Assembly: GCA_943840615.1 (NCBI GenBank)
Contig: CALSVI010000008.1
Span: forward strand, 1-64,000
Direction of reading: 5' to 3'
DNA length: 64,000 nt
Source of the DNA: an uncultured Luminiphilus sp.
GTDB taxonomy: Bacteria > Pseudomonadota > Gammaproteobacteria > Pseudomonadales > Halieaceae
Position numbers and translations under genes: made by a program. The first letter of the stretch is position 1; each line of letters begins with the position of its first letter. Under the pieces are notes generated by a model that saw only the letters and a program-made list of their open reading frames with translations, ran no database searches and was not told the DNA's origin. Positions 1 through 64,000 of this stretch are shown here, one piece after another.

Positions 1-298
1 GACCACCGGGTACAAAGGGCTGATAGGCCGCACCTGCTCGGTCAAATTCTGCTGCTGCAAGCTTTACCCGATGTGCCAGGGCTTCCCCATGAACAGTGGG
101 CATCATGCCGACCGACGATCGGTCGAATAAGACGCAACCCAGCTCTGCCTCTAGCTCTCCCACTGCCTTGGTGACAGCAGTCTGCGAACGGTTCAATTTG
201 TTGGCGGCACGGGTGACATTCTTGTAGTCATAGACATATAGCGCGGATTTGAGATGGCGCAAACTGATTTCGGTGATGCCCAGGTGAGTTGCGGTCAT
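1..298 (-). CDS. LysR-family transcriptional regulator, N-terminal part (cut by window edge)
   Basis: Reading the minus strand from ATG at 298 gives about 99 residues that run off the window edge. They hold a LysR-type winged helix: a segment starting ISLRHLKSALYVYDYKN, then VTRAANKLNRSQTAVTKAV as the recognition helix, then LGCVLFDRSS. The gene diverges from galD across a 180-bp gap, the usual arrangement for a LysR activator of the operon opposite, so it is probably the GalR-like regulator of galD-ligK-galB. That role is inferred from position. The effector-binding domain is outside the window, so the inducer cannot be judged. Confidence 0.85.
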   Translation of the reverse strand, partial: MTATHLGITEISLRHLKSALYVYDYKNVTRAANKLNRSQTAVTKAVGELEAELGCVLFDRSSVGMMPTVHGEALAHRVKLAAAEFDRAGAAYQPFVPGG

Positions 299-478
299 GG
301 GTAAAAGATCTATGAGTTTCTTTTACAAGATAGCATCTGATTCACGAAATCTCATGGCAAATCTCCGTCACTAGTGCCTCCTCAGCAGCAAATTTTTCCC
401 ATGGACACTCAATGAAATTGCATTGGTTGTAATAGTGGCGCGTCCCTAAACTAGCGGCTCGTCATCAAGGTTGGCTCC

Positions 479-1567
479 ATGAAACAGCTGGAGATCCCTT
501 TCATGCAGTTGCGCGGAGGTAGCTCGAAAGGGCTTTACTTTCTGGCCTCTGATCTACCATCTGAAGCTGATGTGCGGAACGCCATACTTGTTGATGCTGT
601 TGGCCGAGGCTCGCGGCAAATAGACGGTTTGGGCGGTGCAGACCCCCTCACGAGCAAAGTCGCCATCGTTGGGCCCTCGACCCGTGCTGATGCTGACATC
701 GACTTTCTTTTCGCCCAAGTGGTTGTAGGCCAAGATGTGGTCGATACCACGCCCAACTGCGGCAACATATTAGCGGGTGTGGGGCCGTTCGCTGTAGAAG
801 CAGGGCTGGTCCGGGCTCAACCCGGAAAGACCTGCGTTACCGTGCATATGGTCAATAGCGGGAAGCTCTGTGCACTGCTTCTGGCCACACCAGATGGCGT
901 TATGGAATACGAGGGTGATACGGCGATTGATGGTGTGCCCGGCACATCGGCTGCGGTTGTCTGTAACTATCTGGATGTGGCCGGTTCTATTTGTGGTGCC
1001 CTGCTACCCACTGGGAACGTTGTTGATTCCGTTGGTGGGGTTCGGGTCACTTGCGTGGATAACGGGATGCCGGTGGTGGCGTTACTGGCTAAAGACTTTG
1101 GTCTGACGGGGCATGAAAGCCCGGAAAAGCTCAACAGCGATCAGGCTCTGAAAACCCGACTGGAGTCCATCCGTATCGAACTGGGGCCAATGATGAACCT
1201 CGGTGATGTCGCTGACAAAGCGGTGCCAAAGATGTGTCTGATTTCCCCGGCTCTGCACGGCGGATTGATCAATACCCGAACCTTTATCCCTCACAAATGC
1301 CACAGCGCCGTAGGCGTGCTGGGAGCGGTATCGGCCGCAACGGCGGCCATCATCCCGGGCTCGGTGGCCGAAGGTCTGGTCAATGTGCCGCTAGGTGAGA
1401 CCAAGCAGATTTCCGTTGAGCATCCTTCGGGAGAATTCTCTATCTCCCTTGAGGTCGACGAATCAGGTGAGCTTCCAGAGATCAAGAAAGCGGGAGTACT
1501 GCGCACGGCACGACTGCTCAGCCGTGGCGTGCTTTTCGTTCCTGCCCCAGCCAAGCGAGGTCCATAA
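479..1567 (+). CDS. galD: 4-oxalomesaconate tautomerase (PrpF family)
   Basis: The 362-residue product is a full-length PrpF-family isomerase (diaminopimelate-epimerase fold). It starts with the family signature MQLRGGSSKGLYF and has the catalytic-region motif TTPNCGNILAGVGPFA near residue 95. PrpF proteins isomerise 2-methylaconitate or tautomerise 4-oxalomesaconate. The next two genes encode the 4-carboxy-4-hydroxy-2-oxoadipate aldolase and a PIG-L hydratase of GalB type, which points to 4-oxalomesaconate, converting the keto form to the enol in gallate/protocatechuate 4,5-cleavage. It is the first gene of a three-gene operon, and the next start codon directly follows its stop. In sphingomonads the equivalent is LigU. 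The alternative, aconitate isomerase PrpF of the methylcitrate cycle, is unlikely because no prpBCD genes are nearby. Confidence 0.88.
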   Translation: MKQLEIPFMQLRGGSSKGLYFLASDLPSEADVRNAILVDAVGRGSRQIDGLGGADPLTSKVAIVGPSTRADADIDFLFAQVVVGQDVVDTTPNCGNILAGVGPFAVEAGLVRAQPGKTCVTVHMVNSGKLCALLLATPDGVMEYEGDTAIDGVPGTSAAVVCNYLDVAGSICGALLPTGNVVDSVGGVRVTCVDNGMPVVALLAKDFGLTGHESPEKLNSDQALKTRLESIRIELGPMMNLGDVADKAVPKMCLISPALHGGLINTRTFIPHKCHSAVGVLGAVSAATAAIIPGSVAEGLVNVPLGETKQISVEHPSGEFSISLEVDESGELPEIKKAGVLRTARLLSRGVLFVPAPAKRGP

Positions 1568-2269
1568 ATGAAGACAGTGGCAGTAAGAAACATTGACCGA
1601 GCGAGTGCAGACACTGTGGATGCCCTGGCTGCGTTCGGTGTGGCAACGGTGCACGAGGCACAGGGCCGCTCAGGCCTCATGAAGCCCTACATCACCCCAA
1701 TATATCCGCGCGCCCAGATCGGGGGCAGCGCTATTACGGTCCTGGCCCAACCCGGAGATAACTGGATGATCCACGTCGCGATTGAGCTATGCCAGCCGGG
1801 CGACGTCCTGGTGGTCGGTTGCACCACAGACAATACGGACGGGATGTTTGGTGACCTGCTGGCGACTTCCTGCCAAGCCCGGGGCGTCCGCGGTTTGATT
1901 ATTGATGCCGGTGTCCGCGATGTGGCCGACCTTCACGAGATGAACTTTCCGGTCTGGTCCCGCGCCGTGTCCGCCAAGGGTACCGTGAAAAATACCCTGG
2001 GCGCGGTCAACGTTCCTCTGGTGTGCGCAGGACAACTCGTAACGCCGGGCGATGTGGTGGTGGCGGATGACGACGGTGTCGTTGTCGTGCCCCGTAGCAG
2101 CGCCGACGCCGCCCGAGACGCTGCGCAGGCTCGCGAAGACAACGAGGCGAGCAAACGGGAACGCCTGGCCGGCGGTGAACTCGGCCTCGATATGTACAAC
2201 ATGCGCCCGCGCCTAGAAGAGGCGGGTCTCGTTTATCTCGACTCGCTCTCCGATCTGGTTGAAGCATAG
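1568..2269 (+). CDS. ligK: 4-carboxy-4-hydroxy-2-oxoadipate (CHA) aldolase
   Basis: This 233-residue protein belongs to the RraA-like class II pyruvate aldolase family, called LigK in Sphingobium and GalC in Pseudomonas. The body matches closely: [16 protein letters not shown] near residue 25, the phosphate/pyruvate-binding stretch with PGDVLVVG, then [14 protein letters not shown] carrying the Arg-Asp pair that holds the metal and substrate. It cleaves CHA to pyruvate and oxaloacetate, the last step of 4,5-cleavage of protocatechuate and gallate. ATG lies immediately after the galD stop and galB follows after 39 bp, so the three are probably cotranscribed. Unlike plain RraA, it keeps the C-terminal helical extension typical of the aldolases. 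Confidence 0.9.
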
Positions 2270-2308
2270 ACAACGGCTATGAACATGGACCATGAGGCAT
2301 AGAAAAAC

Positions 2309-3043
2309 ATGAGTGACAACAAATCAGTTCTGGTAATCAGTGCCCACGCGGCGGACTTTGTTTGGCGGTGCGGTGGCGCCATCGCACTCCATCAGAAGCG
2401 CGGCTATGACGTCACGATCGCCTGCCTGTCTTTCGGCGAAAGGGGTGAATCCGCCAAGCTGTGGAAAAAAGGCAGTATGAGTCTGGACGAAGTGAAAGCC
2501 GTTCGGCGTGATGAGGCCGAAGCAGCGGCAGCCGCGCTCAATGCCCACGATATTCAGTTCTTTGATTTTGGTGATTATCCGCTGGAGATAGATACAGACG
2601 GCAAATACAAAATTGTCGATCTGATCCGTAAGGTACAGCCCACCTTCATGCTGAGCCATTCCAAGTACGATCCCTATAACACCGACCATATGTATGCCAC
2701 GGAGGTCGCGATGCAATGCCGCATGATTGCGCAGGCCTGGGGTCATAATCCTGAGGAGCAGGTTCTTGGTGCCCCACAACTTTATCTGTTTGAGCCCCAC
2801 CAGACTGAACAGATGGGCTGGAAGCCCGATGTTTTCTTAGATATTTCAGAGGTCTGGGACGAAAAATGGGCCGCGATTCAATGTATGCAGGGGCAGGAAC
2901 ACCTTTGGCATTTCTACGAGAACGTTGCTGAAAACCGGGGCAACCACTTCCGGAGAAACTCTGGTGGCCAGGCGGGCGGCAAGAGCGTGAAGTATGCGGA
3001 GGGCTTTCAGAGCGTCTATCCGCGATGCGTCGATGAATTGTGA
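2309..3043 (+). CDS. galB: 4-oxalomesaconate hydratase, PIG-L metalloenzyme type
   Basis: This 244-residue PIG-L/LmbE-fold protein opens with VLVISAHAADFVWRCGGA, the metal-binding loop that in ordinary deacetylases is HPDD but in GalB-type hydratases carries H-x-A-D. It continues with CLSFGERGESAKLW, LSHSKYDPYNTDH and a C-terminal VWDEKWAAIQCMQGQEHLW, all resembling Pseudomonas GalB. GalB hydrates 4-oxalomesaconate to CHA, the substrate of the aldolase encoded just upstream. Together with galD and ligK this gives the complete lower gallate pathway. No ring-cleaving dioxygenase (GalA or LigAB) is visible here, so the upper step must lie elsewhere or upstream of the window. Confidence 0.87.
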   Translation: MSDNKSVLVISAHAADFVWRCGGAIALHQKRGYDVTIACLSFGERGESAKLWKKGSMSLDEVKAVRRDEAEAAAAALNAHDIQFFDFGDYPLEIDTDGKYKIVDLIRKVQPTFMLSHSKYDPYNTDHMYATEVAMQCRMIAQAWGHNPEEQVLGAPQLYLFEPHQTEQMGWKPDVFLDISEVWDEKWAAIQCMQGQEHLWHFYENVAENRGNHFRRNSGGQAGGKSVKYAEGFQSVYPRCVDEL

Positions 3044-3118
3044 GGAGCGATTCGCAGGGACACACCTCTCTCATTCAGGGCATGTGGCATCGCAAATAGC
3101 AACACAAGGGCATAGGGC

Positions 3119-3418
3119 ATGGAGAAGTGGGTGAAAGCCACGGCAAGACATGGCCGTAACCTGTCGGTCTATCTGGCGACATCTGCGGCGCGTTGCTGGT
3201 TTCACTTCGGTCTGGACGACCCGATGATTTTTGCTTCGGCTCGCGACGTGGTCAAGGATAGCGGCCGACCCACAGATCAGTGCTTCGAGTGCGAAGGGGT
3301 AGGCCATGCGTTTGCGAACGCGGTCCGGCCCAGTTTTCGAGAGCAAGCAGCCGAGCTAGCGCAGCGCAGAACATTGGATTTCTTTCAGCAAGCCTTCGTT
3401 GGCGGGGCTGCGAGGTAG
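3119..3418 (+). pseudogene. Dienelactone hydrolase C-terminal remnant
   Basis: An open frame of about 99 codons matches only the C-terminal third of dienelactone hydrolases: CWFHFGLDDPMI carries the catalytic Asp region and FECEGVGHAFANAVRPSF the catalytic His, followed by a final helix ending FFQQAF. The N-terminal half with the nucleophile elbow (G-x-C-x-G) is absent, and the frame upstream of 3119 closes in a stop without recognisable homology. It is most likely a decayed gene, although a small expressed protein cannot be excluded. Dienelactone hydrolases act in halo-aromatic and hydroxyquinol breakdown, so the remnant fits the aromatic setting. Confidence 0.6.
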
Positions 3419-3461
3419 TTGCTTTGAACGGTAGCTTGAAATTCCATCGAGAGGTCATCAC

Positions 3462-5150
3462 GTGAAGCTAATAACCCGATTACTTATTCTTTGTATGCTC
3501 GCCGCTGGTGGGGTTAGTTGCCAACGTGAAGCCTTGGAAGCAACTAAACCGGCGGAGCCGTCGGCCATAGAAACTCGACCCAATTTCCTGCTGGTAGTTG
3601 TCGACGATATGGGTTTCGCCGACATCGAGCCTTTCGGCAGTGAGATCGAAACACCTACGCTCACACGGCTCGCCGAGAATGGTGTGATGTTTACGAGCTT
3701 CTATGCGGCGCCTACCTGCTCGCCAGCACGGGCCATGCTCATGTCGGGTATGGACAATCATATCGCGGGTATCGGAAATATGGCCGAGACCGTGGCTGAC
3801 AACCAGATGGGGCTGCCTGGCTACGAAGGTCATTTACGTGAGGAGGTGCCGACGATTGCCGAACGCCTGTCCGAGCACGGTTATCGCACTGTGATGGCGG
3901 GTAAGTGGCACCTGGGAATGAAGCGTGAGTTGAGCCCCGGAGCGCGGGGCTTCGATCATGCGCTGAGTTTCAGCTTTGGCGGCGGTAGCCATTACTCGGA
4001 TCTTCTGGGTCCTGATCTGCATCGCCCGAAACTTCTGTATCGTAAGAACGGTGTGCTCAATCCGCAACTTGAGGATGACTTCTATTCCACGACGAGTTTT
4101 ACCTCGGAAGTTATCGCGGGTCTCGAGAGCACGGCGCACACCGGTAAGCCATTCTTTGCCTATCTGGCGTTTACCGCGCCGCATTGGCCTCTCCAACTCC
4201 CCTCCAATGACGCTGATGCCTTCGCCGGCCGCTATGACCAGGGCTACGACATCCTGTGGCAGGAACGACTCACTAAGCAGCGCGAGCTGGGATTGTTTGA
4301 CGAGGCGCAGAGCTCTGCGCCGCGACCGGAAGGCGTTCCCGCTTGGGATGAGTTGGATGTAGAGAGTCAGCGGCGGTCGTCGCGAGTGATGGAAATCTAC
4401 GCGGGCATGATCCAGAAGCTCGACACTGAGCTCGATCGATTGCTTGCGTATCTAGAGTTCAAGCATCTCGCAAAGGATACTGTCGTTATCTTCATCTCCG
4501 ACAATGGCGCTGACAGCTGGGATGCCGGTCACGCACCGCCTGCTGTCCGAGATCATGCCGTCACCTTCGACAACCGCTACGAGAACATGGGCAGGCCGGG
4601 GTCTTTCACGCTGTTTGATCGAGGTTGGGGCTGGGTCAGTAGTACGCCATTCAGAGGCTACAAGGGTTCCACGTTTGAAGGTGGCATTCGCGTGCCCGCT
4701 ATTATTTCTTCAGCAGATATCTCGTCGCCGGGCAGGATATCAACGGAAACGGTCAGCATTACAGACTTCGCGCCGACGATTATGGAGTTGGCGGATATAC
4801 CGTTTGAAGAAAGCCAGTTTTCGGGACGTAGCATCACTCGGCTTATGAAAAACGAATCTGACTCCGTGCGAACCGATGGGGATTATGTCGGCGTGGAAAT
4901 CTGGGGCCGCCGAGCAATTAAGGTCGGCAATTGGAAGGCCGTGCGGATGCCAAAGCCTCTAAGCGATGATCGTTGGCTGCTGTTTGATCTCGATGCTGAT
5001 CCTGCTGAGCAGAACAACCTCGCTGAGGACGAGCCCGAGACGCTTGCCAAGCTTGAGGCGGCGTGGGAGCGCTACGTAGCAGAGAACAATGTCGTATTGC
5101 CTGAGGGGCCTTTCCGCATCCTGCCGCCGGAACCGCTACCGACTGATTAA
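3462..5150 (+). CDS. Arylsulfatase, lipoprotein, formylglycine Cys-type
   Basis: The 562-residue product (GTG start) begins with a lipoprotein signal peptide whose lipobox GVSC ends at Cys20, so it should be anchored to a membrane facing the periplasm. The sulfatase signature CSPAR at residues 86-90 contains the Cys that formylglycine-generating enzyme must oxidise. Asp48-Asp49 (VVVDDMGF) and GKWHLG near 147-152 supply calcium and sulfate ligands, and ISDNGAD further on gives the second metal pair. Length and motif order fit the large AtsA-like arylsulfatases. No dedicated anaerobic maturase is adjacent. Its place between the gallate genes and a transporter suggests removal of sulfate from an aromatic or carbohydrate ester before catabolism. 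The substrate cannot be deduced. Confidence 0.9.
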   Translation: MKLITRLLILCMLAAGGVSCQREALEATKPAEPSAIETRPNFLLVVVDDMGFADIEPFGSEIETPTLTRLAENGVMFTSFYAAPTCSPARAMLMSGMDNHIAGIGNMAETVADNQMGLPGYEGHLREEVPTIAERLSEHGYRTVMAGKWHLGMKRELSPGARGFDHALSFSFGGGSHYSDLLGPDLHRPKLLYRKNGVLNPQLEDDFYSTTSFTSEVIAGLESTAHTGKPFFAYLAFTAPHWPLQLPSNDADAFAGRYDQGYDILWQERLTKQRELGLFDEAQSSAPRPEGVPAWDELDVESQRRSSRVMEIYAGMIQKLDTELDRLLAYLEFKHLAKDTVVIFISDNGADSWDAGHAPPAVRDHAVTFDNRYENMGRPGSFTLFDRGWGWVSSTPFRGYKGSTFEGGIRVPAIISSADISSPGRISTETVSITDFAPTIMELADIPFEESQFSGRSITRLMKNESDSVRTDGDYVGVEIWGRRAIKVGNWKAVRMPKPLSDDRWLLFDLDADPAEQNNLAEDEPETLAKLEAAWERYVAENNVVLPEGPFRILPPEPLPTD

Positions 5151-5265
5151 GGGTTTTGAAAGTAGACGGCTTGGCTGCGATCTATCTCGAGATCAGGCCG
5201 TTAGCGCGCTTGGTGTGGCACTGCAGCTCCAGCTGGAGTATAGCTTTGCGGATCTGCGGCTTGCT

Positions 5266-6480
5266 TTAAGGCGATCGTACCTGCTCTGGGTAACGCCCCA
5301 TAGCCAGGAACATGGCGATACAGGCTACAAGCATACCCACAGCCACGCTAAGCATTGTCGCGTAGCCGCCTGTGGCCTGCGCGACAGCCCCGAACAGCGG
5401 TGGGGCAATGCCCGCACCCACCAAGAAAAAGGCAATGATGGCGCCGAAAATCTCCGGGTAATGGTCTGGTCCAAAGAACGTACTTGTCAGGTATGCCAGC
5501 AGATCCAGCTCAGCTCCGGCCGCCAGACCAATCATGATAGCGATCATCATTGCGGTTGAAGTACCCACATCCCCTCTTAAGATTATTAGCAGAGCGATGG
5601 TCGGGAACATAAAAAAAACGGCGGCGACACCGGGCGCCCAAAACTTATCGACTAGGATCCCAACCGCAAGACGACCAATCACCACGGTAATACCCATTAC
5701 CGATGCGATGCCTGCAATCGCGCTTGGCGCGAAACCTTGTTCGCCCATGATTCGCGGGAAGTTGGACAACAAGCCGGTAAGAACGATAACAGTTACGAAC
5801 ATTACGGCGCCAAGTAGCCAGAAATTAGTAGTTCGCATGGCCTGAGAGCGAGTAATGCCCCATGAAGTCGGCCCTGTCGCACCCGCGTCTCCGGTTTGCG
5901 CTGTGGTGTTCTCGCGAAACAGAGAGAAAACAATCGGCAGTGATATGCACATCGCTCCCAATCCGATAGTTCTGTACCCCAGACGCCAGCCATAATTTGA
6001 GATTACGAACTCCACAATGGGCGGAAGTATGAAGGCTCCCAACCCCGTTCCCATCATCGTGATCCCAATAGCCTTGCCACGGTGCTTTGTGAACCAGCCA
6101 TTAAGGACGCCGGTCCACACTATTGGCAAGGAGCCTGCTCCAAGCAAACCGAGCAGCGCCCAACTTGCACACCAGACGGCCAAGGACCCCGTGTTGAATG
6201 AAAGGAGCACGTAAGCCAGGGAGTGCCCAATGAGCCCGAATATGCCGATACTGCGCAATCCATGTCGTTTGACCAGAGAACCAACAATGGGGCCAGTGAT
6301 AAGGCCTAGACACATCATGACGGTGTAGCTCAGGAAAAACTGCGGCGGTGTCCAACCAAACTCTGCCGTGACGGGGCCTACAAAAAACCCCTGCGAGTAG
6401 CTAGTCAGAGTGAAAATGCCGCACATGGTGCCGATAGTGGCGGCTAGCAGAGGCCTCCAACCCTGAGAAAACTCATTCAT
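5266..6480 (-). CDS. MFS transporter, monocarboxylate-porter-like
   Basis: About 404 residues with twelve hydrophobic segments and MFS features: a first helix TMCGIFTLTSYSQGFFVGPV, a loop with GSLVKRHGLRSIG after helix 2, and a central loop near residue 205 separating two six-helix halves. It resembles the MCT/OFA branch that carries organic acids. I place the start at ATG 6480 (MNEFSQGW), preceded by GGAG at suitable spacing. The open frame extends upstream to 6537 but that part looks non-coding. It is convergent with the sulfatase and lies in the same direction as the LysR gene 150 bp upstream. Uptake of an aromatic acid by this carrier is inferred from context. Confidence 0.85.
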   Translation of the reverse strand: MNEFSQGWRPLLAATIGTMCGIFTLTSYSQGFFVGPVTAEFGWTPPQFFLSYTVMMCLGLITGPIVGSLVKRHGLRSIGIFGLIGHSLAYVLLSFNTGSLAVWCASWALLGLLGAGSLPIVWTGVLNGWFTKHRGKAIGITMMGTGLGAFILPPIVEFVISNYGWRLGYRTIGLGAMCISLPIVFSLFRENTTAQTGDAGATGPTSWGITRSQAMRTTNFWLLGAVMFVTVIVLTGLLSNFPRIMGEQGFAPSAIAGIASVMGITVVIGRLAVGILVDKFWAPGVAAVFFMFPTIALLIILRGDVGTSTAMMIAIMIGLAAGAELDLLAYLTSTFFGPDHYPEIFGAIIAFFLVGAGIAPPLFGAVAQATGGYATMLSVAVGMLVACIAMFLAMGRYPEQVRSP

Positions 6481-6691
6481 CTTCGCGTGGCTCCGATTTG
6501 GTTTTTTGTAGGTATCCGGAATCGATAGGCCGAGCATTCATTAAAGCCACATTGCGTGGCTAATGAGCATTTGTGTAAAGCGAATGAATTCGAATACGTA
6601 GACATTCAAGCTTCTGTGTCTGGCCGGTCGCGATAGTGCCTTTCCAGAGATTGTCCTTGTGACCGCCGTCAGATACCGAAGCGAGAAGGGC

Positions 6692-7639
6692 CTAGGATTC
6701 GGGGAGTAGCTTTAACTCCGGCATTTTCTCCATTACTCGTAGATCCCAAGGGGGTAGGTCGCCATATTTACGCCGCAGAAAATTGATGAAAATGCGCACT
6801 TTCATCGGTACATACTGTGACCGACGGTAGTAGGCGCGGAGAGATACTTCGCGGACTTTGTACTCGGCCATTATCGGCACCAGTTTCCCAGACAGAATCT
6901 CTTTTTCAATGAAGAAAATAGGCATCAACGACAGGCAATGACCGCTCGTGACCGCGGCATGAAGCATCCAGATGTTATTAGCCACGATGACGGGCTCAAT
7001 AGGAATCTCAACTGGCCGGTCATCTTTCATCAGGTTCAGCTTGAGTGTAGGCGTCACGTAATTATTTAGCGCAAAAGGATGATCGGCCAGGTCCTCGGGT
7101 GAGGACGGGATGCCATGTTTTTCGAGGTAACTGGGACTCGCTACTAGCAAACGGCGCACAGGCAAAACCTCTGTAGCTTCGAGCACTCCGGTCGGCGTGT
7201 TTCCGGCTTGAATACATACATCAAAGCCTTCGTGCACCGGATCACAGAACCTATCGTGCTGCTGAAGGTCGATACTCAGGTCGGGATGATCGCGACCGAA
7301 TTCACACAGGTCCTGAGCGAGGCACACTGAGGTGAAAGACGAAATACAACTGACGCGGAATGTCCCGCTCAGGCCCCACTCCATGGTGCTCACTGCGGAT
7401 TTCGCATTGTCGAGATCACCGATGATCTTGACGCAGCGTTCATAAAAGTTAGCGCCCGTGTCGGTGAGCGACATTTTTCGGGTGGAGCGCTGCAGTAGTA
7501 CCATTTCCATATGGGATTCAAGTTGGTTGATTCGCTTTGTGATGACGGACTTGGCGATGCCTTCCTGACGCGCCGCCTCGGCAAAACTGCCGGCCTCGAC
7601 GACTTTGACGAAGGAGCGAATGGATTTGAGTTCGTCCAT
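6692..7639 (-). CDS. LysR-family transcriptional regulator
   Basis: The 315-residue protein has an N-terminal LysR winged helix (MDELKSIRSFVKVVEAGSF, then AEAARQEGIAKSVITKRINQLE) and an effector domain of normal length, with RVSCISSFTSVCLAQDLCEF opening the periplasmic-binding-like fold. It belongs to the CrgA-like branch by general appearance (VLLQRSTRKMSLTDTGANFYERC). The gene is divergent from the TonB-receptor/GST/SDR/ALDH run across a 159-bp gap, so it most likely controls that operon and perhaps itself. The MFS gene lies downstream in the same direction. The inducer is not deducible from sequence. Confidence 0.92.
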   Translation of the reverse strand: MDELKSIRSFVKVVEAGSFAEAARQEGIAKSVITKRINQLESHMEMVLLQRSTRKMSLTDTGANFYERCVKIIGDLDNAKSAVSTMEWGLSGTFRVSCISSFTSVCLAQDLCEFGRDHPDLSIDLQQHDRFCDPVHEGFDVCIQAGNTPTGVLEATEVLPVRRLLVASPSYLEKHGIPSSPEDLADHPFALNNYVTPTLKLNLMKDDRPVEIPIEPVIVANNIWMLHAAVTSGHCLSLMPIFFIEKEILSGKLVPIMAEYKVREVSLRAYYRRSQYVPMKVRIFINFLRRKYGDLPPWDLRVMEKMPELKLLPES

Positions 7640-7798
7640 GTTTGTTCTCGAAACGCGAATATTGAGTCAGTTAAACAGCATATTGTTTGCGAATAAAGTC
7701 ATTTTTACTATCCGTGCTGAGCTAGGCGCAGCCTTTGGGCGCGCTTCTGCCTAGGGGCAGGGTGGCGATTAAACATAACTAAAAAAGGGTATTTCAGA

Positions 7799-10129
7799 AT
7801 GACAAAAAGTCGGCTCGGAGAGTGGTTGGGAAGAGGCCTTTATCTAGGACTTATTTCTGCTAGTGCCAGCGCTAGCACCGGTGTGTTTGCGCAGGGCGCT
7901 TTGGAAGAAGTGGTGGTTTCTGCTACGCGTCGGGCAGAGAGTATTCAAGATGTTCCGATTTCCGTTGCTGCGGTGAGCGGCGACACGATTCAGGATCTTG
8001 GCATTATGGATATGGAACAGCTGTCATTGCTGATTCCAAACTTTGAAATTAACAGCGCTTCTATTCTGCCAAACCTTTATATCCGTGGGCTGGGCTCGGG
8101 TGCTAGCCACTCGATCGAGCAGTCTGTTGGCCGCTTTGTTGATGACGTCTACATCGGCCGCGCCGCGATTAATCTCCATGGGTTTATGGATCTCGCTGGT
8201 GTGGAAGTGTTACGGGGGCCTCAGGGCACTTTGTTTGGGAAAAACACCGTAGCGGGGGCCTTGATAATGCATACCGCTAAGCCGACTTCCGAATTTGAAG
8301 CAGGCTTTACGGCATCTGCCAGTACTTATGAAACGACGGGTGGCAACAACGACGTCGAGGGCTACATCTCAGGGCCTCTAACCGATAATCTTGGAGCGCG
8401 CCTTGCTGTTCGCTACCGCGACGCCGACGGGTTCTATGAGAACAGACTGGTTGGCCCTGGCGGACCTAACCGTGACGAGAGCATGTTTAGGCTGAGTTTT
8501 GCCTGGACGCCCACAGATCGAACACGAGTAGACCTAAAACTCGAGCACGCCGAGTTTGATGAAGACGGCGCAGATACCGCCGAATGGAATGATGCTGGCG
8601 GCCCGCCATTGTTTGTTTATCAAACACATTCGCCCGATTTCACTCCGGAATTAGATTGGATCTACGACGTTGATTGTACTGATGTGGTCGCTAATCGCGA
8701 TACGACAGGAGATGGCGCGGCAGACACCGCGTTTAATACGGGATCATTTTGTCCAAGTCGAGATCAGGAGAGCCAGAACATAACGCTGCGGGTAGAGCAT
8801 GACTTTGAAGCGGGCACTTTGACTTCCGTCACGGCGTTTCAGACCTATGATTACCAGCACAATTTCTTGGGCCTTGATATGGGTCTAGCTAGTGGCTTTC
8901 GGGCTCGAAGAAACGAAGACTACGAGGGATTCACTCAGGAATTTCGATTTGCCTCGACACCCACCGATACCATGGACTACATCCTTGGCGCGTATTTTGA
9001 AGATTCGGAGCTGAAGCGGTTCCAGAATTCGAGCCTTAATCTGTCCACGGTGTTTCTTGATCCCGGTGGTTTATACATGGATCGGTACGAGCCGTGGAAT
9101 CAGGATACCCAAACCGTTGCGGGCTTTGGCCAGGTTCGTTGGCAGGTTTCTAACGACATCTCGCTTATCCTCGGCGGTCGCTACGCCCGCGAAGAAAAGG
9201 ATTTTGCGTTCGAGCGCTACTTTGCCGAGTACCAGACCAACAACCGCCTAGATATTCCAGGAGGCCCTGGGGGCCCTCCCTTGGTTGCCTCGGATAGTCG
9301 CAGCGAGAGCAAGTTTACAGGTGCTGTGACGCTGCAGTGGGACGTCAGTGATAGCGCGATGCTCTATGCGAACTACTCACAAGGGCATAAGACCGGTGGC
9401 TTCAGTGATCGAATCGAGGGGCCTGAAGCAAATTTTGAGTATGACGATGAAAACGTGGACTCTTTTGAAGTCGGGGCGAAGGCCTCGCTACTTGATGGGG
9501 CTCTGGCGCTGAACGTAGCACTTTACCGAATAGATATTGAGGGGCTGCAGCTTTCCACGCAGATACCGGGTGAGATACCCGCATTTTCGGTTTCAAATGC
9601 CGCGGATTCCACCAGTCAGGGTATCGAATTTGACTCGACATGGGCCCTCAACAGCGTATGGACTCTGGGGGCGAACTTTGCCTACACCGACGCCGAGTAC
9701 GACTCTTTCCCCGGTGCAGAGTGTTATCCAGGTACTCCAGTGGTTCCAGACGCTGAGACTGGGACCTGTAACCTAGCCGGTTTGCCACTCATTTTCGCAC
9801 CTGAGGTGAAAGCTGCGCTGTTCGCGGATTTTCAGGTTGATGATGCCTTTGCGGGGTGGGGTGTCGGGGGGCGACTCGATATTTCTTACTCCGACGACTT
9901 TTACACTGACATCTCTTACCAAGATAACGTACTAACCGAGTCGTTCACGCTCTATAACGCCGTGCTGCGCTTGGTTTCTCCTTCCGAGAACTGGACCGTC
10001 TCCCTCATAGGAAAGAATCTTAGCAACGAGGATTATTGCGCATGGTGCATTCCCTCGGGTCCTAACATCCTAGCGGCCATGAACCCTCCCAGAGAGATTG
10101 CTATTCAGGTCCGAGCTAGATTCGACTGA
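7799..10129 (+). CDS. TonB-dependent outer-membrane receptor
   Basis: The 776-residue protein has a signal peptide ending near FAQG, a TonB-box-like stretch EEVVVSATRRAESIQDVP, a plug domain with VEVLRGPQGTLFGKNTVAGA, and a long beta-barrel with SEVGAK-like repeats (DSFEVGAKASLLDGALALNV) typical of the family. It ends ...IQVRARFD, with Asp after the usual terminal Phe. It heads a run of GST, GST, SDR, ALDH and peroxiredoxin genes on the same strand, with a 40-bp gap to the first. Co-transcription suggests that it imports the substrate these enzymes process. Receptors of this subclass in marine gammaproteobacteria often take up non-siderophore substrates, but the ligand here is unknown. Confidence 0.93.
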   Translation: MTKSRLGEWLGRGLYLGLISASASASTGVFAQGALEEVVVSATRRAESIQDVPISVAAVSGDTIQDLGIMDMEQLSLLIPNFEINSASILPNLYIRGLGSGASHSIEQSVGRFVDDVYIGRAAINLHGFMDLAGVEVLRGPQGTLFGKNTVAGALIMHTAKPTSEFEAGFTASASTYETTGGNNDVEGYISGPLTDNLGARLAVRYRDADGFYENRLVGPGGPNRDESMFRLSFAWTPTDRTRVDLKLEHAEFDEDGADTAEWNDAGGPPLFVYQTHSPDFTPELDWIYDVDCTDVVANRDTTGDGAADTAFNTGSFCPSRDQESQNITLRVEHDFEAGTLTSVTAFQTYDYQHNFLGLDMGLASGFRARRNEDYEGFTQEFRFASTPTDTMDYILGAYFEDSELKRFQNSSLNLSTVFLDPGGLYMDRYEPWNQDTQTVAGFGQVRWQVSNDISLILGGRYAREEKDFAFERYFAEYQTNNRLDIPGGPGGPPLVASDSRSESKFTGAVTLQWDVSDSAMLYANYSQGHKTGGFSDRIEGPEANFEYDDENVDSFEVGAKASLLDGALALNVALYRIDIEGLQLSTQIPGEIPAFSVSNAADSTSQGIEFDSTWALNSVWTLGANFAYTDAEYDSFPGAECYPGTPVVPDAETGTCNLAGLPLIFAPEVKAALFADFQVDDAFAGWGVGGRLDISYSDDFYTDISYQDNVLTESFTLYNAVLRLVSPSENWTVSLIGKNLSNEDYCAWCIPSGPNILAAMNPPREIAIQVRARFD

Positions 10130-10169
10130 GTCACGTCTGATTTTTCTTAATGCCGGTAAGGATTAACTG

Positions 10170-10946
10170 ATGCCTGTTATTGTGCCAACCAATGAGGAGG
10201 TCCTGAGTTACGCGGGCCTCCATCTTTTCCACAGTGGTGTTTCGAACTGCTCCATGCGTGTCCGCATGGTGCTTGAGGAGAAAGGCCTCGAGTGGGAGAG
10301 CCACCACCTCAATATTCTCAAGAAGGAACACATAACGCCTGAATACTTCGGCATCAATCCTGCCGGGCTGGTTCCAACATTGGTTAATGATGGCGTGGTT
10401 ATCATCGAATCTGATGACATTATCGACCATCTCGATGATGCCTTTCCTGAGCCTCCTCTGAAACCTTCAGATCCTCAGCAGCGGGAACAGATGTACTTCT
10501 GGCTTCGCAAGGCTGTCGAGATCCATGTCAAAGCTATCAAGACCTTCATCTATGACAGAAGGGTCGGTAAGAATATGGCTCAGAATCTTGAGGAAGAGGA
10601 GAAGTACCGCAGTCTGCAGACGAATCGGGAGCTTTTGGAGTTCCATCGCCGCAGCACTACTACCGGTTTCTCCGCGGACGAGGTGAGTGCAGCAGAGGCA
10701 ATCATCGATGACTGCTTTCAAACGCTGGATAGGGGTCTGGCAGAGAGTGAATGGATTGCTGGGGACGCCTTTTCTCTGGCGGACGTAGCGTGGCTGCCGC
10801 TGCAGTTTACGCTCGATCTGCTGGCAGGTTACTCATTTGACTCGTACGACAATATTGCCAAATGGGTCAAGCGTATCGAATCACGGCCCAGTTTCCAGAA
10901 GTCAGTAGTCGATTGGTTCCCACCTGAAATGCTGAGGAGTAAATAG
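10170..10946 (+). CDS. Glutathione S-transferase family protein with S-x-C active-site motif
   Basis: A 258-residue two-domain GST. The thioredoxin-like N domain has HSGVSNCSMRVRMVLEEKG, with Ser25 and Cys27 in the S-x-C-S-M context seen in tetrachlorohydroquinone dehalogenase PcpC. The glutathione-binding GLVPTLVNDG and ES (here IIESDDII) follow near residues 70-90. The helical C domain carries the N-capping signature FSLADVAWLPL near residue 207. A catalytic Cys rather than Tyr or Ser suggests reductive dehalogenation, deglutathionylation or ether cleavage rather than simple conjugation. Its stop shares one base with the next GST start (TAGTG), so the two are translationally coupled and may work in sequence, for example conjugation then glutathione removal. 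Confidence 0.88.
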   Translation: MPVIVPTNEEVLSYAGLHLFHSGVSNCSMRVRMVLEEKGLEWESHHLNILKKEHITPEYFGINPAGLVPTLVNDGVVIIESDDIIDHLDDAFPEPPLKPSDPQQREQMYFWLRKAVEIHVKAIKTFIYDRRVGKNMAQNLEEEEKYRSLQTNRELLEFHRRSTTTGFSADEVSAAEAIIDDCFQTLDRGLAESEWIAGDAFSLADVAWLPLQFTLDLLAGYSFDSYDNIAKWVKRIESRPSFQKSVVDWFPPEMLRSK

Positions 10947-11752
10947 TGCTGGAGCTTTATCATCACGGATCATCTGTGTGTGCCGCTAAGGTGCGGTTTG
11001 CGCTGGCTGAAAAGGGGGTTGGGGTCGATCAATCTCACTACATCGATATTCTTGCCGGCGAGCAGTTCACTGATGAGTATCGGGCCATCAACCCTAAAGC
11101 GGTGGTGCCATCGCTGGTTCATGACGGCAAGATTCTGAATGAGTCCACGGTAATATGTGAATATATTGACGACGAATTCTCCGGGCCAGATCTGATTCCA
11201 TCTGATGCCTATGGTCGCGCACAGATGCGCATGTGGACCAAGGCTGTCGATGAGCAGCTCCATCCTGCCTGTGGCGAGCTCACCTTCGTTTGCTGCCATC
11301 GCCATATTGTTCTCCGTTTGCCGCGCGAGAAGCTGGAAGAGTTTCTAGAAAGCACCCCGGATCAGTCTGTCACCTCGAAGTGGAAGGCGCGTAAACAGGA
11401 AATCGTTCGCGAGGGTTTCAGTGCGCCCGGCATAGGCGACACCATTGGGTTGTATTACGACTATCTGGTGAAGATGAACGAAGTGTTGTTACAACAAAAA
11501 TGGCTAGCCGGAGATGGCTTTTCGCTTGCCGATATCGGCTTGGCCCCCTACGTGAATCGTCTCGATATGCTAAGCATGCCAGGCATGTGGTCCGGACGCT
11601 TGCTAGGGGTTGAGCGCTGGTTCTCTGCCATCAAGGCTCGGCCTCGTTTCAAGGAGGTATTTCTCGACTGGTGTCCTGAAAAACTCACGGATGACCTTAA
11701 AGAATTTGGCACGCAGAGCTGGCCTGAAGTGAAAACAATCATCGGACTATAG
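10946..11752 (+). CDS. Glutathione S-transferase family protein, beta-etherase (LigF)-like
   Basis: The 268-residue protein (GTG start overlapping the previous stop) has HHGSSVCAAKVRFALAEKG with Ser10 and Cys12 in an S-x-C pattern, then VVPSLVHDG and NESTVICEYIDDEF. The stretch from ESTVICEY through PSDAYGRAQMRMWTKAVDE closely resembles LigF, the glutathione-dependent beta-aryl-etherase of sphingomonads. The C domain is longer than in standard GSTs, with an insert around residues 115-165, also as in LigF. FSLADIGLAPY marks the C-domain cap. I infer glutathione-dependent cleavage of an aromatic ether or related bond. Assignment rests on recalled motif similarity, so another GST subclass is possible. 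Confidence 0.85.
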   Translation: MLELYHHGSSVCAAKVRFALAEKGVGVDQSHYIDILAGEQFTDEYRAINPKAVVPSLVHDGKILNESTVICEYIDDEFSGPDLIPSDAYGRAQMRMWTKAVDEQLHPACGELTFVCCHRHIVLRLPREKLEEFLESTPDQSVTSKWKARKQEIVREGFSAPGIGDTIGLYYDYLVKMNEVLLQQKWLAGDGFSLADIGLAPYVNRLDMLSMPGMWSGRLLGVERWFSAIKARPRFKEVFLDWCPEKLTDDLKEFGTQSWPEVKTIIGL

Positions 11753-11771
11753 AGATAAGGACTATTCAATT

Positions 11772-12527
11772 ATGGATAGACTGAAGGATAAAGTTGCCGT
11801 AGTGACCGGCGCTGCTCAGGGAATCGGAGCGGCCTATGCGAAAGGGCTGGCATCACAGGGCGCACTTGTCGTCGTATGTGATCTTGCCGATACCTCATCA
11901 GTAGTTGATGAGATCAACGGAGAGGGCGGTTCAGCGATGGGTGTCAGCGCTGATGTCACTGACGACGACTCACTGAAAAACCTAGTAGCCGAGGTTGAGG
12001 GGCACTTTGGGCCCATCGAAATTTTGATCAACAACGCTGCGATCTTTGCATCCATCCAATTTAAACCGTTTACTGAGCTAAGTAACGAAGAGTGGGATGC
12101 GGTAATGAGGGTGAACGCACGTGGGCCGTTTCAGGCCACCAAGGCGATGCTTCCCAGTATGCAGAAGAACGGCCGTGGCAAGATCATTAACATCTCATCT
12201 GGCACGTTCCTGCGAGGGGCGCCTATGTTCTGCCATTACGTGGCCTCTAAAGGTGCTGTGGTGGGCCAAACACGAGCCCTATCGCGAGAGCTCGCGGCCA
12301 GTAACGTCTATGTGAACTGTATTATGGTCGGACTCACGGAGAGTGAAGGCGTGGCGGAGAGTAAGCAATATGATATGGCGCGCTCGGCGAATCAGAATAT
12401 GCGTGCGTTCCAGCGCGATATGATGCCGGACGATCTGCTGGGAACTGTCTACTTTCTTGCCAGTGAAGACAGCGATTTTATTTCTGGTCAGTGCATCAAT
12501 GTGGATGGTGGCGCGCTGAACTACTGA
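11772..12527 (+). CDS. Short-chain dehydrogenase/reductase
   Basis: A classical 251-residue SDR: cofactor motif TGAAQGIG near residues 12-19, DVTDDDS near residue 60, NNAA near 88, catalytic Ser (INISSG) and HYVASK giving the Tyr-x3-Lys pair, and a C-terminal DFISGQCINVDGGALNY. CDLAD after the second strand suggests NAD(H) preference because of the acidic residue. It sits between two GST genes and an aldehyde dehydrogenase, in the position LigD/LigL-type alcohol dehydrogenases hold in lignin-ether pathways. Oxidation of a side-chain alcohol to ketone before GST attack, or of a released alcohol, is inferred. Confidence 0.92.
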   Translation: MDRLKDKVAVVTGAAQGIGAAYAKGLASQGALVVVCDLADTSSVVDEINGEGGSAMGVSADVTDDDSLKNLVAEVEGHFGPIEILINNAAIFASIQFKPFTELSNEEWDAVMRVNARGPFQATKAMLPSMQKNGRGKIINISSGTFLRGAPMFCHYVASKGAVVGQTRALSRELAASNVYVNCIMVGLTESEGVAESKQYDMARSANQNMRAFQRDMMPDDLLGTVYFLASEDSDFISGQCINVDGGALNY

Positions 12528-12552
12528 ATCAGTCAGCAGTGGAGCTCAGAGC

Positions 12553-13995
12553 GTGACGACAGACGATCAGCAAGCCCTAGGACACTGGATCAACGGTGAG
12601 CATTGTACCTCGGCCGGAGGTGCGACTTTTACCGTATTCAATCCCAGCGATGACAGCCCATTTTCGGTGGTGGCCGAGGGATCAGCGGTAGAGATGGATC
12701 TTGCGGTCCAGGCTGCTCATGACGCCTTTCAGACATACCGACATACGTCGGTGAACGAGCGAGAACGCTGGCTGGCTAATGCGGCCGCAATGCTGGAGGA
12801 GCGAAAAGCAGAATTTGTCGATTTGTTGATAGACGAAGCGGGTTCCGCTATTTCCAAGGCGCAATTTGAAACGGGCAAAGCGGTGAGCTTTATTCGTGCT
12901 GCCATTGGCATGGTAAGACAGGTAAGCGGCAAGACGTTGCCCAGTGATTATCCGGGCCGGATTAGCCTGACCTGGCGTGAGCCCCGCGGTGTGGTTGCTG
13001 TCATTACGCCCTTCAATGTTCCGCTCATCAAAGCGAGTCGCCTTTGTGCCAACGCGCTGGCAACGGGTAGTACTGTGGTAATGCTCCCTTCGGAGCACAC
13101 GCCGGTGATCGCACTTAAGTTTGCGGAATTACTCTCAGAGGCTGGTTTCCCTGACGGTGCAGTCAATGTTGTAGCGGGCGACGGCTACACGATCGGCGAC
13201 TCCCTGGTGACCCACCCGCTGGTGAGGTCAGTAACCTTTACTGGTTCTACAGTAGTGGGGAAACACATCCAGCAGTTGTGTGCACGCGATAACAAGCATG
13301 TGACGCTGGAGCTGGGCGGCAAGAATCCTCTGGTGATTTTGAACGACGCAACGCTATCAGATGCCGTGCAAGGCGCGGTGCGCGGTATGTTTATGCATCA
13401 GGGGCAGGCCTGCATCAGTTCAAGTCGGATCTATGTGCAGAAGGGCATATACCCTGAGTTTATCAAAGCGTACACAGGCGCCGTGTCCAAGCTGGGTGTG
13501 GGTGATCTGCGTGACCCCGCGACGATTATTGGGCCGATTATCAGCGATCGGCAGCGCGAACGGATCAAGCGGCACATCAGGGATGCGCAGGACAAAGGTG
13601 CGAATATCGTGGTCGGTGGAGACTGGGAGGGCAATCGCTGCCACCCTACGGTTTTAACCAATGTGACAGAGGACATGGAATGTCACGCAGAAGAGACTTT
13701 TGGTCCTGTGGTCAGTGTCTATCAGGTCGAAGATTTGGATGAAGGTCTCGTCGCGGCCAATAACTCTCGCTACGGATTGAGTTCCGCGATTTATACGAAT
13801 GACTTTAATAGCGCGCTGCGCTACGCGCGCGCTATTGAGTCGGGCATGGTCCATGTGAATGGGCCCTCTGTGACTGATGAAGCTCATGTGCCTTTCGGGG
13901 GTGTTGGTGACAGCGGCTTTGGGCGAGAGGGTACGGAAGCCGATATCGACGCACTCACGGAGCTGAAGTGGGTAACTATGCAGACGAAGACTTAG
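12553..13995 (+). CDS. NAD(P)-dependent aldehyde dehydrogenase
   Basis: The 480-residue ALDH (GTG start) resembles the vanillin/benzaldehyde dehydrogenase branch: VVAVITPFNVPLIK for the cofactor fold near residue 155, FTGSTVVGK, the general-base ELGGKNPLVIL near 256, nucleophile GQACISSSRI near 289-299, and EETFGPVVSVY. The C-terminus HVPFGGVGDSGFGREG is normal. It is the fourth enzyme gene after the TonB receptor, 25 bp after the SDR stop and 9 bp before the next start, so it is clearly part of the operon. An aromatic aldehyde such as vanillin or syringaldehyde would be a sensible substrate, because acids derived from these feed the gallate/protocatechuate pathway at the left end. The substrate is inferred. 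Confidence 0.92.
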   Translation: MTTDDQQALGHWINGEHCTSAGGATFTVFNPSDDSPFSVVAEGSAVEMDLAVQAAHDAFQTYRHTSVNERERWLANAAAMLEERKAEFVDLLIDEAGSAISKAQFETGKAVSFIRAAIGMVRQVSGKTLPSDYPGRISLTWREPRGVVAVITPFNVPLIKASRLCANALATGSTVVMLPSEHTPVIALKFAELLSEAGFPDGAVNVVAGDGYTIGDSLVTHPLVRSVTFTGSTVVGKHIQQLCARDNKHVTLELGGKNPLVILNDATLSDAVQGAVRGMFMHQGQACISSSRIYVQKGIYPEFIKAYTGAVSKLGVGDLRDPATIIGPIISDRQRERIKRHIRDAQDKGANIVVGGDWEGNRCHPTVLTNVTEDMECHAEETFGPVVSVYQVEDLDEGLVAANNSRYGLSSAIYTNDFNSALRYARAIESGMVHVNGPSVTDEAHVPFGGVGDSGFGREGTEADIDALTELKWVTMQTKT

Positions 13996-14004
13996 GTTAC
14001 ACGC

Positions 14005-14529
14005 ATGGAGACCTGGCGCCGTACCGGAGGTGAAATTCCTGAATTCGAGGTCAACCTGCTTGCTGGCGGAGTATGGCGCAGTCGAGAGGTGGTGGCAGCA
14101 GGGCGCTTTACCTTACTGAACGTTTATCGCGGTAAGTGGTGTCACCAGTGCGCACGTCACCTGAAGGAATTGGACCTACTGGTTCCCGAGTTTGCGAATC
14201 GCGGTGTAGCCGTGGTGGCTGTAAGTGCTGACACCCAGGAGCGCGCGTTAGAATTTTACAAAAAACTAGGTCTCCAAAGTCTTCGGGTGGGCTACGAAAT
14301 GCCGATCGATAAAGCGCGAGAGCTCGGGGTGTTTGTGTCCTCAAAAGCGAAAGAAGAAGAGATGCCTCTTTTTTGTGAGCCTGCGCATTTTCTGATCGGT
14401 ACTAATCACAAGGTCTTCGCGTCGTGGATTTCCTCTTGTGCATTCGCCCGAGCCAAGCCTCAGGGCATCCTAGAATATGTGGACTTTATCGGCGATAAGG
14501 TGAATAAGGTCCCTCGGGGCTCTGCTTGA
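14005..14529 (+). CDS. Peroxiredoxin-like (AhpC/TSA family) thioredoxin-fold protein
   Basis: This 174-residue thioredoxin-fold protein contains VYRGKWCHQCARHLKEL near residue 48, a C-x-x-C motif placed where AhpC/TSA peroxiredoxins carry the peroxidatic Cys, followed by VAVVAVSADTQERALEF. It matches the peroxiredoxin-like group 2 pattern more than classical AhpC, and has no signal peptide. As last gene of the run, 9 bp after the ALDH, it may reduce peroxides or mixed disulfides formed during glutathione-dependent catabolism. This role is inferred. A thiol-disulfide reductase function is an equal possibility because of the two-Cys motif. Confidence 0.8.
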   Translation: METWRRTGGEIPEFEVNLLAGGVWRSREVVAAGRFTLLNVYRGKWCHQCARHLKELDLLVPEFANRGVAVVAVSADTQERALEFYKKLGLQSLRVGYEMPIDKARELGVFVSSKAKEEEMPLFCEPAHFLIGTNHKVFASWISSCAFARAKPQGILEYVDFIGDKVNKVPRGSA

Positions 14530-14636
14530 GGCCGTTGGCACGACGGGTGACTAGCATGACCGCAGATAGCCTCGAATGGACGGAGCGCCCATGTAGCGCA
14601 GGCTCTGTGAAAAAGAATTTGACGCTCTTCTCCGCG

Positions 14637-14969
14637 TCAGGCTTCTGTTTTAACTACTTTGCACCGCAGTTCGGGCAGCGTCTCAACTCTTGAGTCATCG
14701 CAGTAAAAGATTGCGTCGATCTGGTGATTCTCACATAAAGCCGGAAGCTCTGAAGGGTAGCGGAGCTGCGCATGTCCGAGCTGGCTGCGGTGACTCCATG
14801 GTTCCTCGTCAATGAAGAACAGCACGTCGTATTCGCCCTCGCTCTGTAGGCGGTTATAAAGTTTGTACTCCGGTGGTTCAGCACCCAAGATAATGGCGCG
14901 CCGGGGCTTGTATCTGTGACCCGCCAGCACGCTTAAAACCCGTCCAATCTGCTTCATTGGCTCCCCCAA
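14637..14969 (-). CDS. Conserved hypothetical protein with nucleotide-binding-like fold
   Basis: A 110-residue frame reads PRRAIILGAEPPEYKLYNRL, then YDVLFFIDEEPWSHRSQLG and LRYPSELPALCENHQIDAIFY. The pattern of strand, glycine loop, helix and FIDE strand resembles the small Rossmann-like domain found at the front of FlaA1/PglD-type sugar-modifying proteins, but there is no catalytic domain. It is isolated between two plus-strand operons, with its own intergenic spaces on both sides. An internal Met at residue 5 is an alternative start. I do not know its function. Confidence 0.6.
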   Translation of the reverse strand: MGEPMKQIGRVLSVLAGHRYKPRRAIILGAEPPEYKLYNRLQSEGEYDVLFFIDEEPWSHRSQLGHAQLRYPSELPALCENHQIDAIFYCDDSRVETLPELRCKVVKTEA

Positions 14970-15251
14970 TCGGTTGTAAACCGTCGTCCAAGCAGCATGT
15001 CAGCGTTGAAATTATGCGCTCTTGTCTGAAATAGAACGTTCACGATTCGAGAATAGTGAGGGCTCGTGGAAGGATATTATCAACAATATGCCTAACAATT
15101 AGAGTCGTCCTGAGACTTGGCTAAACCTTTAGAAGCGAGACCTCAATCCGTTCTCTACTGATTGGAATGTTCCACGGTAGGGGATCAGGCGGGCACAACT
15201 TTTCGGCGAAAACTAAAGGCATACAGTATAAGTATAAAAGGAGTCGGAGAT

Positions 15252-17720
15252 ATGGAAGCGAGCAAACACTCAGTGTTGTCCAGAACATCAATCGCTATCG
15301 GAGCGGTTTTTTTAACGTCGGGATTAGTGGTCACTCCCTCAGTCAGTGTTGCGCAAGCAACAGGCACGGCAGTGCTTGAGGAAGTGACCGTTACAGCGCG
15401 TAAAAAAGAGGAAAGTTTGTCTGACGTGCCTATTTCGATCAGCGCGGTGTCAGGCGATTTTCTTCAGGAGTCGAATCTGTCAGACCTTTTGGGGCTTGCT
15501 GACGAAATACCAAATCTATCATTTGGTGAGGCCTTTAATTCATCTGACCGTTTCGCCATTCGAGGTGTCAGTACTAACGGTAACAATATCGGATTTGAGC
15601 AAGCGGTTGGTTTCAATATAGATGGATATTATTTTGGACGTAGTCGATTCGGTCAGACAATGTTTCTGGATCTGGAGCGAGTTGAAGTCTTGAAAGGCCC
15701 CCAAAATACCCTGATCGGGAAAAATAATACGGCCGGGGCGATCAACATTACGACGCGTAAACCTGGGGATGAATTTGGCGGTTATTTGGCCACTTCTTAT
15801 GACTTTGAAGCTGGGGAGGGTTTTGCTGTAGAAGGCGCAGTCGATCTGCCTCTTGGCAACAATGTTAGGAGCAGAATCGCTGCCAGGCTCGAAGACAAAG
15901 ACGGCTATATGGAGCATGGGCTTACTGGGTCTGATGTCTCGGGCGCTAGAGACAACTTTACGATACGAGGCATAGTAGAGTGGGATATCACCGAGCGTGT
16001 TGATGCGACCCTTCTGTATCAGTATGGCGAGATCGACAGGGGTGCACGCCCGCGAGAAGCAGGTGGTAACTGTAACGTGGCTCATCCGATTGACGACTGC
16101 TCATACAATAACGTGAAGTATGAGGCAGCATTCTGGGCGGGTGAAAATCGGGAAGACGATTTTGTCACGGAGACCGACTATTCCATGGTCGGGCTGACAT
16201 TTAACTGGCAGCTCAATGACGGCTGGACACTTTCATCGTTGACCAATTTCACCTCTTATGAAGGCAACGATCTTTCGGAATCGAATTTCGATCAAACTAT
16301 CGATGCCACATTGGCCCAGATTCAAGATGAGTTTGAGCAATTTAGCCAGGAGGTTCGGTTGCTCGGCTCACTATCGGAGTCCGTTGATCTGATTGCAGGG
16401 GTCTATTACAACGACAATACAGTCGATGCCGCTCACTCATTACTGTTTTGCGGCGGCCCTGTTAATTGCTCCGATGCTTCCTCGCCTACATACGGAGGTC
16501 TGATGCGCAACTTTGATTCTACTCAAGATGCGGAGACGATCTCGGTGTTCGGTCAGATTGATTTTAGTCTTGGCGACACATTAACCCTCGGCATTGGCGG
16601 CCGTTTTACAACGGAAGACAAGGAAGCTAACGGGAGAAAATGGGTTTCGGACCTTGGTGACGGCTCGAGCGGTTTTGTTGGGCACCAAATGGGTGGTGGA
16701 ACACCTCTGCCCGGTACCGATTTCGCCGGGGGTGGTGGCTGCACATCGCTTCCCTCACTTGGTGGGCCCCGAAGAGATTTGAATGGCCGAACAGTGGGCT
16801 GTTACGGCCCGTTGGTGTCGGGATCCAATGGCGGTAGTTTTTCCCGAAGCGAGGACGACTTCTCTCCTAATGCTGTGCTGACCTGGCAACCTAGCGACGA
16901 GCACATGTTGTACGTCAGCTACTCAGAGGGATTCAAGGGCGGCGGTTATCAATTGTGGCCGGTGGGTGGTGGCGCACTAACGGCCGCAGAGATCGAATTT
17001 GACGGAGAAACTGCCGAGAGCTTTGAGGCGGGCGGCAAGCACACCCTGTTGGCGAGCACGCTGCAGGTTAATTGGTCCGCCTGGTCTACTGAAGTGCAGG
17101 GCCTGCAAGTCGCCGCATTTGATCCAGTCATCACCGCGCAAAATATCGTTAACGCAGGTCAAACCACGTCTGAAGGCGTTGAGGGCGATTTCATCTGGCT
17201 GCCAGACGCTTCGCACCGAATCTCGGCTTCATTTGCCTACACCGATGCTACGTATGATTCTTACGAGGGCGCTAACTGCTACCCAGGACAGACTCCAGAA
17301 ATGGGCTGTGTTGGCGGACAGCAGAGCCTTACCGGCCAAAGCGTGTCATACGCCCCAGAGTGGCAGTACATCTTTTCGGTTGATGGCGCATACTCCTTTG
17401 CGGCGAACATGGAGTGGGGCTGGCGGGCTGCCTATAACTGGCGGGATGATCAGTTTATAGGGACCACAAATCACCCTACCGCTGATGTGCAGGAGGCCTA
17501 TGGTAAGTTCAACGCCAGTTTGTTCCTGGCGAGTGCCGACGGTAAGTGGCGTGTTTCTTTAATCGGCACAAACCTCAATGATGAGAACGTGGGCACTGGT
17601 GCGAATCACGGCCGTATGATGAATCTATTGCCGGAGCGAGGAGTAACGCCGGCAATACCGACATTGGTGTTCATGGCTCCCGGCCGGCAAGTCGCGATTC
17701 AGGGTCGCTTCAATTTCTAG
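15252..17720 (+). CDS. TonB-dependent outer-membrane receptor
   Basis: I choose ATG 15252 because AAAAGGAG lies 8 bp upstream and the following residues make a signal peptide (MEASKHSVLSRTS to about SVAQA). The frame is open further upstream to 15162 but without coding character. The 822-residue product has the TonB-box-like EEVTVTARKKEESLSDVP, a plug with VEVLKGPQNTLIGKNNTAGAI, and a beta-barrel ending in GRFNF, the standard C-terminal aromatic. Several Cys pairs in extracellular-loop regions (GGNCNVAHPIDDC, LLFCGGPVNC) suggest disulfide-stabilised loops. The next gene, an alkylsulfatase-like hydrolase, begins 60 bp downstream and is probably cotranscribed, hinting that a sulfate ester is the ligand. 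Confidence 0.93.
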   Translation: MEASKHSVLSRTSIAIGAVFLTSGLVVTPSVSVAQATGTAVLEEVTVTARKKEESLSDVPISISAVSGDFLQESNLSDLLGLADEIPNLSFGEAFNSSDRFAIRGVSTNGNNIGFEQAVGFNIDGYYFGRSRFGQTMFLDLERVEVLKGPQNTLIGKNNTAGAINITTRKPGDEFGGYLATSYDFEAGEGFAVEGAVDLPLGNNVRSRIAARLEDKDGYMEHGLTGSDVSGARDNFTIRGIVEWDITERVDATLLYQYGEIDRGARPREAGGNCNVAHPIDDCSYNNVKYEAAFWAGENREDDFVTETDYSMVGLTFNWQLNDGWTLSSLTNFTSYEGNDLSESNFDQTIDATLAQIQDEFEQFSQEVRLLGSLSESVDLIAGVYYNDNTVDAAHSLLFCGGPVNCSDASSPTYGGLMRNFDSTQDAETISVFGQIDFSLGDTLTLGIGGRFTTEDKEANGRKWVSDLGDGSSGFVGHQMGGGTPLPGTDFAGGGGCTSLPSLGGPRRDLNGRTVGCYGPLVSGSNGGSFSRSEDDFSPNAVLTWQPSDEHMLYVSYSEGFKGGGYQLWPVGGGALTAAEIEFDGETAESFEAGGKHTLLASTLQVNWSAWSTEVQGLQVAAFDPVITAQNIVNAGQTTSEGVEGDFIWLPDASHRISASFAYTDATYDSYEGANCYPGQTPEMGCVGGQQSLTGQSVSYAPEWQYIFSVDGAYSFAANMEWGWRAAYNWRDDQFIGTTNHPTADVQEAYGKFNASLFLASADGKWRVSLIGTNLNDENVGTGANHGRMMNLLPERGVTPAIPTLVFMAPGRQVAIQGRFNF

Positions 17721-17780
17721 ATAAAGATATTGGTGGGTTTCGATTGTTGTTCCCCGTTTTTTTAAACAGTGAATTGGTGA

Positions 17781-19169
17781 ATGTGTAGCGTGTCCTTGTA
17801 TCTGCGTAGCTTGATGACAGTGGCGTTAATTCTCAGTGGCGGCTTTGCTTTTGCCGACACTGAGGCCACGCGGGAACTCAAACTTAGAAATGCAGAGTTT
17901 GAGAAGGACATCATCAAAGTATCCGACAGCGTCTATGTAGCGGTGGGTTATGCAGTCTCAGCGGTAAGCATGATCGTGGGTGAGGATGGTCTGGTCATCA
18001 TAGACACTGGCATCGACACTGTTAGCGGCGCCGAAATCCGGGAGGACTTTCGGAAGATCAGCGAGAAGCCAGTTGTCGGCGTCGTAATCACTCATGGCCA
18101 TCCTGACCACTTGGGTGGTCTCGCCGCGTTTGTCGATTCTGGAGATGTGCAAGTCTGGGCTCGGGAGGGGCTTCAGGATGAAGCCAATACCTTGCGCGAG
18201 GCGGGGATAAACCGACAGCGAAAGCGGGGGGCGATGCAGGCGGGCTTTATGCTGAAACCTGAGCAGCGCATCAATAATGGAATTGCCAAGGCTTATTGGC
18301 CAAAACGTGGGGGTGCGGTTTTTGAATCCGCTCACGAGGCCAAGCCGACGCACTTTACGACCGACGATCGCACTCGCGTGTCGTTCGCCGGGGTAGATCT
18401 CGACCTGGTGGTGGCTGATGGGGAGACCAGCGATGCGCTTTACATTTGGTTCCCCAAAGAGGCGGTGCTCTTCGCGGGGGACAATTTCTACAAGTCATGG
18501 CCCAACCTTTCTCCGATTCGGGGTTCAGCGTATCGCGATGTCAGAACATGGGCGATGACAGTTGACGCTATGCTCAATGAGCAGCCTGAAGTCCTAGTAC
18601 CTGGTCACACGCGACCGATTGTGGGGTCAGAAGTAGCGGCCGAAATGCTCACCAACTACCGCGATGCGATTCAGTTTGTGTTCGATAAGACGGTTGAGGG
18701 AATCAACAAAGGATTGACGCCGAACCAGCTCATTGAATACGTCCAGTTGCCTGAAAAGTACCTGAAGCTGGACTATCTCCGACCGCATTACGGCAACCCA
18801 GAATGGGCCGTCAGGTCAATTTTTGCTGGGTATCTGGGGTGGTTTGATGGCAATGCGACTAATCTCTTCCCGTTAACTGACAAGGAAGAAGCAACCCGCC
18901 TCGCTAAAATGGCAGGTGGAATATCACAATTGCGTGCTCAGTCGGAAGCAGCCATGGAGGAGGGTGACTACCAGTGGGTGCTGAAACTCTCCGACTATAT
19001 CCTCGCTCTTGAGCCTGGATCGACAGATGCAAAGCTACGCAAAGCGGACGCTATGACAAAACTGGCGGAAGTGGTACTCACCACGACGGCCAGAAACTAC
19101 TACCTCAGCAGTGCCAAACAATTGCGAGAAAGTGCTGCAGCCATGGTTGTTAGCGCTCCTGACGAATAA
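17781..19169 (+). CDS. Alkylsulfatase-like metallo-beta-lactamase-fold hydrolase, exported
   Basis: The 462-residue protein starts with a signal peptide (cleavage near FAFADTEA). The metal site THGHPDHLGGL (H-x-H-x-D-H) is followed by AGDNFYKSWPNLSPIRG and VLVPGHTRPIVG, then IQFVFDKTVEGINKGLTPNQL and YLGWFDGNATNL, all hallmarks of the SdsA1/BDS1 zinc alkylsulfatases with their dimerisation domain. SdsA1 has about 650 residues. This protein stops after the dimerisation domain, so the C-terminal SCP2-like substrate domain is missing. It would act in the periplasm. Together with the lipoprotein arylsulfatase at 3462 it makes a second, mechanistically unrelated sulfate-ester hydrolase in the same island. 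Confidence 0.87.
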   Translation: MCSVSLYLRSLMTVALILSGGFAFADTEATRELKLRNAEFEKDIIKVSDSVYVAVGYAVSAVSMIVGEDGLVIIDTGIDTVSGAEIREDFRKISEKPVVGVVITHGHPDHLGGLAAFVDSGDVQVWAREGLQDEANTLREAGINRQRKRGAMQAGFMLKPEQRINNGIAKAYWPKRGGAVFESAHEAKPTHFTTDDRTRVSFAGVDLDLVVADGETSDALYIWFPKEAVLFAGDNFYKSWPNLSPIRGSAYRDVRTWAMTVDAMLNEQPEVLVPGHTRPIVGSEVAAEMLTNYRDAIQFVFDKTVEGINKGLTPNQLIEYVQLPEKYLKLDYLRPHYGNPEWAVRSIFAGYLGWFDGNATNLFPLTDKEEATRLAKMAGGISQLRAQSEAAMEEGDYQWVLKLSDYILALEPGSTDAKLRKADAMTKLAEVVLTTTARNYYLSSAKQLRESAAAMVVSAPDE

Positions 19170-19279
19170 GCCATTTCGTTTTAGGCCTCTATTGCGCGCG
19201 CGATTAGCGTTTACACGACGAATTCGTACGATTGATCCTACTCGCCGTTGTTTTTTCAGGTTTCTTCCAGCTCTCAGGC

Positions 19280-19531
19280 CTAGTCAAGTCCTCTGGTAAT
19301 GATCGCGTCTACTGCGGCATAGGTGGATACAGCGAATGGTACGCAATAAGTAAGCGGCACCTTCCAGAAGAGGTCCGGCGAGAGAGATCCAACGAGTATG
19401 AGATTGCCTTGATTGATCCCGGTCAGGATTGTACCGACGATCATCGACACTTTTGCGCTTCGGCGAATGACGGGCCTGCTGCTGGCGACTCGGAGCCACT
19501 GCTGAAACGAAGATTCTTCAGCTCGGATCAT
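19280..19531 (-). CDS. nrtS: Small membrane protein, NrtS-like
   Basis: The 83-residue frame contains SAKVSMIVGTILTGINQGN, then LFWKVPLTYCVPFAVSTY. Two hydrophobic segments flank a conserved I-N-Q-G turn and a L-T-Y-x-V-P-F-x-V-S-T-Y block, which I recall from the small nitrate/nitrite transporter family NrtS. The N-terminal 25 residues are polar and may be a tail or a misplaced start. No nitrate reductase is present in the window, so the link with nitrate is only by family name. An overlapping plus-strand frame has no such pattern and was rejected. Confidence 0.6.
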   Translation of the reverse strand: MIRAEESSFQQWLRVASSRPVIRRSAKVSMIVGTILTGINQGNLILVGSLSPDLFWKVPLTYCVPFAVSTYAAVDAIITRGLD

Positions 19532-19853
19532 GAGTTAATCATCAGGGGATTCCTGTCACATTAAGTTCTAGCGGCCAATTGCGGCAATATTCGCCAGCCA
19601 CACCGTTGGTTTGGTTCGCAGCGAAAATTTGCACTAGCAAGAAAAGGCGGTGTAAAAATTTGAGGGAGCCTCGCGCAGAACGGACTCGATCACACTCAGC
19701 TCCCTCGAAATGCTCGCCACAAGAGCTATGTCAATTTACACGTTGAGGGTGAGCAGGGCCGCGGATGGCTTTGTTAATTCATGATGATTCCAAATTTTTT
19801 CAGCGTTAGCGCAGTGGTCGTGGGTGAGGGTGGGCACAAATACACGGTCGGTA
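19532..19853. other. Intergenic stretch without recognised gene
   Basis: About 320 bp between the start of the NrtS-like gene and the stop of glutathione reductase. I see no convincing coding frame, tRNA or strong hairpin with a T-run. It should contain the promoter of the NrtS-like gene (minus strand) and the 3' end of the gor transcript. Confidence 0.5.
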
Positions 19854-21233
19854 TTAATTTTTTACCGACTCACGCATGGTGACAAACTCCTCAGCGCTGG
19901 TGGGGTGAACGCCAACGGTTCGGTCGAAATCATTTTTCGTTGCGCCACAGCGGAGCGCGATTGCCATACCCTGTACGATTTCACCCGCGTCCGGCCCAAC
20001 CATGTGCACTCCTACCACCCGCTTATTCGTATCCTCCACGATGAGCTTCATCAGGGACCGCTCCTCGCGGCCGCTAAGCGTGTGCTTCATGGGCTTAAAT
20101 TCAGAACGGTAAATTGTCACCGCACCAAACCGTTCTCGCGCTTCATTTTCTGTGAACCCTACTGTTCCTATATTGGGTTGGCTGAATACGGCGCTGGGAA
20201 TATATTCATAGTCCACGCTCGCTTGCTGCTGGCTGAACTGTGCCTTAGCAAAAGCCATGCCTTGCGCCAGAGCTACGGGTGTTAGCTGCGCCCCCCCTAT
20301 CAGATCGCCCAGCGCGTAGATCGATGGTTCGTCAGTTTGGAAGTGCTCGTTGACTCGAATAAAACCTTCTTCACTGAATTTTACCTTAGTGCACTCAATG
20401 TTCAGATCAGCAACATGTGGACGTCGCCCCGTAGCACATAAAATCGCATCTGCATCAACTTCACCGCCTCCATCAAGCTCCACTCGGAACGCATCACCCG
20501 CGGAATGTATTGCACGGACTTGACTGCCAAAACGCAGATCGACCCCAGACTTTCGAATCTCATCGGCCAAGAAACCTCTTATATCGTCGTCGAACCCACG
20601 CATGAACAACTCACCTCGGTAGAGTTGCGTCACCTCACTACCCAGTCCATTGAAGACGCCTGCAAACTCGGTTGCGATGTAGCCGCCACCAATAATTAAG
20701 AGGCGCTCGGGGAACTGTTCGAGATCAAAAATTTCATTCGAGGTGAGCATGAACTCACTGCCCGGAAATTCAGGCACGTACGGCCACGTGCCGGTCGCGA
20801 TGAGAATGCGCTCTGTACTGAACCGAGAGCCATTCACCTCTACGTGTTGAGGGCTCAGAACACGGGCGCGGCCATGAATAATTTCTGCCCCGGGAGCCTC
20901 AAGGAGTCGCTCATAAATGTTATTGAGGCGCAAAATTTCTTCTTTTTTGTTGTCCCTCAAAATAGACCAGTTGAAGCTGGCCTCTCCGACCGTCCAGCCA
21001 AAACCCTCAGAGTCCTTGAAAGACTTACCAAACTCACTGGCGTACACATAGAGCTTTTTTGGAACACAGCCTACGTTGACGCAGGTGCCGCCCATATAAC
21101 GATCTTCCGCGATAGCCACTCTGGCACCCATGCCGGCAGCCATTCTGGCTGCACGCACGCCACCTGAACCTGCGCCGATCACAAATAAGTCATAGTCGAA
21201 GTCAGTGGATATTGTTGAGTTTTCCAAGCCCAT
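19854..21233 (-). CDS. gor: Glutathione-disulfide reductase
   Basis: This 459-residue flavoprotein disulfide reductase has FAD motif VIGAGSGGVRAARMAAGMGA, redox-active GGTCVNVGCVPKKLYVY near residues 48-64, the NAD(P)H fold IIGGGYIATEFAGVF near 182, the second FAD motif ALGDL near 310, and the C-terminal HPTSAEEFVTMRE with the catalytic His-Glu pair. The C-V-N-V-G-C form and the absence of a lipoamide-type insert identify glutathione reductase. It reduces GSSG with NADPH. Its position next to an island with two glutathione-using enzymes fits regeneration of glutathione for those reactions, although gor is also a housekeeping gene. Confidence 0.93.
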   Translation of the reverse strand: MGLENSTISTDFDYDLFVIGAGSGGVRAARMAAGMGARVAIAEDRYMGGTCVNVGCVPKKLYVYASEFGKSFKDSEGFGWTVGEASFNWSILRDNKKEEILRLNNIYERLLEAPGAEIIHGRARVLSPQHVEVNGSRFSTERILIATGTWPYVPEFPGSEFMLTSNEIFDLEQFPERLLIIGGGYIATEFAGVFNGLGSEVTQLYRGELFMRGFDDDIRGFLADEIRKSGVDLRFGSQVRAIHSAGDAFRVELDGGGEVDADAILCATGRRPHVADLNIECTKVKFSEEGFIRVNEHFQTDEPSIYALGDLIGGAQLTPVALAQGMAFAKAQFSQQQASVDYEYIPSAVFSQPNIGTVGFTENEARERFGAVTIYRSEFKPMKHTLSGREERSLMKLIVEDTNKRVVGVHMVGPDAGEIVQGMAIALRCGATKNDFDRTVGVHPTSAEEFVTMRESVKN

Positions 21234-21438
21234 ACCTTGAATTGGAATATTGAAAACCTAAGGAACAGATAATTGACGCGTTGCTGGACAGCGAGGGGGT
21301 CTGTTGGTGTTTAGCTAACCGATTGCGGCCCCGAATCTTCCTATCGGTTGATTGCGCCTTGCACTGCGTAGTCCACCTCAATCGTAAACTTGAATCTACA
21401 GTGCGGCGACGTTCTGTACTTTTAACTCATTGGGATTA

Positions 21439-21477
21439 CAGGGTTTTTCAGCGGCAGGTCGCTGAAAAAAAAACCTG
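21439..21477. terminator. Strong hairpin, probable terminator of the Lrp-family gene
   Basis: A perfect 10-bp inverted repeat, TTTTTCAGCG at 21444-21453 and CGCTGAAAAA at 21460-21469, encloses a 6-nt loop, with outer CAGG and CCTG extending the pairing. The flanking A and T tracts let it work in either direction. It lies between the Lrp-family gene stop and the gor start, both on the minus strand, so it should separate those two transcripts. Confidence 0.6.
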
Positions 21478-21569
21478 AGCGTGTAGCGAGATGCTGTGCG
21501 GACGAGAGGTGTAATGAAAACCACGTAAACCGTGGGTGGTAGCTGTAAAGTGATGTTCGCACCACCTTG

Positions 21570-22022
21570 TCAGGGTACGGCAAGTTCAGTGGAGTATTTG
21601 ATTTCCTCCATAGAGAGCAGGGCGGTCACTTTGAATATTTTCACTTCTGCAATCAGGCTTTGATAGAACGTGTCGTAGGCCTTGGCGTCAGCGACACGCA
21701 CTTTCAGAAGGTAATCGACTTCACCCGCCAGCCGGTGCGCTTCCATCACTTCGGGACGCGAACGCACGGCATCCAAGAATCGCTGCTGCCACTGTGAGTC
21801 GTGTTCGCTGGTTTGAACCAGAATAAAAAAGCAGGCGCTCAGCCCCAGAGCCTCGGGGTCACAAAGCGTAACCTCCTGACGAATGATGCCGCGCTGCTTG
21901 AGTTTTTTGATGCGGTTCCAGATGGGCGTTTTGGTGGAGCCAGTGCGCTTCGCGAGTTCATCCAGTGACAGCGTGCTGTCGCGTTGGAGCAGGCTGATCA
22001 GTGTTTTGTCGATGAAATCCAT
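21570..22022 (-). CDS. Lrp/AsnC-family transcriptional regulator
   Basis: About 150 residues from ATG 22022 (MDFIDKTLISLLQRDSTLSL), with helix-turn-helix LDELAKRTGSTKTPIWNRIKKLKQRG and the AsnC ligand-binding domain: VMEAHRLAGEVDYLLKVRV carries the conserved G-x-x-D-Y-L. A TTG three codons upstream is possible but less likely. It diverges from cysG over an AT-rich gap of about 145 bp that contains palindromic elements, so it probably regulates the sulfate-assimilation operon as well as itself. The effector could be an amino acid such as cysteine or methionine. That is inference. Confidence 0.92.
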   Translation of the reverse strand: MDFIDKTLISLLQRDSTLSLDELAKRTGSTKTPIWNRIKKLKQRGIIRQEVTLCDPEALGLSACFFILVQTSEHDSQWQQRFLDAVRSRPEVMEAHRLAGEVDYLLKVRVADAKAYDTFYQSLIAEVKIFKVTALLSMEEIKYSTELAVP

Positions 22023-22035
22023 GCTCGTCAACTCA

Positions 22036-22166
22036 ATAGCGCTAAAAATAAAAATATAACCTAATTAAAGCTCTAATATTAGAATAAAATTCCTCATAAA
22101 TGGTTATATAAACAGAATATAAGAATATTATTTGTTTTGGTCCAAGGTGAGTAAAGTGCTCAGCCT
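22036..22166. promoter_or_regulatory. AT-rich divergent control region of the Lrp-family gene and cysG
   Basis: The stretch is markedly AT-rich compared with its surroundings. It contains a perfect 12-bp palindrome TCTAATATTAGA at 22072-22083 and two copies of AGAATAT at 22114-22120 and 22122-22128. AT-rich dyads of this kind suit Lrp-family octamers. A TATA-like element (TTATATAA, 22104-22111) could belong to the cysG promoter. No element was verified. Confidence 0.45.
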
Positions 22167-23585
22167 ATGGACTACCTACCGATATTCGTTGCCACCACAG
22201 GCCACCGCATTGTTGTGGCGGGCGAGGGTCAGCTGGCAGAGGCAAAATGCCGTGCGGTGCTTAAAACCGCCGCTGCGGTGACCTTATTCAGTGAGGCGCC
22301 CACGGAGGCGATGCGTGAGTGGGCGGATCAGCGGCGACTGACGCTACACGCACGACCCTGCGGACCGGCTGATCTCAGGGGCGTGAGGTTGGTCTACGCG
22401 GCTTCTGAAAACGAAGCGGCTAACAGGCAGCTTGCAGAATGGGCGAGACAGGCGGGCGCTTGGGTCAATGTGCTGGATGAGCCCGATGAGTGCGATTTCA
22501 TCACCCCCGCCATAGTAGATCGTGACCCGGTTGTGGTTGCGATTGGTACCGAAGGGACGGCGCCTGTCTTGGCGAGGCAGATCAAAGCGGATGTCGAGGC
22601 CATGCTGCCCCTGCATCTGGGTCGTCTTGCGCGCGCTGCGCAATCTTTCCGAGTGCGAGTGAGCGAGACGCTCATTCCCGGTCGATCCCGCCGGCAGTTC
22701 TGGAAGGCTTTCTTCAAGTTGGAGCTGCCTCATGGCAAAGCTTCGGAGCGAGAGCTCGAGCTGAGCCTTCAGTCACTGCTTACACAGCATAAACAGTTCG
22801 CGCCCCCTCAAGGCCGAATCGCGTTTGTCGGGGCGGGCCCCGGTGACCCTGAATTGCTCACAATGAAGGCGCGACGCTTGATCCACGAGGCTGATGTGGT
22901 GGTGTATGACCGATTGGTAGGCAGTGAGGTGCTGGAGCTGGCTCGCAGGGAAGCTAAATTTATTAGCGTAGGTAAGAAGGGATTTGGGCCGGCGGTGAGC
23001 CAGCAAGAGATCAATGCCCAATTGGTCCGTGAAGCGACCGCGGGTTACCTGGTTGTTCGCTTGAAGGGCGGTGATCCCAGCTTGTTTGGCAGGCTGGATG
23101 AGGAGTTAGAGGCAGCGGCTAACGCCGGAATAACCACCGAAGTGGTCCCCGGGATTACGGCTGCTTCCGCAGCCGCAGCCACGCTGCAGGTATCTCTCAC
23201 TCGACGGCACAGGAACTCCAGCACCACCTTTTTGACCGCGCACGACGCTGAGGGCTTTGCTGAGCACGAGTGGCAACAGTTGGTGCGCTCTGGGCAGTCT
23301 CTGGCGGTCTATATGGGGCGTAAAACCGCGACTTTTCTGCAGGGCCGGCTGCTCATGCACGGCGCGGATCGACACCTACCTGTAACCTGTATTGAGAGCG
23401 TCTCGCTGCCCACTCAGCGCGCCTTTGTTAGTGACCTCGGTCAGTTCGCTGAGCAGTTAGACCGGCAGAGTTTCAATGGTCCGTTGATCATCTTGGTCGG
23501 CATTGCCGACACCCTGGCGAAGCAAGGCTTCAGCGACGTAGCTGTGAAGCATCAGTCTGGGGGCGCAGCAGTTGGTTCGGCTTGA
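22167..23585 (+). CDS. cysG: Siroheme synthase, trifunctional
   Basis: The 472-residue protein fuses two units. Residues 1-210 are the precorrin-2 dehydrogenase/sirohydrochlorin ferrochelatase, beginning MDYLPIFVATTGHRIVVAG. Residues 215-455 are the uroporphyrinogen-III methyltransferase, with VGAGPGDPELLTMKARRLI, VVVYDRLVG and VVRLKGGDPSLFGR as SAM-binding loops. In the N-terminal NAD loop the usual G-G-G-x-V-A is replaced by VAGEGQLAEAK, so the dehydrogenase site deviates from the norm. It makes siroheme for the sulfite reductase encoded two genes downstream. Its end overlaps the DUF2849 start by 14 bp, consistent with an operon. Confidence 0.92.
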   Translation: MDYLPIFVATTGHRIVVAGEGQLAEAKCRAVLKTAAAVTLFSEAPTEAMREWADQRRLTLHARPCGPADLRGVRLVYAASENEAANRQLAEWARQAGAWVNVLDEPDECDFITPAIVDRDPVVVAIGTEGTAPVLARQIKADVEAMLPLHLGRLARAAQSFRVRVSETLIPGRSRRQFWKAFFKLELPHGKASERELELSLQSLLTQHKQFAPPQGRIAFVGAGPGDPELLTMKARRLIHEADVVVYDRLVGSEVLELARREAKFISVGKKGFGPAVSQQEINAQLVREATAGYLVVRLKGGDPSLFGRLDEELEAAANAGITTEVVPGITAASAAAATLQVSLTRRHRNSSTTFLTAHDAEGFAEHEWQQLVRSGQSLAVYMGRKTATFLQGRLLMHGADRHLPVTCIESVSLPTQRAFVSDLGQFAEQLDRQSFNGPLIILVGIADTLAKQGFSDVAVKHQSGGAAVGSA

Positions 23586-23886
23586 AGCGCCTGTTGTGGT
23601 GAGCGCCAATTGCCTGTTGGCAGGGCATGTCTTGTACCTAGACGAAAATCACGCATGGGTAGAAGCACTCGCATCCGCCCATCTATTCCAGAGCCTGGAG
23701 GAGGCCAGTGCGGTGGCGGTGAAAGTGAACGACCCCGCGCAGGTGATAGGGATTGAGCTGGTGGGGGTGGCGCTACAGGCGACACAAACGGTCGCTCGCC
23801 ATTACCGAGAAGCCATCCGCGCAAAGGGTCCGGGTGAGTATGTTTTTCCCTCGTTAACGGGAGAGGCCGATGTATCAGTACAGTGA
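23572..23886 (+). CDS. DUF2849 domain protein of the sulfite-reduction operon
   Basis: The 104-residue protein matches the DUF2849 pattern: VSANCLLAGHVLYLDENHAWVE at the front and a long central helix region followed by VIGIELVGVAL. The frame opens with TTG at 23572, and GTG codons at 23596 and 23599 are alternative starts. DUF2849 genes regularly sit between cysG and a CysI-type sulfite reductase, and here it overlaps both neighbours (cysG by 14 bp, cysI by 17 bp). A small partner or electron-transfer accessory of the reductase is plausible, but no activity is known to me. Confidence 0.8.
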   Translation: MVRLEAPVVVSANCLLAGHVLYLDENHAWVEALASAHLFQSLEEASAVAVKVNDPAQVIGIELVGVALQATQTVARHYREAIRAKGPGEYVFPSLTGEADVSVQ

Positions 23887-25521
23887 GTTCGATAAGGCCT
23901 TCTTGCAGGAGCGGGTCGCGCAGTATCGTGATCAGGTATCCCGACGGCTCACGGGCGCGTTAACCGAGGATGAGTTCAAGCCCCTGCGGCTAATGAATGG
24001 CGTGTATTTGCAGTTACACGCCTACATGCTGCGCGTCGCCATACCCTACGGCACGCTCTCTGCTGCGCAAATGCGCGGGCTGGCACACATTTCTGAGCGC
24101 TGGGACAAGGCTACGGGCACTTCACCACCCGTCAAAATATTCAGTTCAACTGGCCGAAGCTGGTGGACACGCCCGATATCCTGGAGGCGCTTGCGGCACT
24201 GGATATGCATGCGATTCAAACCAGCGGTAACACCATCCGTAACGTCACTACGGATCAGTTCGCTGGTGCGGCGTTGGATGAGGTCGATGACCCTCGGCCC
24301 TACGCGGAGTGGATCCGCCAATGGTCGACTGATCATCCCGAGTTTCAGTTCCTGCCACGAAAATTCAAGATTGCGATTAGCGCTGGGCAAGAGGATCGAG
24401 CGCTGGTTAAAGCCCACGATATTGGACTGAGACTGGTGTCGGGCGATTCCGCCCCGGTCTTCGATATTTATGTTGGCGGCGGTCTGGGTAGGACTCCGGT
24501 AGTGGGGACGCTGCTCTTTGAGGGTGTCTCGGTCGCCGAGTTATTGCCTCATCTCGAGGCCATCCTCACGGTTTACAATCTCGCTGGGCGGCGCGACAAC
24601 AAATACAAGGCACGAATCAAAATTCTGTTGCACAATATCGGTAAAACTGAATATATACAGCAGTTGAAACAATACTGCCACATATTATAAAAGCATTTGA
24701 TCAGCGTCTTATCGGTCGCCTCGATCGCTTGAGGTCTGACTTTGCCTTACCTTTACTCCCCTCGCGCGATGTCGCCTCATACTGGGACGCGGTGAATAAC
24801 CAGCCTGATTTTAAAGCCTGGGTCGCCCAGAATGTGACGCCGCACAAGCAAGAGGGTTACGCCTCGGTCACGGTCAGTTTAAAGGCCCACGGCCAGGCCC
24901 CTGGGGACGCTAGCGCTGCAGCAGATGCGAGCGCTCGCGGATTTGGCGGAGCAGATCGGCTTTGCGGAGCTACGGGTCAGTCATGAGCAGAACATCGTGC
25001 TACCACACGTGGCACAGTCAGACCTGATGTTCGTTTTCGATCGATTGAAGCGAGAGGGCCTCGCAACCGCCAATATTGGCCTGCTTTCTGACCTAATCGC
25101 CTGTCCAGGCATGGATTACTGCGCTTTGGCGACCGCAAGATCCATTCCCATCGGGCAGCAGATTGCGAGGCGGTACCAGCATTTAGAGCGAGAATTAGGG
25201 CCGCTTAAGATCAAAATTTCAGGCTGCATCAATGCCTGTGGTCATCATCACGTTGGCGACATCGGTATTCTGGGGTTGGATAAAGCGGGTGTAGAAAACT
25301 ATCAGATCACGTTGGGTGGACGCGCAGGTATGGATGCGGCACTGGGTGAAAAGATGGGCCCCGGTTTCACCGAGCCAGAACTCGTTTTGGCCTTGGACCG
25401 TTTGTTTGAGGCTTATCTCGCACTGCGCCTTGGATCGGATGAGGTGTTTAGTGAAACCGTAAGTCGTCTGGGAACGACGCCTTTTCAATCCGCTTTGTAT
25501 GAGGTGGCTGATGCAGCCTGA
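23870..25521 (+). CDS. cysI: Sulfite reductase hemoprotein, frame broken three times in this sequence
   Basis: The gene is readable over about 550 codons but in three successive frames. Residues start MYQYSEFDKAFLQERVAQYR. Near 24110 the frame slips by one missing base (HISERWDKATGTS should continue as a GYGHFTTRQNIQFNWP-type stretch). A second missing base near 24664 joins EYIQQ to VETILPHIIKAF. A third change near 24918 (one extra base or two missing) joins KAHGQAPGDASA to QMRALADLAEQIGF. Beyond it the siroheme/4Fe-4S ligands are intact: CPGMDYC and CINAC with GHHHVGDIGILG. No cysJ flavoprotein is adjacent, so electrons may come from ferredoxin. I think the breaks are sequence errors because both sides stay conserved, but real inactivation cannot be excluded. 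Confidence 0.85.
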
Positions 25522-26257
25522 TCCAGTGAAAAACCATCGCCTTCCTGGCGACTTTAATCGGCAGTACCACGCGCTGGCGGGTCTCGACACCCGTGACTTC
25601 CTCTCTCAGGTGTTCGCGCCACACAAACCCTTTGGTGACGTCGGGGTGGTCACGAGCTTTGGCAGTGAGAGCGCCGTATTGCTCCATCTCATTGCAAACA
25701 TAGCGCCCGAAGCGGCAGTCATTTTTATCGACACAGGATTCCATTTTGAGGAAACGCTGGCCTATCGGGATGAGCTGACTCATCACTTGGGCCTTCAGTC
25801 CGTGAGAACCGTGGGATTGGACCCTTTGTCAGAGAAGCGCTCAGATTCTGCTCGACGCTTACATCTGGACGATCCTGATGCCTGCTGCGAGCTTCGTAAA
25901 GTAAAGGTGCTCGATCATGCGCTGCGGGACTATGACGGGTGGGTTTCCGGGCAAAAACGTTACCAGAGCCGAGAGCGATCGAAGATTGACCGGGTGGAGT
26001 GGGACCGCGCCCGCGGCAAGTGGAAATTTAATCCGTTGGCCGACTGGGGTACTCCTGATCTGTTGACGTATCAAACCCAACATAAGATGCCAGCCCATCC
26101 GTTGGCGTCCGCCGGTTATCTGTCTGTCGGGTGCTCACCGTGTACGACCCCTGTGAAGTCTGGAGAAGATATGCGCGCTGGCAGGTGGCGACAACACGAG
26201 AAGCTCGAGTGCGGGCTCCATCGTCCAGCAGATCTGATCGTGGCGACTGGGGGATGA
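25511..26257 (+). CDS. cysH: Adenylyl-sulfate (APS) reductase, 4Fe-4S type
   Basis: This protein of about 248 residues has the PP-loop fold of CysH: TSFGSESAVLLHLI for sulfonucleotide binding, DTGFHFEETLAYRD, and the catalytic C-terminal KLECGLH. It carries both extra cysteine pairs, DACCELRKV and VGCSPCTTPV, which bind a 4Fe-4S cluster. By established family knowledge this marks reduction of APS rather than PAPS. I prefer ATG 25511 over 25499 because a GAGGTGG stretch precedes it. It overlaps the end of cysI by 11 bp and its stop overlaps the next start as ATGA. It makes sulfite for CysI. Confidence 0.92.
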   Translation: MQPDPVKNHRLPGDFNRQYHALAGLDTRDFLSQVFAPHKPFGDVGVVTSFGSESAVLLHLIANIAPEAAVIFIDTGFHFEETLAYRDELTHHLGLQSVRTVGLDPLSEKRSDSARRLHLDDPDACCELRKVKVLDHALRDYDGWVSGQKRYQSRERSKIDRVEWDRARGKWKFNPLADWGTPDLLTYQTQHKMPAHPLASAGYLSVGCSPCTTPVKSGEDMRAGRWRQHEKLECGLHRPADLIVATGG

Positions 26258-26646
26258 GTGCGTGGGTCAGCATCGATCGTGACGGTCGTTTTTCTGCTGT
26301 CACTGACGATCATGCTGCGGCTAATGCGCTACCGGTCGGTGATGTGGCGTCGCAGGATCAGTTAAGTGAATTACTCGATCAACCGACTGTGTGGTTGAAG
26401 GTCGATGGCTTCGCAGACGGGCGCGGCTTTAGCGTCGCGCGCCAGCTTAGGCTTCAGGGTTTTACCGGCACAGTCCAAGTGGTTGGCGATTTGTTGCCGG
26501 ACCAACTGCCGATGGCAGTTGAGTCAGGAGTCGATGTTGTGCTGATTCGCGTCGAGCATGCTGAGCGTTGCGAAGAGGCCCAGTGGCGAGAGAGATCTGC
26601 GGATAAAGAACGGTTTGGTTATCAGCGTTCAGTCGCTGACAGGTGA
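26254..26646 (+). CDS. DUF934 domain protein of the sulfite-reduction operon
   Basis: About 130 residues from ATG 26254, which overlaps the cysH stop as ATGA. The longer open frame upstream is a cysH shadow. The conserved core LDQPTVWLKVDGFADGRGFS and ARQLRLQGFTGTVQVVGDLL is the DUF934 signature, ending with LIRVEHAERCEEA. DUF934 genes accompany CysH and siroheme-type sulfite reductases in many proteobacteria. Function is not established to my knowledge. A structural or electron-transfer helper of the reductase is the usual guess. It closes the operon and is convergent with korB. Confidence 0.85.
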   Translation: MSAWVSIDRDGRFSAVTDDHAAANALPVGDVASQDQLSELLDQPTVWLKVDGFADGRGFSVARQLRLQGFTGTVQVVGDLLPDQLPMAVESGVDVVLIRVEHAERCEEAQWRERSADKERFGYQRSVADR

Positions 26647-26716
26647 CCGGTCGGCTGCCGCCGAGTGCGTGATAGGGGTGGATGAATGCGGCTTAGTCGG
26701 AACCGCTGTTAATCAG

Positions 26717-27766
26717 TCAGCGCAAACCTGCGTTAATGCTGTCTAGGAACCTTGAGCCCGGGCACAGTTCTCGTTGACTCATAGTGTTCAGCGGCTTGGT
26801 AGCGGTTTGCAGAACGTCGTGTAGCTCTTCGCTATTGCGATTGATATACAGGAGCCCCGTTAGGATTCGCTCTTGCTTCGCATGATGTGCGATCGCCTGC
26901 AGGGCCGACTGTGGGTCCTCGATGTCGTACTCCTCGTTCACTTTCTGCAAACGCAGCACGGAGCCATCGTGCATGCAAACCTCATGAACGACCCCTGCGT
27001 CGTAGCTTGTGGTAATTGCCTCGCGGCGAGGGACAAAGTCTACGGGCATGGCTTCGTTATGTTCTCTGAAGCTCGCGTAGCTCTTGGTCGATCCTTGGTG
27101 GTTGTTGAAGGTCACGCAGGGAGAAATAATGTCGAGCAGGGCAAAGCCTCGATGACTGATGGCCGCTTTGATCAGCGGCACCAACTGCTCTTTGTCGCCC
27201 GAAAAACTCCGGCCTACAAAGGTCGCACCGACTTCAATGCCCACGCGCACCAGATCGATGGGCATATAGGGGTTGATGTCGCCTTTCTTGCTGACCGAAT
27301 CGGTATCCATGGTGGCCGAGTCCTGCCCCTTGGTGAGGCCGTAGCAACCGTTATTTTCAACAATGTAGGTCATGTTGAGGTTGCGCCGCATCACGTGGGC
27401 AAATTGCCCCATACCAATAGAGGCGGTATCACCGTCACCTGAGACGCCGATGTAGATCAGGTCTCGATTGGCGACGTTGGCGCCTGTCGCGACTGAAGGC
27501 ATGCGACCGTGCACGCTGTTGAAGCTATGCGAACCGCTCAAAAAGTAAGCGGGGGTCTTGGAAGAGCAGCCAATACCCGAGAGTTTGGCTACCCGATGAG
27601 GCTCAATGGACAGTTCGAAACAGGCGTCGATAATCGCGGCGCTGATGGAGTCATGACCGCAGCCGGCACACAGGGTAGACAGGCCGCCCTCGTAGTCACG
27701 CCTCGTGCAGCCAACGTCGTTGGTGCGTGCGTCGGGGTGACGGAAGGCAGGTTTGGCATAAGTCAT
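26717..27766 (-). CDS. korB: 2-oxoacid:ferredoxin oxidoreductase, beta subunit
   Basis: The 349-residue thiamine-diphosphate subunit contains LCAGCGHDSISAAII near the N-terminus, IGCSSKTPAYFLSG, HGRMPSVATGANVAN, and the TPP-binding GVSGDGDTASIGMGQ ... YIVENNGCYGLTKGQ. That set is specific for KorB/OforB-type enzymes, probably using 2-oxoglutarate or pyruvate. It lacks a 4Fe-4S ferredoxin domain of its own. Its ATG overlaps the korA stop as TGATG, so the pair is translationally coupled. With KorA it decarboxylates a 2-oxoacid to the acyl-CoA and passes electrons to ferredoxin, or perhaps to the flavoprotein encoded upstream. Confidence 0.92.
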   Translation of the reverse strand: MTYAKPAFRHPDARTNDVGCTRRDYEGGLSTLCAGCGHDSISAAIIDACFELSIEPHRVAKLSGIGCSSKTPAYFLSGSHSFNSVHGRMPSVATGANVANRDLIYIGVSGDGDTASIGMGQFAHVMRRNLNMTYIVENNGCYGLTKGQDSATMDTDSVSKKGDINPYMPIDLVRVGIEVGATFVGRSFSGDKEQLVPLIKAAISHRGFALLDIISPCVTFNNHQGSTKSYASFREHNEAMPVDFVPRREAITTSYDAGVVHEVCMHDGSVLRLQKVNEEYDIEDPQSALQAIAHHAKQERILTGLLYINRNSEELHDVLQTATKPLNTMSQRELCPGSRFLDSINAGLR

Positions 27767-29637
27767 CAGGCGAGCTCCTTTTCCTGAGGTACAAGCGGCG
27801 TGACGTTGTTAATGCCCATCGCCCCTCGAATGACGCTGGCGATTTTGCGGGCCGTCACCGGTAGGCCGTCATACTCCACAACGGAGATCAACTTCGCGTT
27901 AGCTTCGACGTTGGTTTCATTGAGTAACAGCCTGCGCATCTGGCCGTCACGATTTTGCTCGATTACAAAAATACGATCATGTTCTTCGATAAAGTCCTCG
28001 ACCTCCTGTGTGAAGGGAAAGGATCGCAGCCTCAGGGTGTCGAGGTGAATGCCTTCTTTTTCGAGTGTTTCCAGCGCTTCATAAGCGGGAGAGGCCGTTG
28101 TGCCAAAGAACAGCAGGGCGTCCTGGGTGGGTTCCGCAGCCGGCTTGACTTTGGCTTCGGGCACCAGCGATTTGGCGGTCTCGAACTTTTTGAGTAGCCG
28201 ATCCATGTTGCGCACATAGACATCGCCATCTTCGGTATACGCCGCATACTCGTCTCTTGAGCTGCCTCGGGTGAAGTAGGCTCCCTTGGTGGGGTGCGCG
28301 CCGGGATAGGTGCGATAGGGGATGCCATCGCCGTCGACGTCCAGGTAGCGTCCGAATCGCTCGGTCATCGCTTCCAGTTCCTCGCCGTTCAGCACTTTGC
28401 CGCGGTCGTAGCGATAGCTGTCATCGAATTCGAGCGGGGGGGACATCCACTCGTTCATGCCGAGGTCGAGGTCGCTCATGATAATAATGGGGGTCTGCAA
28501 CCGCTCAGCCAGATCAAATGCTTCGACGGTCATGCTGAAGCACTCAGCCGGGGTCGCCGGGAAAAACAGAACGTGCTTGGTATCTCCGTGCGATGCATAG
28601 GCGGCTGCGAAAATATCCGACTGTTGAGTGCGCGTTGGCATGCCCGTGGAGGGGCCCGCTCGTTGCACGTCGACGAGCACCGCAGGCACCTCGGCAAAGT
28701 AAGCAAGGCCCAGAAATTCGCTCATCAGCGAGACGCCCGGGCCGCTGGTCGCCGTGAAGGCTCGCGCGCCGTTCCAGTTGGCGCCAATTACCATGCCCAT
28801 TGCCGACAGCTCATCTTCAGCCTGAACGATGGCGTAGTTCTTCTTGCCCGTACCCGGATCGATTCGCAACCGGCGGCAGTATTTTTCAAAAGCGTCCACT
28901 ACCGAAGTGGAGGGGGTAATGGGGTACCAGGCGGCTACGGTGGCACCGGCATAAACGGCGCCCAAAGCGGTGGCGGTGTTGCCGTCCATTAGAATGTGAT
29001 CGAACTCTTCGATGTGCTTCGGGTTCTGTTCTCCCGCTTTCAAGTGAACCCCAAGCGGGCATTCAAAGTGGGTAGACGCATACTGATGACCCATTTCCAG
29101 CGCCTGAATATTGGGGGTGATGAGCTTTTCTTTGCCCTTGAACTGCTCGCTGACAAGATCCTTGAGGATCGAGAAATCGATGTTCAAGAGGGCCGCCAGC
29201 GCGCCCACGTAGATCACGTTTTTAAACAGCTGCCGCTGCCGTGAGTCTGTGTACTCGCGCAAACACATCTCTGTGAGGGGAATGCCAAGATAATGAATAT
29301 CGCGTCTGACGTGCCGGAGATCGAGCGGCTTGGTGGAGTCATAGACCATATAGCCACCGGGATCGACCTCAGAGACATCCTTGGCGAAGCTCTGCGGGTT
29401 GACGCTGACCATGATATCGATGCCGCCGCGGCGGCCCAGGTATCCGTCCTGGCTGATTCTGACCTCGTACCAGGTGGGCAGTCCCTGAATATTGGACGGG
29501 AAGATGTTGCGTGGGCTCACCGGTATACCCATGCGAAAGATTGCCTTGGCAAACATGCCGTTGGCACTCGCTGAGCCGGTCCCGTTCACGTTGGCGAACT
29601 TGATGACGAAGTCGTTAATCGCTTGCTTAGGTTGCAT
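27766..29637 (-). CDS. korA: 2-oxoacid:acceptor oxidoreductase, fused gamma-alpha subunit
   Basis: The product is about 623 residues from ATG 29637 (MQPKQAINDFVIKF); the frame is open upstream, but there it overlaps the previous gene. The first 190 residues form the gamma domain (FANVNGTGSASANGMFAKAI). The rest is the alpha subunit, with LMDGNTATALGAVYAGATVAAW, PITPSTSVVDAFEKY, TATSGPGVSLMSEFLGLAYF and VQRAGPSTGMPTRTQQSD, which form the CoA and active-site loops. The fused gamma-alpha form is common in aerobic bacteria with a KorAB 2-oxoglutarate enzyme. It starts directly after the stop of the GltD-like gene and overlaps korB by one base, so all three are one operon. Confidence 0.92.
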   Translation of the reverse strand: MQPKQAINDFVIKFANVNGTGSASANGMFAKAIFRMGIPVSPRNIFPSNIQGLPTWYEVRISQDGYLGRRGGIDIMVSVNPQSFAKDVSEVDPGGYMVYDSTKPLDLRHVRRDIHYLGIPLTEMCLREYTDSRQRQLFKNVIYVGALAALLNIDFSILKDLVSEQFKGKEKLITPNIQALEMGHQYASTHFECPLGVHLKAGEQNPKHIEEFDHILMDGNTATALGAVYAGATVAAWYPITPSTSVVDAFEKYCRRLRIDPGTGKKNYAIVQAEDELSAMGMVIGANWNGARAFTATSGPGVSLMSEFLGLAYFAEVPAVLVDVQRAGPSTGMPTRTQQSDIFAAAYASHGDTKHVLFFPATPAECFSMTVEAFDLAERLQTPIIIMSDLDLGMNEWMSPPLEFDDSYRYDRGKVLNGEELEAMTERFGRYLDVDGDGIPYRTYPGAHPTKGAYFTRGSSRDEYAAYTEDGDVYVRNMDRLLKKFETAKSLVPEAKVKPAAEPTQDALLFFGTTASPAYEALETLEKEGIHLDTLRLRSFPFTQEVEDFIEEHDRIFVIEQNRDGQMRRLLLNETNVEANAKLISVVEYDGLPVTARKIASVIRGAMGINNVTPLVPQEKELA

Positions 29638-29639
29638 GA

Positions 29640-31418
29640 CTAACCTGCCTTGGTCACCGAGTAGAGGAAGCGCTGCATGTCCCAGGCGCCGGTGGGGCAG
29701 CGCTCGGCACACAGGCCGCAGTGCAGGCAAACATTCTCGTCTTTGACCATCACGCGGTCGGTTTGCACCAAGCGCTCTGACACGTACAGATCCTGCGTCT
29801 CGATGTTCGCAGGGGCGCGAAGTGATCGCCGCATTACGGGTTCTTCTGAGTTGTCGATGAAATTAATGCAGTCAGTGGGACAGATATCGGTGCAGCCATC
29901 GCACTCAATACACTTTGCGCCGTCAAATACCGTTTGCACATCACAGTTCAGGCATCGTTCGGCTTCCCGGTAAGCCGTGTCGATATCAAAGCCGAGTTCG
30001 ACCTCGACTTTTCGATCTTTTAGCGCGACCACCTTGTCCACGTGGGGGACTTTCTGACGCAGGTCAATGGTGACCAGATTGTCGTAGCTCCACTCGTGAA
30101 CACCCATTTTTTGGCTGATGAGATTGACCCCGGGTGCCGGGCGCTGTCGAACAGATTTACCCGAGAGAAAAAGGTCAATCGAGACCGCGGCCTGATGACC
30201 ATGCGCGACCGCAGTGATGATGTTCTCTGGACCGAACGCGGCGTCGCCGCCAAAAAATACTTTGGGATTGGTCGACTGAAAGGTGCTCTCGTCAACCTGC
30301 GGCATATCCCACTTGCCAAATTCAATGCCCAGGTTGCGCTCGACCCACGGGAAGGCATTATCCTGGCCAATGGCGATGAGGACTTCGTCGGCTTCGAAGA
30401 AGATCTCCTCGCCCGTAGGCACCAAGGTGCGCTTGCCCGACGCGTCGTAGACGACCTCAACCTGATCGAACTTCATGCCCAGGAGCTTGCCGTTTTCATG
30501 GACAAATTCCTTGGGCACGTGGTTGTTAATAATCGGGATGTCCTCGGCCTGCGCATCTTCGATTTCCCAGGGAGAGGCTTTCATTTTCGCGAACTCGGAG
30601 CGCACCACGACTTTCACGTCTTCGCCGCCCAACCGCCGCGCTGTGCGGCAGCAGTCCATGGCGGTGTTACCGCCACCCAAAACCAGCACGCGTTTGCCGA
30701 TCTTATGAATGTGCTCGAAGGCGACTGAGCCCAGCCACTCGATACCGACATGAATATGTTTGCTCGATTCCTCCCGGCCTGGGATATCGAGGTTACTGCC
30801 GCGCGGCGCTCCGGTGCCGACAAAGACCGCGTCATAGCCTTTGTCCAATACCGACTTCAGGCTGTCGACGTACGTTTTAAAGTGGGTGTGGACGCCCATG
30901 TCGAGGATATAGTCGACCTCCTCATCGAGCACGGTCGGTGGCAGCCGGAAGGAGGGGATCTGACTGCGCATAAAGCCGCCGCCCGCGGGCTGATCATCAT
31001 AAAGGTCGAGTTGATAGCCCAGTGGCGCAAGATCTCGTGCAACGGTGAGTGATGCGGGTCCTCCGCCAATCAGCGCAATTTTCTTACCGTTTTTCCGTTG
31101 CGGAATCTTTGGCAGACGATCGATGATCGAGTCTTTGTTGTCGGCCGCGACGCGCTTGAGACGACAAATGGCGACGGGTTCCTCTTCTACTCTCCCTCGC
31201 CGGCACGCCGGCTCGCACGGGCGATCGCAGGTGCGTCCCAGAATGCCCGGAAACACGTTCGACTCCCAGTTGACCATGTAGGCGTCGTCGTAACGCTCTT
31301 GGGCAATCAGTCGAATATATTCAGGGACAGGTGTGTGCGCGGGACACGCGTATTGGCAATCGACGACCTTGTGGAAATATTCCGGGTCTCGGAGATCAGT
31401 TGGTTTCAATTCGCTCAC
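29640..31418 (-). CDS. GltD-like FAD/NAD(P) oxidoreductase with C-terminal 2[4Fe-4S] ferredoxin domain
   Basis: The 592-residue protein has a GltD-type N-terminal Fe-S domain (CQYACPAHTPVPEYI and CDRPCEPACRRGRV), an FAD fold IALIGGGPASLTVARDLA near residue 115, an NAD(P)H fold VLVLGGGNTAMDCCRTARRL near 245, and a C-terminal ferredoxin part with CIECDGCTDICPTDC and CLHCGLCAERCPTGAW. It is the first gene of an operon with korA and korB. It most likely moves electrons between the KOR ferredoxin site and NAD(P)(H), effectively making the complex an NAD(P)-linked 2-oxoacid dehydrogenase. This electron path is inferred from domain content and linkage. Confidence 0.9.
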   Translation of the reverse strand: MSELKPTDLRDPEYFHKVVDCQYACPAHTPVPEYIRLIAQERYDDAYMVNWESNVFPGILGRTCDRPCEPACRRGRVEEEPVAICRLKRVAADNKDSIIDRLPKIPQRKNGKKIALIGGGPASLTVARDLAPLGYQLDLYDDQPAGGGFMRSQIPSFRLPPTVLDEEVDYILDMGVHTHFKTYVDSLKSVLDKGYDAVFVGTGAPRGSNLDIPGREESSKHIHVGIEWLGSVAFEHIHKIGKRVLVLGGGNTAMDCCRTARRLGGEDVKVVVRSEFAKMKASPWEIEDAQAEDIPIINNHVPKEFVHENGKLLGMKFDQVEVVYDASGKRTLVPTGEEIFFEADEVLIAIGQDNAFPWVERNLGIEFGKWDMPQVDESTFQSTNPKVFFGGDAAFGPENIITAVAHGHQAAVSIDLFLSGKSVRQRPAPGVNLISQKMGVHEWSYDNLVTIDLRQKVPHVDKVVALKDRKVEVELGFDIDTAYREAERCLNCDVQTVFDGAKCIECDGCTDICPTDCINFIDNSEEPVMRRSLRAPANIETQDLYVSERLVQTDRVMVKDENVCLHCGLCAERCPTGAWDMQRFLYSVTKAG

Positions 31419-31568
31419 TCTGCCCGGTCATTGACCGCGCCCCCCAAGTGATGATTTTTGTTAAGTCTGATTCTTTCTCTATTGTGTCATCGATTACCAG
31501 CGATCGGTAGCCTTAACGCGTAAATTTGCCCTATCTGTGTGGCGCATTGGCTGACGTCAACGCAGTGG

Positions 31569-33453
31569 TTATGGCCGGTACCAGATCGGGGACGAATAGG
31601 CGCGATCTTGCACTGTGCGGGGTGCATCCTTGAAGTCTAGGCCGAAGTATTTCCGGTCGTACTCACTCCACCGCGGACGAGGGATCTCGATCGCTCGTGC
31701 GTAATAAAAGGCCGCTTGCTCAGTGTCAAAGTCTGGATCTGTCCACTGCGCACTGAGCTGCACGGCACCGATGGTATTCGAGAAGCTGACCGTCTCTAAG
31801 TCGACGGTAGCTGCCCACGGGTTCGGGTTGACCCGTTGCCGGGTCGATGCTGCGATCATCCGAGAGCGCCACATAATAAATTTTCTCGTGGGTCTGGCCC
31901 TGCTCGTCGATCCAGCCTTTGATGATCTGTACCTGATCCAGATTGGCCGCGTCCGGGTCTTTCATGGCCTGGACCATGAAGGTCGGCGCGTCTTCGCCTT
32001 GTGGGGAGAGCTCGCCGCCCATGGGTACGCCATCGCGATAGCCAATCGTTTCGAAATAGGGGCTGTGCACGCTGTTGGGTGCGTAGTCCCAGCCGCCGAA
32101 GAACCGCATAACAATGCGTGACCCGGTGGTGGCGTACACCTCGCGTCGTTTCATGCTGGCAAACAGGTCTTCCCGCGTGTTCTGAGGTGCCCATACCGCC
32201 GCAAGGCCTGAGGCGCCGAGCTCCCAGTCAGCGTTAAGTCCTGCCATGCGGGAATCGGGCGTGCGAATACCTGGTTCTGAGTTGGCGAACTTGCCAAAGA
32301 AGTTGTCTTCTTCTGCGGTGGCGAGCGAGGTGTGATCATCCGTGCTGCCGATCATGCCAAATGCGTAAGGATTAGCGCCGGTGCTGCGCTCGAGCGACAA
32401 GCCGCGTCGCAACGCCGAGCGCGCGTACGAACCAGGGTACATGTCGGGTGTGGTTTTTACGGTGTTAGAGATGTTGAACTCGTCCCAGCGTTCGAAGTCA
32501 GCAAACGGGTCATCAGGAGACAGACTCGGATGCGTTTCGCTGTCGCCCTTTAATTGAGTGACCTCCGCAATAGGCTCCCATCGCATGCGCGCTTCGGCAT
32601 AGTCGCTGTCGATCGCGTCGCCGTCATAGTTCACGGTGTCCCACATGAGCCCGTTACTGAGGTTGCCGTTGTGCGGAATCGACAGCGCCTCGCCCCCGGT
32701 CAGCTTTTCGTATTCATTCAGTGCGGCCCAGAGATGCTCGGGGTTACTCGAGGACTGGGCAGAGTAGGGCAGCCAGTCGGTCACCACGTCGGCGTTATCT
32801 TTGAGGATCACGCAGCGATGGAGATTATTGCCCTCATACATGGCCGTCCATTCGTAGGCTGAAAATGCTGTGAACACGCCCGGGCTGTTGAACTCGTCTG
32901 CCGTGCGCGCCACATCGGTCCAAATTGCAGTTTTTATGGCACTCGGGTAGCCGTCTCGCTCGGGGTTCGGATCGTTAATACTGACCACGAACTCCAAAAT
33001 GGGGTTGCCTGCTCCTTCATCGATCGGGCCTTGCTCCAAGGCTTCCTGACTAATACTGCTCCCGTATTTGTCTCTCCAGGCCTGTCCTAGTGGAGTGGAC
33101 ATTAATCTGGGATCTTGCAGATTAAACATACGGTAAATGCCCATGAACTCGGCGTGATCTGTCACCGCCAAAAAGTCGAGGGGACGCTTCAATTTTGCGG
33201 GGAGGCCATTGGACGCAACAACTTTTTCGCCACGGGCGAAGCGATAGGCATCGGCGCTGGTGAGCAGCAAGTTGCCCATCGATTGCGCATCGGCCGAGAT
33301 GTTCGAGTGCAGGTGCAGGTCACCAAAGAAAACCTGCTTTGGGTAATCCGTGTCGATACCTGTGGAATAAGCGGCCGTCTCGGCGTGAGCGGCAGAAGAA
33401 GAAACGGCGATAGCGGCGGCAATTCCAGCTGCGAGGTCAGTAAGGCGAGGCAT
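31569..33453 (-). CDS. DUF3604 exported protein, one frameshift near the 3' end
   Basis: I start at ATG 33453, giving signal peptide MPRLTDLAAGIAAAIAVSSS ending AHA; longer frames upstream are implausible. The mature protein opens with VFFGDLHLHSNISADA, a PHP-like metal site, then FLAVTDHAEFMG, FTAFSAYEWTAMYEGNNLHR and IGSTDDHTSLATAEEDNFFG, all typical of DUF3604. Near 31808 an extra base breaks the frame after TGQPEPVGS, and the conserved tail continues as TVDLETVSFSNTIGAVQLSA to PRPRWSEYDRKYFG in the adjacent frame. Total length of about 628 residues is normal. The family looks like a metal-dependent hydrolase, but the substrate is unknown to me. Confidence 0.85.
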
Positions 33454-33604
33454 ATATCTACTCTTATTATGTTTTAGGTGCGCCATCATAACGGCTCTTC
33501 GCTCGAAATCATCCCCACAATCGTGCGACATGATTTTCCGATTTTGACGGTGGGTGTGTATAATCCGCGCCTTGGCGAGGTCCCTCGTCAATGCAATGCC
33601 CCAC

Positions 33605-33678
33605 GGCTCGGTGGCAGAGTGGTTATGCAGCGGATTGCAAATCCGTCAACGCCGGTTCGATTCCGACCCGAGCCTCCA
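33605..33678 (+). tRNA. tRNA-Cys (anticodon GCA)
   Basis: The 74-nt cloverleaf has acceptor GGCTCGG (33605-33611) paired with CCGAGCC (33668-33674), discriminator T and encoded CCA at 33676-33678. The anticodon stem encloses loop TTGCAAA with anticodon GCA, and the T loop reads GGTTCGATTCC. This is a standard bacterial tRNA-Cys. Confidence 0.97.
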
Positions 33679-33700
33679 TTACGCGGTATAGGTCCTCACC

Positions 33701-33934
33701 TTATCTCTTCCAAGGCAGGATTCTGGCGCGCCCCGTCAGCATGTAGAGCAGAAACCAAATCAGGGGGGAGGCGCAGACAAGCAGCCATTCGGCCCTGTTG
33801 GTGGGCATCTGTGCCTGCCAGCCGCGTGTCAGGCCGCCGATAATGAGAGCACCGACAACAAAGTTAGCCCAGGCAAACGCGCTCCACGAAAGTGTGAATA
33901 TGAGCCGCGCCTTCAGCATCTTCGTACCCACCAC
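33701..33934 (-). CDS. Small membrane protein of unknown function
   Basis: A 77-residue frame with two hydrophobic segments: LIFTLSWSAFAWANFVVGAL at about residues 10-30 and WLLVCASPLIWFLLYMLTG at about 50-68, followed by a basic C-terminus (GRARILPWKR). The composition, with basic residues on one side, is that of a genuine small inner-membrane protein with both ends probably cytoplasmic. It is convergent with tRNA-Cys and 48 bp downstream of the exported MBL hydrolase start-side neighbour on the same strand, so it may be the last gene of that transcript. I do not recognise the family. Confidence 0.6.
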   Translation of the reverse strand: MVGTKMLKARLIFTLSWSAFAWANFVVGALIIGGLTRGWQAQMPTNRAEWLLVCASPLIWFLLYMLTGRARILPWKR

Positions 33935-33982
33935 ATCTCGGTCATGACCGGGTCTTGCCTCGTGCAGGACTTTTATTATTGC

Positions 33983-34951
33983 CTATTGTTTACCGGCTAG
34001 ATCGGTATACACCCGGTTTACAAACCCCAGTGAGGCGGCCTCGGGCCCGTGAGCAGCATCGAAATCGGCGGTCGGTTTGGCCGCAGAGACTTCTTCCAAG
34101 CTCATGCCCGCGTCGATCATAGTCTGAACGCGATCTCGGACGGTCCGCACCATGCTGACGTAGCTCGCCAGCGTCTCGTAATTTGTGACCGGGCCATGTC
34201 CCGGGATCACGATCGTATCTTCATCGATGGCTTCTAGGGTCTGCTCACAAAAGCGGATCATGCCATCGACGTCACCGCCGCTCCCGATATCAACAAACGG
34301 GTAGCCGGAATTGTTAAACACGTCGCCCATATGAACCGCATTCTGCTGGCGAAAGAACACAGCCACATCACCATTGGTGTGCGCCGGTGAGAAGTGCATC
34401 AGTTCTATCTCGCCGCCGTTAAAATGGAGTGCCATGTCGTATTTGAAGGTTAATTCAGGTAGTGCGTCAGCGGGGTAGGGTGGCTGCTGATATCGTGCGA
34501 TCACCATATCGATCATGCCGCCTTCGGCCATGTCGCTTCGCGCATTGCTGTGAGCGACGATGGTGGCGCCCTCAGGGCCCAGTGCGAGGTTCCCGTCGGC
34601 ATGATCAAAGTGCCAATGGGTGTTAACGATGTAGTCGATGTCGCCGCCACCCACGCCCTTAATTGCAGCCTTGATCCGATCCGCAAGCTCCGGCAGTTGA
34701 TCATCGACAATGAGCACGCCGTCAGCTCCCACTGACACAGCAATATTGCCGCCCAAGCCGAATAACACGTAGAGCCCGTCGGCGACTTGTTCGGTTGTAA
34801 TCTCTGCCGCGTCGACATCCCAGCCAAAGCCCTGCAGCAATGCCTCTCTATCGAGAGGGGTTGCATGCTGATGCGCCAGGAGCGTGGGCGCTTGCAGGCA
34901 CGAGATGGCTAATAAGATCAGCGCTGAGGGGTAAAAGCTTGAGATCTTCAT
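33983..34951 (-). CDS. Exported metallo-beta-lactamase-fold hydrolase
   Basis: The 322-residue product has a signal peptide (ALILLAISCLQAPTLLA), then a classical MBL core: VNTHWHFDHADGN (H-x-H-x-D-H), MHFSPAHTNGDVAVFF with the third His, and VIPGHGPVTNYETL with the fourth. It looks like the periplasmic quinoprotein-relay or cyclase-like MBL proteins with GGNIAVSVGADGVLIVDDQ at the front. It is unlike the alkylsulfatase at 17781 because it has no dimerisation domain. The substrate is not deducible; MBL proteins of this subtype are found in many marine proteobacteria without assigned reactions. Confidence 0.88.
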   Translation of the reverse strand: MKISSFYPSALILLAISCLQAPTLLAHQHATPLDREALLQGFGWDVDAAEITTEQVADGLYVLFGLGGNIAVSVGADGVLIVDDQLPELADRIKAAIKGVGGGDIDYIVNTHWHFDHADGNLALGPEGATIVAHSNARSDMAEGGMIDMVIARYQQPPYPADALPELTFKYDMALHFNGGEIELMHFSPAHTNGDVAVFFRQQNAVHMGDVFNNSGYPFVDIGSGGDVDGMIRFCEQTLEAIDEDTIVIPGHGPVTNYETLASYVSMVRTVRDRVQTMIDAGMSLEEVSAAKPTADFDAAHGPEAASLGFVNRVYTDLAGKQ

Positions 34952-35023
34952 AGACTGAATTCCGGATCAGGTGGAGGACGGGGGCGGGCTAGGACCGAGC
35001 ACATTGCACCGCGCTCGTGATAC

Positions 35024-35155
35024 TTAGTCAGCGCTGTTGTCCTCAGCCGCCTTCTCTTCAAGTTCTTTCAGTTTTTGTTGGTACTCTTCCTCGGAGAGGT
35101 TGTGCCAGCCAATACATTGCCCCGTCGGGCTTCGTCCGCATCCACACTCTGCCAT
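35024..35155 (-). CDS. 43-residue Cys/His microprotein with CDGSH-like motif
   Basis: A minus-strand frame from ATG 35155 to TAA encodes 43 residues. The first half is CGCGRSPTGQCIGWH: three Cys and one His with spacing C-x-C-x7-C-x3-H. The CDGSH iron-sulfur signature is C-x-C-x2-S-x3-P-x-C-D-G-x-H, one residue longer before the third Cys, and the S six positions from the first Cys is shared. The second half is a charged helix (LSEEEYQQKLKELEEKAAED). A GAGAGAAGGAACC stretch just upstream can serve as ribosome-binding site. Metal or 2Fe-2S binding is inferred. It sits alone between an MBL hydrolase and a phosphoribosyltransferase, all on the minus strand. Confidence 0.7.
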   Translation of the reverse strand: MAECGCGRSPTGQCIGWHNLSEEEYQQKLKELEEKAAEDNSAD

Positions 35156-35211
35156 GATTTGGTTCCTTCTCTCGTTTTAGCCAAGCGGCTGATTTCGCCC
35201 TCCCCATCTGT

Positions 35212-35793
35212 TCAGGGGTATTTCATTACATTGCTCAGAATGGGCGCGACCTTAGGTTTGTGTTCGATAATGTCGTCTATTGATAAACCCTGCAACTCGT
35301 AGGGCAACACCAACCAGTCCTCGGTGGTATGTAAAAAATAATCGGGTCTTCTGCCGCTCAGATTTTTTCCGGGCTTGAAGTAGGGCACGGCCACCCGAAC
35401 TTCCTCGGGCATATTGCGGCGGCACTTTTTTTCTAATCGCCGGATAACGGCTTCCACGTTGTAGCCCGAGCTGAAGACGTCATCGACGATGAGCAGTTTG
35501 TCACCGCGGTTCAGGTTCTCGAATAGGTACTGCAGGCCGTGCACCCTAATGCTGTCGGGGTTGTCGACAAGCTCGCCATAACTGGGCTGGCCGCGATACG
35601 AGGTTCTGATCGAGATATGGTCTGTTTTGACGCCCAGATACTGCAAGCATTCCTGCACGTAAATACCCACCGTGGATCCGCCTCGCCAGATGCCCACAAT
35701 AAAGTCCGGTCTAAAGCCGCTGTCGAAGATCGTGACGGCCAGCTTAAAAGCCTCTTCGAGCAACTGTTCCTCTTCAATAAATTGCTTTTTCAC
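35212..35793 (-). CDS. Purine-type phosphoribosyltransferase (paralogue 1)
   Basis: This 193-residue type I PRTase contains the PRPP loop LLIVDDVFSSGYN at about residue 100 and, near the N-terminus, FIVGIWRGGSTVGIYVQECL for substrate entry. The C-terminal third (VAVPYFKPGKNLSGRRPDYFL, then LPYELQGLS) resembles the xanthine/hypoxanthine PRTase group that ends in a W-x-x-x-P-x-E block. It is divergent from a clear paralogue 75 bp away and near a purine permease, which supports purine salvage. The exact base specificity cannot be read from sequence. Confidence 0.87.
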   Translation of the reverse strand: MKKQFIEEEQLLEEAFKLAVTIFDSGFRPDFIVGIWRGGSTVGIYVQECLQYLGVKTDHISIRTSYRGQPSYGELVDNPDSIRVHGLQYLFENLNRGDKLLIVDDVFSSGYNVEAVIRRLEKKCRRNMPEEVRVAVPYFKPGKNLSGRRPDYFLHTTEDWLVLPYELQGLSIDDIIEHKPKVAPILSNVMKYP

Positions 35794-35867
35794 GTTAACG
35801 TCTTGTTGTTGCCATCTGGTTGTCTGCAGGGGTGACTATACCCTCTCTGCGGTGAGAATCTCGATCG

Positions 35868-36440
35868 ATGAGCGACAAACAGTACCTTTCAGCCGACCAG
35901 CTGCTGGTTGATTCCTTCCGCCTTGCCGAGCGGGTATTTTCGAGTGGGTTCGAGCCCACTATGATCATCGCAATCTGGCGCGGCGGCGTGCCAATTGGTA
36001 TTGCCGTACAGGAGTTTTTGGCTTACTGCGGGGTCGAGACCGACCACATAGCGATTCGCACTTCGTCGTACGATGCCGGTATCGACCAGCGATTGGGAGG
36101 CATTCGTGTTCACGGCTTAAATTATCTGATCAAAAACGTCACCGCAGAGGATCGGCTGCTTATCGTGGATGACGTCTTTGATACTGGGCGCACAGTCGAT
36201 GCGGTCATTGAGCGGCTCGAGGATCTTGCACGGTTGAACACGCCGTCTGATATTCGCGTGGCCGTACCCTATTACAAGCCGACCCGGCGCGAGGTAGAGC
36301 GGGTCCCCGAGTATTTTCTTGAAGAAACCGATGCCTGGCTGATGTATCCCCACTCGCTCGAGGGTCTCTCTGTCGAAGAGATCAGGGAGCACAGGCCCGC
36401 GCTCTACGACATCATCAAGGATCGTATCGACCTAGCTTGA
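35868..36440 (+). CDS. Purine-type phosphoribosyltransferase (paralogue 2)
   Basis: The 190-residue protein aligns along its whole length with the PRTase opposite: MIIAIWRGGVPIGIAVQEFL against FIVGIWRGGSTVGIYVQECL, and PRPP loop LLIVDDVFDTGRTV against LLIVDDVFSSGYN. The D-T-G-R-T form is closer to canonical hypoxanthine/xanthine PRTases than the S-S-G-Y-N form of paralogue 1, so the two may differ in base preference. A C-terminal WLMYPHSLEGLSVEEI block matches. The pair is head-to-head over 75 bp and this gene is convergent with the purine permease. Confidence 0.87.
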   Translation: MSDKQYLSADQLLVDSFRLAERVFSSGFEPTMIIAIWRGGVPIGIAVQEFLAYCGVETDHIAIRTSSYDAGIDQRLGGIRVHGLNYLIKNVTAEDRLLIVDDVFDTGRTVDAVIERLEDLARLNTPSDIRVAVPYYKPTRREVERVPEYFLEETDAWLMYPHSLEGLSVEEIREHRPALYDIIKDRIDLA

Positions 36441-36509
36441 CCGACAACCACGAACGGTTGCAGCGGCGGTGAGCGAGTCGCTCGCGTTCCTGAATCACCC
36501 GAGTCCTCG

Positions 36510-37799
36510 TCAGACGAAAGCAAACCGCGCTGTAAAAATGAGCGGCCATCACCCAGGCGGCCGCGCTGACATCCGAGGATTTTCCCGCGATCACTTTCAG
36601 TATCACGTAGCTCAGAAAGCCGGCTGCGATGCCATTCGCGATCGAAAAAGACAGTGGCACCATAATGATCGTCAGCAGCGCCGGCAGTAACTCGGTGGGG
36701 TCTGACCAGCTGAGGTGCTGCATGCCCGACATCATCAGCAGGGCAACGTAGAGCAGGGCGCCTGCCGTGGCAAAAGGGGGAATCATGCCGGCCAGTGGTG
36801 CGAAAAAGATCATCGCCAAAAACAGGGCGCCGACGGCGCAGGCGGTTAGCCCGGTTTTTCCGCCCGCAGCCACGCCTGCAGCGCTCTCAACATAGGACGT
36901 GACGGGGGCGCACCCGACAAAAGCACCCGCTACACTGCTGGTACTGTCAGCGTGCAACGCGCGGTCAAGATTTTTGATGTCGCCCTGTGAGTTAGTGAGG
37001 CCGGCCTGCGTCGCCACGCCTACGAGGGTGCCTGCGGTATCGAATAAGTTCACGAACAGAATGGAGGCGATCGCGCTGATCATGGCGACATCGAACGCCG
37101 CTGCAATATCGAGCTGACCCAGTACCGGGCGAGATAGAGGGCGGGGCAGAGATAACGCCCTGATACTGCACGGCACCTACAGCGAGACCAATGCCCGTTA
37201 CGCTCAAAATGCCCAGCAGAATGGCGCCGGGAAATTGGCGGGTAGCCAGTCCGGTAATGATCAGAAACCCGAGCGCAGCCAGCAGTGTTTCCGTCACCTG
37301 AAAATTACCCAGAGCGAGCAAAGTGGCCGGATGATCGACAATCAGCCCGCCGTTTTTCAGTCCGATCATACCCACGAAAGAGACCAATGCCAGCCCCCAT
37401 GGCGATCCTCAGATTCCAGGGAATGCTGACCAGCATCCACTCTCTGAGTCGTGTGACGGTGAGCAGCACAAACAGCAAGCCCGCAATGAAGACCGCTCCC
37501 AATGCTGTTTGCCATGGGTAGCCCATGTCGCCGACGATCGTGTAGGTAAAGAACGCGTTGAGCCCCATGCCCGGCGCTAGGCCCACTGGCCAGTTGGCAT
37601 AGAGGCCCATAAAGAAGCAGGCCAGCGCGGCAGCGATACAGGTTGCGACAAACGCGGCGCCTTGGTCCATGCCTGCCGAGGCCATCATTTGCGGATTGAC
37701 AAAGGCGATGTAGGCCATCGCCATAAAGGTGGTTAGGCCCGCACTGAGTTCTATGCCAACCGTTGTTTCAGACTGGGAAAGTTTGAAAAGCCGCTCCAC
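36510..37799 (-). CDS. NCS2/AzgA-type purine permease, broken by three frameshifts
   Basis: Starting MERLFKLSQSETTVGIELSA, the reading gives LTTFMAMAYIAFVNPQMM and LAPGMGLNAFFTYTIV, the substrate-site segments of AzgA/GhxP guanine-hypoxanthine permeases. Breaks occur near 37390 (frame resumes at VSFVGMIGLKNGGLIVDHPA), near 37140 (resumes at LDIAAAFDVAMISAIASILF), and near 36545, after which LIFTARFAFV and a stop at 36510 give the proper membrane end. The remaining signatures FVNLFDTAGTLVGVATQAGL and SYVESAAGVAAGGKTGLTA are intact. Total span of about 430 codons is the normal size. It would import purine bases for the two PRTases beside it. Confidence 0.83.
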
Positions 37800-37840
37800 A
37801 ACGAGGCCCTCTTGTCGGAAAGTATGGTCGCGTTCGGCTG

Positions 37841-37870
37841 CTTAGAAGTCGATGCCTTAGAAGTCAATGC
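37841..37870. repeat. Tandem 15-bp duplication at TonB-receptor stop
   Basis: CTTAGAAGTCGATGC (37841-37855) is followed directly by CTTAGAAGTCAATGC (37856-37870), one mismatch in 15. On the minus strand each copy spells GIDF plus a stop codon, so the receptor's last four codons and stop are present twice in frame. Confidence 0.85.
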
Positions 37871-40131
37871 CCACTCTGGCCATCAGCTGACGGGGTGGGA
37901 TGAACTGATCACCCGTTGCCCCGACGCCAAATACGTCGGTAAAGCGTGCGTTGATGCCGTCTTCGTCAGTGAGGTTTTTACCAATAAGCTCGACGCGCCA
38001 GTTGGCGTTGGCAGGTGAGAAGCGCAAGACCACGTCGATGGTGTCGTAGCCGTCGACTTCATCGGTCGTCGGATTGTTGAAGATACGATGCCGAAAGTCG
38101 CCGCGATGGGTGTAACTCAGGGTTCCTTCAAAGTCACCCCAGCCTCCCATAGGCCGGTTATAGGTGAGCGCGAGGTTGGCGGTAAAACCGGGTGTTTTAG
38201 CAAGTTCGTTGCCCTTCACGTCGGCGATTTGTCCCGCTCGAGCGATTTCGACTTCGGGGCTGAAGAGGCTGATACCTTGAGCGAGCAGCGCGTTGGTGGC
38301 GCCTTCAGACTCGACGTTATCGAGTGCCAGATGGCTTGCCGTGATCTCGGTATCCAGCCACGCGATGCGCGCATCGAAGATCAGCGAGTCGCTCAGGAAA
38401 GCGCCGAGCTCAAGCTCTGCGCCCATAATCTCAGACTCCGGGATATTGCCGACACCGCCCTGAAAGACCTCTGGATCGGTGGCCTGATACTGAAGATTGT
38501 CGTAGGTGTAAAAGAAAGCGGCGCCATTGAGTCTGACTCTGCCATCCGCCAGATCGGTTTTCAGGCCCACTTCATAGCGTCGATCGTCTCTTCTTCAAAG
38601 ACCGGGAGCACGACAATCGGCGAGACCACGGCTTCACGGCCAAAGGTGAGGTTCGATCCCCCGGTTTGAAGCCGCGAGTATAGGACGCGTAGGCCATGGT
38701 GGCGTCGCCGAGATCCACTTCGAGCGCGAGTCGCCCGGTGACCTTTTCGCTTTCAATCTCGAGAATTTCTGTTCCTTCGCGGCCGTAAAAGTTGGTGACC
38801 GCGCTGTACACTTCATCTTCGGTATAACGCAGGCCGGCAATCATGCGCACCCGGTCAGTGAAAGACCAAGTACCTTGCCCGTAAACCGAGATGGACTCTC
38901 GCTCAGGCTTGGAGTCTGAGATGAAGCCGACGTCGCCCCCGTAGGCATAGATGTCATCGAGGGTGAAGGGATCAAATTCTCCATCGAAGCCAAAGTCGAG
39001 GCGCTCGAGAATGCTGATATCGACCTCGGTGTCGAGATAAAAAACGCCTGCGACCCAGTCGAGCCTGCCGAAAGCGGGTTCGTTCGAGATCAGGTTGAAT
39101 TCCTGGGTAGTGGTTTTTTGCTCGTTGGTTTCAGGGTCGAAGTAGCTCTGCAGCAGGAAGAAAGGCGGCAGGGTCCGATAGTCATGGCGATCGTTGTCTC
39201 GCGCGATGGCAATGTCATCATTTTGGTAGCTGGTCAGTGATTTGAGCGTTACCGCGCCCAAGTCCCACTCGAGCGTCATGCTATAGAGCTGTGATTCCAG
39301 CTCGTAGCTCGACAGCGAGTCTTGCGCGAGCTTGCGGGCGCCGGGTGTCGGGTCGTAGATCCCTTTCTGTGCCTGCCCGTTGACTTCTTCGTCGAAAATT
39401 TGCGCGGTGAGGGTGGCAGAAAATCGGTCGCTAGGCTGAAACAGCAGCTTGGCCCGAGCCGAAATGCTGTCGGCATCGTCTAGATCCTGACCATTGCCGA
39501 CGTTGTCGGTATAGCCATCGTGCTTGTGACTCATCACAGACACCCGCGCTGCCAACGAGTCGGAGAACGGGATGTTCATCGCCGCTCGCGCTTTGATCAG
39601 GCTGTATTCACCCGCGGTCAGATCAGCGGTGCCGTAAAATTCGTCAAAGGTGGGTGCTTTGGTAATGACATTGATGCCGCCGCCGGTGGAGTTCTGGCCG
39701 AACAAGGTGCCTTGAGGTCCTCTGAGGACCTCGATGCGTTCCAGATCGAGAAAATCCGTTTGCAATGCAAAGGGAGAGGCCACGTACACGCCGTCAAGGT
39801 GGTAAGACACGGAGGGGTTGGCTATCGCGTTCTGATTGGCCTCGTTGCCGATGCCTCGAATCGTAATGACGGTTTTGAAACCCTCGTTTTTCGCGACGTT
39901 CACGCCGGGTGCAATCGCACTCAGATCGACAAACGAATTCAACTGCCGGCTTTCAAGGTCATCCGCGCTCAGCGCCGTCACGGCTTGGGATAGGTTTTGC
40001 AGGCTTTCGGTTCGCTTTTCTGCAGTGACCAGTACCTCCTCGAATACTGGAGCTTGCTGGGCCCAGCTCACGCCGGAGGCAAGGACAACAGATGGACTCA
40101 TGATCAGGCTCAGCAAACGACGATTTTTCAC
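37857..40131 (-). CDS. TonB-dependent outer-membrane receptor, two frameshifts
   Basis: The reading starts with a signal peptide (MKNRRLLSLIMSPSVVLASG to SWAQ), the TonB-box-like EEVLVTAEKRTESLQNLS and a plug with IEVLRGPQGTLFGQNSTGGG. The barrel continues to ATMAYASYTRGFKPG near 38650, where a missing G in a G-run shifts the frame (it resumes SNLTFGREAVVSPIVV), and a second missing base near 38577 restores EVGLKTDLADGRVRLNGAA. The protein ends RVGIDF with the aromatic C-terminus. Total about 757 residues is normal. No substrate-specific enzyme is adjacent; a purine permease lies downstream and an MFS carrier upstream, so the ligand is unknown. Confidence 0.88.
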
Positions 40132-40520
40132 CTAAGGCTCCTTAAGTTTGGTCTGGGTATACAAGAAATAGAACGCAATCTGTATGCCACATTTGTAAAT
40201 ACCACGACGCCGCAACGCTATACGATGCTTATGTCTACAGGGTTTGAGAACGCTCGGTGCTTCAGCCTCGTAAATGCACCGAATTGGCGCCTGTGGCGAG
40301 CCAAATCGGGGCGGACATCCTCGCGGCGAGGTCCTGCTGGTAAGAGTAACTCAAACGCAGAAAAAAGTGGGCCTTCTTGTCCTCTAATCTCTCGTTCGGA
40401 CAGATACCGCAGGTCCTTTCTCGCCTGAGTTGGGGAATACCACCTTAGTTGTTAGACGCGATCCCGGTCCGTAGGTCTGAGCATTGCTCTTTGGGCATAG
40501 GGGGTCGCATTAGCGCTCAA
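40132..40520. other. Intergenic stretch of about 390 bp
   Basis: The space lies between the start of the TonB receptor and the stop of the MFS gene, both on the minus strand. It must contain the receptor promoter. Overlapping open frames here have no recognisable protein features. I see no tRNA or clear terminator hairpin. Confidence 0.5.
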
Positions 40521-42017
40521 TCAGCTTCGCTCGCTGCCCAACTCCGCAACAAAATCGGCTTTCAGGGTCCTGCCGCAAAGTAAAAAACAGACCGATGCCA
40601 AGAGGAAAATGCTGGCGGTGACAGCCATTGCAAACTTCAGGCCAGTGGAATTGGCGTTTCGGCATAGCGCCTCGTCTGTCGCAGAGCGAACCATGTCGCC
40701 CGCCTTGCACGCTTCCGGAGAAAGTAGCGTGGCCGCATCGAGTATGAATAGCTCGCGCTGCATAAAGAAGTCGCTCATAAAACCCACAAAGTAAGGGCCA
40801 ATGCCATTACCGATGAGCGACACCAGTATTAAAAGTACGGCGATTGCCGTGGCGCGAGAGCGGTTGCTCACGACACCTTGCCCGATGTTGTATTGCGCAC
40901 CCAGATAGCTGTAGTGAAAAACGGCGCCGATACCCCAGAGCACAAAGACCACATCGAGATCTTCCGAGAAAAAGGCCGCTGCATAAGCCGGCACGGCCAG
41001 GGCGACCCCGACGGCGGGGACCCAGGCCATCGCGGTGGGAGATCGCTCGGTCAGGCGCTCGGTAATGTAGCCACCCAGAAAAGTGCCCACCGCAGCAAGC
41101 AGAGACAGCGGTGCGCCAAACTGTAACGCCGCATCACGCACGCTCAAACCGTGCTCGCGTTGCAGGAAAGGGGCCTGAAAGGAGATCAGGCCATAACCGA
41201 CAAAGGCGACAAGCGATGCGCCAATTGACATCCACCAGAACGAGGGTTTTTGGCGTAGCTCGCCAAAGGTTTCGCTCCAGCCTGGAGCAGTGTCGGCGTT
41301 CTGACCAGGGGGGTCAGAGTAGCCTCTTGGAGGCTCCTTGATACTCGCCCATACGAGCCAGGCGACCAGTGCGCCAGGCAGGCCCACGACAACAAAAGCG
41401 ACCCGCCAGCCTTCAATGTTCGCCCAATCCAGCCCGCCGAATAACCAGCCTAGCCCGATGCCGGTTAACCAGCTACCTACGTCGCTCCCTTGCATTTCTG
41501 CAATCGGACCGCCGAACATATTCGCCAGCACACTACCGAGCGTCACTCCCATCGAGTAAACCCCGAGCGCTGTGGCGCGCTTTCGGGCAATAAAGTAGTC
41601 CCCAATGAGGGAGTTGGCGGGAGGGGTGCAGCCTGCTTCGCCAATCGCCACTCCGATTCTGAACAGTAAAAGGGTGAAAAATCCGATAGCAACGCCGCAC
41701 AGCGCGGTCATGATTGACCACAGCACAATACAGAGGGCGATGATGTGCACGCGATTCGAACGGTCTGCCCACAGTGCAATCGGCAAGCCCATTACGGCGT
41801 AAAAAATCGCGAAGGGTGGTCCGTAGAGTAACCCCCACTGCGCGTCGGTAAGCTGAAATGACTCGATGATGGGCTGAGCGACCACTGCGATCAGCGTGCG
41901 GTCGATAAAGTTGAGCGTGTACACCAGCATCAGCAGGATCAGCACGTAGTGACGATAGGAGGGAGAGCCGTACCCCGTTAGGTGTCCGGCCGCGGAGTCA
42001 CTGGCTGTGGTTTGCAT
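40521..42017 (-). CDS. MFS transporter, Spinster-like
   Basis: About 498 residues from ATG 42017 (MQTTASDSAAGH); a longer frame upstream adds an unlikely N-terminus. The first helix YVLILLMLVYTLNFIDRTLI with the N-F-x-D-R-T motif, then LLYGPPFAIFYAVMGLPIAL and the loop WADRSNRVHIIAL, are typical of the Spinster branch of MFS. GEAGCTPPANSLIGDYF near residue 135 is the branch signature. Bacterial homologues often stand beside TonB receptors and aromatic or steroid genes, and here a receptor follows downstream. The transported molecule is not known. Confidence 0.88.
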   Translation of the reverse strand: MQTTASDSAAGHLTGYGSPSYRHYVLILLMLVYTLNFIDRTLIAVVAQPIIESFQLTDAQWGLLYGPPFAIFYAVMGLPIALWADRSNRVHIIALCIVLWSIMTALCGVAIGFFTLLLFRIGVAIGEAGCTPPANSLIGDYFIARKRATALGVYSMGVTLGSVLANMFGGPIAEMQGSDVGSWLTGIGLGWLFGGLDWANIEGWRVAFVVVGLPGALVAWLVWASIKEPPRGYSDPPGQNADTAPGWSETFGELRQKPSFWWMSIGASLVAFVGYGLISFQAPFLQREHGLSVRDAALQFGAPLSLLAAVGTFLGGYITERLTERSPTAMAWVPAVGVALAVPAYAAAFFSEDLDVVFVLWGIGAVFHYSYLGAQYNIGQGVVSNRSRATAIAVLLILVSLIGNGIGPYFVGFMSDFFMQRELFILDAATLLSPEACKAGDMVRSATDEALCRNANSTGLKFAMAVTASIFLLASVCFLLCGRTLKADFVAELGSERS

Positions 42018-42079
42018 ACAAAATTTCCTGCTCGCGGAGGGCGAGTGTACCAATCAACCGACCGGCATAGCGTAATCGT

Positions 42080-42832
42080 TTAAAGCGCCTCGGATATCGG
42101 GCTGCCTTGTGAGAAACGAACGAAGGAGGCGGGCTGTTGTCGTTGCCGCGATGGTGCTAACTGGATACGTGCTTCAACCATATCGATAACCCAGCGAGTG
42201 ATGGCGGGTAGATCCAGGAGGCGAGCTTTTTCCAGCGTCAGCCAGTGAATTTCATTGAGCTCACCGCTGGTCTCCATGACCTGCTCGGGATCATTGTGGA
42301 TGAACTGATCGTGGATCAGAAAAAAGCGGGTGTCGAAGCGACGCGTCCGATAGGGCGGCGTGATCGCGCGGGCGATGAAGTCCATTTGCTCCAGCGGGGG
42401 TTCCACGCCGTGCTCGAGATAACTTTGCCAAACCGGATGTCGTGTCTTGATGTGTTGCGAGGCCTGCCGACCCACCACGAGCCCTGTTTCCTCAAAGGTT
42501 TCCCTGATAGCAGCCAGCGCCAACCCGCGAAGTTTTCGGTCGGTGACCTCTTTCCGCGTGGCCTTGCGCAGTCGCTCCATCACTGCAGCGCTGAGGTTCC
42601 CGGGCACCTGCAAGCGTTGGTCGATAAGGTCCAGCCGTCCACCGGGGAATACAAATTTATTGGGCATAAACCGGTGCGTGGCCGCGCGCTTGCCCATCAA
42701 GATAGTGGGCTCGGTACCTCCGCGCACGACAATCAGCGTGGCCGCGTCTTTTGGCCGCGCGAGTCCTATATCAGCCTCTCGGTATTCTCCGGGGCCGGTG
42801 GGTGTTGTCCCGTATCGGTTAGGCATCGTCAA
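42080..42832 (-). CDS. Nudix hydrolase
   Basis: A 250-residue protein with an N-terminal strand region LIVVRGGTEPTILMGKRAAT and FVFPGGRLD, followed by a Nudix box: GLALAAIRETFEETGLVVG carries the R-E-x2-E-E-x-G core. The gap between the G of FPGGR and the E of the box is longer than in small Nudix proteins, with an insert LIDQRLQVPGNLSAAVMERL. That places it in the larger NUDT7/NUDT19 (CoA-diphosphatase-like) type. ADP-ribose or CoA-ester hydrolysis is possible. It is on the same strand as its neighbours but with gaps over 60 bp. Confidence 0.85.
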   Translation of the reverse strand: MTMPNRYGTTPTGPGEYREADIGLARPKDAATLIVVRGGTEPTILMGKRAATHRFMPNKFVFPGGRLDLIDQRLQVPGNLSAAVMERLRKATRKEVTDRKLRGLALAAIRETFEETGLVVGRQASQHIKTRHPVWQSYLEHGVEPPLEQMDFIARAITPPYRTRRFDTRFFLIHDQFIHNDPEQVMETSGELNEIHWLTLEKARLLDLPAITRWVIDMVEARIQLAPSRQRQQPASFVRFSQGSPISEAL

Positions 42833-42992
42833 ATGAGTCCTGGCTCCCCAGAAAATCCCGCGCCCTGCTAGCGGTCATGGCAGTAGGGCAGGGTTGCTCC
42901 ACGGAATGAGTGAGGTTTTCGTATCGCTCGCAAGCAAGGTCGATGCAGGTCATTGGCAAATCAGAGTCTATCGAGAAGCGCTGAGCGCCTTC

Positions 42993-43808
42993 TCAGTCAG
43001 ACATCGCCAGCGCTCTCGCCTCTTCTTCGCAGATTTGTGCGTCTGGCGCTGAGAGGTCGTCTGAAGCCAGCTCCGATCTTGCGGCACTCATCGTCGCTTG
43101 AAACAGTGCGTTATTTTGAAGCCTGGCAAAGGCGGCAGCGCCGACTGACATACCCGCTTCCGTGTCGCTCATCCAATGTACATTGCAAACCATCCGGCTT
43201 CGAGCATAGTCCCGGCCCCGGGCCAGGACCGCCTCGGCTTTTTCCGGAGCGAGTTGCGACAGCATTAAGGCCCACCCCCATCCGATCGCACTGTGCCCAC
43301 TGGGATAAGAGCCATCTGTCTCGAGCATTTCCCGGTCCTCGGGTGAGCAAATGGCCTCGTCATTGATCAGGAACGGCCTTAGCCGCTGGTAAGCGGTCTT
43401 TGCTGGGTAGGTGGCAAGGCCCAGATCCGTCAGCGAGCGCTGCAGTAACCGGTACAGGGCAGGTGTTTGGGCCTCACTGACATTGCTTCCCAGCGCGCAA
43501 CTGAAGATCGACGCAGCAGAGGGAAAGGAGAGATGGGCATCTTTTGCGGCGATATCCCAGCGAGCGGAGCCTTCCAAATACCGAAGCGCCTCACTGGCCG
43601 CAACATCTGCCTGCTGCCTTGCAGAGCCCTCAGCTGGAGGCGGCGGGACGAATTGCTTGCTATCCAGCGGTGTATCGCCATGCAGGTAGCCCTGCATGAG
43701 GCCGTGCATGAGTTCCGGCACGGGTCCGAGGATATCGGGCGCGGGCGCTTGTGGCTGGCAAGCTGCGAGAATTGTGAGCATTAATGCTGAGGTGAAAAAC
43801 GCTTTCAT
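42993..43808 (-). CDS. Class A non-specific acid phosphatase, PAP2 fold, lipoprotein-like start
   Basis: The 271-residue protein begins MKAFFTSALMLTILAAC, a lipoprotein signal with lipobox LAAC. The PAP2 triad is complete: KTAYQRLRPF (K-x6-R-P), YPSGHSAIGWGW (P-S-G-H) and SRMVCNVHWMSD (S-R-x5-H-x3-D). These, with the length and DGSYPSGH context, match PhoN/class A acid phosphatases of the periplasm. It would release phosphate from diverse organic monoesters. The gene is independent, with gaps on both sides, and no pho-box was recognised. Confidence 0.88.
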   Translation of the reverse strand: MKAFFTSALMLTILAACQPQAPAPDILGPVPELMHGLMQGYLHGDTPLDSKQFVPPPPAEGSARQQADVAASEALRYLEGSARWDIAAKDAHLSFPSAASIFSCALGSNVSEAQTPALYRLLQRSLTDLGLATYPAKTAYQRLRPFLINDEAICSPEDREMLETDGSYPSGHSAIGWGWALMLSQLAPEKAEAVLARGRDYARSRMVCNVHWMSDTEAGMSVGAAAFARLQNNALFQATMSAARSELASDDLSAPDAQICEEEARALAMSD

Positions 43809-43884
43809 CGGGACTCCATTTGGGCGATGCGGGTGTTGAAGCGGGCGCGAGTATGACGGTTTCTGAAAAATCGGTCCAACCAGT

Positions 43885-44529
43885 TCAATGGTAATCCATA
43901 CCGCTGAGCAGTGCGCTCATTTCGTCGTAGTGGTGGATAAAGACTCCCGGCGTCTGTTGCGATGCCAGAGCCAGCAGGCAGTGCGCGAGCGCTCTGGCCT
44001 CAATGCTGCGGTATCGACGCCAGGCGCCAAGCATGATCCGATCGGCAATCGGTGCAATACGTTGTAAAAAGGCCTCTACCGGGCGGCCACCCTTCCGCGG
44101 TCCGATTAGCAGCCCCGGCCGGAGAATATCCAGTCGTGAAAAGTCCATTTTTTGAAGGTCTCGCTCGAGCTCGCCCTTTACCCGGGAGTAGAACACCGAT
44201 GCGTCAGGCTGGGCGCCCACGGCGGTGACGACCAGGAAGTGTCTGATGTCTGCAGCCCTCGCCGCCGCTGCAAAGCTCAGAACAGCAGCATAGTCGACTT
44301 CTCGAAAGGCCTCCCGAGATCCCGCCTGACGGATCGTCGTGCCCAACGTGCACACTGCGGCGTCTGCGCCAGGAAGAAGAGGGAGCTTTGAAAAACCCGC
44401 TACGATTTCACGCGACGCTCTGCCAGTGGGGCGCCTGCCCACGCTGGTCACATGATGAGTTTGCGCCGAGCAAATTGTCAGCAGTTCGTTGCCCACTAAA
44501 CCGGTACCTCCGGCAAGCAATAAATTCAT
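43885..44529 (-). CDS. TIP30-like NAD(P)-binding oxidoreductase
   Basis: A 214-residue Rossmann-fold protein: LLLAGGTGLVGNELL at the N-terminus is the T-G-x2-G-x2-G nucleotide loop, followed by VTSVGRRPTG (NADP-type Arg pair), AAVCTLGTTIRQAGS and FLVVTAVGAQPDASVFYSRV, where the family's S-x-Y-x3-K is seen as SVFYSRVKGELE. It resembles HTATIP2/TIP30-like proteins of the atypical SDR group. These are widespread in gammaproteobacteria without defined substrates. It stands alone between the acid phosphatase and a small membrane-anchored protein. Confidence 0.82.
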   Translation of the reverse strand: MNLLLAGGTGLVGNELLTICSAQTHHVTSVGRRPTGRASREIVAGFSKLPLLPGADAAVCTLGTTIRQAGSREAFREVDYAAVLSFAAAARAADIRHFLVVTAVGAQPDASVFYSRVKGELERDLQKMDFSRLDILRPGLLIGPRKGGRPVEAFLQRIAPIADRIMLGAWRRYRSIEARALAHCLLALASQQTPGVFIHHYDEMSALLSGMDYH

Positions 44530-44589
44530 GCGGTATAGCCCCCGTTCAGGCGCCCTGTTTCATCGCAGAAGTGTGACTTCCATGAAGGG

Positions 44590-45153
44590 TCATTGGGTCG
44601 CAAGGTTGCTTGCGTTCAGTTGTCTCGCCGCCGTCCAGTCCCATTGGGCGAGGTCGATATCGACGCTAAAAGTGTCGAAATGCTCCTGCCACAGGGCGGG
44701 GCTTCGCAGGTTTGATTGGCCCCTGAGCCAGGTCTGCCCGGCGCGGTCCCCGACACAGAGCAGTGTCTTGGCATTGGTTTCAGCGTTGGCGGTAGGGAGT
44801 GCTTGTGTGGCACCCGGCTGGCAGCGAGATCGATGATAGACCCATGCGATGACCTCACCATCAAGCTCGTAAGCGTGGATTTGCAGGTCCGGAGTGAGAA
44901 CCTGTCGTAGGCGAATATAGGGCTGCCCCGTGTCTGATAGTTGACGGCGCCACTGTGTGGTGTGGTCTGAGTGCAGGTACTGCCAGTCAATGTAATCTGT
45001 GCCGTAAGTCAGCGCATCTTTGGGAACCTCCTCACGGCCGCCCGCTGAGTCGCCAGATGACATCCCGCCGAGTGACATGACGCCGAGGCCAAATACCACA
45101 GCGATAGTGACAATAACGATGAGGGTCATGAGTGCAGCAAAAAACTTATTCAT
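44590..45153 (-). CDS. Membrane-anchored protein of unknown function
   Basis: This 187-residue protein has one N-terminal transmembrane segment (FFAALMTLIVIVTIAVVFGL), a Gly/Ser-rich linker and a soluble part with DYIDWQYLHSDHTTQWRRQL, YIRLRQVLTPDLQIHAYELD and VIAWVYHRSRCQPG. I do not recognise the soluble domain. Its start overlaps the end of the sterol-desaturase-like gene by 8 bp, so the two are probably cotranscribed and may act at the same membrane. There is no clear catalytic motif; Cys residues at RSRCQPG and TLLCVGD could form a pair. Confidence 0.65.
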   Translation of the reverse strand: MNKFFAALMTLIVIVTIAVVFGLGVMSLGGMSSGDSAGGREEVPKDALTYGTDYIDWQYLHSDHTTQWRRQLSDTGQPYIRLRQVLTPDLQIHAYELDGEVIAWVYHRSRCQPGATQALPTANAETNAKTLLCVGDRAGQTWLRGQSNLRSPALWQEHFDTFSVDIDLAQWDWTAARQLNASNLATQ

Positions 45154-46159
45154 GAGAGCTCGCCGGTGAAGCGCTGCGCTTTGTTTTGATCATACTGTTC
45201 CAGTCTCGGAATGGCGCCGATATGTTTTGCCAAAAGGAGCGATACTGTTCTTGATTCCCCGGCCCTAAACCCCAGGGCGTGTATTCGTCTTTTTCAGGAA
45301 TATACAACGTGCCAAACAGGCGATCCCAAAGACTCGTTACTGCCGCCAGATTGGTGTCCCGATGTTTTCCAAGATAGCTGTGGTGCGTGTGGTGCATGAC
45401 GGGGCTGTGGAGCCATTTCGACAGCCAATGGGGATAATGAAAGGCCACATGGTAGTGTCGAAATGACCCGTTAAACCCTAAGAGCAGCGCAAAGAAGCCC
45501 AGGTTAAATAGCGTTGCTTGAGAGATATTGCTGTCAAATAGCCAGCCAAAGATGCCTCCCGCGGCACCGAAAGAGACCGCCGCACCTGCCGCATAAAGGG
45601 GCCCCTCGAGAAAGTGCTCGCGGTAGCGGGTCAGGGGCGTCAGCACTTCGGCAGAGTGATGCACTTTGTGAATTGCCCACAGTGTGGGGATTTTATGCTC
45701 CGAATAGTGGATCAGAAAAAACACCAGGTCATAAATGAGCAACGTCACTAGGCTATAAAGTAGCATCCATGCAAAGTTGCTCTGTAATGTCGGGCCGCGT
45801 CCGATTAGCGCCTCAAGCGCGCTGATCACCATTGCCTCTGTTCCGGGCGCAATGCCGACGAGGAAGCTGGTGACCCAGAGCGGACGCAAAACGCGCTCAA
45901 AGACGTAAAGCCCGACGTCGACCTTTGCCGAGACATGGGTGTAGATATCACGGGGCAGCAAAAACTCGCCAAGCGGCATTCGGCGAACCTGACCGGCAGC
46001 GGACTTGGCCCCCATCCCTCCACGGACAAGCCATATGCCGGTCGCCAGGATCACTGTGAGCAGCAGTATCGGCCAGGTCAGATCGCGGGGTATGTGCTCT
46101 GCGACGGTGGCGATGGCGGGGGCAATGAGCTGGCTTATAGGGCCCGATGCGGTATCCAT
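45146..46159 (-). CDS. Sterol desaturase/fatty-acid hydroxylase family protein
   Basis: The 337-residue integral membrane protein carries the three histidine boxes of the diiron hydroxylase superfamily: HYSEHKIPTLW with HKVHHSAEVL, a central HYHVAFHYPHW, and HSPVMHHTHHSYLGKH. Several transmembrane spans lie before and between them (LTWPILLLTVILATGIWLV). It would use O2 and two electrons to hydroxylate or desaturate a membrane lipid. Substrate could be a fatty acid, hopanoid or carotenoid; the family does not allow a choice. It overlaps the next gene downstream, suggesting co-translation. Confidence 0.88.
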   Translation of the reverse strand: MDTASGPISQLIAPAIATVAEHIPRDLTWPILLLTVILATGIWLVRGGMGAKSAAGQVRRMPLGEFLLPRDIYTHVSAKVDVGLYVFERVLRPLWVTSFLVGIAPGTEAMVISALEALIGRGPTLQSNFAWMLLYSLVTLLIYDLVFFLIHYSEHKIPTLWAIHKVHHSAEVLTPLTRYREHFLEGPLYAAGAAVSFGAAGGIFGWLFDSNISQATLFNLGFFALLLGFNGSFRHYHVAFHYPHWLSKWLHSPVMHHTHHSYLGKHRDTNLAAVTSLWDRLFGTLYIPEKDEYTPWGLGPGNQEQYRSFWQNISAPFRDWNSMIKTKRSASPASSHE

Positions 46160-46294
46160 GCTCTGAGTATACGGACATCGAGACGCGTGAATAACCGGTG
46201 TGCGGTGAACGTGGGGTTTAGCCGCAATCTTCAGATGCCCTCGACTTCGTTGTCATGTCAAAATGGCAGGCCTCGTAGATAAAGCGGTCATGCG

Positions 46295-46873
46295 ATGACG
46301 TCAATGCAGGGTAGAGTGGTCAGTGCCTTTCTGGGTGCTCCGGGCGAGCTGAGTAAAGCGGCGCAGACCGAACTGGAATTCGCGTTCGATGGCATTGTCG
46401 GTGACCGACACCGCGGCCTGAGCCGCAAGGCTTGGGATCTCACCGATAAGCAGCCCGGCGGCACGGAGCGCCGCAATGAGCGGCAGTGGTCAGCGGTGGC
46501 CCAGGAAGATCTGCATCGTGTCTCCGAAACGCTGAGTCTCGGCGCGCCATTGACTGCGGGCGATGTAGCAGTGAACTTGAGTATTGCCGGTGTGCCGGCG
46601 TTTTCTCGCTTACCCAGAGGCACGATCCTCACGTTTGAGGGGGGTGTGGTGTTGATGGTGGAGGAGTACAACCCGCCGTGCAGCAGAATGTCCCATTACA
46701 TAGCGGAGAGCCATAGGGCCAGCACAGGGGGGACGTTGGCGGACACCGACTTTATCGAGGCGGCTAAATTTTGTCGGGGTTTAGTGGGTGTGGTAGAGGT
46801 GCCCGGTGTGGTGTCTGTGGGTGAGCGCGTTACCGTGGCAGCCGAGATACTGCCAAAATGGTTGCGGGCGTGA
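46295..46873 (+). CDS. MOSC domain protein
   Basis: About 192 residues: MTSMQGRVVSAFLGAPGELS at the start, a MOSC core with FDGIVGDRHRGLSRK and a Thr/Arg-rich loop, and VVLMVEEYNPPCSRMSHYIA, where the Cys corresponds to the conserved MOSC cysteine (sulfur carrier). MOSC proteins act on molybdenum cofactor or N-hydroxylated compounds. There is no molybdoenzyme next to it, and no beta-barrel MOSC_N domain, so it is the short YiiM-like form. The next gene starts 26 bp downstream on the same strand and could share its transcript. ATG 46304 is an alternative start. Confidence 0.85.
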   Translation: MTSMQGRVVSAFLGAPGELSKAAQTELEFAFDGIVGDRHRGLSRKAWDLTDKQPGGTERRNERQWSAVAQEDLHRVSETLSLGAPLTAGDVAVNLSIAGVPAFSRLPRGTILTFEGGVVLMVEEYNPPCSRMSHYIAESHRASTGGTLADTDFIEAAKFCRGLVGVVEVPGVVSVGERVTVAAEILPKWLRA

Positions 46874-46899
46874 GTCATAATGGAAGAGGTAGAAGCGCT

Positions 46900-48324
46900 A
46901 TGGATAACTTGCTGAAGTTTTACATCGATGGAGCGTGGGTCGAGCCCGTATCGGACGAGACTATGCCAGTATTGAACCCGGCGTCGGCGCAGCAGATCGG
47001 TGAGGTCGCCTTAGGCAACGAGGCCGATGTCGATCGAGCGGTAGCCACGGCATCAGCCGCTTTCGAGCATTACGGCCAATCTGAAAAGTCAGCGCGTCTC
47101 GACCTGCTGAGACGAATCCGTGAAGTGAGCGAGCGGCGGTTTGAGGAGCTCGCGCAGGCGATGCGTCTCGAAATGGGCGCGCCGATTACCATGGCGAGAG
47201 AGGCACAGGCAGATGCGGCAATTGGGCACCTCGACGGCTTTATTGGGGCGCTGGAGAAGCTTGAGGAGCACCAGCGATTCGATAATGGTGAGGTACTGCT
47301 CAGGGAGCCGATCGGCGTTTGCGGTCTAATCACTCCCTGGAATTGGCCCATCAACCAGGTGGTGCTCAAGGTATTGCCGGTCATCGCTACAGGCTGTACC
47401 TGCGTCCTTAAGCCCAGTGAGCACACCCCGATTTCTGCCATGCTGTACGCAGAGATCTTGCATGAAGCGGGCGTTCCTGCCGGTGTCTTTAATCTGGTGA
47501 ATGGTGTCGGGCCGGTGGTGGGTTCCGCCTTATCCCGGCACCCCGGCGTTCAGATGATGTCTTTTACCGGCTCTACCCGCGCGGGGACCGCCGTGACTCG
47601 CGACGCCGCAGAGTCGGTGAAGCGCGTCACGCTCGAGCTTGGGGGTAAGTCGCCCAATTTAGTCTTTGCAGACTGTGATCTCGAAGCGCGGGTGACCCAG
47701 TCGGTTGCCGAGTGCATGTTTAACACCGGACAATCCTGCGATGCGCCGACTCGCTTGCTGGTGGAGCGCGCGTGCTATGACGAAGCCGTTGAGATTGCTC
47801 GGCGCGCTGCGGCAACGACGGAGGTCGGTGATCCCGAGCAGGAGGGAGAGCACATTGGTCCGCTGTTTGATCAGATCCAGTTTGACCGGGTACAAAACAT
47901 GATTCAGGTAGGCATCGATGAGGGCGCCAATCTGATTGCGGGTGGCTTGGGTCGTCCCGAGGGCTTTGATGCCGGCTGGTATGTGCGGCCAACTATTTTT
48001 GCTGACGTGAATAACGCCATGCGCATCGCCCGAGAGGAAATCTTTGGCCCCGTATTGACCATTATTCCGTTCGATACTGAAGAAGAGGCGGTGGCGATAG
48101 CCAACGATACCCCATATGGCCTCGCGGCTTATGTGCAAACCGGTAGCCCGGATCGGGCGGCAAGGCTGTCGCGCACGCTGCGCGCGGGCGCCGTACACAT
48201 TAACGGTGGTGCCTATGAGTACGGCTCCCCCTTTGGTGGCTATAAAGCCTCGGGCAATGGCCGCGAGGGCGGAGAGATGGGTCTCGAGGATCTGCTCGAG
48301 ACCAAAATGGTGCACGGGTTGTAA
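46900..48324 (+). CDS. NAD(P)-dependent aldehyde dehydrogenase
   Basis: The start is placed at ATG 46900 (MDNLLKFYIDG) with GGAAGAGG upstream. The 474-residue ALDH has CGLITPWNWPINQVVLKVLP, FTGSTRAGTAV, the base ELGGKSPNLVFADC near residue 245, nucleophile NTGQSCDAPTRLLV near 280, and EEIFGPVLTIIPF. It belongs to the common betaine-aldehyde/medium-chain ALDH group. It is convergent with the DmdA-like gene, and an iron alcohol dehydrogenase lies beyond, so a role in alcohol-to-acid oxidation of a small osmolyte derivative is possible, but inferred only. Confidence 0.9.
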   Translation: MDNLLKFYIDGAWVEPVSDETMPVLNPASAQQIGEVALGNEADVDRAVATASAAFEHYGQSEKSARLDLLRRIREVSERRFEELAQAMRLEMGAPITMAREAQADAAIGHLDGFIGALEKLEEHQRFDNGEVLLREPIGVCGLITPWNWPINQVVLKVLPVIATGCTCVLKPSEHTPISAMLYAEILHEAGVPAGVFNLVNGVGPVVGSALSRHPGVQMMSFTGSTRAGTAVTRDAAESVKRVTLELGGKSPNLVFADCDLEARVTQSVAECMFNTGQSCDAPTRLLVERACYDEAVEIARRAAATTEVGDPEQEGEHIGPLFDQIQFDRVQNMIQVGIDEGANLIAGGLGRPEGFDAGWYVRPTIFADVNNAMRIAREEIFGPVLTIIPFDTEEEAVAIANDTPYGLAAYVQTGSPDRAARLSRTLRAGAVHINGGAYEYGSPFGGYKASGNGREGGEMGLEDLLETKMVHGL

Positions 48325-48357
48325 TGGTGGGGTTGGGGCGGCAAAGCCCCGATCATG

Positions 48358-49479
48358 TCAGTGTGCGGTGGTTTGCCAGCTTTTGTCGGCGATCTGCCCC
48401 GACACCGGCTCCCCGGATACCTCGATGGTGACGCTATTACCCACCACTGCACTCCCTGCGGGCACGTAGCCCAACCCCACGTTGTGTCCCAGCCGGGGGG
48501 AATACGCCATGCTTGTTACGTAACCTGCCCCGGCGCCGTCAGCTACAGACATCGGGTAGGTAACCCGGGGGTTGGCCAGCGACTCTCCCGATACGACCAA
48601 ATTCACCATTTGCTGCGTCGGGCCGTCCTGTGCGATTTTTTCCAGAGCCTCTCTGCCCAGGTAATCGGCGGACTTACCCATTTTGAAGAAACGATCCAGT
48701 CCGGCTTCGATTGGATTATTGTCCAGCGTCATATCATTGCCATGCGATAGCAGGCCGGTCTCGATACGGTCGATTAAATTGGGGCAGCCCGGTCGTAGGT
48801 TGAGGTCTGCTCCGGCGGCTGCAATGGTGTCCCACAGTCGCTCTCCTTCAGAGGGCTCGTTGAGATACAGCTCAAAGCCCCCCTGACCACTCCAGCCCGT
48901 TCTGGCAACGACAAGAGGTATGCCGGCTATCTGTGTTTCGATAAAACGGAAGAAGCGGATATCGCCGACGGGCTCTTCGATCAACCGACTGAGCAGGGCT
49001 TCTGATTTGGGGCCCTGCAGTGAGAGAGGGAAGACGTCGGGATCCGATACCGTCACGTTGAAGCCCGCGCCCAAGGCAAGGCCCTTCACCCAAAGCAACA
49101 CGTCGGAGTCAGAGATGGACAGCCAGAAATGATCCGGCGCCAGGCAGAGAATGATGGGGTCGTTAACAATGCCCGCGCGTTCGTCCAGAAGGGGCGCATA
49201 GACGCACTGGCCGGGCACGATGGCCGACAGGTCGCGAGGTGTGAGGAACTCCACCAGCTTTAGCGCGTCACGACCTTTGACTTCGACCTGCACCTGGCAG
49301 GCGACGTCCCAGATTTGAACGTGTTCTCTCAGGTGCCAGTAGTCATCTTCCAGCGACACGTAGGCCGTGGGCAGTACGACATGGTTGTAAACCGATGTGG
49401 CTTTGGCGCCGGTATGCGAACGGGCTTCGAAGGGAGATTTACGAAGGCGTCTTGAGAGGGAAAGGACGGGTGCATTCAT
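48358..49479 (-). CDS. dmdA: DMSP demethylase-like GcvT-family aminomethyltransferase
   Basis: The 373-residue GcvT-fold protein begins LSRRLRKSPFEARSHTGAKA and continues with EDDYWHLREHVQIWDVACQV, then LVEFLTPRDLSA, DERAGIVNDPIIL and FWLSISDSDVLLWVKGLALG. These blocks resemble DmdA of SAR11 and other marine bacteria more than ordinary GcvT, and the length is that of DmdA. DmdA transfers a methyl group from dimethylsulfoniopropionate to tetrahydrofolate, giving methylmercaptopropionate. Related GcvT-like paralogues exist that are not DMSP enzymes, so the call needs a phylogeny. The adjacent Fe-ADH and symporter are divergent from it across 266 bp. Confidence 0.78.
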   Translation of the reverse strand: MNAPVLSLSRRLRKSPFEARSHTGAKATSVYNHVVLPTAYVSLEDDYWHLREHVQIWDVACQVQVEVKGRDALKLVEFLTPRDLSAIVPGQCVYAPLLDERAGIVNDPIILCLAPDHFWLSISDSDVLLWVKGLALGAGFNVTVSDPDVFPLSLQGPKSEALLSRLIEEPVGDIRFFRFIETQIAGIPLVVARTGWSGQGGFELYLNEPSEGERLWDTIAAAGADLNLRPGCPNLIDRIETGLLSHGNDMTLDNNPIEAGLDRFFKMGKSADYLGREALEKIAQDGPTQQMVNLVVSGESLANPRVTYPMSVADGAGAGYVTSMAYSPRLGHNVGLGYVPAGSAVVGNSVTIEVSGEPVSGQIADKSWQTTAH

Positions 49480-49745
49480 GGGCTGAGCTCTCTTATCTAA
49501 CAGATGCGGTTCTCTGACCGGATGGCTGGAGTCGCAGTTATGGGGTCATGTAAGTACCTGTTTTTGTCATGCAGGGCGAAGCGATTAAGGCGTGCTAGAG
49601 TAATGCGTTGCACGTGGTTTACGGCGCGAATATAAGCAAAGAAGCACGCTGATGCACCTCTTTTTAAGGGATGGGAGCCATTTTTTTTATAGCGGTATTC
49701 TGGCCTTGATAGGGTGTTGTTAAGATTATGAGGATAACTTTCTAA

Positions 49746-50930
49746 GTGATTGATAAAAATTCAGAAAATTTGCTTTCTCACTGTGACTGGTCTTTCCCGG
49801 TACCAATTGCTTATGGCCCCGGCCGGTTGGCTGAATTGGGCCGCGGGGCCATGGAAATGGGGCTGACCAACCCGCTTATCGTGACGGACCGGGGGTCCGC
49901 TCAACTACCGTTTATGGGTGCGTTGCAGGGTGCACTGAAGGCGAGGGGTATCGACAGTGATATTTTTGCCGATGTTGCGCCGAATCCGAAGGACACCAAC
50001 ATTACGTCGGCGCGGCAAATGTATCGTCAGGGCGGGCACGATGCTGTCATCGCTATCGGCGGGGGGAGTGGCATGGATGCGGGTAAGGCGACCGCTCTGA
50101 CCGCCAACAACGATTGCGATATTTGGGAGTTTGATTTTGATCGGGAGAGTCCGGTATTGCCCGTCGGTCACGAATTTCCCAAGTTGATCTGTATCCCTAC
50201 GACAGCGGGCACGGGTGCGGAAACCGAGAGCACGGCAATGATCACGCACACCGAGAGAGGGATGAAGCTGTGCGTGTGGCACGCGGATCTGAAGCCTTCA
50301 CTCACTTTGCTGGACCCGGAGATCACGGTAGGTTTGCCGGCGACGCTCACTGCCTGGACAGGCATTGACGCCATGGTGCATGCGATTGAGGCTTATTGCG
50401 TACCCGACTACCACCCGATGTGTGACGGCATCGCGCTGGAGGCGCTGGCGCTGATTGGTCAGTGGCTTCCCTGCGCGGTGGAAGAGCCGGGCAGCATGAC
50501 GGCGCGCGGTGGCATGCAGATCGGCGCATGCCTGGCCGGGGTGTCGTTTTTGAAAGGACTGGGCCTGGTTCACGCCATTAGTCACATGGTGGGGGCAGAG
50601 TTCGACACGCACCATGGCCTAACCAATGCCATCGCGTTACCCGCGGTGCTTCGCTTCAATGCGCCGGCTATCAGCCACAAGCTGCCCGCCCTGTCGCGGG
50701 CACTTGGTCTCGAGAGTGCCGATTTTGCGTCTTTTGACGCGGCAATCTGTCAGATGCTGGACCGGCTCGACATTCCCCGATCGTTGTCCGACATCGGGGT
50801 GCCTGTTGCGGCAGCTCGGAGTATTGCTGAAAAAGCGCATCAGGATGCGGCGGCGGCGACAAATCCGCGGGAAGCTGATGTCGAGACGATAGAACGCTTA
50901 GTCATCGAGGCGATTACGAAAGGCCGATGA
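49746..50930 (+). CDS. Iron-containing alcohol dehydrogenase
   Basis: The 394-residue protein (GTG start) is a group III Fe-ADH: PIAYGPGRLAELG near residue 18, VIAIGGGSGMDAGKATALTA for NAD(P) binding near 98, ICIPTTAGTGAETESTAMI, and metal ligands in VHAIEAYCVPDYHPMCDG and LVHAISHMVGAEFDTHHGLT. It resembles the branch that includes lactaldehyde, ethanol and 3-hydroxypropionate (DddB-like) dehydrogenases. Next to a DmdA-like gene the DddB option is attractive, but DddB lies with dddD/T/C in known clusters and none of those is here. It is followed after 75 bp by the symporter on the same strand. Confidence 0.9.
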   Translation: MIDKNSENLLSHCDWSFPVPIAYGPGRLAELGRGAMEMGLTNPLIVTDRGSAQLPFMGALQGALKARGIDSDIFADVAPNPKDTNITSARQMYRQGGHDAVIAIGGGSGMDAGKATALTANNDCDIWEFDFDRESPVLPVGHEFPKLICIPTTAGTGAETESTAMITHTERGMKLCVWHADLKPSLTLLDPEITVGLPATLTAWTGIDAMVHAIEAYCVPDYHPMCDGIALEALALIGQWLPCAVEEPGSMTARGGMQIGACLAGVSFLKGLGLVHAISHMVGAEFDTHHGLTNAIALPAVLRFNAPAISHKLPALSRALGLESADFASFDAAICQMLDRLDIPRSLSDIGVPVAAARSIAEKAHQDAAAATNPREADVETIERLVIEAITKGR

Positions 50931-51005
50931 TCGGATCGTGTTGTCATCCCCGGGCGTCCTATGAGGGGCCAGTCGAGCTCGGCTCGTGTCCACTGCGGGT
51001 GAGCG

Positions 51006-52562
51006 GTGAATAGTTTCCAACTGGGTATTGTGGCCAGTCTCGCGTGCTATCTGGCGATTGGCTGGTATGCAGGAAGACGTGTCCGACACCTCGAAGACTT
51101 TTTTGTCGCGGGACGCAATGCGCCGACGGTGCTCATTTTGGGCACGCTTGTCGCCAGCTTTATGAGCACTAATGCCTTTATGGGAGAGGCGGGTATGTCC
51201 TATCAGGGACACGCACCGCTGGTCATTATCATGACCTGTTTCAACTGCGTGGGCTACATCATTGGTGCCGTGTTTTTTGGCAGATACCTCCGCAGGAGCA
51301 GGGCGCTCACAGTACCGGCTTTTTTCAGGGCTAGGTTCGCCAGCCGTCGCATTCAGATGTTTGCAGGTGTTTCAATCGTGGTGGGCTTGTCGGCTTATTT
51401 GCTGGCAGTCACATGGGGTATGGCGCTCATCATTACCGAGGTCACCGGTTTTAGTGAAGTGGCGGCCATCATTTTGGTGTGGGTGAGCTATACCTTATTC
51501 ACCCTGTACTCCGGGTCTCGTGGGGTCATCCTGACGGATACCGTGATGTTTGTGCTCTTCTCGGGAATTATCGTTGTCACGTCGTTCTTTATTGTGAGTG
51601 CGGCAGGTGGCTGGTTCACTGCAATCGAATCACTCGCGACCTATGCAGACAAGCCCGGCATCATCGCCTGGCATGGGCGGGTTGGCCCCGACGTACATTG
51701 GCAAACGCCTTTTGATGGATTGCTCTGGGCTACCATTCTCGGACTGGCATGGGGCATTGTCGTGGCGGTGAGTCCGTGGCAAACGAGCCGTTATTTAATG
51801 GCGCGCAGTGAGCATGTGGTGATTCGTTCGGCTTGCGGCGCACTGATCGCGATGTTACTGCTATACCTGGTGACCAACTTTGCGGCGGCCACTGTCAATC
51901 TGATTAACCCCAATATCTCGCCGGCCGAGAGCACCATGATCTGGGTGGCCATGAATCTGCTACCGACGGTATTGGGGGCAGTTTTGATCTGTGGTGTGCT
52001 GGCCGCCGGCCTGTCTTCAGCATCCACGTTTTTATCGTTAGTCGGCTTTAGCGTGAGCCACGATATTTTTGGGAGTGGATCAGAGCAGGGCGATAGTGTT
52101 TCCGGAGAGCACCCGCACAGTGCGGCGCAGCTTCGTTCGGCCCGCTTGGCGATGCTTTTTGTAGGATTGTCTGTGATCGGACTGGCGCTGCTCTTGCCGC
52201 GGAATATTTATTGGCTGACCCACTTTGCGGGACCCCTATTTGCATCGTCTTGGGGTGTGGTGGCCTTCCAGAGTATCTGGAGTAGCCGCATTACTGAGTC
52301 GGGTGCTTTTTGGGGGATGGCGACGGGCTTTGGCGTCAATGTGGGTATGAATGCGCTCGCAATAGGGGGCGTGGTCAAATGGCCTGTGATCGCGGATCCC
52401 ATTCTGGTGGGTGTAATCTGCAGCTACCTTGCAGTCAGCTTTGTGTCGCGACGGGGTAGCGTCAGTCAGGCCGAGAGCGATTACCGTATCGCTTTACATG
52501 TCATGCCGTCACAGAGAGGAATGCAGACGTGGTTCGTCAGACTTTGGTTTGGCCCAAGGTGA
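51006..52562 (+). CDS. Sodium:solute symporter (SSS family)
   Basis: The 518-residue protein (GTG start) has the SSS pattern: first helix with LACYLAIGWYAG, then DFFVAGRNAPTVLILGTLVA, GEAGMSYQGHAPLVIIMTCF, and about 13 further spans, including a Na+-site region AGLSSASTFLSLVGFSVSHD around residue 340. The C-terminus is extended by a polar tail ending MQTWFVRLWFGPR. The stop overlaps the next start as TGATG, and two microprotein genes follow. It probably carries an organic acid or osmolyte. The substrate is not determined by sequence alone. Confidence 0.9.
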   Translation: MNSFQLGIVASLACYLAIGWYAGRRVRHLEDFFVAGRNAPTVLILGTLVASFMSTNAFMGEAGMSYQGHAPLVIIMTCFNCVGYIIGAVFFGRYLRRSRALTVPAFFRARFASRRIQMFAGVSIVVGLSAYLLAVTWGMALIITEVTGFSEVAAIILVWVSYTLFTLYSGSRGVILTDTVMFVLFSGIIVVTSFFIVSAAGGWFTAIESLATYADKPGIIAWHGRVGPDVHWQTPFDGLLWATILGLAWGIVVAVSPWQTSRYLMARSEHVVIRSACGALIAMLLLYLVTNFAAATVNLINPNISPAESTMIWVAMNLLPTVLGAVLICGVLAAGLSSASTFLSLVGFSVSHDIFGSGSEQGDSVSGEHPHSAAQLRSARLAMLFVGLSVIGLALLLPRNIYWLTHFAGPLFASSWGVVAFQSIWSSRITESGAFWGMATGFGVNVGMNALAIGGVVKWPVIADPILVGVICSYLAVSFVSRRGSVSQAESDYRIALHVMPSQRGMQTWFVRLWFGPR

Positions 52563-52672
52563 TGGTGGCGATGGGGTTGGTTATCGCAGCCTTAATGACC
52601 GTGTTCTACGCCTTGCCTTATGGGCAAGCCGTTGCGTCTGGCGCCGGTATGCTTCGCGAGGCAATGGGATGA
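52562..52672 (+). CDS. 36-residue membrane microprotein following the symporter
   Basis: ATG 52562 overlaps the symporter stop as TGATG. The 36-residue product is one hydrophobic segment (MVAMGLVIAALMTVFYALPY) followed by a small polar tail (GQAVASGAGMLREAMG). Its stop overlaps the next start. Tight coupling to the symporter suggests a subunit that helps folding or gating, as small partner proteins do in ActP/YjcH-type pairs, but this one is much shorter and not of that family as far as I can tell. Confidence 0.6.
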   Translation: MVAMGLVIAALMTVFYALPYGQAVASGAGMLREAMG

Positions 52673-52782
52673 GTGGAGAGTTAATTCTGGCGATCGCCTA
52701 TGGGGCGGTATTGGTCGGCTCAGGTATGTGGATCTGGCGTCGTGTGCTGAAAGATTACGGTAAGCATAAGGATGACGAATAA
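52669..52782 (+). CDS. 37-residue membrane microprotein, third gene of the symporter unit
   Basis: ATG 52669 overlaps the previous stop as ATGA. The 37-residue product has one transmembrane segment (LILAIAYGAVLVGSGMWIW) and a basic, then acidic tail (RRVLKDYGKHKDDE), so by the positive-inside rule the C-terminus is cytoplasmic. It ends 7 bp before the convergent amidase stop. Three consecutive stop/start overlaps argue that both microproteins are real. Confidence 0.6.
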   Translation: MSGELILAIAYGAVLVGSGMWIWRRVLKDYGKHKDDE

Positions 52783-52789
52783 ACCCTGT

Positions 52790-54166
52790 CTACTCGTTCA
52801 GACACAGCTCAGCGTTTGCTGCAAAGGTAAGCAGGTCGTGGTCGCGCCCGGGGGGCATCATGAATTGGATGCCCGTCGCTCGCTGTGGTGTGGAGGCGGG
52901 AAGGGGCAGGCTGATGACCGGCAGGTTGCCGAGGGAGGCCACTAGGCTGACCTCCAGCCATTGGTGGTAGGTGTCGAGCGCCTTGTTGCCTATCTGCGTT
53001 GGAGGCCCGCGCTCTGCCGCAAACGGGTAAACCTGACAAGCCGGCGCGGCGATCACGTCATACCGCTTAAAGAGCCTCGACAGTGTCTTGTGCCAGTCCG
53101 CCTGCTTCGCTCTGGCGTCAGCGATCGCTGACTGAGTCAGTGACAATCCCTGTGAAATTTCCCACTGCCAGTTTGTTCCCATCAGGGGTCGTTTTTCAGG
53201 ATTTTCATAGAGCGCCTTTCCAGGAGACAGCGCATGGTGCCTGAGCGTCATCCAGCACTGCCAGAGCGCCTCCATTGCCGGGAGCGTGTTGCAGAGATCG
53301 ACAGATGCCCCAGCGGAAGCAAGCCGCGATAACCCGCTCTCGCAGTCAGTCAATATTCCTTCCTCAGCAGGCCAGTAGCCGCCTGCATCACCTAGCCATC
53401 CGATCCGGATCGTCGCTAAAGAGGATGCCGGCGCTGAATCGGAAGGCAAAAGCCGGGCTTGTCCTGAGAGCGTTAAAAATAGCGCAGTAGCCTCGGCGAC
53501 GGTCCTTGCCATGGGTCCAATACTGACCAACCCCAGTGCCATCGGATCCATGTCTGTGGGCACCGGCACCGCGGCGGGCGTGGGCCTAAATCCAACGAGG
53601 CTCTGAAAGGCCGCAGGGGTGCGCAGCGACCCCATCATGTCACTGCCATCTGCGAGTGGCAGCATGCGGCTTGCTACTGCGGTTGCTGCACCACCGCTAC
53701 TGCCTCCGGCGCTCAATGCCTGATCGCGGGCATTGCCGGTCAGGCCGAACACGCTGTTTTCGGTATGGCCGCCCAGTCCCCACTCGGGGACGTTCGTTTT
53801 GCCGATCACGATGCCACCTGCCGCTCGCATACGCTGCACATGAGGGTCGTCGCGTGAGGGCATGTAGTGTTCAAACAGCGTGGAGCCGCTGGTGGTGGGA
53901 AATCCCTGAGCGTTAGACAAATCCTTGATGGCTATCGGGAGGCCGTGCAACCAGCCCCGGTATTTTCCTGCACGCAGGGACCCATCACTTTGCCTCGCGA
54001 GATCGAGGCAACGCTCGGGGTCTGTGAGATTGATGAGTGCATTGAGGCCAGCGTTCTCTGCGTCAATGCGCTCGAGGAATGCCTTCATGACCTCCACGCA
54101 GCTCGCAGAGCCCGTTTGAATGGCATCAGACAGTTCGATCGCAGAGAGGTCAGTCAGGGTTGGCAT
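52790..54166 (-). CDS. Amidase, amidase-signature family
   Basis: This 458-residue protein has the complete amidase signature: PIAIKDLSNAQGFPTTSGST contains the catalytic Lys, and the Gly/Ser-rich ALSAGGSSGGAATAVASRML supplies the cis-Ser and nucleophilic Ser. DDPHVQRMRAAGGIVIGKTN and PEWGLGGHTENSVFG are usual flanking blocks. It is cytoplasmic. It could hydrolyse an aryl or aliphatic amide; GatA is unlikely because gatB/C are absent and the C-terminus differs. The gene is convergent with the symporter unit and divergent from a cupin protein gene. Confidence 0.9.
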   Translation of the reverse strand: MPTLTDLSAIELSDAIQTGSASCVEVMKAFLERIDAENAGLNALINLTDPERCLDLARQSDGSLRAGKYRGWLHGLPIAIKDLSNAQGFPTTSGSTLFEHYMPSRDDPHVQRMRAAGGIVIGKTNVPEWGLGGHTENSVFGLTGNARDQALSAGGSSGGAATAVASRMLPLADGSDMMGSLRTPAAFQSLVGFRPTPAAVPVPTDMDPMALGLVSIGPMARTVAEATALFLTLSGQARLLPSDSAPASSLATIRIGWLGDAGGYWPAEEGILTDCESGLSRLASAGASVDLCNTLPAMEALWQCWMTLRHHALSPGKALYENPEKRPLMGTNWQWEISQGLSLTQSAIADARAKQADWHKTLSRLFKRYDVIAAPACQVYPFAAERGPPTQIGNKALDTYHQWLEVSLVASLGNLPVISLPLPASTPQRATGIQFMMPPGRDHDLLTFAANAELCLNE

Positions 54167-54349
54167 GCGTCAACCATATCAAGCCTCTGGGCGATCACAC
54201 ACCCAAATCTAAGGTTCAAGGTCCAGCATGGCAGCCCAATGGAATATTGCGATACTGGCCATATGACGACCCCGCTGATTATTTCGTCATCTGTGCAAGC
54301 GCGACTGATACCGATAGAGTAGGGTGACGCGACGCATGAGGAGGCCGCT

Positions 54350-54685
54350 ATGAACAATATTCTTTCTTTTGAGGACGAGGCGCAGGCTTACGCAGAAATC
54401 GAAGCGATGGGCTACCACCCGATGGCACTGGATTTTCCTGCTGAAGAGAACGAGTTGCATTGGCATGACTTTGACTCAGTGCTGTATGTCACCGCGGGGG
54501 AGCTCACGGTGTCTGTTGAGGGTGAGGAAGGGTCTGTCACCTGCGGCCGTGGCGCAAAAATTGTCGGCACACCGGGGGTTGTTCACCGGGAAAAAACATC
54601 CGGATACAGCGCGATCATCGGGTTTGCTGTCGCACCCGAAACACTGACGCAGCCGATTAATAAGCCGCTTCCGGTTACTATCTGA
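54350..54685 (+). CDS. Small cupin-domain protein
   Basis: The 111-residue single-domain cupin has metal-site residues in HWHDFDSVLYVTAGELTVSV (H-x-H-x4-E-like arrangement with H, H and later E) and a second cupin motif around GTPGVVHREKTSG with a conserved His. It starts at ATG 54350 after GAGGAG. No partner gene is overlapping. Small cupins of this type bind metals and may be isomerases, dioxygenases or regulators; the function here is open. It precedes the secreted glycosidase-like gene by 73 bp. Confidence 0.78.
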   Translation: MNNILSFEDEAQAYAEIEAMGYHPMALDFPAEENELHWHDFDSVLYVTAGELTVSVEGEEGSVTCGRGAKIVGTPGVVHREKTSGYSAIIGFAVAPETLTQPINKPLPVTI

Positions 54686-54758
54686 GGTTGGTTTTTGCGC
54701 GACTTCACGCGCAGGGTAATAGAGCGTCGAAGGGCAGCGCGGAGCATGCAGCCAGCGT

Positions 54759-57058
54759 ATGAGTAGAGCGGTCATTCTCGTTGCGATTGGCTTCAGTCTG
54801 GTTTTTTCTCACCACGTGAGTGCGGCCGAAGACTTTTACGTCGATTCCCCTCAGGTCAATACCTGGCAGGAGCCTGACATAGAGGTGGGCGGCTGGATCT
54901 GGGGTGGCGCCGAGGATCCCGTTGTGCGGGTGGCGCTTGGAGTCTGGTGCATGGAGCCACCCGCTGGACTTTGGTCTGGAGCGGGGTGATGTCGCTACCT
55001 ATTTAGGCGAGCCACGAGCGACGCTGTCTGGCTTTCATGCGCGGTTGGAATTGCCTGTCTCGATGGGGTCAGATCAGTCCCTGCAGCTCGTGGCGTATCG
55101 TCAGTCGGGTGAGCGGATCGAGATGAAAGCCATTCGTTACCGCCCCGTGAAACTGTCGACTTTATGGCAGCCGTGGCTTGAGCATTATCCGGCATGGCGG
55201 GCGGACCCTTTCTGGTTTGCGCTGGGCACAAGCGGTATCTCAGCCCGAGGGGATCAGGGTTTCTCTGACGCCTATGCGAATTACCGTAGCGATACCTTTC
55301 GCATTGGCTTGCGCGTGCCCATTTTGTACATGCGGTCTACCCGCGGACGCGCCGGCGACTGGCAGTTCGATCCAGATCTGGGGCGCGTGCCTCTCGACTC
55401 CGGTTTGCTTTTGGTTGACGACTGGCTGGAGGGTTTAATCGAGCTGTCGGTGAAGCAAAAGTCTACCCATCCTGTTTACCTTGAATGGCGGTGTTTGGGG
55501 GGACGCCAATGGTGGGTTGCCCGACTACGATCTGACCGATTATCTCGAACTGGACCCCAGAAACTGTCAGTGGGATCAGCACGATAAGGTCTATCCCGAT
55601 GATCTTGTTTCAGGCTTGCCAGGTTCTCTGAAATCTCCTGAGCTGTCGCGCGTTCTTACGTTGAACGCCTACAACGACACCGTCCGGATGTATAAAAAAC
55701 GTAACTTGCAGGCCGCAGGCAGAGCGATTGGCTGAGTTCGCCGCAGAGCATCCCGTCTTTATTTGCCGGCATTAATCTTGACGCGGATGTCTACCTCAGT
55801 CCCTTTGTTAAAGGTAGCTGGCATGATTTTAACCCGGATACCCTGCGCCAGTTCAGAGACTGGCTGGGCGGCAACGGCCTCTATGGCGATGGTGCGATAC
55901 TGGCCAGCTATCGTGAGCAAACGCTGACCTTGGCCGAGGTCAGTGAGATCGCCCAAAAATCTTACTCCCAGTGGGCTGAGGTGGCGCCGCCACGCGATAT
56001 GCCAAGACAGTTCCTCCCGGGGGAGAGTGAGCCATGGATGCATTTGTGGGAGCGATTTCGCCGGCACCTGGTCGACTTGCACTACGACGATCTCAGCCGC
56101 TGGCTCGTCGAGGTCGGCATTGACCCGGATAAAATCTATTCTTCGCAGGGGTTTATGGCGCCCCGCAAAGCGGCAATGCCTTTTTCCGAAAGACTCGACA
56201 GCTCGCTCAAAAATTATGATTCAGCCGGCATGACAGTCGAGGGGGCGAGGCCTGATCCGGGTCATCTGGGCGCGATTATTTACGGGCAGAGTGCCATGAA
56301 CAATATCGCAACCGAGAGTGGAAGAAGTCTGTTCAAGGTGTTTTACGACACGGATCCCGACTGGGGCATTGTTGAGCACAATACCGCCGACTTCCGGGAT
56401 CCGCCAGGGCAGTTGCCCGGTTATGGCGAGGCTTATACATCACTCCGTGAGCTCTTCAATTTTCACGCGCGCGTACTGTCTCCCATGGCTTGGAACGGCA
56501 GCAATGGTGAGCTTTGTTGGTGAGCCGGGCTTCCACGCCCATACCGCTTATCTCAATACGCCGTTGGAGGCCGCTACCAGGGACTTTTTTGCTGAGTATG
56601 CCTTTTTGCCCAGAAAGGCACTCTACTGGCCCTTTGGTAATGAGGGCCATACCAGTACCGACGGCTGGTACAAAACTGACAAGCAAACCCTCTTGTGGGC
56701 GGACAAGGGAGCGCTCAGATGGCGCCATCCCAAAGCCCAATTACGATTGACCAGCCCGCCAGGACTGGCGACTGAGGCAGCGGTGCATACGACGCTCGTT
56801 TTGGGCACCAGGGGAGGAGGTCGGCTACGGTCAATAGGTGTCGAGTTTATAGATTCAAATAAGAGAGAGCGTGGCTGGCAGGTCGCAACAGCGCCGGTGC
56901 CTGTGGCAGAACTGGAGCGGAGTGACGCAGGCTGGGTGGTGCCCCTATTGTGGTCGGCTGATGCCCAGCCAGAGCAAATTCGCCTGGTGCTGGAGACGGG
57001 CTCACAGGGTGAAATGATCATCGAACAGATAGCGATTTTGCCGACGGGTGCGCCGTAG
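54759..57058 (+). CDS. Large secreted protein, GH42/clan-A glycosidase-like, broken by several frameshifts
   Basis: A signal peptide (VILVAIGFSLVFSHHVSA) opens a protein of about 765 codons that switches frame near 54945, 55485, 55725, 55765 and 56510. In order it has a beta-sandwich-like N part (VGGWIWGGAEDPVVRVALG), a barrel-like middle (PFWFALGTSGISARGDQGFS, HPVYLEWNGGVWGDANGGLP, DADVYLSPFVKGSWHDFNPD, DTLRQFRDWLGGNGLYG) and a C part ending LVLETGSQGEMIIEQIAIL. The pattern of a D-x-x-x-x-F-R-x-W-L helix after an acidic strand resembles GH42-like beta-galactosidases, but the catalytic Glu pair is not certain, so the family is tentative. It neighbours ThuA and Rieske genes. Confidence 0.55.
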
Positions 57059-57120
57059 CAAAGGATGCGAGGCTAGCGTGGCAGGTAGCCCGAATACTCC
57101 CATGAGCGGTCCTCTGACAC

Positions 57121-57978
57121 TTAAGTGCTTTGATTGGCTGCCCAGCGAATCGCATTTTCTAGCAGGCGCCGGTACTCCTCAGAAGCAAAAGTGGCCGGGC
57201 CGTCTCCAGGCTGCAAATAGGCAATGCGGCTCTGGCGACACACCTTGCTCCATCCCACAAGGCCAGATCCATTTGGGTGCGGCCAGTCGTCATTGCAGAA
57301 CATCTTTCCAGTCACGGCATGATGAGCCGAATAAAAATGCTCGCGGTCAAATGTGTAGTCACTCTCTAAGAGGGGCGTGACATCGTCCTCAAACACCTCG
57401 TATAAATACAGCTCGTCCGTCAGGTCGAGCGTATCGCCGAGGCCCGCTGTGATCGGGTGTTCGGCGTCCAAGACACGAACGGAGTGCGCCACATCATGCC
57501 GATACCCCGAGTCGAGCACGGGCGCTCCTCGACAGTCCGACGGTGATAAAAAAATCTCCCCCCAATCACTTCACCGTATTCGGGCCAGAGGGGCCAGCCC
57601 GCGATCGCGTGGTGCAGAAACACCATGCCTTTGCCCTCCGACAGCAGGTCCATAAAGCCCTTTTTTAGATCTTCGGGTGGCGCCACGAATCCTGGCGGTT
57701 GGGTGCTGAAGTCAATGCCGGGCATGTCATAAAACACCAGTGCGTCATAGGGCGCTGCTGCCTCAGGATTCATGAATGCCTGACTTGCGGGTTGTTCGAC
57801 AAAGGTATGGCGAATGCCCTTCAAGGGACTCAAAGACCGCCGCGAAAGCGTCCCGCTCGTAGGGGTGGCCTTTGACGGAAATCAGAATATTGAGCGGGCT
57901 GTGATAGTCGATGATGCCCAAGTGTCTGCCTCCCGAGTAGCATGCGGTCTGAGCATAGCGGCCGGTCTGGTCGCCCAC
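57121..57978 (-). CDS. ThuA-domain protein, two frameshifts
   Basis: The reading from the start reads NILISVKGHPYERDAFAAVF, the typical opening of ThuA (trehalose-utilisation, glutamine-amidotransferase-like fold). An extra G near 57820 breaks it after VFESLEG; the next frame gives YDALVFYDMPGIDFS and GKGMVFLHHAIAGWPLWPEY with GGRFFY, and after a break near 57520 DSGYRHDVAHSVRVLDAEHP and DWPHPNGSGLVGWSKV. All three pieces align in order with ThuA-like proteins. The start is uncertain: 57978 is the outer limit. ThuA proteins are often near sugar or glycosidase genes, in line with the neighbour at 54759. Confidence 0.75.
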
Positions 57979-58124
57979 AATGTTTAGTTGCTGCCGACTG
58001 TGGCGATTACCTTGCGATAGTAGTGATTCGATGTTTCCAGGCAGAGTGACGATCCGCTACTCGCCCGACCCAGCCGTTCCGGATCGATACATTACTGGCT
58101 GGCAGTCAATAGCGAGAAGGGGGG

Positions 58125-59265
58125 TTAGTTCCCGCAGATAGTGGCAATAGAACGATGATAATGCTGAACCGCCGGCTCATTTCTACCGATCAGGAAGCTG
58201 TCGTTGGCGCCTGCGTGCAGCGCGCCCTGTACGGTAGCCACAAGCGCGTAGTCTTCATCCCTGACCGCTTGCAGCGTCATTTGGCTAAAGCTCTTCTATC
58301 GTCGCCGTTTCTTCTTCAGTTGCGGGCGCCTCGGCGCTCAAAATGAGCTGGCGGGTGACGTGGTAGTGCTGGTCTCGCCGGGGTAGACAAATCCGATCAG
58401 ACATTGTCCGCCCAGGATCGCGGAAATGGAGAGATTGGGGAAGACCGAATGTACAACGCGGATGTAAGACTCGGGGGTTTCCCAGTTCTCGGGTGCTATG
58501 TCGTTAAGCTCAGTGATGTCTTTTCTGGCAATGACCATCCGTTGGTGGGCGCCCCAGGTATCGTGCACCAAAAGGTTTCCCACCGTATAGGGCCCCACCG
58601 TTTTGCCGTGCACGCTGTCATGGTGGTAAACCTCCAGGTAACCATCCAGTGTGGCTTTCCAGCCCGCGCCAGACAGGAAGCGTTCTGTATAAAGGTGCCA
58701 CTGTTCGAGGTTCTGGTCGGCCAGCTTGCCAGCGAACTCTCCTAGCCAGCTATCCAGATCGAGTGGCGTCCCGGGCGTCAGGCAGGCAAAAATGACACCC
58801 GAGCGCTCGTCACACGGCAGTTCCGCCAGCCCCATGCTGGCCCGATCGACATCGCCAAAACTGTCTTCGCCGTAAACGCCGATCAATTCGCCTTTATTGC
58901 TATACGTCCACGCATGATAAGGACAGCTGAATCGAGATTGGTGGCCTCTTCTCGGCAGCGCAGACCTTGGCTCCACGATGTCGGCACACGTTGATGAAGC
59001 AGTGCAGCACGCCTTCCTTGTCCCGCGTGAGGAGCAGTGGCTTGCCCATGATGGTTTGCGTGAGAAAGTCGCCCGGATTTGGAATTTCCAGAGACAGTGC
59101 AACCGCGATAGGGGACTCAAAAAAGACCGCCTGACGCTCTGCCTGAAACTGCGCCTCATCTGTATAGGCACTCACCGGAATACGCATCTGGGAGGGCGCC
59201 CGGTCCGTGGTGCCCTCGTTGAAGTGCTTCAGTGCTCGAGCAGCTAAGTCATGCGCGTCAGACAT
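58125..59265 (-). CDS. Rieske-type aromatic-ring-hydroxylating oxygenase, alpha subunit, three frameshifts
   Basis: Beginning MSDAHDLAARALKHFNEGTT, the protein reads FINVCRHRGAKVCAAEK with the first Cys-His pair, then after a shift near 58950 SRFSCPYHAWTYSNKGELIG with the second pair of the 2Fe-2S centre. The catalytic domain has GWKATLDGYLEVYHHDSVHG, in which D, H and H are the mononuclear iron ligands. A break near 58365 leads to VTRQLILSAEAPATEEETAT, and another near 58290 to the real C-terminus MTLQAVRDEDYALVATVQGA to IATICGN at 58125. About 380 residues is normal. No reductase or beta subunit is adjacent. It probably oxygenates an aromatic or betaine-type substrate. Confidence 0.85.
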
Positions 59266-59300
59266 AATTCGTTTCTTGTAAAAGTCTCTCCTTCATTTTA

Positions 59301-61503
59301 TCAGAAACGATAGGTCACGCTGCCGCTAATCAGCTGCGGCTGACCGTGGGTACCAATGATGATATTGGCCGGCTCAGTGCCAATTAAACCCCCAAAACCA
59401 AAGTTCGGGAACGGCTCGAGATCGGTGTAGTACTCCTGGTCAAATAGATTTTCGACATTCAGTGTCAGCTCCCACTGATCGGAAACCAGCCCGATTTGCA
59501 GGTCGACCACTGTGAAGTCTCGGGTTTTTGACGTTATCCCAAGGCTTGCCTCCCTGCATCTCTCCATTGTGGCTCAACTGAATGTCAGTGATGAAGTCGA
59601 ATCCACCCATGGCCGGCATTCTAAAGTTGGCAGTGAGTGCCGCGCTGTTCTCAACAATATTGGGTGGTGTGTCGCCACTCAGATCCGCACTGCCGTCAGC
59701 CAAGATCGTGCCGTTGTCCCATTCGGCGCTGATATAGCCGTACGCGCCGGTCAACCGGAGGTACTCGCTCGCCTGCCAGGCGAAGCTCAACTCTACGCCT
59801 TTTTGGGTGGAGTCTCCGACATTAGTAATGCCGTCGATCAGCGTGCCGTCGCCGCTGGGGTTGGGAGCGATGAATTCAAATTGACGCGACTCGTAGGTGA
59901 TGTAAAACAGCGCCGCGGTAGCGGATAAGCGGCCGTCTGCAAGCTCTCCCTTCCAGCCAAATTCATACTGGATGGCTTCTTCTTTATCAAAGCCGAGCAG
60001 CGTTTTCTCTCCATTGGGTCCGAAAATAGGCGGTGAGCCGTCTGCGATGCCATTCCAGCCGCCGGGCTCGAATCCTTGTGCAGCGGTTGCGTAGATCATC
60101 GCGGCGTCACCGACATCGCGACTGATTGACAGTCGGGGCAGCACTTCGACATCGTCTTTGGAGGCCGAGTGACCAATATCGACCGCTTCCTCTTCTGATT
60201 CCCAGCGATCAACGCGAAGTCCAAGTCCCCACTCCCATTTGCCTATCTCGTAGGTCACGTTACCGAAGGCTGCTAGATTGCTTTTGTCCTCCTGACGTGT
60301 CTCAAAGGGAACTTTCACGCCTGTGGTGGGATCATCTCCGTCGAGAATGATCCAGCCAAAATCAAGAGTCGAGTTCATGGTCTCTTCGAAGTCCATGGCG
60401 TAGACGCCTGCAACCCACTGCAGCGGGCCGTCGCCAGTAGAGGAGAAGCGAAATTCCTGCGTCATGACCTCCATAGTTTCTGGTCGAAAGGTATTAAAGA
60501 ACCAGAGTTGAGTCAGATCGACGTCGGTGAGCCGCTCACTTTCGGTATCGGTATAAGAGGTAATGCTCTTGAATTCGACGTTACCGAGATCGAGGTTCAG
60601 TTCGAGTCGCGCGCCAAAAGTTTCTCGCTCATGCCGCGGGTTCTGGCTGGTATCGAGTGTGTAGGGGTATTCCATGCTTTGCGGCGTACCCATTTCCCGC
60701 GCCCAGTTATTCACAGCCCCATCGTATTCGTTGTAGCGCATCGAAGCGTTCAGGCTGAAAGTGTCGCTGATCTCGCCCGCCAGCACGATTCGTCCGCCGG
60801 ACTCCTCCGAAGCGGTAACGTCCTCCGGCTGGTTATAGTCCACGCCGAATACTGGCGAAGGCGACCCGGGGTTCCTCATAAAGCCGTCGTCTTCCCTCGT
60901 GAACGCGAATGCCCTTAACGCCCAACGGTCAGACAATGGAATATTAATATCCCCCTCAACATCAATCAGACTCTGGCCTCCTGCGATCCCTTTCAAGCGA
61001 CCCGATACCGCCTCAGTGGATGGCATTTTGCTGACGTACTTTATAGCGCCGCCAATGTTACTGCCGCCGTAGAGCACACCCTGAGGGCCCTTGAGGACTT
61101 CGATACGGGCGAGGTCACCGAAACGTGAGGAGGCATCGCTAAAGAGCTGTACGTCATCCAAATAGAAGCCAACGCCCTGTGTCATACCAAAGGCGCCCAT
61201 CCCCCGGATAGACACGTTGGGGTAGCCATCCGTGCGCATCGACAAATTGAGATTCGGCACCGCTAGGCCAATTTTGTTCAGCCCCTTGATATTCTGCCGT
61301 TCAATCGCCAATCCTGAAATTGCCGTGATCGAGTCAGGAATATCCATCAAATTTTCTGTTCTTTTTCTAGCGGTTACGACGACCTCTTCAAGTCGGACTT
61401 CCTGTGCGGTAGCGAGCGACGTGGCGTGGGGGCCCAGTGTTCCAGCTAGCACCATGCAGGCGACGGAAAGGGGGTGTAGGCGATGAGATGAGTGACTGAT
61501 CAT
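59301..61503 (-). CDS. TonB-dependent outer-membrane receptor, one frameshift
   Basis: After a signal peptide (ending near SLATAQE) come EEVVVTARKRTENLMDIPDS, a plug with IEVLKGPQGVLYGGSNIGGA and a barrel. Near 59525 an extra A in a run of five A shifts the frame after GKPWDNVK; the other frame continues TRDFTVVDLQIGLVSDQWEL, NVENLFDQEYYTDLEPFP and ends VTYRF. Length of about 734 residues is normal. It lies 35 bp upstream of the Rieske gene on the same strand and divergent from an AraC regulator, so receptor and oxygenase are probably one regulated unit for uptake and oxidation of a common compound. Confidence 0.9.
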
Positions 61504-61695
61504 AGGGCACCTTTACATTGATGTTGTATTTATCGTTATGTGGAGAGTCGTTTATTGGGCTCTTAGTATAGGTATAAGGCGTAAAGGCGCCTGTGTCCAG
61601 AGAGCTAATGGCGTTGTCTGTCGGTGAAAGGGGGCATGCCCCAGTTTTAGCGCCAAACGCCCGCTTGACGCTGATTAGAGGCTTGGTAAGGTAGG

Positions 61696-62700
61696 GTGAA
61701 TAGAAGCGAGTACAATGAACAAATGAACTCTTTCGTGCGGGAATCTTGGGAGTCTGGTTCTTCAAGCGGCGTCGATGCCTACGAGGGCTGGGTCCATAAA
61801 CTCAAGGAGGCTCAGGGCTCTGACTGGTGTCCGGGAGCGACCCCTGCAGGCGCTTTCAGTGCATCGCTGCGGCATAAGGTCATTGGCGATATTAATGTGA
61901 TTGAGAGCCGATGTGATCCGTGCACTGGTTACCGCACCGCCGCACATGCTAATCGCATCGATGAGCCGTCGGTGATTTTCCTCACTTACCTAGAGGGAGG
62001 GGAGAATATTGAGTTTGGGGGGGAGCGTTATTCGCTAGCCGCTGGCGATACCTTTGTCTGGGACAGCTCAAAGGCCACGAAGTTCGAAGTCTATGAGTCA
62101 TTACATAAAGTTGCCTTGGCAATGCCGGCAAGATTGCTTAGCCATAATGTGCTTAACACGCTCGACCAGATTCCGCGCAAATTTAACCTGTCGTCTGGAA
62201 GCCGTTTTCTGCTCAATAGCCTCATCAGGGCCGTCGCAGATCGCGATTTTGATAGTGCCGATGTGGAGGCAGAGACGATCCTCGATGCAGTGAACGCGTT
62301 TGTTGTGGGAGCGGGGCGAATCGAGGCGCTACCCGACAAAAGTCTGAGCGATCGGCAGTGCCGCGACATTAAGCGTTATGTGGAGCAGCATTTAGCAGAT
62401 CCGCTATTGAGTATTGGCCAGATCGCCGAGGTGCACCGCACTTCTAAACGCTACTTACATTGGCTGTTTCGCAGTGAGCCGCTGACTCTCAATGAGTTCA
62501 TCATCTTTCGAAGATTGGAGCACTGCCGCGTAGATCTGCTCGATCCCGACCGGGCGCACTTACATGTCAGTCAGATTGCCTACGCCTGGGGGTTTGCCAA
62601 TGTCTCCCATTTTAGCAAGCGCTACCGAGCCTTGTTCAACGAATCACCGACCCAGACCCGCCAAAACGCGCGCGCGATCGGCCTAGCTCCAGTCCGCTAG
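61696..62700 (+). CDS. AraC-family transcriptional regulator
   Basis: The 334-residue protein (GTG start at 61696, with ATG 61723 as alternative) has an N-terminal AraC-binding-like domain ([20 protein letters not shown], then [20 protein letters not shown]) and a C-terminal double helix-turn-helix: [20 protein letters not shown] and [20 protein letters not shown]. The FeaR-like form of the N domain is associated with aromatic or amine inducers. It diverges from the TonB-receptor/Rieske genes across 192 bp and most likely activates them. Its stop overlaps the stop of the convergent gloA gene by 4 bp. Confidence 0.92.
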
Positions 62701-63230
62701 TGGCTGAGGGCGCCGTGATCCCCGATTAGGGCGGTGATAGCGTCGGCGTTTAAAATTTCGATCCAGTATCCGTCCGGGTCTTTAATAAAGGCGAGGCCTT
62801 TCATTGAGCCGTCATTCGGCCTTTTGACAAATTCTACGCCCAGTTGCTCAAAGCGCTCGCAAGCCGCGTCGACGTCGGGCACCGTAATGCCAATGTGGCC
62901 GAAGCCGCGCGGATCAGCGTTGCCGTCGTGGTAGCCCGCGAAAGTGTCGTCAGACTCTGTTCCCCAGTTGTGGGTGAGTTCCATTAGCGCGCTCTGCTGA
63001 AAAGTGAAGCGGGACCGCTCGGCAGGGTCAGTGGGGAGTGCTTGATCTGGATGATTGGAAGGGTAGCCCAGAAAATACAGGGAGAAGGACATCTCGGAAA
63101 AGTCGACACGCTGGTAGAGGGTCATTCCCAGCACTTGTTGATAAAAATCCAGCGAGATACGCGGATCTCTGATGCGCAGCATAGTCTGATTCAGGACAAA
63201 GCCTTGAGTCTCGTTGTTAGGATTGTTCAT
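62697..63230 (-). CDS. gloA: Lactoylglutathione lyase (glyoxalase I)
   Basis: A 177-residue single-domain VOC metalloenzyme: [20 protein letters not shown] opens with the conserved Gln ligand, [19 protein letters not shown] carries the first Glu, [20 protein letters not shown] the His, and [14 protein letters not shown] the last Glu. The length and presence of the extra N-terminal segment match the longer GlxI class found in Pseudomonas and animals. It converts the methylglyoxal-glutathione hemithioacetal to S-lactoylglutathione, and is a housekeeping detoxification enzyme. Confidence 0.95.
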
Positions 63231-63420
63231 GGTGCGGGCCTGATAGATTGCGGGAGCCCTAACCTAAGCCGCGGCGGCTCGCCTGACAAGCGTCGTCTGT
63301 GCTGAGTGTGCAAACGCGTCTTGTTTTTAAGGAAAACGGTGGTGCAACTGGCTCTGACATCTTTTGCTTGTGCGAAGAATCCGTTAGCGTAGACCAGTAT
63401 ATTAATGAGGAGTATCGGCT

Positions 63421-64000
63421 ATGAGCGAAGGATCTTTGGCATTTAATCCCAGACTTTGACCCAGATGGCGCTGAGGGCGGGGTTGATACCAACCTGCTGC
63501 CCTGGCTGCCTTTGGCTGGCGTCGCCGGGTTTTCATTGAAACCGTTACGCGCCAGTATGGAAAGCGGCATGTTCAGCCTGATCGTGCGGCTAGAGAAAGG
63601 TGAGACGGTGGAGCGTTTGTTGTCGCTGTCTGGCATGGATCTGCTCGTTCTCTCGGGTGCGCTGGATTACGCCGATGAAAGCGGTGAGAGCCGCTTAGAG
63701 CCGGGTGTTTGGGGTTATCTATCTGCCAACACGTGTATGGAGCGCCTTACCGCGGTTGAGGACGCCGAGTTATTGGTGAACTGCTACGGGGCTTTTGCAC
63801 TGCTGACGCCTGACAATCAGGTGCGGAGGTTGATCACCAGCGCCGATATCCGGCAGATGGCTTTAGCGGCCGGCATCAGCATGGTGCCCAATACGTTGGC
63901 CGAATGTATGGTCGAGCGCGAACCCTACACGGGAGAGGGCACGCCGCTTGCCATTGCAGGGGTGAACTCGGGTCATCTCGTTGCCGGCGTGACGGACACT
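63421..64000 (+). CDS. Cupin-fold protein (ChrR-like), cut by window edge, early frameshift
   Basis: ATG 63421 follows GAGGAG, but its frame closes after 13 codons. The next frame is open to the window end and clearly coding: DLWHLIPDFDPDGAEGGVDT, then LEKGETVERLLSLSGMDLLV, GVWGYLSANTCMERLTAVED. The pattern of a strand-rich domain with an E-rich first motif resembles ChrR-like or dihydroxyacetophenone-dioxygenase-like cupins. A single missing base within the first few codons (near 63431) would join both parts. The protein continues past position 64000, so the second metal motif is only partly seen. Confidence 0.55.

Follow-up and report, generated by a model that had tools for sequence, protein, structure and literature searches.

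The window, by which we mean the whole 64,000-nt stretch analyzed here, comes from a Halieaceae (OM60/NOR5) MAG (genome 82% complete) and carries a conserved gene block, running from an S1 arylsulfatase to an MBL-fold alkylsulfatase (3462-19169), which is adjoined by a protocatechuate 4,5-cleavage operon. Its reading as a locus where sulfated aromatics pass through a glutathione-dependent step is well supported, and there is perhaps an even chance that the island would serve the catabolism of hydroxybenzyl or phenolic compounds that are both sulfated and halogenated (most likely brominated). An earlier note on this DNA had proposed one island for sulfated aromatics in which a glutathione step feeds 4,5-cleavage, and this agrees with the block synteny and with the LigA+LigB pair found among the block genes in both NOR5-3 (another genus) and G448 (another family). 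The point it missed is the apparent halogen signal, i.e., a reductive dehalogenase (RdhA) near the block in these two lineages. The features are as follows (percentages refer to the counterparts in NOR5-3 and G448):

2..298, -, LysR regulator of the lig/gal operon, 5' part (complete copy, 412 aa, on contig C6)
479..1567, +, galD, 4-oxalomesaconate tautomerase (NF033377, 493.1 bits, cut-off 440)
1568..2269, +, ligK, 4-carboxy-4-hydroxy-2-oxoadipate aldolase (TIGR02798, 372.7 bits, cut-off 304.5)
2309..3043, +, galB-type (PIG-L fold) hydratase candidate (PF02585)
3462..5150, +, S1 arylsulfatase, C-x-P-x-R at Cys86 (PF00884; best PDB match arylsulfatase 1hdh, E 7.7e-118)
5266..6537, -, MFS carrier (PF07690; 76% NOR5-3, 68% G448)
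6692..7639, -, LysR regulator, divergent from the GST operon (family profile; 68% NOR5-3, 57% G448)
7799..10129, +, TonB-dependent receptor 1 (TBDT1), first gene of the operon (85% NOR5-3, 48% G448)
10170..10946, +, GST1, S-x-C motif (72% NOR5-3, 52% G448)
10946..11752, +, GST2, S-x-C motif with S10 and C12 (87% NOR5-3, 58% G448)
11772..12527, +, SDR alcohol dehydrogenase (family profile; 84% NOR5-3, 52% G448)
12553..13995, +, ALDH (82% NOR5-3, 66% G448)
14005..14529, +, AhpC/TSA-fold protein with CxxC (72% NOR5-3, 51% G448)
15162..17720, +, TonB-dependent receptor 2 (TBDT2), start uncertain (family profile)
17781..19169, +, MBL-fold alkylsulfatase (SdsA1/Pisa1 relatives), THGHPDH (PF14863+PF00753; 2yhe, E 1.6e-49; identity 77% NOR5-3, 59% G448)
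19854..21233, -, glutathione reductase, Gor (PRK06116, 590.1 bits, cut-off 480)

All genes that had been listed before are intact ORFs at these positions (ORF check and family profiles), and the profiles matched the families named for the two TonB receptors, the MFS carrier, the SDR, the ALDH, the two GSTs and the glutathione reductase. The island drawn from 479 to 21233 consists of real genes but exceeds the conserved block, as galDKB and Gor lie apart from it in NOR5-3; linkage of Gor to the block was seen only in the window's own genus. The synteny expected of relatives was found in NOR5-3, which keeps 3462-19169 in the same order with only receptor 2 differing, and, in rearranged form, in G448. 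The block is also held by G051 and G052, while G822 carries a reduced, diverged version (GST2 53%, SDR 53%, ALDH 55%, S1 44%), with neither GST1 nor RdhA found within the 68.6 kb around it. GST2 matches at E<=1e-55 occurred in 3 of the 390 genomes of the order (own genome included), and in a sample of the phylum (398 genomes) the own genome was the sole match besides a paralogue-level one in G109.

The two sulfate-ester hydrolases are indeed of unrelated fold (S1 PF00884 vs. MBL PF00753+PF14863). The S1 enzyme combines PF00884 with C-x-P-x-R, a motif kept in the window, NOR5-3, G040, and G822, with CSVTR instead in G448, and its relatives are common (53/117 genomes at E<=1e-60). The MBL protein has the MBL domain, the PF14863 dimerisation domain and HxHxDH, and its match to 2yhe stops at residue 531 of 668, the C-terminal part of 2yhe having no counterpart. 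Judged by eye, both N-termini resemble export signals (S1 exported or lipoprotein, MBL signal-peptide-like). Before the MBL gene, NOR5-3 and G448 carry a different receptor, so that TBDT2 is not common to them. All substrates and reactions given from here on, and their order, are predicted from gene families, operon layout, conservation in three lineages and RdhA co-location in two, which were seen in the sequences. The TonB receptors would bring a sulfated aromatic into the periplasm, where the S1 arylsulfatase would remove a phenolic and the MBL enzyme an alkyl (benzylic) sulfate, and the MFS carrier would move the desulfated product inward.

The SDR and ALDH would then convert a benzylic alcohol, the putative SDR substrate, first into the aldehyde and then into a (halo)hydroxybenzoate. 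The nearest solved relatives of the ALDH are hydroxybenzaldehyde, salicylaldehyde, and vanillin dehydrogenases. Halogen would be removed by the two S-x-C GSTs using glutathione, and the CxxC protein and Gor would restore reduced thiols. The former, of AhpC/TSA fold, had been called peroxiredoxin-like, but it has a CxxC (WCHQC) and weakly matches thiol-disulfide oxidoreductases; it is a candidate reductant of glutathione mixed disulfides. Finally, LigAB, LigC, LigI, GalD, the hydratase and LigK would open and degrade protocatechuate. The LigA, LigB, LigC-like, LigI-like, GalD, and LigK genes are all located on the overlapping contigs C6 and C8, the same set as in known protocatechuate 4,5-cleavage (LigABCI, GalD, LigK), with LigAB, GalD, and LigK present together. 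In the galD-ligK-galB trio named earlier, galD and ligK score above their model cut-offs, while the third product has the PIG-L fold and probably deserves the name GalB by its context; it replaces the gene that follows ligK in the operons of NOR5-3 and G040, presumably a LigJ-like amidohydrolase. In NOR5-3, the lig operon that includes galD and ligK stops ~16 kb short of the S1 gene of the block, and the LigB of G448 resembles the operon copy of NOR5-3 (82%) more than the in-block copy of that strain (65%).

S10 and C12 are invariant in 8/8 aligned GST sequences, and the S-x-C motif is present in GST1, GST2, LinD, and BbdI; as it is widespread in that GST group, it is not diagnostic of dehalogenases. 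The pBAM2 GST, which we take to be BbdI, shares 31% full-length identity with GST2 (34% with that of NOR5-3) and falls with it in the same 15-row tree group at a weak fork (86/78), GST1 being separate and LinD on a long branch. According to its description, BbdI is a thiolytic dehalogenase that depends on glutathione and whose gene is paired with one for glutathione reductase. The bbd genes of pBAM2 in Aminobacter MSH1 (2,6-dichlorobenzoate; BbdI and BbdJ) resemble the island in the kind of S-x-C GST and in pairing it with a glutathione reductase within an aromatic catabolic cluster, whereas the 28.8 kb of pBAM2 examined lack an annotated sulfatase, TonB receptor or LigAB and have a TRAP transporter, a ring-hydroxylating oxygenase, and VOC and FAH proteins instead. 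The plasmid's other GST falls on the LigF side (92/90). On pCHQ1, which carries the lin genes, the S-x-C GST LinD, a reductive dechlorinase, also shares one region with gorA, a ring-cleavage dioxygenase and a TonB receptor, but the dioxygenase (LinE) is a hydroquinone 1,2-dioxygenase, no sulfatase is annotated there, and the 24-26% identity of LinD (346 aa) does not support a close relationship. Near similar plasmid GSTs in Paraburkholderia and Cupriavidus, gorA stands beside aromatic-type genes, and no sulfatase is annotated in the stretches examined (PLSDB tables, incomplete).

The RdhAs encoded close to the block in NOR5-3 and G448 are full-length reductase fusions of the BhbA/NpRdhA type (TIGR02486, 210.6 and 217.1 bits, cut-off 160.35; nearest PDB entry NpRdhA, E 2e-168 and 4e-165), in which the catalytic Y426/K488/R552 of NpRdhA are kept; the closest known systems are the catabolic reductive dehalogenases BhbA, NpRdhA, and JtRdhA. 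In NOR5-3 the gene precedes the shared S1 gene by 8.8 kb and an additional MBL sulfatase gene by 4.3 kb; in G448 it is 5.5 kb from GST1. As a PF13486 probe missed the NOR5-3 RdhA, the protein itself was used as query, which matched 5 of 117 genomes, G077, G098, and G109 only in the reductase part. The catalytic domain was present in 4/390 genomes of the order, two of which also have GST2 (E<=1e-55). This overlap has a hypergeometric probability of 8e-5 (389 genomes besides the own one, of which 4 have RdhA, 2 the block and 2 both), a post hoc figure that depends on two genomes and takes no account of relatedness. No block surrounds RdhA in G200 (36 kb) or G075 (57 kb); in the latter, an S1 sulfatase and a receptor are encoded ~35 kb from RdhA. 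There was no RdhA match in the window or in its 82% complete genome, which would leave dehalogenation there to the GSTs. The cobalamin-dependent RdhA of NOR5-3 and G448 would be an extra, expected to act on ortho-halogens. In G448, a 4-hydroxybenzoate 3-monooxygenase (PobA; TIGR02360, 631.6 bits, cut-off 538.7) is encoded beside RdhA and could bridge debrominated hydroxybenzoate and protocatechuate; together, the RdhA, PobA, and LigAB of G448 match the bromoxynil route that has been described, down to the 4,5-cleavage product. Debrominases in the available parts of PMC13101508 and PMC10463259 are cobamide enzymes, and those parts name no sulfatase or GST. The preference for bromine over chlorine comes from ecology, since the closest RdhA of solved structure, NpRdhA, is not restricted to bromine.

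The RdhA neighbors may also be an independent module. An island for sulfated but unhalogenated phenolics (e.g., phenolic sulfates of algae or seagrass), in which the GSTs would perform isomerisation, lyase or quinone-adduct chemistry, is possible, though rather unlikely. It would suit the absence of RdhA from the block-holding G000, G051, and G052 and from the surroundings of the G822 version, the frequency of S1 relatives, and the fact that sulfatases, SDR, ALDH, and LigAB need no halogen, yet it leaves a rare RdhA at the block locus in two families, and a dehalogenase, BbdI, is among the described relatives of GST2.

Still less probable is a loose neighborhood in which sulfatases scavenge sulfate, the GST operon serves thiol-dependent detoxification and the lig operon ordinary protocatechuate use. 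The CysG-, sulfite-reductase-, and CysH-like genes that come next (22167-26257) and the separate galDKB and Gor of NOR5-3 would fit it, but the S1 and MBL sulfatases, MFS, LysR, TBDT1, GSTs, SDR, and ALDH stay linked across a genus and a family boundary despite rearrangement. Intergenic gaps from TBDT1 through GST1, GST2, SDR, and ALDH to the CxxC gene are 40, -1, 19, 25, and 9 bp, and the sole S1 sulfatase detected in the assembly (a second match is an overlapping contig end) and its sole PF14863 alkylsulfatase both sit in the block. These gaps, the synteny and the lone sulfatases argue that the grouping is more than chance.

The earlier note had favored ether-linked substrates, on the model of LigDEFG, the beta-aryl-ether pathway of sphingomonads, for sulfated lignin- or algal-type dimers. 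The island likewise combines an SDR, two GSTs and 4,5-cleavage genes, along with an ALDH, and the label "LigF-like" holds insofar as the PDB entry closest to GST2 (E 1.4e-29) and to GST1 (E 1.7e-18) is LigF, and GST2 is, among 32 tree rows, the best match of LigF after L080 (34%). However, LigF lacks S-x-C and pairs at 100/100 with L080 (alphaproteobacterial, 65% identical), while GST1 and GST2 fall elsewhere (deep forks weak) and form no LigF clade; among solved structures, the best matches of the SDR are FabG-, pyridoxal-, and phenylethanol-dehydrogenase-like. In the beta-etherase model NF042997, GST1 scores 24.2 and GST2 19.6 bits against the cut-off of 440. The GSTs are neither LigE-type nor paired with LigF, and by score, tree position and motif we discard them as beta-etherases; ether cleavage is highly improbable.

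For the preferred sulfated, halogenated aromatics, the algal lanosol-4,7-disulfate, with one aryl and one benzylic sulfate, would fit well with two unrelated sulfatases, and bromophenols of red algae are partly sulfate esters (PMC9322897). A complete route with this type substrate is nevertheless unlikely in our estimate: the S1 enzyme would release the aryl sulfate at C4 and the MBL enzyme the benzylic one at C7, SDR and ALDH would oxidize lanosol to dibromoprotocatechuate, GST1 and GST2 would use glutathione to strip the bromines (there being two of each), RdhA may take the bromine ortho to a hydroxyl in NOR5-3 and G448, and LigAB to LigK would complete the breakdown. Such a route would provide an aerobic sink for natural organobromine in which desulfation is coupled to glutathione-dependent debromination.

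To our knowledge, the return of algal bromine and carbon by aerobic seawater bacteria is poorly mapped. Halieaceae are called abundant in coastal seawater in the abstract of PMC10100682, and a term search of the main text of this Halieaceae genomics paper gave 0 occurrences of protocatechuate, dehalogen, and glutathione; among the matches listed (titles and abstract starts; open-licence PMC text), no paper on bacterial lanosol catabolism or this island was found. If true, the proposal would assign the steps of uptake, desulfation, glutathione chemistry, and ring cleavage to a single Halieaceae locus and give a natural context to BbdI-like GSTs, known from a pesticide-degradation plasmid. NOR5-3 has a strain name in its genome record and, if cultured, would make the idea directly testable.

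In the window, all genes named in the earlier note were found with intact ORFs. The block runs from the S1 arylsulfatase to the MBL alkylsulfatase (3462–19169), with galD-ligK-galB adjoining on the left and the glutathione reductase gene (Gor) on the right. The TonB-dependent receptor TBDT1, the S-x-C glutathione transferases GST1 and GST2, the SDR, the ALDH and a CxxC protein form a tight operon (gaps of 40, –1, 19, 25, and 9 bp) from which LysR is divergent, while a second receptor (TBDT2) is paired with the MBL sulfatase (60 bp between them), starting 632 bp after the CxxC protein gene. The G+C content is 0.51–0.55 at 6–22 kb and 0.54–0.59 further right. Among named records, near-identical loci come from MAGs, two of Halieaceae and one each of an uncultured Halioglobus and of Gammaproteobacteria. 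Directly next to the island (22167–26257) are ORFs resembling CysG, sulfite/nitrite reductase, and CysH, and this adjacency of sulfate-assimilation genes to a sulfate-releasing island may be coincidence.

Conservation of the island as a block, a check suggested in the earlier note, was examined in relatives. In NOR5-3 (G068; L061, L062, L078), which belongs to another genus, the block genes are kept in the same order except for TBDT2 (the receptor at its position best matches TBDT1, at 25%), and neither galD-ligK-galB nor Gor adjoins the block.

Protein identities of block genes: in NOR5-3 (to the window), then in G448 (another family)
S1 sulfatase: 69%, 47%
MFS carrier: 76%, 68%
LysR: 68%, 57%
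TBDT1: 85%, 48%
GST1: 72%, 52%
GST2: 87%, ~57%
SDR: 84%, 52%
ALDH: 82%, 66%
CxxC protein: 72%, 51%
MBL sulfatase: 77%, 59%
Further genes (values for G448): LigC 67%, LigA 53%, a GST 32%

In NOR5-3, where the S1 gene is at 575.2 kb and the last of the MBL genes at 593.6 kb, LigB and LigA are additionally present between MFS and LysR, and upstream there is one more MBL sulfatase along with a receptor; its lig operon (galD 77%, ligK 83%) is located at ~551.6–559.4 kb. GST2 was matched at E 1e-55 or better in 3 of 390 genomes of the order, namely its own, NOR5-3, and G448. The last carries the block genes, rearranged, together with lig genes, PobA, and a reductive dehalogenase within 36 kb; its LigB is 82% identical to the operon copy of NOR5-3 vs. 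65% to the in-block copy, and its receptor is 69% identical to the last receptor of NOR5-3. A GST2 profile at E 1e-60 had matches in 9 of 140 genomes of the window's family, with orthologue-like scores in G000 (the window's own), G051, G052, G068, and G866, and paralogue-like scores in G823, G834, and G842. A diverged version is present in G822 (L145–L148, G822:C187:45001–113629; LysR 48%, SDR 53%, GST2 53%, ALDH 55%, S1 44%), together with a second ALDH, further sulfatases, and a lig cluster; neither GST1 nor the reductive dehalogenase was found in these 68.6 kb, and this relative perhaps serves a different sulfated aromatic.

Within the window's genus (L059/L074, L060/L077, and L076/L144 each denote one and the same contig and were counted once), galD, ligK, and galB lie beside S1 in L075, L076, and L129 (galD is cut in the first two), and Gor is retained in L060/L077. 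In G040, the lig operon, galD, ligK, S1 (80%), and a 168-aa MFS remnant stand directly beside Lrp (L128 376–3385). Here the GST operon is absent as one piece with the MBL sulfatase and Gor, so that the remnant abuts Lrp, and the junction resembles the scar of a deletion or an empty site. Over 18,966 bp, the contig L144 (G866:C299) matches the window at 99.3% identity, yet it is binned in another genus, by either mis-binning or recent transfer; an integrase-like ORF was recognized by eye near its end, by the MBL sulfatase.

The left edge of the window is a contig end, and positions 1–4535 are the reverse of G000:C6:1–4535 (L087) with a single mismatch, at 2475. This identity may stem from a near-identical duplication rather than an assembly overlap; very probably, the two contigs join and the lig operon runs on to the left. 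Past the overlap, C6 carries the rest of the LysR gene that is cut at the window's left end, a GFO/IDH/MocA gene and an Amidohydro_2 gene (which we take, from pathway order, to be LigC-like and LigI-like, respectively), a DUF1932 protein, LigB and LigA, followed by CDP-alcohol phosphatidyltransferase and uvrC, and thus a protocatechuate 4,5-cleavage set adjoins the island. A PIG-L fold gene (2309–3043), presumably GalB-type, occupies the place of an amidohydrolase in NOR5-3 (L088 13380–14390) and G040 (L128 3538–4548); this amidohydrolase, without an NCBIfam match, is assumed to be LigJ-like, and one pathway step was apparently swapped by non-homologous replacement.

LigF, a beta-etherase, is the closest PDB entry to both GSTs, one of which the earlier note had called LigF-like. 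In a 32-row tree, LigF pairs with an L080 protein (65% identical), and this pair groups at 92/90 with two others, including the second pBAM2 GST; GST1 clusters with a G096 protein (97/93), and GST2 falls within a 15-row group that includes the pBAM2 dehalogenase BbdI (86/78). As 11 of 29 inner branches are open, the sole firm result is that both GSTs lie outside the LigF pair, which, together with the S-x-C motif being absent from LigF, speaks against a LigF-type assignment. The motif is present in GST1, GST2, BbdI, and the lin reductive dechlorinase LinD (8/8 aligned sequences). By BLAST, GST2 scores higher against BbdI (144 bits) than against LigF (123 bits), and several undescribed marine GSTs are nearer to GST2 than BbdI is. 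According to PMC8460812, pBAM2 carries repeats with bbdI, which is called a glutathione-dependent thiolytic dehalogenase, and bbdJ, called a glutathione reductase; from this description, the pBAM2 GST repeated with gorA was taken to be bbdI. The L080 relative of LigF (10001–10702, alphaproteobacterial MAG) is probably a genuine beta-etherase.

NOR5-3 has, at ~563.1–566.4 kb in the interval that separates its lig operon from the block, a reductase-fused reductive dehalogenase of the BhbA/NpRdhA type (RdhA; TIGR02486 210.6 bits vs. a cut-off of 160.35; NpRdhA E 2e-168), to which the G448 protein (1075 aa, 217.1 bits) is 64% identical. NpRdhA residues Y426, K488, and R552 align to Y476/K538/R602 in NOR5-3 (counted from the chosen start, L089:3146) and Y477/K539/R603 in G448. 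Of the 390 order genomes, 4 have the catalytic domain (NOR5-3, G448, G200, and G075), with no block around it in the last two, and RdhA had no match in the window's genome (2.09 Mb, 19 contigs, assembly 82% complete). A debrominase of a marine Roseobacter is the subject of PMC13101508.

The closest PDB entry to S1 is the arylsulfatase 1hdh, those to the MBL protein are a sec-alkylsulfatase and an SDS hydrolase, and, judged by eye from their N-termini, the sulfatases would be exported. Among the top entries for the ALDH are dehydrogenases of 4-hydroxybenzaldehyde, salicylaldehyde, vanillin, and benzaldehyde, and succinate-semialdehyde dehydrogenase ranks not far below; the best solved matches of the SDR indicate no specific substrate.

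An island for sulfated aromatics with a glutathione step, as the earlier note proposed, is likely. That its substrate is halogenated has an even chance or somewhat better. We name lanosol, as its 4,7-disulfate, because the gene inventory matches the structure, whose breakdown would call for an aryl- and an alkyl-sulfatase, alcohol and aldehyde dehydrogenases, two debromination steps, and cleavage of protocatechuate. The match is one between predicted activities and a chemical structure, and other bromophenol sulfates would suit it too. The ether-linked substrate, also put forward in the earlier note, is unlikely. The system is a candidate halo-aromatic catabolic island, unusual in that two kinds of sulfatases occur with S-x-C GSTs, joined in two lineages by a reductive dehalogenase. 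A further GST of the window's genome (G000:C1, L063 9399–18998; 35% to GST2) has SDR, DUF1329, DUF1302, and MMPL genes as neighbors, along with a sigma-54 activator of the XylR_N/V4R kind, and this group may be another cluster for catabolism or uptake.
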